Shown: piece by piece, positions 1 to 31,060 of the stretch
Numbering within the stretch: position 1 is the first letter of the stretch
Layout: each line of letters begins with the position of its first letter
Assembly (NCBI GenBank): GCA_013115135.1
Contig: JABANP010000582.1
Span: 1-31,060, forward strand
Direction: 5' to 3'
Length of the DNA: 31,060 nt
Origin: Perkinsus olseni
Lineage: Eukaryota > Perkinsozoa > Perkinsida > Perkinsidae
Notes under the pieces: model-generated
The model's input: the letters and a program-made list of their open reading frames with translations, nothing else
Told to the model about the DNA's origin: nothing
The model's database searches: none
Program-made: the position numbers and the translations under genes

Positions 1-671
1 GGAGGATATGTGACTGAACGAATGCTTACTGGCCGAATGGTGGTTACAGGTTTCCTGCAGAGTTCCCAGAGTGAATCTACTGGAGGCTGTCGATTGGCGC
101 TCCAGCATGACCAGCGTCACTTAGCTCGACACATTCTGATCTGGAGTAGAAGGACGGGGACTACCAGACCGAATGGTCGGCCTTGGTTCTTCTATTCTGA
201 GGGGATCGAAGCTGCTGGTGTACTCTCGATAAGACGAACTTCGTTCTGCGTGTAATCGATAGCTCTCCAACTAATTTTCAGCACAAGTCAAAGAGTCCTC
301 GGTAAAGTTGAGAATATGATGTGTAGCGTGCTGAAATTGCCAGCTGTTATGATATAATAACTGATGATAATAGTGATAATGATAATAACTGCCAGCTTGA
401 CAGCAATGCCATGACGGCTAGTACTCAAGGGCGCTCTCGTCGTGCTACGAACGCATTTGGCGATAGCGCATACAATACGAGATACAATGATGATTGAACC
501 CACGCAGAGCCGAAAGAATACGGCTAAAAAGTTCTGCTGACAGCTGCAAGGCAGGAGGGCCCTATTAATGGAGGCGACTGCGATGATCCTGCCGGTGATG
601 TTGTCGAACGAATGGTCTGACAAGTCAGCTGTCGTCGGCAACTATGCTTGGCGTACCGGATGACATAGGGA

Positions 672-872
672 TTAATAAGGACAAACACAATCGCAAGTGT
701 CTGTGGCGGAATAGTAAACACATTTGCACTGAGGCCCACAGATGTGAAAGCCAAGATTACACACATAGTGAGCACATTCGGGCAGGGCACGTAGATGGAC
801 ACCTAACTCCTCAGCGCCAGACAAGACGAACAGCAGGAGGCTGACTATCAGGGGAGAGAAGGCTGCAGCCAT
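672..872 (-). CDS. Secreted cysteine-rich peptide A1 (CPY-tail family)
   Basis: The product is 66 residues. The ATG at 870-872 is preferred over an upstream non-ATG extension because it starts directly at a signal peptide (MAAAF, a hydrophobic run, then SGAEE). The mature part has eight cysteines spaced C-x4-C-x6-C-GPQ-C-K-C-x8-C-D-C-V-C-PY-stop. It is closest to B1 (6321-6530) in the sister block. Residues 1-20 are the likely signal, so the product is probably a secreted, disulfide-rich peptide of about 45 residues. I recognise no named family. Defence peptide, toxin-like or host-interaction roles are all possible and none is shown. Seeing the same architecture in eleven loci makes the gene call firm. 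Confidence 0.85.
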   Translation of the reverse strand: MAAAFSPLIVSLLLFVLSGAEELGVHLRALPECAHYVCNLGFHICGPQCKCVYYSATDTCDCVCPY

Positions 873-1810
873 GTTAGTAAACCTGTTGGTATTGATAAAG
901 AGAGCTGACAACTGCATAGAAGCTCAGCCCCGGATTCGAACGAACCATGTGCTCAGCATCAAATTGATCCTATTCGGAGTTAGCTTGCTAGCGAAAGTTA
1001 GATGTGCAGCGAAGAACAAAGCCCGCGAAGGTGGGCCACGAAGTGGCACGCACACAAGGAGACAGACCGCAATTGAATCGGCTGCCCACGCTAGGACACA
1101 AAGGTGTCCCAAACTAAGAAGGAGTGCAAAGCACGATCAATAGTTAACGTCAAGCTGAAGAAATTTTTCCCATCCCGACCCTCGCGGAGGGGCTGAGACT
1201 TTGCTGCAAAAGCTTGCGATGTCCCAGCCGTCTTGATCCCAGCGCGGCTAATGAGAGTTTCGTCAAAGACTGCGACTTCATTCCAGCCACGCTCGGGTTC
1301 CAGGTTTACCATTCCTCTGTGAAGGGTCCTACTCTTTAAACCGTCGTCCGTCTAACTGTTCCCTTTCTGTCCTCAACAACAATAGTTGTGTTTTAGAAAA
1401 AGTTATTTGGGAAACGTTCAACGGCTGAAATCTAACAGTTAGTGATAGCTTTTAGTCCGACCCAACACGGTTCACGCGTAACCAATCGAAGTATGCCGCT
1501 CGCAAACGACGTGTCCGGCGAGCGGATGTACGAAGGCAGTGCCATACGCAGGAAATGTACCTGTGCTCGTACTGCTATTACTGGTGGTGGTCGGGCCGTA
1601 GCCGTTGGAAGCTACAGTTAGGGGGCATTGCATTGTAACTCAACGCGAGGCAAAGGTGAGAAGAAGGTTTGACGGTCGGAATAGGACCGACAAATGAAAG
1701 AATATATAATAAAATATTAGCACTCGAATAAACTCCGAATCTCTTGATATGGATCGATTCAGAGATAATAAGGCATCAGTATTCGCTGGAGACTATTCTG
1801 AATGATACGG

Positions 1811-1987
1811 CTAATAAGGGCATTCGCAGATGCATGTGCGAGTATCCAGATCTCGGATAACACACGTACACTGAGTCTCACATTGATGAAAACAAAACTT
1901 ATCAGCACATCTATCGCCGGGGTGAATGCAGCCGAGATTACACGACAACCAAAGGATGCCGATCAGCATGAGGATGGCTGAAGACAT
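1811..1987 (-). CDS. Secreted cysteine-rich peptide A2 (CPY-tail family)
   Basis: The product is 58 residues from the ATG at 1985-1987. The frame is open further upstream, but this ATG begins the hydrophobic signal (MSSAILMLIG, then ILWLSC). The mature part contains the subgroup motif HPGDRC, then C-x4-C-x3-C-x3-C-x-C-x9-C-x-C-x-C-PY-stop. Its subgroup partners are B2 (6779-6964, broken) and C1 (9450-9629). The leader just upstream (minus strand) reads GCAGG, a T-rich run TTCTTTT, then ATATG. Similar leaders precede B2, H and I, which suggests a shared 5' UTR or splice-acceptor context. Function is unknown. Confidence 0.82.
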   Translation of the reverse strand: MSSAILMLIGILWLSCNLGCIHPGDRCADKFCFHQCETQCTCVIRDLDTRTCICECPY

Positions 1988-2513
1988 ATCGAGTAAAAGA
2001 ATCCCTGCGAGCAAGTTTGACTCCACTTGACTTCTCCGTGCAACTAGGAGCATGAGGCGGCTTCGCTGAAGCCCACGGGAGGCGATTGGAGTTTCCAACA
2101 GCCGATGAGCTTACAAGTTCGCGCTAGTGCACGATAGTGACAACATAGTGACGACTATACGCCATGTAATATGGCCACCCGGTTTAGTACTACTATACTA
2201 TCATCGCTGAAATTGCCTTTACTGCTACTGTTACATAGCGCATAGTCGTAACGACGTAGTCACTATAGTGCAGGTTTCTCGCTCGCTCCGAAGCGTTATC
2301 GCCGTTAACTTATCGGATAGAATAGAGCTGGTCCTCAAAACTGGAGACATCAGCAGGATCGGTGGGATCGACTCTCACAGGGACTCGTCGTGAACGTCGG
2401 ACTGGACCGCTTGCTGAAGACTCCAAGAGGAGACCGAGGAGAATTCCATGATTGTGCAGGCCAATCAGATCTCCCGATCGTTGCAGCAGAAGATACTGAC
2501 GAATCAGTGACTC

Positions 2514-2533
2514 GTCACTGAGTGACGGTGACT
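2514..2533. repeat. Inverted triplet motif, one mismatch
   Basis: Hexamer GTCACT, spacer G, reverse complement AGTGAC, spacer G, then GTGACT (one mismatch). The flanking bases are c and c, so both spacers obey the complement-of-flank rule. It lies in a nest of overlapping small palindromes starting near 2500. Confidence 0.7.
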
Positions 2534-2572
2534 CACTCCATCTTAGGATCAGTCCCCTGACAGCGAAGATGG

Positions 2573-2592
2573 CCGGAGTCTCCGGCCCGGAG
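2573..2592. repeat. Inverted triplet motif, exact
   Basis: Hexamer CCGGAG, spacer T, CTCCGG, spacer C, CCGGAG; flanks g and a. Both spacers are complements of the opposite flank. The sister site in block B (7586-7591) has a single CCGGAG followed by the same ATG, which shows a 14-base gain in block A. Confidence 0.92.
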
Positions 2593-3282
2593 ATGGACTG
2601 ATGGGTGTTGTCGTAATTGGTCCTTGCCGAAGAGGGACTTGAGAGGTGAGTTCACGAATATGATGAAAGGAGACTCTGCCGGATAAACCAAGCAGGGGAG
2701 CGAGGCCATATCAACATCATACTCTAAAGTGGCAGGGTTAGGATGACTGGAGGTTATGTCATCCATGAGAGCTACAGCTGGGAGGAAGGTCACGGTTCTT
2801 AGAACGACTGGGATGCGATGTTAGAGATGCCGAGCTCGTAGAAGGGGATGACCGCAACCGATTGAAGTACCAGTGCATGCAGGCTGCTTAAGATCACGAG
2901 TCAGGATAGGCGTTCTCGCCAGCTGGTCTTGGGCGATGAGGGTAACAGACTAGTAGTTCCGCTGGGCAAAGCATGACTGCCCAGGGGTTATGCCATCGTG
3001 GGCTTGTTGGGACTGTCTAGGCGATTTACCATTGCCGACTCGTACGCCGCTGCATCCGGAATCGTATGAACAAAAGCATAGAAAGCATAGAACAAAAAGC
3101 AGCCGGAGGTGTAGAGGTAAAACACCCCGCAGCGTTGTTGCAGCTAGACCGAATGGAAGATTTTCGTGAGGAATAGTTCCATGCTCAGAGCTCGGGCTCG
3201 ACTTCGATGCAGATGATTAGACCCCAGAGTTCAAGTCTAAGTTCGAGGATAGTCCTCGAGAGAAAGGAACTGCTACCTTTAC

Positions 3283-3306
3283 TGCACAGTAACTGTGTAC
3301 AGTTTG
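3283..3306. repeat. Probable decayed inverted triplet
   Basis: CACAGT, A, ACTGTG, then TACAGTT. This resembles the triplet with one base lost and substitutions. Block C (10632-10645) shows a single ACAGTG at the matching place, so block A again carries the expanded form. Confidence 0.4.
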
Positions 3307-3491
3307 GCTATTTGAGACGGGGCTCGTAGTAAGGTAAAGTCGGACTCGAGGAGAGCTGATCGATAGTGAGATCCTGCAGCGCAATCTAGAACGCATACTC
3401 ATGCACGGCGTGCTGTGCACGCGCGTGCAAGGCGTATAATGGGGTCTGACGGTTATCTGGGATTAATCATACGCAGCAGCAGTCAAGGTAA

Positions 3492-3511
3492 ATGCAGGCT
3501 GCATCATGCAG
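3492..3511. repeat. Inverted triplet motif, exact
   Basis: Hexamer ATGCAG, spacer G, CTGCAT, spacer C, ATGCAG; flanks a and c. The first spacer obeys the rule; the second differs by a transition. Block C has a single TTGCAG at 10808-10813 in the matching position. Confidence 0.9.
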
Positions 3512-3795
3512 CGGTGATGGTCTCACAGCTATGTTGTCAACGTAGTGCAGATGTGCCACGTCGTCTGTCTCTTGAGACCCTGAGTATCGATCGATTATCA
3601 TGGCTACTACGGCACAGCCGTTTCACCTTGCCGAGTCTGAAACTCCTAGTCCGAGCACTGGAAATTTGATGAGAATATCTGCTATTGCGACTATGGGTGC
3701 TTGTTAGTGAGTAGTCATCTGTCTTTGCAGTAATTCCCCAAGACCTCCCTCCCGATCTGCTCTGCTCCTCGCTCCTTTTGCGAGTGACCATTTCC

Positions 3796-3815
3796 TGATT
3801 CTGAATCAGTGGTTC
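3796..3815. repeat. Inverted triplet motif, one mismatch
   Basis: Hexamer TGATTC, spacer T, GAATCA, spacer G, TGGTTC (one mismatch); flanks c and a. Both spacers obey the complement-of-flank rule. Confidence 0.75.
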
Positions 3816-3858
3816 ATCTGCTACTCTCATCATCAGAGTACAGCTTAAGTTATTCCAT

Positions 3859-3878
3859 CGCTGGACCAGCGACGCTGG
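3859..3878. repeat. Inverted triplet motif, exact
   Basis: Hexamer CGCTGG, spacer A, CCAGCG, spacer A, CGCTGG; flanks t and t. Both spacers obey the rule. Confidence 0.92.
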
Positions 3879-4503
3879 TCCAGTTGCTCATCTCCTAGTC
3901 AACTATAATATCGATGGTCGGTATCGCATCAGGTCCCGGAGTGTTACGTTATTGAGTCATCATGGTTGCCAAAAACAGTACGCAGAGTGATCGTGGTAGG
4001 AGGATCTGCCCGCCCTCGTTTGGCCAGTCTTTTTCGCCGTAAAGCATAGCCTATCATAGGGCGACCAGTCGCTATTTATAAACATACTTCCATTCTAGTC
4101 AGCTCCCCTTGTTTCACGTTGTAGCTATCTATGCCCGTGGAATGGACAGCACAGCTGTTCATGCTGTCACAGCAGACAGTGACTGGCGGACGCCGAAAAC
4201 CTCAGCTCAGCTGATGTGTGTCTGCGTTCGACGATCGATGAATACTCCGACTCGTAAGTACGAGAGCTACTCAAGCACATGAAACCCTTCGAGGCCGATG
4301 CATGTACAGGCGTTCTGTCTCGCGCAGAGAGATAAAAAGCTGGTCCAAGGCCATGCTAGGGGGATGAACGTTTATCGATGTCGTATCGACGGCTCGAACC
4401 TTCTGGATGCCGGATGAGCATCGCTTGTAGAAGACTATCGCATATTCTCTTCGGCATCTCTATAGACCCCAGGTGAGGAATCAGATAGAGAGAAATCATT
4501 CGT

Positions 4504-4731
4504 CTAAAGCGGCGGTGAGATAGGAGAGCTCCCCGGCTCACTTGCTCGAGACGCCCGTGGATGGAGTTTCTTGAGGTTACCAATGGATCTTGCTCCCCCC
4601 CTACCACGGCCTTTTTGTTTTTGTGTCTTCTTGGGATGATAGCGTTGGAATGGCGGCGAACGGTAGTTAGGGAAGACATGCCGAGCTCTGCTAGGGCCGT
4701 ACGCGGAAACTGATTCGAGAATGACAGGCAC
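4504..4731 (-). pseudogene. Decayed 3' part of the SPF-motif gene (block A copy)
   Basis: The minus-strand frame encodes GRGRGGARS, then a lysine-rich stretch, then EPGSSPIS. This matches GRGRGRRVRS ... EPGSSPIS near the end of the SPF-motif protein in block C (11582-13233). Upstream, SPPFQRYHPKK loosely matches SPFDSRFPSKF. The rest of the protein is missing, and the frame stops soon after EPGSSPIS. A second frame over 4356-4769 shares the segment PHLG-IE-P-RICD-LLQ with block C (10932-11402), so another short conserved frame may exist there. I call the locus a truncated relic. Confidence 0.6.
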
Positions 4732-4734
4732 TGA

Positions 4735-5720
4735 TTCAACTGACTTTCTGATTTTCGATCATGATCCAATTCGCACTATGATTCACAAGTGTTAATTCAA
4801 ATACCGTATTCATGAGTAAGACTCTTGATTCGTGAGTATGATTACTGATTACTGATTCCAGATTCAGATTCAAGGTTCGTGAGTATGATTATTGATTCCT
4901 GATTTCTCCCTAGCACCGATTCTGACTCCTGATTCAGAATCGCGATTCTTGATCCAAAAGCATCCTCAGCCGCTGATAATGAATCAATGAGTCAGAGTAT
5001 TTACTCAACCCAGTGAGTAGGAATCATGATTCTAGATTTTTTTAGCGTGATTGTGATCCAAAATTCATGCTCGTAAGTACTTTACTCAACTCGAGGTCGC
5101 CGCAAATTCAGAATCAGACTCAGCGTCTGGTTCTGATTCATACTCACGTTGTAAGTGTCCCCATTAGCACGTAAGTTTTCCTTGATTCGTACCGAGGGTC
5201 TCGACGCCGGTACCGAAGGTCGGATCAGATTCTGGTCGCTGAGTATTAGCGCAATTCTCTTACACTGGCTTGTGAGTGACAATGCCTCACTAAGAGTTGA
5301 ATTTGGGTGGAGGGGATGATTGTTCAACTGTATATCCGCTACACCTATTCCGTCTGGTTAGCATGCATCACGATTCGCGAGAGAAGCGTTCAAGGGCTTT
5401 TCACTGTCCGACACAGTGGAGCAAATTCGCGAAGTCGCTGGAACGCTCGTTTTGGCGAGCGCGAGCCAACTTCTCATATTCCACCTAAAGAAGGTGATTC
5501 GATCACCCTTATTATTTGTGATAGAGTGATTCGATGATTCTGAGTCGAGTTTCACGGAAATTCTCAACTCAATTCAGAACTAAAATAAGGCCTCAGTCAA
5601 CTATCTGATTCTAAATCCAGAGTAGGATTCCGAGTAGAAATCGAGCAAAGAGTCGTCTGATTCGAATCACTGTCAAGATTCAACCCAAGCGCCAGAGATT
5701 TTTATTTACCAATCCGCAGT
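4735..5720. repeat. Degenerate GATTC/GAATC-rich tract
   Basis: About 1 kb is filled with irregular copies of TGATTC, GATTCA and their complement GAATCA, often near TGAGTA or GTGAGT. Spacing is not constant, so this is neither a microsatellite nor a clean tandem array. Small perfect palindromes occur in it, such as AGAATCG-CGATTCT near 4947. It sits exactly between duplication blocks A and B. I see no gene in it. Confidence 0.65.
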
Positions 5721-6320
5721 GAAAAATCAATGAATGACCCCTCAAATCAGTATCCACATACGGCCTCTGAGCTCCCAGGGTTAAACTACTGGATGATGTC
5801 GATTGGCGCTCCAGCACGACTACCGTCGCCTAGCTTGATACATTCTGATCCGAGGTGGAAAGACGGGAGGTACCAGACTGAATATTCGGCCTTCGTTCTT
5901 TGGGGATCAAAGCTGCTGGTATACCCTCGAAAAGACGAGTTCCATTCTGCGTGGGATCGATATCTCTCGCTGGGTAAATACTGAATTCATTCTAACTATT
6001 ACTGAGCACAAGTCGGAGAGTCCTCGGTGAAGCAGAAGATATGATGCGTAGCGTGCTGAAGTTGCCAGCTAGATAGAAGTTGCCAGCTTAACAGCAATGC
6101 CAGGACGGCTAAAACTAAACGGCGCTCTCCCAATGCTACGAATGCATTTGGCGATAACGCTTACAATAAGAGGTACAATGATGGTTAAATCCCCGGACAT
6201 ACCAAATCCGCGAGAATACGAGTAAAAAAGTTCTGCGGACAACTGCAAAACAAGAGGACGTTAGTTCCCGAACGAATGGTCTGACGAGTGAGCTGCAGTC
6301 GGCAATTATGCTCATAACGA

Positions 6321-6530
6321 CTAATAAGGGCAGACGCAATCGCAGCTATCTGAGGCGTAATAGTAAAGACATTTACACTGAGGCCCACAGACGCGTTTGC
6401 CACCGTTGCATGCAGAGTCAGGGCATGCGTCAATGTTGCCCAGAGCACGCAGATGGGCACCTAACTCCTCAGCGCCAGACAAGACAAACAACATGAGGCT
6501 GACGACCAGGAGAGAGAGGGCGGCAGCCAT
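6321..6530 (-). CDS. Secreted cysteine-rich peptide B1 (CPY-tail family)
   Basis: The product is 69 residues from the ATG at 6528-6530. The signal peptide is MAAALSLLVV... ending SGAEE. The mature part has C-x4-C-x6-C-GPQ-C-K-C-x8-C-D-C-V-C-PY-stop, eight cysteines. It is the sister of A1 (672-872). The signal, the CGPQCKC core and the CDCVCPY tail are nearly unchanged, while the segment between HLRAL and the third cysteine differs clearly. That contrast suggests constraint on scaffold and tail with freer change in the first loops. Function unknown; probably secreted. Confidence 0.85.
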   Translation of the reverse strand: MAAALSLLVVSLMLFVLSGAEELGAHLRALGNIDACPDSACNGGKRVCGPQCKCLYYYASDSCDCVCPY

Positions 6531-6778
6531 GTTAGTAAACCTGGTATTGATAAATAGAGCTGACAACTGTATGGAAGCTCAGCCCCGGATTCGAGAACTG
6601 CGTCATTACTGAAGCCGCCTTGGCGTGTGAATTCGCCATGAGATTTTTCCCAAACTTCCCTTGAATCTCATAAACTTCCCTCAGCAGGCAAGAAGTTCGG
6701 TGGCAACCATGTGCGCAGCATCAAATTGATACTATTAATTAGTGATCGCTATTAGTCCGACCCAACACGGCTCACACG

Positions 6779-6964
6779 TTACTGATCGAAGAATTTGCCG
6801 CTCGCAAACAACGTGTCCGGCAAGCGGATGCACGAAGGTCGTGCCATACGCAGGACGCATTGATGAAAACAAAACTTATCATCACATCTATCGCCGGGGT
6901 GAACGCAGCCGAGATTGCACGACAACCAAAGGATGCCGATCACCATGACAATGGTTGGAGTCAT
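6779..6964 (-). pseudogene. Truncated peptide gene B2 (lost CPY tail)
   Basis: The ATG at 6962-6964 starts a signal and first half very like A2 (HPGDRC, DKFC, FHQC). After the third conserved cysteine the frame runs into unrelated sequence (VLRMARPSC...) and stops at 6779. Comparison with block A shows why: A 1554-1880 is missing here, joining sequence that lies downstream of the A2 gene directly to its coding middle, with two extra bases at the join. The last four to five cysteines and the CPY end are gone, so the product probably cannot fold as the others do. Confidence 0.8.
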
Positions 6965-7374
6965 ATTGGGTAAAAGAACCCCTGCGAGCAAGTTGCCTCT
7001 TCCGTGCTACTCGGAGCGTGAAACCAACAGGAGACGATTGGCGCTTCCAACAGCCGATGAGCTTGCAAGTTCGCGCTAGTGCAAGATAGTGACAACATAG
7101 TGGCGGCTGTACGCCATGTAACAGCGGCCACCTGGTTTAGTACTACTATACTATCATCGCTGAAATTGCCTTTACTGCTACTGTTACATAGCGCATAGTC
7201 GTAACGACGTAGTCACTATAGTGCAGGTTTCTCGCTCGCTCCGAAGCGTTATCGCCGTTAACTTATCGGATAGAATAGAGCTGGTCCTCAAAACTGGAGA
7301 CATCAGCAGGATCGGTGGGATCGAATGTCACAGGGACTCGTCGTGAAGGACGGACTGAACCGCTTTCTGCAGAC

Positions 7375-7394
7375 TCCCGAATCGGGAGTCCCGA
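7375..7394. repeat. Inverted triplet motif, exact
   Basis: Hexamer TCCCGA, spacer A, TCGGGA, spacer G, TCCCGA; flanks c and t. Both spacers obey the rule. The same hexamer (opposite strand) forms the motif inside the RT at 30726-30745. Confidence 0.92.
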
Positions 7395-7444
7395 TAGAAG
7401 GCTTGAAGAGAATGCCATGATTGTGCAGGCCAGATTGTCACTCC

Positions 7445-7485
7445 ATCTTAGGATAATTCCGCTCTCAGCAAAATGATCCTAAGAT
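7445..7485. repeat. Inverted repeat, 10-bp arms
   Basis: ATCTTAGGAT and ATCCTAAGAT enclose a 21-base loop. Block A holds only the left arm sequence (2540-2548), so the right arm is specific to block B. Confidence 0.6.
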
Positions 7486-7739
7486 AGAGTGAGCGCTAAA
7501 ATAGGTTGCTCTCGCAGGAAGGGGTTGTACAGTAGGCAGAACGTGAATCGCATCCGTCGCAGTACAAGGTAGCCGAACGTAGTGACCGGAGATGAAATGA
7601 TTGTTGTAGTCGGAGTTGGTCCTTGTCGAGGAGAGACTTGAAAGATGAATTCACGAGCATGATGGGAAATTACTTTGTCGAATCAACCAGGCAGGAAGCG
7701 AGATCATATCAACATCATACTCAAGAGTGGCAGGGGTAG

Positions 7740-7782
7740 GATGGCTGAAGCCTTCAGCCATCGCGGGCACGTGACGTGCCCG
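7740..7782. repeat. Two adjoining palindromes with one-base centres
   Basis: The first has 11-bp arms (7740-7750 and 7752-7762, centre c). The second has 9-bp arms CGGGCACGT / ACGTGCCCG (7764-7782, centre g). Only one base separates them. No third repeat is present, so they are not triplets. They sit at the right edge of block B. Confidence 0.7.
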
Positions 7783-8375
7783 TGAACGCGACTCGCGTGA
7801 CACCAGTACGCTCGCACGCGTGCACTGCTGGACGGCGAGATGGTGCTAACGAGGCAAAACCTTCTATCGATAAACTCGTATAGATTCTATTCAGATGACC
7901 TGCCGCATTAGATAACGCGAGGCTTTGGAAATTCCTCGAAAACTGCGCCCGAGAAACTTTTTCTAGCAGAAAGTTGAGATCCTGCGCGGAATCATCGGGG
8001 TCGTCCGCTTTAGGAGGATTAGTCATATATCAACACAGATCAGAGGTCAAGGGGGATCAAAAGTCTTCTAGTTTTGGCTCTCAATCGAACCTCAGCTACA
8101 GCCGTTTCATGCAGACAGCCGTTTCAAGATACGAGTATCTTTGCGCATCTTGCGATGCATCGCACATTGCCAGGGGGCCAAAATGGTGAATGCGTATATA
8201 CGGTCAATGGTGTAACTAATTAGCAAAAATATATCACCGGTTAGAACCATACATAAGAACGAATAGTGAATCAGCTCATAGCCGTGACCTTCTCTTTCTT
8301 GGGGTCAATGTCGTCGTATCGTTCTCCATCATCGAACAATATCGTCAAAAAGGCCATTGGGGTTAACCTTCTCAA
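7783..8375. other. No gene seen
   Basis: Single-copy-looking sequence with short open frames that have no recognisable content. A 12-base direct repeat ACAGCCGTTTCA occurs twice near 8097-8125, and the perfect palindrome TGCGATG-CATCGCA lies near 8150. Confidence 0.4.
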
Positions 8376-8970
8376 TCACTCCTTCATAATCTTGGTCTTT
8401 ACCATTAGTGGCGAAGGGCATTGAGATCCGGGTACCGACCGGGAGAGGGGAAGGCCATAGTTGACTGCGCATGAGATAGTGGGATCCGCGTAGGACTTCT
8501 TGAGGTTGAGCATCGACTCGATGGTGGTGGCACCTGTTGTAGGGTCCTGAATGACGCCCATAGACTTACCATCGCCATGAAACCCTTGAAAAATAAAAGG
8601 TCCCATCCACTGGTAGGCCAGCTTGTCCTCGCGGGGGGCCCAACGGTAGACCACGCAGCCGTCACTCAGATCGTTTCGATGGTCGGAACCACGGTCGAGT
8701 ATGGCTCGGTGGTACATATCATCCCGGCGGTCCTTCCAGAAATCTAGATAGCCCTTCAGAGTCACCTGTCGCTGCTCTCGAAGTTCTTCAGAAAGGTCTT
8801 GAAGATCTTGTTACCACCTTGGGGACTGCAGGCTCATCTTGGACTTGTAGTCTGTGGTGTGAGCGTGACTGGTGACGTCATGACGAGATGGGTAACCTTT
8901 GACCTTTGACCAATACGGTAAACGACCGAACGTGAGATCCATCATGCTCTCCAGTAGCTCTTGAGGAGCT
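8376..8970 (-). pseudogene. LTR-retrotransposon integrase C-terminal remnant
   Basis: Read on the minus strand, the frame holds in order LTFGRLP, a spacer, an in-frame TAA (8811-8813), EELREQR, KGYLDFWKDRR, then VVYRWAPREDKLAYQWMGPF and a tail. This is the usual order at the end of Ty3-like integrases: the FGR-P block, a helical LRE/R-rich stretch, then the beta-barrel domain with (V)-V-Y ... KL---W-GPF. The catalytic core is absent and the stop plus frame changes upstream show decay. I saw no LTRs. It could belong to another LTR clade; the identification rests on motif order only. Confidence 0.6.
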
Positions 8971-9369
8971 GCTCACCCTCAGATGACTCACAAGAGATTC
9001 GTAGATAGTGGGGTAGTGTGCGGGGCGTTACATTAGAGGTCGCCGGCCGAAGGTGGGAAAGCTGCCGTAGGGTGGGGATAATGTAACGTTGCTCCACGTC
9101 ACTGGACAGAACACGACAGGCCAATATGGAATGAGTCTGTCACTTTTTTTGCAAGACCCTCAATACGCAAACCTATATGCAGTCGATCAGCTTGTCCTAT
9201 ACAGCGCGTCATACAACGGAGGTGTGAAGACAGGATCGGCTAAGCAACGTAACAATCCAGTGTGACCAATCGCCCCGTTGAAATGCATGTCCATACAACA
9301 CGGTTCGTACTATAAATAGTGCCCACAAAGGGTACGCAGGCTGACTAACACACCCGCCAAGTGATAGTC
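8971..9369. other. No gene seen
   Basis: A minus-strand open frame at 8942-9124 abuts the integrase remnant and may be an out-of-frame extension of it, but I recognise no domain. Confidence 0.3.
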
Positions 9370-9449
9370 GAATAAGCTCCGATTCAGTGACAAGAAGGCA
9401 TCAGTTCTCGCTTAAGACTATTGTGAATGATATGGAAGAACTCCGAGAG

Positions 9450-9629
9450 CTAATAAGGACATTCACAGCGGCATGTCCGGGTATCCACAACAGTAACAAC
9501 ACACTTACACTGAGGCTCACATCGATGATTACAGAACTTATCATCACATCTATCGCCGGGGCGAACGCAGCTGAAACCAGAAAATGGCAACCAAAGGACG
9601 CCGATAAGCGTGAGGATGGTCGGGGCCAT
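9450..9629 (-). CDS. Secreted cysteine-rich peptide C1 (CPY-tail family), 59 residues
   Basis: This gene is easy to miss because it is under 60 codons. The ATG at 9627-9629 starts MAPTILTLIGVLWLPFSG, a signal peptide. There follow VRPGDRC, DDKFC, NHRC, EPQCKC, a nine-residue loop, and CRCECPY-stop (TAG at 9450-9452). The mature part has nine cysteines, the extra one just after the signal, as in A2. An in-frame stop lies upstream with no other ATG, so the start is clear. It is intact, unlike B2, and has moved to the EPQCKC core also seen in subgroup E-G, H and I. Function unknown. Confidence 0.82.
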   Translation of the reverse strand: MAPTILTLIGVLWLPFSGFSCVRPGDRCDDKFCNHRCEPQCKCVVTVVDTRTCRCECPY

Positions 9630-9829
9630 ATTGAGACAAAGGCAAAGTCGCTGCGAGAAAGCTTGATTCTAGTACTCCAGTTGACTTTCCCGTGCTAGTC
9701 GGAGCGTAGAGGCCAACGGAAGGCGATTGGAGTTTTGAACAGCCGATGAGCTTCCAAGTCCACGATAGTGCGCTGTAGTGACAATATAGTGACGACTATA
9801 CGCCGTGTAACAGACCGGCTTCCATTGCT

Positions 9830-11581
9830 AGCAGACTATCATCGCTGCAATTGTTACTGAGTCTAACTGATTCCTCTATTTTGTCTTCCTCTGCTCCAAC
9901 TATTGAAAGATCTGATTGGTCTGATGGCCATGGATCTCATGGCATTCTCCTCGGTCTTCTCTCGAGAGTCTGCAACGAGCGGTCCAGTCCGACGTTGACG
10001 ACGAGTGCCTATGAAATTCTACCCTACCTCTCCTGCTCATGTCTTAAGTTTTGACAACTAACTCTATCCTACCCGATTACGCTTCAGAAGGAGAGAAAAA
10101 CCAGAACTATAGTGAAACCACAGGGACGACTATGCGCTTCGTGACAGCCGCCACCAACTTGAGTACTATTCAGTAACAGTTAGACTCCGGTGGACGAAGG
10201 ACAGGTGTCTTGGGGTTAGGCCATTGTGGGCTTGTTGGGGAATGTCTTCAGACATCCAGCAAGATTAGCAACGGGTCCAGAAGCAGCACAAGTGCATCGA
10301 GGAGACCGCGGCAGCTAGCAACAGAATGAAGGCTGCAGCAGCTGGCGACTGGAGGATTATCGTTTGAATTCCCTCAAGACTGGTTTTACCACACATTGAG
10401 CCTTGTCTCAAATAGCCACACTGTACTGGGTTATGGTGCAGTAGTGGCAGTAGCTCCTTGTTATCAAAGACTACCCTCGGACTAGGACTTGCACCCTGGT
10501 GCCTTATCGTCTTCATGGAGGTCGAGCCCCAACCCTGATCGTGCAACGAACTCTCCCTCATCAACTTGTTCTGTCTGGTGTCGAGCTGCTATAACACCCC
10601 GAGGCCTGCTATGTCCATACATTCAGCTGCTCTCACTACAGTGTGGCTATTTGAGACGGAGCTCAAAGAAAGGCAATACGGACTCGTTATGAACTGATCG
10701 ATAATGAGATTCTGCAGCATAATCTAGAACGCATAATCACGCAAGCGAGTGCACAGCGCAGGATGAGGCCGAGCTGGCATCTGGAACTAATAATACAACA
10801 GAGACAATTGCAGCGATGATGACCTAACAGCTGGATAGTTCTGGAGTCGATGGCAACGGTTACATGGCGTACACTGTAGTCGTCAACGTGCTGTCATTAT
10901 AGTGCACGAGTGACGGAGACCTCAGCTTAGCTTATGAGTGTATGCGTTCCGCGATCGACGAATGCTCCGACTCGTAAGTACGAGAGGGGTACAAGAATAT
11001 ACACCTCACGAAGCTGATGCATGGGTAGACGTTTCGTGTCGTGGAGAGAGATGAGAAGCGGGTCTGTTGCTTCTCCGTTGTTGTTCTGACCAACTTGTTC
11101 ATAGGCAACGCAAGACGGGAAGGAGTCTTAGCTGTATTTTCTTCTCTTTCGAGCTCACTCTCTTGAGAAGCCTCAGCTATGCGCGTGTATAAAGGCGATC
11201 GGCGCATAATGAGTGGCGGGGTCAAAGGGCACGCCACGGGAATGAGAGCTAATAAATTCCATATCGATAGCATGGACCTTCTGAGTGCCGATTGCAGAAG
11301 ACCATCGCAGATTCTCGTGGGCAGCTCAATAGTTCCCAGATGAGGAATGGGAGTGAGAAAGCGAGACAGAGAGCTGCCGGTGATGCACAGACGACTTGCC
11401 AACTCATCCCATGCCGAGGATTCATGAGGAATTCATTGTACATTCGTCAACAGGTAGACAAGTCTCCCTGTAATTGGGGTTTTCAATCACTAATAACTCA
11501 ACACACTCCGCATCAATGGATTAAAAGCACCGCAAGGTAGATGAGTTACGAATCATCAATAGTTTTCGAGGCACGCATATT
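9830..11581. other. Non-coding spacer of block C
   Basis: Short open frames occur but none is shared in frame with block A, apart from a short minus-strand segment PHLG-IE-P-RICD-LLQ near 11280-11345. That segment is also readable in block A (near 4420-4480) and may be a small exon or chance. I would not call a gene on it. Confidence 0.4.
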
Positions 11582-13233
11582 TCAAAAAGGTTGCGATATG
11601 TTTGGCGTGAGCACAGGACTAAAACCGGCAGGAATTGAGTACATAGGAGCGATATGAAAAGAAAGGTTTGTAGACACCTCCGAGGCCATAGGGGTCATTC
11701 TTGGGAAAGCGGTTCCTGTTGGAGCCGCTGAGATAGGAGAGCTCCCCGGCTCATTTGCCCGGGGCGGCTGGGGATGGACTTTCTGAGGATCCTCAGTGGA
11801 TCTCACTCTTCTCCCTCTACCACGGCCTTTAAACGGAGAGAATTTTGATGGGAATCTGCTGTCGAAAGGGGAATAGGCGATGAACTCGTCCGGGTCATCC
11901 TCCTGCCACCATCCGAGTTGGCATTGTTCTCCGAATCTGTCATCAAATGGTGAGCACACAACTAGCCCTTTGGCACGTTTATGCGTGCTCGTCTTGGGAT
12001 GGTGGCGACCGATTTTGGAAGTGAGTACCACAAATTTCGCATCGAATGGGCTCACCGACTCCCATCCGCAGGAACTTTGCACGGTTGGCCTCTTGGTCAG
12101 GTGTTGATGATAGGAGCGAATCTGCCAATTCTTCGGCTTCTCTCGAGACCCACCAGATGCCTTCAGATATTTCTTAGCGAGCCTCATCCTTTTTGTGTTG
12201 CGTGAGCGGCGTCGCCCATTCGACCTCCTCCTTGAAGGCCACTTAGTAATCCTCTCAAAATCTTCTGAAAACGGGCTATATGCTTGGAAGCCTTCGATGA
12301 AGCGAGGCTCATGAGCCATATAGAAAGGGAAGCGCTCGTCGAAGGGCGAAAAGGTCTCGAAGATACTCTTAGGGACCCTCTCCTTGTGGTGTGGTTTGTG
12401 TCTTATACATGTACAGTCCTTCACACCGCGACGACGCCTGGCCTTGCGCTTCCTGGGTACACCACCGAGCTGTTGACGGACATCCGGAGCCACAACACTG
12501 CCCGAGACGGCCCTCGTAGAGAGTCTCTGCGTTCCTCTGTTCAGACTGCCATCATTCCACAACAGGAACCCGCCGGAAGCCCCTCTAGCGGGCGCAGTAG
12601 GAGCCGAGTATGGGCCAAAGGCGATCGGTGCTCGGATCACTCCAGGCTGAACAACAGTGCTTGTTGCGTCCGAAACAGACTGGAGACGACTCTGCTGGCC
12701 AATGCCACCCAGGGATCCTTGCGGGGGAAGCGCGTAACCATTCCAGTCTATGACGGCCAGCGGCTGATGCTGCTGTTGCTGCAGATGATGAGCCGGAGCC
12801 GACGCTTGTAGTGGGAACCTGACGACAGAACATGAGCAAACGAGCAGCGCATGGAAGGTATCCGGTATTCTAGATCAGTACAGGCAGTATGATGTGACGG
12901 GAGAAAGACAGTTGATGGGCGTGGCAGGAACTATTACCATTGAGAATGATGCTGTTGGTTGAGAGCATGCGTGTACTGCTGGGAAGTTGTTGGACCTCCA
13001 GGCTGGTTGAGAGCGTTTTGGGGATGCTGCATTATGGCAACCTCAACATCTTTGTGAGACGGCTGTGGTTCGGCCACAAGCCCGACAGGCGGAGCGAAGC
13101 GAGTCATGCAGAATGCCTTAACCCATTCGCAGGTCACTTGGATTTGAGGCCGTATTCGAGTTACTTGTAGAGTGCCCCAGTTCCTGGAATCGGAGCTATA
13201 ACGGCTAAGGCGACATTGCCCAAGTCCGATCAT
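11582..13233 (-). CDS. Basic low-complexity protein with six SPF motifs (two-exon model)
   Basis: Exon 1 is 13233-12938 and exon 2 is 12818-11582, giving 510 residues. The 119-base intron starts GTAATA and ends GTCAG, and splicing keeps the frame by completing a TGG codon. Residues 75-140 are rich in Q, H and N. A KR-rich segment follows (about 219-230). Motifs of the form SPFDxRF occur near residues 256, 280, 355, 388, 415 and 426 (SPFDERF, SPFSEDF, SPFDAKF, SPFDDRF, SPFDSRF, SPFKGRG), separated by basic RRRS and KR patches. A GRGRGR stretch and a hydrophobic tail end it. No membrane segment or enzyme domain is visible. It may be a disordered RNA- or DNA-binding scaffold, which is inference. 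The start is uncertain: M43 (MTRFAPPVG) or an upstream exon are alternatives. Confidence 0.6.
12819..12937 (-). other. Predicted GT-AG intron
   Basis: The donor is ATG|GTAATAG and the acceptor TTCTGTCGTCAG|G, with a pyrimidine-biased stretch before the AG. Without splicing, both flanking open frames lack a sensible end or start. With it they join in one frame. Confidence 0.6.
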
Positions 13234-14400
13234 ACACGATAGTCAGCTCTGTCCAGCAGGTCTCTCAACCTGAGACCGACTATGGAGACGGGATACTTCC
13301 ACTACGAAGCCGGAGACTGCGTAGACTCACTCGTTGCTGCCATTCCTTGAACGTCATAATCTCGCCACGCCCTTGTCTCCCAGCGGCACTTGGTAGTTGC
13401 TGAGACCATAGAGGCAGCACAGGCATTGGCAGCGGTTTGGCTGTATCTGCAGGGCTCCATCTCCCCAAGAACGGCGAACCTGACAGGAGTAACGATGCTA
13501 GCGCGGAGACCGCAGCCTCGCGCACTCCACCTCATCCAGAAGGTGGGGCTTTCCGCTGCCATTTTCGAGGCGACTCATCACACCATGCATCTGCCACCGG
13601 CGTAGTATCGCTTACGACGTACGGACCAACAACCGTTCATGCTAGCACGGATTCGCAGCCAATTGTCCTGTTGTCTCAGAGTTGCCCGGGTTGAGTTGAG
13701 GCCCTCATTCAGCTACTTCATAGGCTCACAAGTTACTGTGTTACCAATTCCGAGCTACAGAACTACACAATTCCAATCCGCGCATTTAATCGACGCCGTT
13801 ACAAGCCCGCCCCCGCAACTGGGTGGACGGGATTCACTGATAGGTGCATTTCACGCCTCCGCTCGGAACGAACGAAGTCTTGCCCCCTCCCCCCCGAGAA
13901 GGGTCAGCCTATCCTCGAAGGGGGCCTGTTGGCGTTTGACGGAACACAAATGTCGCAGCACGACATCTACCGTTTGGGTGACCAGCCAACGTCTCACAAC
14001 ATGGTAGGATGACATATCCACCACTCATACGGGATCAGAGAACCGCCGGAATACCGTAATCGGGCAGCTCTCTGATACCTGGGTCACAGACTACAGAACT
14101 GGTTGTTGCCGTAGATCCCCGACTCGCCGAGAGTGTCACCTGAAAGGTGACTATCAATGCTCCTACCCGTGAGGGGTGCGACGAGTACACCACTCACTTC
14201 ACTGCTCGTAAACTCCCAGTGTCTGGTATCGTCCTGCGCCGTACACTCGCGTGCATGAGTATACGTGCTAGATCGCGCTACAAATCATGCTATAGATCAC
14301 GCTTTCGCTTAAGCCTCTCAAGACTAGTTTGACAAATACCTGAGCCCTGCCGAAGAGCGCCTATAGTAACTGTGGCCCACAATTTACTGAGTTATTGCGC
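13234..14400. other. No confident gene
   Basis: Minus-strand frames at 13280-13562 could hold an upstream exon of the SPF-motif gene: a good donor CGA|GTGAGT lies near 13337. However, I could not join it in phase to the exon at 13233-12938. Otherwise I see nothing. A small hairpin GTCACC/GGTGAC lies at 14135-14151. Confidence 0.35.
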
Positions 14401-14406
14401 ACGCCA

Positions 14407-14426
14407 TCAACAGTGTTGACTCAACA
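14407..14426. repeat. Inverted triplet motif, exact hexamers
   Basis: Hexamer TCAACA, spacer G, TGTTGA, spacer C, TCAACA; flanks a and t. This is the one exact copy where both spacers depart from the rule, each by a transition. It lies about 110 bp upstream of peptide gene D. Confidence 0.88.
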
Positions 14427-14535
14427 TGACGGCGTGTCACGAATCTCCCAGCTTCTGGAATGAAATAATGGTGGCATTAGCTCTGATAATTCTTCAATTC
14501 AGTAGTGGTCCTGTTATTGATCTAGGCCTTTGCTT

Positions 14536-14742
14536 ATGGTTCAATTCTATCTACTGCTGATCGGCACCGTCTTACCGGCCCTGTTGCCTAGCGCTGAGGG
14601 ACTCCCTGTCCGACCTGGCATCCTCGTGGGTAAGTACATCTGTCCAGCCTTCCTACGTAAAAAGTATACTGGAGGTTGCGAGCCGCAGTGCGGATGTCTT
14701 CGTGATGATAGATATGGGTGCATATGCGACTGTCCGTATTAG
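14536..14742 (+). CDS. Secreted cysteine-rich peptide D (CPY-tail family), one cysteine lost
   Basis: The product is 68 residues from the ATG at 14536 (an upstream TTG is not needed). The signal peptide is MVQFYLLLIGTVLPALL, then a cleavage-like SAEG. The mature part has C-x11-C-EPQ-C-G-C-x7-C-I-C-D-C-PY-stop. It has only seven cysteines: where relatives have the second cysteine (C-x4-C) this one has arginine. That leaves an unpaired cysteine, so it may dimerise, fold differently or be decaying. The 5' flank shares GGCATTA-, the TTATTGAT-like block and TTGCTTATG with E, F and G. After the stop it shares GTGGATGGT-TTTCGCCGGAC with them. Confidence 0.82.
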   Translation: MVQFYLLLIGTVLPALLPSAEGLPVRPGILVGKYICPAFLRKKYTGGCEPQCGCLRDDRYGCICDCPY

Positions 14743-14975
14743 TGGATGGTCTTTCGCCGGACATTCTAGCAAAAGTATTAGCACCAGCGTTACAGTTGCC
14801 CCAACCATTTCTTCCATTTACTAGTTAATCATTCATTGGAGACGTACCCATCTTGCGCTCAACGTTAGTTTTGAAGTCGAGGCGCGCCAACCTTTTCTGA
14901 TCCGACCGTGCGACTTTGATCATGCGGCTGAAGACGGACGGTCGAGCGCTTCGAGGAGCTCCCTAGAGCAGAGAG

Positions 14976-14995
14976 TTCCCAATGGGAACTTCCCA
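14976..14995. repeat. Inverted triplet motif, exact
   Basis: Hexamer TTCCCA, spacer A, TGGGAA, spacer C, TTCCCA; flanks g and t. Both spacers obey the rule. It is followed after one base by another triplet. Confidence 0.92.
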
Positions 14996-14996
14996 T

Positions 14997-15016
14997 GCTA
15001 CTGAGTAGCAGCTACT
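14997..15016. repeat. Inverted triplet motif, exact
   Basis: Hexamer GCTACT, spacer G, AGTAGC, spacer A, GCTACT; flanks t and c. Both spacers obey the rule. It shares its left flank base (14996) with the triplet before it. Confidence 0.92.
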
Positions 15017-15273
15017 CGACAGCAGAAAGCTGGGAGGCTCGACTTTGCATGGGAGGAACTGCAAAAGACGACAACACGAATCCCTCTCAAGCTATATAGT
15101 TGCAGGCCGCTCCGACTTTTCGAGCCTGTTGGAGATCACACTTCGACCTGACTCGATGAGCGGGCCGTCGACCCGTTACTGTCTGAACAAAGATGCACCA
15201 GTTGACGCCGTCTGGGTCCCACTGGTTGAAACCTTGATCTTCGAGGATGTAGAGCACTCAAGGAATTTTGGCG

Positions 15274-15352
15274 ACAACTGTAGCCCCGTGGTACACAACT
15301 GTCCCGATATCACAACTGTCACAACACAACTGTCCCGTGGTACCTCTGATTA
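15274..15352. repeat. Short direct repeats of ACAACTGT
   Basis: Four copies of ACAACTGT start at 15274, 15295, 15312 and 15326. Two are followed by CCCG and three are near GTGGTAC. Spacing shrinks from 21 to 17 to 14 bases, as in a decayed minisatellite. Confidence 0.6.
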
Positions 15353-15359
15353 TTGATAA

Positions 15360-15379
15360 GATACGGTGTATCTGATACT
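15360..15379. repeat. Probable decayed inverted triplet
   Basis: GATACG, spacer G, TGTATC, spacer T, GATACT; flanks a and c. The three hexamers differ only at their outer base, and both spacers fit the complement-of-flank rule. Confidence 0.5.
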
Positions 15380-15499
15380 CTCCACGGAGTGAAAGTTTCT
15401 TACAAAAACCCGAGCTATCACATGATTTGAGCTGACTCATCTCTTCTAGCTCCAAAACATTAATTGGAACAGAACAGCGTGATATGGCTCAAAGTGCGA

Positions 15500-15532
15500 A
15501 CTTTCAGGTATAGACGGTCTCTACCTGAAAGT
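15500..15532. repeat. Palindrome with 16-bp arms and one-base centre
   Basis: The arms 15500-15515 and 15517-15532 pair with one mismatch around a single g. The outer part is ACTTTCAGGTA / TACCTGAAAGT. It could form a cruciform or an RNA hairpin with almost no loop. Confidence 0.75.
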
Positions 15533-15789
15533 GCGCAAAGTCGTCTCTGAGAGACCTAGAGCATCAAGAATTGCACTGCCCTGCCATACGCACCCGCTGC
15601 ACGGAAACAGTTCCATCTGCACCTAGCGAAGAGGGCTAATAACTCAACTGAGCGTATGAACGCCTCATACGGGATGGCAGCTCTTCGTGAACTTGGCGCC
15701 GATTACTCTATCAACCCGAGCCACAACCGCACGGGCCAGTTGCTCGGAAGGGAACCAAGGAGAACAAAATCTCAAAAATCGTCAGGGGA

Positions 15790-15806
15790 ATCCGCTATTA
15801 GCGGAT
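15790..15806. repeat. Palindrome with 8-bp arms and one-base centre
   Basis: ATCCGCTA, t, TAGCGGAT. No third repeat follows. Confidence 0.6.
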
Positions 15807-16639
15807 CACTTGTGTGGCCTACCACTCAGTCAAATCTCTCCGAGGCTCATGCGCAACACTTAGTCAAATTTTTTTGTACATTATTTGGCCTTGCATGGGG
15901 TCGTCCCCATCGAAGACCCCGTTGCTTGAGAATGCACTACGTCGATAGAAGCTCTGAATAAACAAGAGGCGAGTTATGAATTCTTAGCCACAGACTGATG
16001 CCGAAGCCAATAACTGGCCGCCAGCGATGGGATGCTCCCTCCTGCATTTGCGACGATGCTTCTGCTGAGAGATAGCTGAATGAGATTGCCGCATTCCTTC
16101 CTCGGAGAACTTCATCTGAGATGAAAAAGGTAGCGTCATTATATTGTTCTTCCGGCAACCTCTTTGATCATTGAAGAGGTTCATTTCAAGTAGTAAGCAC
16201 AGAGCCCTGCGGACTCACTTCTTCGCACCGATGGGTCCTCGAATCCATGAGAAGCGATGGGTCGAGAACTTCCACCCCCTGTTAGGTGCTGCAAGCCTGG
16301 CGAGAAGTACTCTAGGGCATGACAGCGCGTTGGATGTGCCCGATCACAGCAGGAAGGCTAGTCCCCCGGCTTCTCGGGACACGGAGAGCCGTCTGTGTAT
16401 GCGTGCAAATGGGTAAGATTACCGTAAGAAGCATTGTTGATCTCGAGACAGCACAACTGTAACAAATTATGCGAGGATAACTCTTGTCAGCTGCTCAGAC
16501 TAGATGGTAATGAATAGATACAATACCAGACTGCAGTCTGTGACAGACTCCGGTAACTGAAGTCCGAGTGGCATGCACGCACGAGCACCACCGCGTCGCC
16601 CGGAGGAAAGTTGCTGGTTTGTAATGGTGATGCCATTAA

Positions 16640-16694
16640 CTTTGCCAAGTCTAAAATTGCATAGTTGTCCAGTCATTGATGCAGGCCGTTGCTC
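16640..16694 (+). promoter_or_regulatory. Conserved 5' flank of peptide gene E
   Basis: GCCATTAACTTT, then ATTGCATAGTTGTCCA and TCATTGAT are kept almost unchanged upstream of F (18595-18654) and G (23427-23499), ending directly at the ATG. Conservation through the leader suggests a 5' UTR, promoter-proximal element or splice-acceptor context. It could also be simple recent duplication. Confidence 0.45.
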
Positions 16695-16895
16695 ATGGCC
16701 CAATTCTATCTTCTGCTGATCGGCATCGTCTCGTTGACCCCGTTATCTGGCGCTGAGCGGTTCATTGCCCTTCCTCGTATTCTCGAGGATGACGACGACT
16801 GTCCAACCTGGTGGTGCGTGCCATTACACTGCGAGCCCCAGTGTAAATGTATTCTTGATGATAGACGTATATGCGTGTGCTCATGCCCGTATTAG
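16695..16895 (+). CDS. Secreted cysteine-rich peptide E (CPY-tail family)
   Basis: The product is 66 residues from the ATG at 16695. The signal peptide is MAQFYLLLIGIVSLTPL ending SGAE. The mature part has an acidic DDDD stretch, then C-x4-C-x4-C-EPQ-C-K-C-x7-C-V-C-S-C-PY-stop, eight cysteines. It shares signal and tail with F and G at high identity, while the segment between signal and EPQC differs strongly (WW and acidic here, proline- and serine-rich in F and G). It is probably secreted; function unknown. Confidence 0.85.
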   Translation: MAQFYLLLIGIVSLTPLSGAERFIALPRILEDDDDCPTWWCVPLHCEPQCKCILDDRRICVCSCPY

Positions 16896-17178
16896 TTCAT
16901 GGTGTCTCGCCGGACTTTTTAAGAGTACCGCAAATTCTGGGGTGTTAACATAATCATGGAGATTCGAACCAATCATTCATCCATTTATTATTTTATCACT
17001 CTTTGACCAATTACTCGAGGCAGCGAGTTAGAGGGAGCGAGGCATTGGTTTCCTTCGTTTGGCCCTGCTCGGGTGCTGTTCCGCTCGACGCTCATGTACA
17101 ACTCTGAATACTGTTGCCGCACCTGTTGTAAGTTGTAGATGCCTTTGTAATAGCGAGCGGACGACAGCTTGAACCACC

Positions 17179-17198
17179 CTGACACTGTCAGGCTGACA
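17179..17198. repeat. Inverted triplet motif, exact
   Basis: Hexamer CTGACA, spacer C, TGTCAG, spacer G, CTGACA; flanks c and g. Both spacers obey the rule. Unit G has the unexpanded 8-mer C-CTGACA-G at 23985-23992 in the same context, the cleanest before-and-after pair in the window. Confidence 0.95.
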
Positions 17199-17473
17199 GA
17201 TTGACTATTGTAAGAGTCCACAAGCTCGGAAGAGCATGGCTGCACGTTCGCCTTCAACTTCATGACCTATCTCTCAATCTTCTCAATCTTCAAAGGATTT
17301 CCCACCTTCTCTGACTTGCGCTGAGAGTCTGGCGGTCATTTGAAAGGAGCTCACAGGTTCGAAGTGTGGCGTGGTCTGGCGGACTACGAGTGATGACTGT
17401 GACTTTGGTCCCCGTCTCGGCTTGTGAGCTGACGTGCCATTAGCCGTGAGCATCGCCCTGCTCCCAACCACCG

Positions 17474-17493
17474 TGTACGTCGTACACTGTACG
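17474..17493. repeat. Inverted triplet motif, exact
   Basis: Hexamer TGTACG, spacer T, CGTACA, spacer C, TGTACG; flanks g and a. Both spacers obey the rule. Unit G has a single G-TGTGCG-A at 24641-24648 at the matching place. Confidence 0.92.
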
Positions 17494-17936
17494 ATAACCT
17501 CACTGGTGGAATATTATGATGGAATAATGCGCGCTCCTCCACCAACTTCTGCCCCCCTGGCCGAGGGCGGATCAGAGAGTGATATTCCATGGCTCACTCA
17601 TCTTGGTTCGAGCAGCTTGGGCTGAAAACCCTAAGCATGATTCTGCAGTACAGCTCTGCCAGAGGTACAGTGCCACTGCATCATCCAGTATAAGAACTCC
17701 TACGGAACATACGAAGAGTAGAAAGAAGAAGTTTCAATGTCGGCTCGATATGATTCGGACGTCTTCAGAATTGCAACTGTATGGAACTTCTGAGATCTCA
17801 AACTAATAGTCTTGCACCGTGTACGGTGGCTTGCTTTTACCTTATGGGTCTCCACCAGCAACTACTAGTCAAGAGGCTCCTCGGGACACACAGAGTCGTG
17901 CCCGGGTGACCCGGTGATACTGCTCTACAGTGTTGT

Positions 17937-17955
17937 ACCTACAGTAACTGTAGGT
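17937..17955. repeat. Palindrome with 9-bp arms and one-base centre
   Basis: ACCTACAGT, a, ACTGTAGGT. No clean third copy is present, so it is not called a triplet. Confidence 0.6.
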
Positions 17956-18654
17956 AGTCGATGACAATAGCTCTGGCAACATAATGCCAAAGGCAGATAC
18001 AGAAGATTATACTTGAGCAACGGCCGACAAGGTTGGCAGGTGTGCCGATCATAACTCTCGAAAGGCTGCACTTGTAACCGAGCCTTCGACACATACACGT
18101 ACTAGCTATGCTTAAGACTGTACTTAGCTATGGCCTCCAAATACTGTCTACTTCGCACAGGCAGGGTCGCACATTCAACGATGAAGAGGTAGCTGATGAT
18201 GACCAAACGGAGTCGATTTACACATATCAATATAACGAGCAATTGATTTATCGCGGCAAAAGAAGACTGGCCAACAGGGCAGGCAGATCGTCCTATCTCA
18301 AGTTGTCTGTATATGCGTGCGAATAATGATAAGCACAGCTGATCGAGAGACAGCGTAACTTAGTTATAGCTTGTTGTAGTCTGTAGGCAATTATGCTAGG
18401 GTAGCTCTCGTCGCTGCTAAGACTAGCAATTACTAGGAAACCTAACTCTGCACTAATGCAATCAAAATGCGCCGGTCTGAATAGACACAATACGTAACTA
18501 CAGCCTGTGACACTCCGGTTGACAAGCACGCACGAGAGCCCCGGATTGCCGAGGACGTCTCTCGGGCGGGTTTTGATGTTTTTGCAGAGGGGGCATTAAC
18601 TCTTTCAAGCCTGGAATTGCATAGTTGTCCAATCATTAATACAGGCCGTCGCCC

Positions 18655-18852
18655 ATGGCCCAATTCTATCCCCTGCTGATCGGAACCGTCATGTTGACCC
18701 TGCTATCTGGCGCTGAGGGGTTCCTTCCCCCCTCCCCTACATTCTCGCCCTGCCCAAGCTCGCTCTGCAAAGAAGTCACTGGAGGTTGCGAGCCGCAGTG
18801 TAAATGTATCATTGATGTAAGGCATTTATGCATATGCTTATGCCCGTATTAG
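18655..18852 (+). CDS. Secreted cysteine-rich peptide F (CPY-tail family)
   Basis: The product is 65 residues from the ATG at 18655. The signal is MAQFYPLLIGTVMLTLL ending SGAEG, followed by a proline/serine-rich linker (LPPSPTFSP). The mature core is C-x4-C-x6-C-EPQ-C-K-C-x7-C-I-C-L-C-PY-stop, eight cysteines. Its 5' flank (GGCATTAAC, ATTGCATAGTTGTCCA) and 3' flank (TTGATGGTGTTTCGCC) match E and G. It is probably secreted with four disulfides; function unknown. Confidence 0.85.
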   Translation: MAQFYPLLIGTVMLTLLSGAEGFLPPSPTFSPCPSSLCKEVTGGCEPQCKCIIDVRHLCICLCPY

Positions 18853-19615
18853 TTGATGGTGTTTCGCCCTAGCATTCAACTTAACCATCGGCTAAGTCTT
18901 TGGCGTCAGCACAGTTACGGTGATTTCAACCGATTATTCCTTCATTATCCCATCATTGTTTGAACAATCACTCTGGCAGGAGGAGCCAAACATCGGCTCC
19001 CTTCGGTTGGCCCTCCTCGGGTGCTGACCCGTTCGACGCTCATCTACAAAACTAAATACTGCTGCCGATTCTGCTGTACGTTGTAGATGCAATCGTGATA
19101 GCAAGCGCCTGATAGTTGGAACCTTCCCGACTGATTGATTACACAGGAAGTCGGCAAGTTTCGGAAGGGCTCGCAAGGGTATGGCTGTACGCTTGCTGTT
19201 CAATTTCTTGACTCAATGAGATATCTCTCAGTCCTTCACCCGATGAAGTTCACCGTTTCCCAGCGCCTCCGACTTGCACTGAGTCTGGCGATGAACTTAG
19301 TGAATAAGCGGAGAACTAACGCATAATGGAGAAACTAGGAGGAGCGATAAGTGTGGCTTGGATCTCCTCCCGAGGGATCGAAAGCCAGGTTCTAGGGAGC
19401 ACGCTAAACGTGCGTTCACATTCCTGATGCCACATTAACGAACCGTCTATGCTAGTCTACCATGCTGAAGAGTTCTCGAAATGTCACGTTATTGTGTGCA
19501 TGGCCGCTTCGAAAGACCGGCAGAGCATCCAAGAGTCGCACAGCATGCAAGGGACAAGAAGGAGCCTCAAGTGTCGTTGTCACGAAACTCCTCATGTAAC
19601 AATTGCTGCGTGCTC

Positions 19616-19635
19616 TTAATACTATTAAGTTAATA
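19616..19635. repeat. Inverted triplet motif, exact
   Basis: Hexamer TTAATA, spacer C, TATTAA, spacer G, TTAATA; flanks c and g. Both spacers obey the rule. This AT-only hexamer shows that the process is not limited to GC-rich targets. Confidence 0.92.
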
Positions 19636-19850
19636 GTAAACGCATGAGATTTCCTCGCCCGTACGGCTATCACGTGGCTCGATGTAGACAACTGTCATCT
19701 GTATCAAACTTGAATAACTGCTCAGAGCCGCCCGAAGTATGGGTGGAGCAACCATCCTGGGTGACGGTGCCATCGTGACCGACAGGGGGATATTCCATGG
19801 CTCACTCATCCTCAGGGAGGATGGTTCGAGCAGCTTGAGCTGAGAAATCT

Positions 19851-20331
19851 ACGCAAATACACCTCAAATGGTGCGATTTTCCCAGCGAAATTCCTCATTT
19901 TTCACAACAATAAGGCGGAACAGATGCCATCGTGCCCGAGCGTCACTCGCGTCCCCTTTTTGTCTCACATTTGCCTGCCTCTGCACCGGTGATTCCCGAG
20001 CACCCGGCTCGACAGTCGACCACGAAAGAGATTCAGCCGGTCGTCCGAGTCGAGCCCCCTCCATATTTTACGGGCAATCGACATGTCTCTGCCCGACTTC
20101 GCTCGGACTTTGTTGATAGCGAACGGACAAGTGCGGCGTTCACTTCAAGGTAGAGTTCAATCTCAGTATTTGTTTCCTCGAAGTTCCCGCTCATTCTGGT
20201 GAGGGGTGGTCACGGTTGGGCATCAACAATCGCAGTTTTTGCCGAGATATACGTCTGCCTTTGCTTTAGTTGAAAGCCACCTGTAAGGGGGAGTCTTTCT
20301 CACAAATTAGGCGCTCGCCCGACGGGATAAC
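19851..20331. other. No confident gene; possible retroelement scrap
   Basis: A plus-strand frame at 19932-20153 has a proline-rich stretch and EPPPYFTGNR, faintly like gag proteins of LTR elements; too weak to call. The run GGTGAGGGG-GG---CGGTTGGGCATCAACAAT near 20199-20232 recurs at 26668-26700, so it belongs to a dispersed repeat. Confidence 0.35.
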
Positions 20332-20551
20332 GAGCGTTAGGGGTGTATCCCAACTGATCCAGTATAAATTCGTCCAGTGGTCATCTCACCCAAAGGTGCA
20401 ACTCGTCCATCTCTGTGCGTCCAGTATAAATTCGTCCAGTATAATTCCATCCAGCGTGACGGTTTCGACCATGAGGCATCCACCGTTTCCATGGGTTTTT
20501 TTGTTTGATCCAGTATCATTTCATCCAGGCATTACCCTTGCGTGAACAGAA

Positions 20552-20616
20552 CACGAACTCGTTGCAATTGCTCGAAACACACAATGTGTGTTTCGAGCAA
20601 TTGCAACGAGTTCGTG
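20552..20616. repeat. Perfect palindrome, 32-bp arms, one-base centre
   Basis: The arms 20552-20583 and 20585-20616 are perfect reverse complements around a single a. Three bases separate it from the next palindrome. It is inside the MULE, just inside the left subterminal repeats. Confidence 0.95.
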
Positions 20617-20619
20617 CAA

Positions 20620-20670
20620 CGATGACGATGATCGTGAAGTGATGTCATCACTTCACGATCATCGTCATCG
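20620..20670. repeat. Perfect palindrome, 25-bp arms, one-base centre
   Basis: The arms 20620-20644 and 20646-20670 are perfect reverse complements around a single t. The arm itself contains GATGACGATGATCGTGAAG. Confidence 0.95.
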
Positions 20671-20716
20671 GATCAAATCGGATGATAGCATTCAGCCATA
20701 AGGACGAAAAGTAACT

Positions 20717-21533
20717 TCATACAGAGCGAGGCATTGGGATCATTGTTGAAGTAAAGAAATGATGATGAGTATCAAAAGTGCACAACTGATGGAGTACTCC
20801 CGCCCGTGGGGACGGGCATAGCACCAAGATATTCGTTTCATAAATAGCAGAACGTCCTGAGCGTATACTTCCCCTAGCTCGAGTGAGAGCCTCTCTACAG
20901 GTCCTCAAATAAGTGATGTATTGAACGTCTGGCAGTCGTTGAGGATTAGGATGCCAAGAAGTCCCACAATACTCTGGAAAATTCGCATTAAATGATCGAG
21001 CCAAAGTCTCCTCGCACTCCTTACGGCATCTAGTAGGCTTGCGATAATTATCCCCACATTGCAGCCGGTGGAAGAGCCTATTATACTCATCGTACTGGTC
21101 AGTGATGGTCCAATGCAATATGATAGAACCCAGGGTGACGGATTGACAGAGTGTTATAGAGAGTATGGTGATACGCCTCAGCTAAATTGGACGTTCTCTC
21201 ACGAGAACCGGCGTGGTTCCACTTAGTACAAGGAAAAAGCGGTGGGCGCGAATCAGTACCAATGAACGTTTTCGTGAAATACTTCACGAAGTTATCAGAA
21301 TTAGAGCGTAAAGGTTCAGGCAAGCTTTGAGAGATATGATCTCCCAGCCTGTATACGGAATCGAGGGCAAATCGCATATGGCCGATGGGTACAAGAGGGA
21401 GTGGGTTGGAGGAAATCAATCTAAGTCTAGAAAGACGTAACCTGAGAGAGGTAATAGGGTGTGGGAGAGCAGTGAAATTGTGCATGACCTTCATCTGCTT
21501 GTCCTTCCAGAAGAGGCAGCTCGCGGTGCGCAT
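20717..21533 (-). pseudogene. MULE transposase C-terminal remnant
   Basis: The minus-strand frame from about 21533 to 21099 contains FVKYFTKTFIG, RPPLFPCTKWN, RERTSNLAEAYHHTLYN and IRHPGFYHIALDH. This is the standard order at the end of eukaryotic MULE transposases: F--YF---YIG, R-PLFP---WN, RTNN--E-WH, HP-iW-fi. The protein continues in a shifted frame (ITDQYDEYNRLFHRLQCG, then C-R--CEETLAR) down to 20717, so at least one frameshift is present. The DDE core that should precede it is absent. It lies inside the element bounded at 20341-22062. Confidence 0.75.
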
Positions 21534-21656
21534 TCATCATGAGAATGGCGACAGTCAAAAAGAACACTACGGTACATAAATTAGGGGCGCGCGCTTCGGA
21601 GTAAACGGAAGGTACGCGGGCACCCGAAGCACAAACGAATTTCTTCAGGGTACGAA

Positions 21657-21720
21657 TGGTGGCGTGGTTAAGTCCCGCTGCTGCTGACCGGGCAACCCAG
21701 GTTCGATTCCTGGGGTCGGT
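21657..21720 (+). other. tRNA-like fragment with A- and B-box matches
   Basis: GTGGCGTGGTTAAGTCC resembles a D-arm/A-box. CCAGG-TTCGATT-CCTGG is a perfect T-arm with a B-box, about 40 bases downstream as in a tRNA. The seven bases after the T-arm do not pair with those before the D-arm, and no proper anticodon arm forms. It is probably a tRNA relic or a tRNA-derived SINE piece inside the MULE. Confidence 0.4.
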
Positions 21721-21744
21721 CTCGGAGGAGAACGACAGGGGAGT

Positions 21745-21845
21745 CCGGCGGCGGAGCCGCCGGCGAACTTTTTAATTTGGCATCGCGAAGCGGCTTCGCG
21801 ATGCCAAATTAAATGCGATCGGGCATCCGATCGCGATGCCAAATT
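21745..21845. repeat. Cluster of hairpins near the MULE right end
   Basis: In order: CCGGCGGC/GCCGCCGG around 21745-21763; a perfect palindrome with 21-bp arms and one-base centre (21771-21813, centre g at 21792); then GCGATCGG/CCGATCGC (21815-21834). The string CGCGATGCCAAATT occurs at 21797-21810 and again at 21832-21845. Confidence 0.85.
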
Positions 21846-22072
21846 TTTTCATTCGGTGGACGAAATGAGACATGCATGAAAAAAAACAGGGCGAATGAAT
21901 GGACGAAGTGAGACTGGATGGGCCGAGAATTTATTTTATGGGCGATTTTGATGGGTGAAATGAGATGGATGGAATGGCACCGGATGAAATTATAGTGGAC
22001 GACTTTACACTGGAACAGATGACCACTGGACGAAATTATACTGGATCAGTTGGGTTACCCCGGAGCGTTAGG

Positions 22073-22985
22073 TAGAATAAAGTTTCCTTTTATGAAGCGA
22101 GGCTAATGGACCACACAGAAAGGGAATCGATTGTCCAAGGGTTGAAATGACTCCGAGGCCTATTGCCTTTATCGCCGAGCGATCAATTGACCCGTTCTTA
22201 TCTGGAAACAGATGCGGGGTGGCGCCGTCTGGGTTGAAACGGCGGGCGGAGTGCTTGACTGATGAGTGCGAGACTTGCTGTGAGCCAGTATAGCTCCCTA
22301 CCCTGGCCCAGGGACTGGTGAATTCTAAGTTTCGGGGACAGGCTCACTTTTTCCGAGGATATTGCAAGGATGTATCTCGCTTGAATCGGCAGAAGATTGT
22401 CAAGGCTGCTGTACACATTTTCAAGGCACTTGGGCGACAGCACGCAGTCCAGCTGTTCCGCCGTGTCTCTAATATCAGTGGCAAGATACAGTTAACGATT
22501 TGGGAACTTCTCACAAAAACCTGGCTGCCACGTAGTATATGCGCCGAGCGCATATACTATGTGGCAGCGCATTGCGCTGGATCATCTCCGCTCGGCCAGA
22601 AGATAGGAACAGAACCACGAAACCTCACTTGAAATTCAAACTGTGAATAAGGTACGAACCTACAGCATGAAACCCTACACACGCTATTCTGCTCTGTGTG
22701 ATGAGCCTGCCTCACGGAAGGACCTCCATGCGCAACTGATCCCGAGAATGTAACTCAATTCGGGAGATGGAAGCCTTGGAGGATACGACAGCACTCTGTA
22801 AACCCGCTCTAACGGCGTTGATTACTTCCCCCGCCTGAAGCAGTCGCTGAGCGAGGAGCTGACGGGGGTAAAGTCTTTGAAACTCGTAATTGGAATGTAC
22901 TAAAGCGATGTACGATTCACCGCTCATCGGATCCGCGAGGCAGCCAACTGCTGTGAGGTGGCTCAAACCTGTCAAATCCGAGGTT
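22073..22985. other. No gene recognised
   Basis: Spacer between the MULE and unit G. Open frames here (such as 22318-22632, plus) show no domain or signal. The hairpin at 22524-22568 is the only clear structure. Confidence 0.4.
22524..22568. repeat. Inverted repeat, 21-bp arms, three-base centre
   Basis: The arms 22524-22544 and 22548-22568 pair with one mismatch around CGA. The left arm starts GCTGCCAC and ends TATATGCGC. It is another near-loopless palindrome. Confidence 0.85.
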
Positions 22986-23122
22986 AAGTATTCGATGGCA
23001 TAACAACGTGCTGGACGTGCCCGGCCGCAGCAGGAAGACTAGTTCTCAAGCTGTGCATAGCTGCGTCGCAGCCTCCGACTCCGTCAACTGAGTTCCCAAT
23101 CTGGGGTCCGTATCCGTTTCGG

Positions 23123-23142
23123 TGTCGCAGCGACACTGTCGC
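23123..23142. repeat. Inverted triplet motif, exact
   Basis: Hexamer TGTCGC, spacer A, GCGACA, spacer C, TGTCGC; flanks g and t. Both spacers obey the rule. Confidence 0.92.
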
Positions 23143-23499
23143 TTCTCGAGACACAGAGAGTCGTCTGTGTATGCGTGCAAATGGGTAAGAAGCAATAGTT
23201 GGCTGAGAGACAGCGCAACTATCACCAACTATGCGAGGATAGATCTCGTCAGCCGCTCAGCCTAGATAGCGGTGACTAGGAAAGCTAAGCCCATACTGAC
23301 GCACTCAAAATGAGCCGGTCTGATCTGACACAATACGTAACCACAAAGTGTGACACTCCGGTTGACGAGCACGCACGAAAGCCCGAGGTTGCCGTGAAAG
23401 TCTCGCTGAGGAGAGTTTTCGATTTGTTACAAAGATGGCATTAACTTTTCTGAGGCCAGAATTGTATGGTTGTTCAGTCATTGATACTGGCCGTTGCTT

Positions 23500-23706
23500 A
23501 TGGCTCAATTCTGTCACCTGCTGGTCGGCATCGTCCCGTTCACCCTGTTATGTAGCGCCGAGTGGTTCCTTGCCCCCTCTCCTACACTCGGTGGCGCCAA
23601 ACCATTCTGCCAAATGCAGTACTGCATAATAGAGAGTGGAGGTTGCGAACCGCAGTGTAAATGTATTATTGAAGGACGTAAATGCGTATGCTCATGTCCG
23701 TATTAG
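23500..23706 (+). CDS. Secreted cysteine-rich peptide G (CPY-tail family)
   Basis: The product is 68 residues from the ATG at 23500. The signal is MAQFCHLLVGIVPFTLL, then a cleavage-like CSAEW. A PSPTLGG linker is followed by C-x4-C-x6-C-EPQ-C-K-C-x6-C-V-C-S-C-PY-stop, eight conserved cysteines, plus two more within the signal region. It has the shortest loop before the CxCxCPY tail in the family. Its 5' flank (GGCATTAAC, ATTGTATGGTTGTTCA) and 3' flank (TTGATGGTGTTTCGCCGGAC) match E and F. It is probably secreted; function unknown. Confidence 0.85.
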   Translation: MAQFCHLLVGIVPFTLLCSAEWFLAPSPTLGGAKPFCQMQYCIIESGGCEPQCKCIIEGRKCVCSCPY

Positions 23707-24703
23707 TTGATGGTGTTTCGCCGGACTATTCAACCTAACCACCAGCAAAGTCTGAGGGGTTGGCATAGTTGTGGCGATCTCAACAGATCATTTCATTCAT
23801 TCGTTTGTCATCCCATCATTCTTTGAACAATCGCTCTGGCAGGGAGAGGCATCGGCTCCCTTCGGACGGCCCTCCTCGGGTGCTGGCCCGCTCAACTCTC
23901 ATCTGCAACTGCAAGTACTGTTGCCAGATCTGTTGCATGTTGTAGATGCCATTGTGGTTGCGAGCGGCTCATGGCTTCAATCATCCTGACAGATTGACTA
24001 TTGTGAGAGTCAACAAGTTCTGAAGCTTCGCTCAGAATGGCATGGATGCACTCTCACCTTTTACTTTTTGACTCAATGAGATATCTCTCAATCCCTCGAG
24101 CATCTTCCAGCTTCTCCGATTTGTGCTAAGAGTCAGGCAATAATCTCAGTGTACGCGAGTTTTATCGGGAATCTCGAATTAGCGCTCACTGGAGAGACTA
24201 AGAGTGGTTACCTCGGCTTTGATGTCCTCTCGAGGGAGCGACAACCATGTTCTAGGAAGCACGTTTACATCATCGATGTCACATTAACGGGCCCGCCATG
24301 GTAATTTAGTATGCTGACAATGTCTCAAGATTTAACGTTCTTGTGTGCACGGTCGCTTTGAAAGACTGAGAAAGCATCCCAGAGTCTTGAGATATCCAGC
24401 AATGGCGGACCTTACAGTTCTCCGGGCTGAAAGAGCCTTCTACCACATGCAAGTCAGGAAACGGAGCCCTACGCATAAGATTTTCTCGCCCGTACGGCTA
24501 CCACGTTTCATTCCGAGGACTTTCATCTATACTGGAATGACAGCTGAACTCAGCCCGAAGTCTGTTTGATGCAACAATCCTGGGTGAAGATGAAATTGGA
24601 GTCGTGAGCCGTGTAAATCGCCCTGCTCCGAAGTGTCGTGGTGTGCGATGTACTCGTTTGCGGAATATGATGGAATGAAGCGCAGTACTCGAGCAGTTTC
24701 GGG

Positions 24704-24722
24704 GCACCCCGCGACGGGGTGC
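24704..24722. repeat. Inverted repeat, 8-bp arms, CGA centre
   Basis: GCACCCCG, CGA, CGGGGTGC. The centre is the same triplet as in the 22524-22568 hairpin. Confidence 0.6.
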
Positions 24723-24750
24723 TCTGAATCGGTACCGAAATAAGTTGTGA

Positions 24751-25866
24751 GAGTTCACCACTCGGACACGGTACCAGGCTAATCTTCCGCGGATCGGCAG
24801 CCGGAAACAAAAAGCACTTGCATAGGTCTTTGGACTATGAGCCTTTTCACATCATCCTACGGGCAGCAACTTACTCCGAGGTTCTGCCGAAATTTATCCA
24901 ACCACGAGTTAGTTTGCGCCCTCAAGCCATCCGGCACGCGCCCGAGTAGACCAATCAGTACTCGTTGGCCACCAGCATGCTGGCAATGAGGAATTCGCTC
25001 AGGGGTCCCCTAGACTAGGGGCCTAGGGGACCCCTAGGTGGAGTCAGTTGCGTCATCGTCTGGCCAACGTCGTCATTGCACATCAGCTGCAGCGAAGAAC
25101 TGTTCCGGGCAGGCAGAAAGACAAGCTATGAGCGGCTCCCTGCGTGTTTGCGATGGTCCGAGATGAAAGTATAGCGAAAAGACTACACTGCTGGTTTTAT
25201 CCGTTGGATAGCCTCCCCGCCATTTACACCCTCCACACGAACAACCCAGTGGACCAGGTCTTATCAGACACCTGGGCACAAGAGATCGCTGGCCCTCGAA
25301 CCACCGTGTATACGGACGGGTTAGAGCTTGGAGTGGCCCAGAGCGTTCTGCGGAACTACGCTCGGGAAGGCGATTTCTCTCCAGCGCGAATTCGCTACTC
25401 TCGGGAAGTTACGAGTTCGATCCTTTGCACTCCCATTCAGCACAAATCGCTCGGGAGATAGGGAGAAATCCTCGCGCTGTGCGCCGAAGAATGCTATAAA
25501 GACCTCCGCGTTGGATGGAGTTTCAGAGATTTGCCAATCATTACAATACTAAAGAATCACGGAGACTTATACGGGCTCTAACAACGGCATGTACAACAAA
25601 ATAGCTCCAGCCGAGTTAGGCAACGTACACTCCGTGAACAGAATTGGGATCAACATGGGAACACGGATAACGTGGAGGCATTAGTATCACGTCGAACAGC
25701 TCGCCGACAATAAGTGAATGATGAGATGAGCCGAATAGAACGATGACTGCTCCAGTCGATAGTCAACGAAGATCTGATTAAATCGGATTTATTATCATAC
25801 TCGGCTGATGTAGAGCAACATGTCCAATAGAGAATTACGTCGAATGTACCAAGAGACCTGTAGCAA
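24751..25866. other. No confident gene
   Basis: A plus-strand frame at 25144-25461 includes TTVYTDG, which recalls the first aspartate motif of retroelement RNase H, but nothing else fits. It may be a relic or chance. Confidence 0.35.
25001..25037. repeat. Four-arm palindromic cluster
   Basis: With X = CCCCTAG the order is X (25007-25013), a, X' (25015-25021), c, X' (25023-25029), a, X (25031-25037), where X' is the reverse complement. An outer arm AGGGGTCCCCTAG (25001-25013) also pairs with CTAGGGGACCCCT (25023-25035). Confidence 0.85.
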
Positions 25867-26070
25867 TTAGTAAGGGCACAGGCATAAGCAGTCTTGATGG
25901 GGAGCGTCTACGAAGAGGCAATCGCACTGAGGCTCGCAAGCTGGATCACAATACCATCTGTCACAGTGAGCTTGAAAGCTGAGGCCTCGAAGGCGCCCAA
26001 AGAACTGCTCGCCGCAAGACAACACGAGCAACCCGAGGGAGCTGATCAAAGTGAGATAGGTTAGCGCCAT
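25867..26070 (-). CDS. Secreted cysteine-rich peptide H (CPY-tail family)
   Basis: The product is 67 residues from the ATG at 26068-26070. The signal is MALTYLTLISSLGLLVLS, then CGEQ. The linker FFGRLRGLS resembles HLRAL of A1, B1 and I. The mature core is C-x4-C-x3-C-EPQ-C-D-C-x9-C-L-C-L-C-PY-stop. The leader just before the ATG (GGCAGGTTCTTTTGAGC) matches that of I (GGCAGATTCTTTTGGAT) and resembles those of A2 and B2. It is probably secreted; function unknown. Confidence 0.85.
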   Translation of the reverse strand: MALTYLTLISSLGLLVLSCGEQFFGRLRGLSFQAHCDRWYCDPACEPQCDCLFVDAPHQDCLCLCPY

Positions 26071-27737
26071 GCTCAAAAGAACCTGCCCATGATGCTTTCA
26101 GTACGCCTGCCCTGCCCTTGACCCACTGTGCACACGAGGCGTTCACGAGTGCTGGCACGAGTGAGCGCATGGACTACAACAGATTTTAGCTAAACCAGCG
26201 CTTAACAGGTAGCGAAACCGATTCCGCGGAATGCTCAAGTGAAGGAAGCTACACAGCATGTACGGTGTGCCACCGATACCAGCACCACTTGGGCTCCCAC
26301 TGAGCGGCCGTCCTTCCGGGACAGTTACTTTTACGGGGATAACCCTCCGGTTATGACAGGATTCTATCGACAATGAGGTACTCCGGGGGACAGCCAACCC
26401 AGCCGACTACACGCTAGCACATAGCTTGGCGGAGCGAACCAGTGCGACCATTGTAGGAATCGCACCCCGCGCTAGCCATTTCAAGCTGTGTGCGTCCGTC
26501 CACCTCCCTTCGAAGGTTGAGTCCCTTGGCGTGAAGTTCGAAGACGCCATCCACTGGCGCTTCGCTACTAGTTGACTTGTCAAGTGATGGTCACAACACT
26601 ATCACGCAGCGGCGGTCACGTCAAGGTGGATTCCAAACTCAAGTTCCCTTCGAGTTGTCGTCCGTTTCGGTGAGGGGCGGCCGCGGTTGGGCATCAACAA
26701 TGCATTCCGGTAGCCTTGTATGTTGAAAGGCCATTGACCGGTGAGGGCCGTTCTCAAGTCGGGTTTCGATACACTTCGCGACTGATTCCAGCGCTTGAGG
26801 AGAACTAGAGGCCATCTCTGAACTCAAACGCCGACCGAGGTTGCCCGAGATAAAGAGCTCTCTGTGATTCCTACCTCACGCTCCGTGTTCCTCGAGAAAT
26901 TCACGACGGAAGCTTTCTGCTGCATGCGTGTTAGGTGATGGCGGACCGCCCCATTCAACTCGAAGATAATGATAAGATGGCAGAGATCACTCGGAGGAAA
27001 AACGGCGCTTACAAAATGCGTCGAGTTTTCCGAGTGTCCCACGATTTTTCATACATGGGTACAAGAGATACCTACGTGGAACATGAGGGGTTCGAAGCTA
27101 GCTCTTTGAGCGATCTTCTGAGCGAATGGGTAGGTTTACTGTGATCGTCTGAAGTCTGGATTTCCTTCCGACAATAGGAAAAGTTTGCTCACTGGCAGCA
27201 CACCTGTTGCTATGCTTTCATCTGCCACCGTTCAATCACCATGTGAAGTCGCTGAATCATTTCACTGCACCTATGAACAGCTCAAATCGATTCAGAAACA
27301 GAGAGAGATCTGAGTGTTGTGATACTAGATACTAAATAAGTCTACTCTCTCGTGACTGGCGAATGAATATGAATAGGTCTTCTCATTCGCGATCAGAATA
27401 ATTCTTATGTTTCTAAGGATGATGATGCCGAAATCGCGTAGACAACAAGGACCACTACGGCCTCTCGCGATGGCATCTACAATAGACTTGGCCTGGCCAA
27501 GTTGGTCATCGTTTTACAATCGAGAGACGCGATCTTCATAGAAGCATGGAGAGGAGATAAGCGTGCATGCGACTATGGCCGCCGAACTGATAAGCGTCGG
27601 CCACCGGGGGGCAAGAGCAGGCCACCGATTCGAAAAAAGCTACACAAGTTGATGAATAACTGTTCAAGGTACGCTCGGCTGCAGAAAAGCCGCAGCTTGC
27701 GACCATGCCGAACGACCAACCGACGGAACTGAAGCGG
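26071..27737. other. Spacer between H and I, no gene recognised
   Basis: Nothing codes convincingly. The sequence at 26668-26700 repeats part of 20199-20232. An inverted repeat GCGAATGA/TCATTCGC with a 16-base loop lies near 27359-27390. A triplet motif is listed separately. Confidence 0.4.
27488..27507. repeat. Inverted triplet motif, one mismatch
   Basis: Hexamer TTGGCC, spacer T, GGCCAA, spacer G, TTGGTC (one mismatch); flanks c and a. Both spacers obey the rule. Confidence 0.78.
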
Positions 27738-27944
27738 TCAATAAGGGCACCCGCATACACACTCGTTCCAATGAGCATCCTTGAAGACACATTCACACTG
27801 AGGCTCGCAAGATCCACAGTGACGCATCGGACAGGTGGTTGAGCTCGGGTCGCCTAGAGCGCGCAGATGTCCAAGGAGAGGCTCAGCGCCACACGACAAG
27901 GACAAGCAGAAGATAACGATCACTGAAAGATAGTTCCTAGCCAT
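27738..27944 (-). CDS. Secreted cysteine-rich peptide I (CPY-tail family)
   Basis: The product is 68 residues from the ATG at 27942-27944. The signal is MARNYLSVIVIFCLSLS, then CGAE, followed by PLLGHLRAL as in A1 and B1. The core is C-x4-C-x2-C-EPQ-C-E-C-x9-C-V-C-G-C-PY-stop, with the shortest gap between cysteines two and three. The minus-strand leader has AATATTTAAGGCAG then TTCTTTT, which may include a TATA-like element or a splice acceptor. It is probably secreted; function unknown. Confidence 0.85.
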   Translation of the reverse strand: MARNYLSVIVIFCLSLSCGAEPLLGHLRALGDPSSTTCPMRHCGSCEPQCECVFKDAHWNECVCGCPY

Positions 27945-27959
27945 ATCCAAAAGAATCTG

Positions 27960-29015
27960 CCTTAAATATTGCGGTAGCCATCACCTGCGCCACCGAGCGC
28001 TCGAGCTGATGGTTTTTGTCGACCAACCGACTTATCGACACTTATCGAACGAGTGAGCTTCAACTCAAAGCAACTAGACTGGTTAGAGGCTCAACACAAA
28101 GAACTCTCCGGTTTCCCGAGCGTTTCTGCCATCGATCAACCCACGTGCGCCGAGCGAAAACGCTATGAACGGTTAAAACCTCAGGTTCCAAGATAGGGCA
28201 AGGTCTGGTACCTCACTGGAGCCGGTGAGGTCGACAGGATTTCAAGACGACAGCGAGGGAATTGGGTGCTCACGACGACAGCGAAGGCAAACCATGCCGA
28301 AGGCGATGGCACACACGCCAATCGGGGTTGGATAGTAAAGCGCAACTCGACATTAGTAACTGATGCGAGGCAAAGAAAGTCTAATCTCCCGAGTTTAGCC
28401 TATTTCCCGCTACAGCATAATCGATCACGGCACATTGTGCGGGCCAACTCCACGCACGAACTTGTGCGGCACTTTTCCGCCGCGCTACTCACAACGACTG
28501 ACCGACAACATCACCCTTGTCGGGTGAGCCAGCCCCAGAAAGACGATGATAGACGGTGGGCATAGACCATGTGAAGGCCGCAAAGTGTCAATCACACCAT
28601 CTACTGCCGTTGAAGGGGGCATTTATAGATAGAGCACCAGGAAGCAATCATGAGTCGACGGGCGCGATACCGTGCGGTGGTGTGTGTGTGAGTTTATAGT
28701 CCAACGCCGGTTCCGGCTTAGTTAGACTCTTGCCGATGTGCACAGTTGGAGACACTCTGTAGCGTTGATATGCAGTGCAAACAGACAGATTATCAATAAG
28801 CTTTCCTCAGGGGTACTTTCAACTAGAAAGGCTTCCTTTCCTCCTGGCAGGATCCGCTTACTCATCCGAGGGCTGTGCCTACGACCGTCGCACAAGCCTC
28901 GCCCGGTGTGCCACGACCAGTATCATCTCCAGGACTCGAAAAGTCTGCCAATCAAGTTGTTTTCCCCGTTCGGTTAACTCTCATTAGGCGATGGTCTCCA
29001 CCAAACTTTCTATTT
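27960..29015. other. No gene recognised
   Basis: Short open frames only. Direct repeats CTTATCGA (28031-28048) and ACGACAGCGA (28247-28286), plus an imperfect palindrome ACCTCACTGG/CCGGTGAGGT with a two-base centre (28210-28231), are all I see. The 3' end of the retrotransposon should lie near 29000, but I find no clear poly(A) or target duplication. Confidence 0.35.
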
Positions 29016-31060
29016 TCAATTTGTTTTCGGAAGCTCTTTGAAATAGATCTTTTCGCAGTAGCCAGCCATAGCTGCACATCGACTCACACAGATTGTTATT
29101 TGCCCAAGAGTTCCGCTTCCGTCTATGAAACTAGGCCGCAAGCGAGACCGATCTGGTCTTTGACAGTTGAGCATTAGATGAGCGTTCCCATCCTTGACCC
29201 CACAATGACGACAAATAGTATCATGAACCGTTGCATTGTAGCCAGGTCTATATTTATAGGCCTTCAAAAGAATCGAGTGGCCCGACAATAGCTGCAAGAA
29301 CGCCCCATTGTTTCTCGACCGCACCACTTTTTGGACACTATCTCTCTGCCGAGAGCTCTCAAGTGCTCTTCGTAAGGGTTCCGAGAGTGTCGACACCAAC
29401 CGTACTACCGTATAATCCCTAAAAAGATCAAGACGGTGCTTTGTTTCCGACAAAGACAAGCTAGCCCGCCCATTTCTTTCCTCAATGCCCTCGTGACCCG
29501 TATTGGTGCACAGGTCCTCGGGGAAGCCCCATTCTTCCAAAAGGGTTCTAAATTTATCTATTTTTGCTCTCGATTTCGTACAATCGATGACTGATCTTCT
29601 GTGAAAATGGGTGAGAACCGCTTTTTGAGTTACTAGAAATGACAGAGGCATCACACCAGAAGCTACATATAGCAATGCTCGAGGGGTGCTCTTCCGAGCT
29701 CTCAACGCCCGCCTCAAAAAGTAAGAACCTACCAAGTCGATTTCTTCCCTTACTGTTTTGTTGGCTATGAGAGGACCCCATACCTCATGAGCATAAAGGA
29801 CGACAGGTAGAAGAACTTTGTTATATATTTCAATGAAAAGTCCAACCGACAACCCTTGCCTCTTGCCTAGCATTGCACCGCACTTCCGTAAAGCCATATT
29901 ATCAATTTGCTTTGCAAGCGTTAACCTGCCACTCAAATGTTCGTGAAAGTTTAAACCAGAAGTGAAGGTGAATCCTAGCTGGCGGAGCACGTTGTTGTAG
30001 CCAGAAAGCCCGCTCAAGGCCCTCTTTTGATTTGTCATGAGCGTCATCTTCGAAGGCTCTAGGACGAGATTTATCACTGCCGATTCACTTCGGACAAATT
30101 CTATGATGCGTCTCAAAGCAGATCTCATATCTTCGTCTGTAACTCCATCCCTCCACGATATCAATAGGTACGAGTCATCCGCATAGCATTTCCATTCACA
30201 GCACTCCACCTCTTCCAAACCGGAAACAAAGGCTTCCACCTTCATGCCAACGGACTCTGTATCGATGATGAACAAGAAAGGGGAAAGCAAAGCCCCTTGT
30301 GGGGTTCCTTTCCCCGCGAATGCCTGCCTATGCACCCTGACATTCCCATATTCTAATTCTGATGTACGCCCAGCAAGCCACGACTCCACCCATATACGAG
30401 TGCGACTGTCTACCCCGAAGGACTCCAGACTACTGATAATCGAACTGTGCGAAACTTCTCCGAAAGCATTACTGTAGTCAAGTGATATTAGACACCACTT
30501 CTTATGGTCACAAGCGAATTTCACGGAAGAGCTGATCACATCTATGGTGCTTTTAGATGCAAGATATGCACACTGGCGTCCAGCATTCCTGATTGCTTCA
30601 AGAGGCTGTTCCAGGAATTGTCGCAGATACGCCTCAGCTATCTTTGAGAGCGTTGAGCAGAGTGCGATGGGCCGCAGGGATTTGACACTTTTCCTATCTT
30701 TCTTCGGTTTATCGAGCATTATTGTTCGGGACTCCCGAATCGGGAGTGCTTCCATGAGCGAGGGAGATAACCATTCTCATAGCTGAAGCCAATGAGTTTC
30801 CCCAACTCGGTCTTAACCCAGGGAGGGCTCTCGTGCCAGTGCCTTAAACGGATCCCGTCGATGCCAGGCGCTGAGTCGAAGCTCTTCTGCCTCCTCTTTA
30901 TTAGCGAAGAGATTTCCTCCTGTGAAACCTCAAAACTTGTGCTAGGCTCAGCAACTGCCCCCGTCTCGACATCTCCCGCTCTCTCTAAAATGTCCACTCC
31001 AGATGCTCTTGGACCGATGTAATGATCGGCAAGCCGATTTGCGGACTGTTCTATGGTATT
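29016..31060 (-). mobile_element. Non-LTR retrotransposon, 3' part, cut by the window edge
   Basis: The reverse-transcriptase region and a C-terminal zinc-knuckle region are present. The endonuclease that usually precedes the RT would lie beyond 31060. The 3' limit is uncertain. Confidence 0.75.
29016..31060 (-). pseudogene. Non-LTR reverse transcriptase with one 14-base frameshift
   Basis: The first frame runs from the window edge to 30719 and has SAPGIDGIR, then YLPRSWKHS. The second frame (30755-29016, 579 residues if read from its first ATG) has TIMLDKPKKDR, RPIAL, LDYSNAF (motif A, about residues 92-98), GKGTPQGALLSP (148-159), YADD (191-194), then thumb-like sequence. A CCHC knuckle C-x2-C-x7-H-x4-C lies at 515-531. 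Catalytic aspartates are all visible. The order matches the LINE group that has a C-terminal CCHC. The frames are split at 30726-30745 by a triplet motif; taking away 14 bases there puts both in one frame. The element looks young, with no other stop seen. Confidence 0.82.
30726..30745. repeat. Inverted triplet motif inside the RT gene, exact
   Basis: Hexamer TCGGGA, spacer C, TCCCGA, spacer A, TCGGGA; flanks t and g. Both spacers obey the rule. It falls between the conserved SWK and IML-KP segments of the RT and shifts the frame. Confidence 0.95.

What the first reader, a model, noticed from the sequence alone, without database searches (positions are those of the whole stretch)
2514..30745. 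A dispersed 20-base inverted triplet motif with fixed 6-1-6-1-6 geometry
Twelve exact copies (2573, 3492, 3859, 7375, 14407, 14976, 14997, 17179, 17474, 19616, 23123, 30726) and three with one mismatch (2514, 3796, 27488) have the form S, one base, reverse complement of S, one base, S. The hexamer S differs almost every time, so it is not a repeat family in sequence, only in architecture. Expected exact copies by chance are 31,060 divided by 4^12, about 0.002. I found them by eye, so more may exist. I know of no described element with this signature.
Basis: seen in the sequence. Interest (0 to 1): 0.96.

Follow-up and report, generated by a model that had tools for sequence, protein, structure and literature searches.

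The report
Uniform scars of departed jumping genes
The scattered triplets are the cores of 22-base units of one fixed format that expand an 8-base site by 14 bases; each was likely left when a hAT-type jumping gene cut itself out, so this genome would hold thousands of readable records of departed transposons.

Summary
The full unit is 22 bp, not 20: t1-u-t8'-u'-t1'-u-t8, i.e. 7 bases of an 8-base site, its complete inverted copy, then 7 bases. The two extra bases were predicted from a hairpin model before testing; 37 of 41 exact 20-mers in window + 200 kb carry both. Paralogues show empty sites exactly 14 bp shorter, and 10 of 10 scored 14-bp insertions are these units. An 8-bp site, palindromes centred on the complement of the base that would border a transposon, and an nTnnnnAn-like site preference are the signature of hAT excision. 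hAT transposases and hAT-like elements with 8-bp duplications are present; the organism is Perkinsus olseni or very close. Scars avoid long ORFs; one interrupts a LINE reverse transcriptase. The surprise is uniformity: published hAT footprints vary, here one product dominates. I infer that both flanking hairpins are opened far from the tip and joined through the 8 nt of complementarity that the target duplication supplies. Extrapolated count: about 8,000 intact scars. No site was seen filled in one copy and scarred in another, so the resident element, and its family, are inferred.

The parts
2295..2316 (.). 22-bp scar, 1 mismatch, site GTTATCGG
   Evidence: 14 bp absent from the inverted paralogue 9937-10147; same event as 7248
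2513..2534 (.). 22-bp scar, 1 mismatch, site CGTCACTC
2572..2593 (.). 22-bp scar, exact, site GCCGGAGA
3401..3422 (.). 22-bp scar candidate, 2 mismatches
   Evidence: weak singly
3491..3512 (.). 22-bp scar, 1 mismatch (20-bp core exact), site AATGCAGC
3795..3816 (.). 22-bp scar, 1 mismatch, site CTGATTCA
3858..3879 (.). 22-bp scar, exact, site TCGCTGGT
6718..6739 (.). 22-bp scar candidate, 2 mismatches
   Evidence: weak singly
7248..7269 (.). 22-bp scar, 1 mismatch, site GTTATCGG, duplicate of 2295
7374..7395 (.). 22-bp scar, exact, site CTCCCGAT
   Evidence: its two paralogue alignments are unclear
11080..11101 (.). 22-bp scar, 1 mismatch, site GTTGTTCA
14406..14427 (.). 22-bp scar, 2 mismatches (20-bp core exact)
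   Evidence: present in the 97% copy on C534
14975..14996 (.). 22-bp scar, exact, site GTTCCCAT
   Evidence: shared with C534
14996..15017 (.). 22-bp scar, exact, site TGCTACTC; shares one base with its neighbour
   Evidence: shared with C534
15359..15380 (.). 22-bp scar candidate, 2 mismatches
   Evidence: not recognised at 2 mismatches in the C534 copy
17178..17199 (.). 22-bp scar, exact, site CCTGACAG
   Evidence: 14 bp absent from the paralogue near 23841-24138; shared with C534
17473..17494 (.). 22-bp scar, exact, site GTGTACGA
   Evidence: shared with C534
19234..19255 (.). 22-bp scar, 1 mismatch, site CTTCACCG
   Evidence: paralogue alignment shows a 13-base gap, unclear
19615..19636 (.). 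22-bp scar, exact, site CTTAATAG
23122..23143 (.). 22-bp scar, exact, site GTGTCGCT
27487..27508 (.). 22-bp scar, 1 mismatch, site CTTGGCCA
30725..30746 (.). 22-bp scar, exact, site TTCGGGAG, inside a LINE reverse transcriptase reading frame
   Evidence: RVT_1 downstream; the frame open upstream differs from the frame downstream

Best explanation
Each triplet is the core of a 22-bp unit in which an 8-bp site has become 7 bases of itself, its full inverted copy and 7 more bases (+14 bp), and it is most likely the scar left when a hAT transposon with an 8-bp target duplication excised. Proposed steps, all inferred from known hAT chemistry: (1) the element inserts and duplicates an 8-bp site t1..t8; (2) on excision the transposase nicks one base into each flank and seals each flank into a hairpin, which puts the complement of the bordering base at the tip (t8' on the left, t1' on the right); (3) the host opens both hairpins at least 7-8 bases from the tip, so that the left strand ends t1..t7-t8'..t1' and the right strand is its counterpart; (4) the two tails share exactly the 8 complementary bases t8'..t1', because the target site was duplicated; they anneal there, extra tail is trimmed and gaps are filled. 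Every such repair gives the same format whatever the site sequence. Shown directly: the format, the +14 bp against empty paralogues, the site preference, the avoidance of long ORFs, and the presence of hAT genes and of elements with 8-bp duplications. Not shown: an element resident at a site that is now scarred, the hairpins themselves, and which family did it; the hAT family ending in TAGAGATGGGCA is my candidate.
For: Prediction of the two outer bases written down and then met in 37 of 41. Only site length 8 with offset 1 stands out: 65 distinct units in 291,895 bases against 0.001 expected. 14 of 31 scar-spanning paralogue alignments show a clean 14-base gap, at 11 distinct sites; 10 of 10 14-bp insertions between paralogues are scars. 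T at t2 or A at t7 in 55 of 130 positions, p 1.6e-5, as in the Hermes target nTnnnnAn (PMC10368747 and PMC2803484, passages). Palindromes centred on the complement of the bordering base are the published Ac/Ds mark (PMC5873905, passages). 21 matches to the hAT dimerisation domain, one ORF with DUF4371 plus that domain, elements with perfect 8-bp duplications. Flanks of TAGAGATGGGCA ends show the same T2/A7 excess, 18 of 42. 1 of 64 scars lies in ORFs of 250 codons or more, which cover 46,257 of 231,060 bases. Long one-base-centred palindromes at 20552-20670 are an insertion that fits two opened hairpins.
Against: No site was seen filled in one copy and scarred in another. Few hAT ends were found (35 exact TAGAGATGGGCA, of which about 5 are chance by the reversed-pattern control) for an estimated 8,000 scars. 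The commoner CAGGGTG elements with 8-bp duplications lack the site preference (9 of 38). Published hAT footprints are mixtures, whereas intermediate forms are few here. Scars cluster (30 of 59 nearest neighbours within 100 bp, 11 expected), which simple excision does not explain. The insertion at 20584-20645 implies a 4-bp, not an 8-bp, site. Of the 31 paralogue alignments 7 were unclear.
Confidence: 0.86

Rival explanations
1. A hAT-type transposase, perhaps domesticated, makes hairpin-ended breaks at preferred 8-bp sites and repair writes the 14-bp insertion in one step, with no element ever resident there.
For: Estimated thousands of scars (27 exact per 200 kb) against 35 exact TAGAGATGGGCA ends; clustering of scars with 8 of 23 pairs under 100 bp lying 59-65 apart.
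Against: The geometry is what a pair of flanks separated by an element with a duplicated site would give; a domesticated hAT enzyme I know of, Kat1, still needs transposon ends (PMC4763223, passages). In cut-and-paste movement scars are expected to outnumber elements.
Confidence: 0.07
2. The units come from an 8-bp-duplicating transposon of another superfamily (Merlin, P or similar) that also seals its flanks into hairpins.
For: Other superfamilies also duplicate 8 bp: Merlin in another alveolate-group genome gives 8-bp duplications, and Merlin remnants are reported in Perkinsus marinus (PMC8101967, passages).
Against: No match to the Merlin domain PF12762 in this genome; flank hairpins with a one-base tip and nTnnnnAn sites are hAT traits. 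P elements were not searched for.
Confidence: 0.03
3. Replication slippage or template switching at short quasi-palindromes makes the triplets without any transposase.
For: Each unit is two overlapping odd palindromes copied from local sequence.
Against: Such errors would give a spread of arm and offset lengths; only arm 7 with one-base centre and site length 8 is found. They do not explain the T2/A7 preference.
Confidence: 0.03
4. The triplet is a functional signal (protein site or structure) kept by selection on its architecture.
For: The format is exact, and the four exact scars of a 4.2-kb stretch are unchanged in a copy 97% identical.
Against: The sequence is free; many copies have decayed (27 with one and 22 with two mismatches beside 37 exact); paralogues do without them. 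Four scars are too few to show conservation.
Confidence: 0.01

Closest known systems
Ac/Ds excision footprints (plants, yeast, Candida albicans)
   Same: Palindromic additions centred on the complement of the base bordering the transposon; repair by microhomology is common in Arabidopsis and yeast (PMC5873905, passages).
   Different: Those footprints are heterogeneous: 28 kinds in 128 Candida events, palindrome arms mostly short in Candida, up to 20 nt in yeast (same passages). Here one 22-bp product dominates.
Hermes/hobo-type hAT transposition
   Same: 8-bp target duplication with nTnnnnAn preference and hairpins on the donor flanks (PMC10368747, PMC2803484, passages).
   Different: The Perkinsus family is not identified; a Hermes footprint of this exact form was not seen in the passages read.
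TcBuster (hAT) footprints in human cells
   Same: Short additions complementary to flanking bases, ascribed to flank hairpins and end joining (PMC3499496, passages).
   Different: Few-base insertions and deletions of up to 50 bp, not a fixed 14-bp gain.
mPing excision repair
   Same: The target duplication supplies the microhomology used in repair (PMC4561436, passages).
   Different: mPing repair is mostly precise with 3-bp sites; here the annealed bases would be the inverted copy, leaving +14 bp.
DNA-transposon excisions between two rice genomes
   Same: Genome-wide reading of excision scars from sequence (PMC4423477, passages).
   Different: 94 putative excisions with varied deletions and fillers; no single format.

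Membership tests
hAT excision footprint | Site unit of 8 bp | tested here: met
   Only site length 8 stands out among lengths 4-13; empty sites are 14 bp shorter
hAT excision footprint | Palindromes centred on the complement of the base bordering the transposon | tested here: met
   Both outer bases pair as predicted in 37 of 41 exact 20-mers
hAT excision footprint | hAT-like target preference nTnnnnAn | tested here: met
   55 of 130 positions, p 1.6e-5; a weak preference, as for Hermes
hAT excision footprint | hAT transposases and elements with 8-bp duplications in the genome | tested here: met
hAT excision footprint | The same site seen filled by a hAT element in another copy | tested here: inconclusive
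   None seen in the paralogue alignments; the sample is about 0.3 Mb of 61.5 Mb
hAT excision footprint | Flanking hairpins made by the transposase | not testable with these tools
   Needs biochemistry
Ac/Ds-type footprint spectrum | Mixture of short palindromic additions and deletions | tested here: not met
   65 full units; intermediates few: 1 to 9 per class at middle lengths 3-6, none at 7 or 9-14. Deletions and precise excisions were not testable
Merlin excision product | Merlin/IS1595 transposase domain in the genome | tested here: not met
   0 matches to PF12762

The most novel reading that the evidence does not exclude
The genome carries a transposase activity, possibly a tamed hAT enzyme, that stamps a fixed 14-bp inverted-repeat insertion onto nTnnnnAn-like sites in one step without any resident transposon: a sequence-independent, architecture-specific mutator that has acted thousands of times and in local clusters.
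Probability: 0.07. Interest if true: 0.92.

Novelty: new variant of a known kind. Interest (0 to 1): 0.64.

Why it matters
Excision scars are normally too varied to recognise without the element or an experiment. Here one fixed, sequence-independent format lets them be counted from raw sequence, so past cut-and-paste traffic could be read directly and, with more data, ordered by decay. It also points to a repair route in this alveolate lineage in which transposon hairpins are opened far from the tip and joined by the complementarity built into the target duplication. The same scan (t1-u-t8'-u'-t1'-u-t8) can be run on any genome, which would show whether this outcome is peculiar to Perkinsus. 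Each scar adds 14 bp and so shifts the reading frame if it falls in a gene.

Tried and rejected
Repeat family in sequence: rejected, the hexamers differ. Chance: rejected by geometry grids and shuffles. A second class with 10-bp sites (6 units): rejected, these are the same units whose palindromes extend by one base, 6 of 65 against about 4 expected. Partial footprints: at middle lengths 3, 5 and 6 a few exceed chance (up to 9 against 1.1; 1-2 against 0.07; 1-2 against 0.017) but are far below 65; the excess at middle 0 (232 against 71) was not followed and may be simple repeats. The CAGGGTG elements as source: of 20 copies fetched out of 40 scored, 17 have perfect 8-bp duplications and 3 (L059, L061, L063) lacked a recognisable end; with two more in L012 the 19 duplications lack the site preference (9 of 38). 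TAGAGATGGGCA flanks: my first choice of 11 was made after seeing them; 21 distinct flanks without that choice (repeated flanks counted once; L034 and L036 are the same places as two fetched ends) give 18 of 42, p 0.012. Merlin: no domain. Ku, to judge the repair pathway: one weak 43-position match, inconclusive. The GCGATCGC search and an Rfam scan (no match) led nowhere. Literature: the listings (hAT, footprints, hairpins; Perkinsus) showed no title or abstract describing this uniform footprint; 'GTNNNNAC' found no paper. Most subscription papers are not in the library, and the yeast Ac/Ds study PMC321453 is not held, so I do not claim that it is absent from print.
Full report
Observation. 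A grid of arm and spacer lengths shows a single peak at arm 6, spacers 1 and 1: 12 in the window and 29 in 200 kb from 20 other stretches of the same genome; the next best arm-6 cell holds 1 (window, spacers 0-5) or 2 (200 kb, spacers 0-8). The raised arm-5 cells at spacers 1,3 and 3,1 contain the same objects read one base shorter.

What the unit is. The geometry suggested flanking hairpins of the kind hAT transposases make. For an 8-bp target duplication t1..t8, a nick one base into the flank puts the complement of the bordering base at each hairpin tip. Two opened hairpins that share the inverted site then give t1-u-t8'-u'-t1'-u-t8, where u is t2..t7. I wrote the prediction down (I had by then glanced at flanks printed) and then counted: 37 of 41 exact 20-mers carry both, 3 carry one, 1 neither. 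In window + 200 kb the 22-mers number 37 exact, 27 with one mismatch and 22 with two; five block shuffles gave 0, 0 and at most 2. Scanning site lengths 4-13 with offsets 0-3, length 8 with offset 1 stands out: 65 distinct units in 291,895 bases against 0.001 expected. Beyond the 22 bp the palindromes extend only a little more often than chance (left 24, right 20, both 6 of 65, against about 16, 16 and 4).

It is an insertion. Of 31 paralogue alignments spanning a scar (up to two mismatches), 14 show a clean 14-base gap opposite the scar (11 distinct sites), 10 share the scar, and 7 are unclear or show another gap, among them 7374 and 19234 of this window. In 82 one-way paralogue alignments of at least 80% identity, insertions of 14 bp are found at 10 sites, second only to 1 bp (23); 3 bp has 7, 4 bp 8, 7 bp 4 and 8 bp 2. 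All 10 are scars, 6 exact and 4 with one mismatch. In the window, 2295 and 7248 are one event copied by a local duplication and absent from the inverted third copy at 9937-10147; 17178 is absent from the paralogue near 23841-24138. A copy of 14288-18527 on another contig, 97% identical, shares the four exact scars and the two-mismatch one at 14406 unchanged; the two-mismatch candidate at 15359 is not recognised there. Those scars predate that split.

Where they lie. Of 64 scars with at most one mismatch in window + 200 kb, 1 falls in stop-to-stop ORFs of 250 codons or more, which cover 46,257 of 231,060 bases, and 5 fall in ORFs of 150 or more (76,243 bases; binomial p 3e-6, ignoring clustering). 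The single one, at 30725-30746, is in a LINE reverse transcriptase frame (RVT_1 downstream). The frame that is open upstream, which looks like the same protein by eye only, differs from the one downstream. In the 20 sampled 10-kb stretches counts run from 0 to 13. The 60.8 kb around hAT genes hold 32 exact scars, but those stretches were chosen for hAT genes. Extrapolating 27 exact per 200 kb to 61.5 Mb gives about 8,000; the stretches were not drawn at random and scars cluster, so this is rough.

Link to hAT. The site has T at t2 or A at t7 in 55 of 130 positions, in the sense of the published Hermes pattern nTnnnnAn (PMC10368747, PMC2803484; passages seen). The genome has 21 matches to the hAT dimerisation domain, an ORF with DUF4371 plus that domain (L031), and elements with perfect 8-bp duplications. 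Flanks of the TAGAGATGGGCA ends show the same T2/A7 excess (18 of 42, p 0.012). The CAGGGTG family, with at least 40 copies, does not (9 of 38), although one of its insertions has an empty counterpart with a single 8-bp copy (coordinates). One hAT-locus protein is 100% identical over 83% of its length to a Perkinsus olseni record, the only hit, which names the organism or a very close one.

Why one product. Published hAT footprints are mixtures of short palindromic additions and deletions (PMC5873905, PMC3499496, PMC1978519; passages seen). Here intermediate forms are few. The simplest reading is that hairpins are opened beyond the duplicated site and the tails anneal through the eight bases that they must share; other joins that give the same letters cannot be told apart.

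A check came from the window itself. At 20552-20670 lie two perfect palindromes with one-base centres, 32-1-32 and 25-1-25, three bases apart. In six other copies of the repeat that holds them (C499, C57, C36, C228, C322, C202), the base before the first centre is followed directly by the sequence after the second, with a two-base overlap, so 20584-20645 is a 62-bp insertion. In five copies (two on C68; C202, C656, C233) the inverted matches, which include each centre base, overlap by exactly four bases, so each centre base is the complement of the base that bordered the break (coordinates; letters of these copies could not be fetched). That fits two flanking hairpins on a 4-bp site (ACAT), opened 32 and 25 bases from the tip and joined without annealing. 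It supports opened hairpins with one-base tips in this lineage, but the 4-bp site points to another element or break than the 22-bp scars, and is unexplained. In the 292-kb sample, perfect palindromes with arms of 12 or more number 8 at a one-base centre and 1, 0, 2, 0 and 1 at centres of 0, 2, 3, 4 and 5 bases.

Limits. No site was seen filled in one copy and scarred in another, so residence of an element is inferred from chemistry and site preference; the family responsible is a candidate only. The clustering of scars (30 of 59 nearest neighbours within 100 bp; mean 11 and at most 25 in 1000 random placements) and the 8 of 23 pairs under 100 bp that lie 59-65 apart (which includes the hAT loci) are unexplained: local re-insertion, open chromatin or a one-step process are all possible.

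Verdict. A real, sharply defined feature, explained with good support as a known kind of event in an unusually uniform and abundant form that I did not find described in the searches made.

Noticed in passing
window 20552-20616 and 20620-20670: Two adjacent perfect palindromes with one-base centres (32-1-32, 25-1-25); 20584-20645 is a 62-bp insertion absent from six other copies of the repeat and fits two opened hairpins on a 4-bp site.
   Followed up: partly
window 20342-22062: Repeat with 45-bp terminal inverted repeats (93%) flanked by a 9-10 bp direct repeat beginning GAGCGTTAG, with many relatives in the genome; by recall this suggests a Mutator-like element.
   Followed up: partly
window 21771-21813: Perfect palindrome 21-1-21, apparently present in other copies of the same repeat (coordinates).
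   Followed up: no
window 14475-14758, 16634-16911, 18594-18868, 23439-23722: Four diverged direct copies of one stretch, apparently a tandem gene family.
   Followed up: no
window 1-4000, 5769-7750, 9449-11808: Direct and inverted duplications of one stretch, used here as empty-site controls.
   Followed up: partly
window 11585-12874, minus strand: 430-codon open frame with repeated SPF-D-RF-like motifs and no Pfam match.
   Followed up: no
window 29019-31060, minus strand: LINE reverse transcriptase (RVT_1) whose reading frame changes at the scar 30725-30746.
   Followed up: partly
L012 6193-6484: Short hAT-like element with CAGGGTG ends, at least 40 copies in the genome, 8-bp duplications, site preference unlike that of the scars.
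   Followed up: partly
window and L005-L044: Scars cluster within 100 bp of each other more than expected, with a hint of 59-65 bp spacing.
   Followed up: partly
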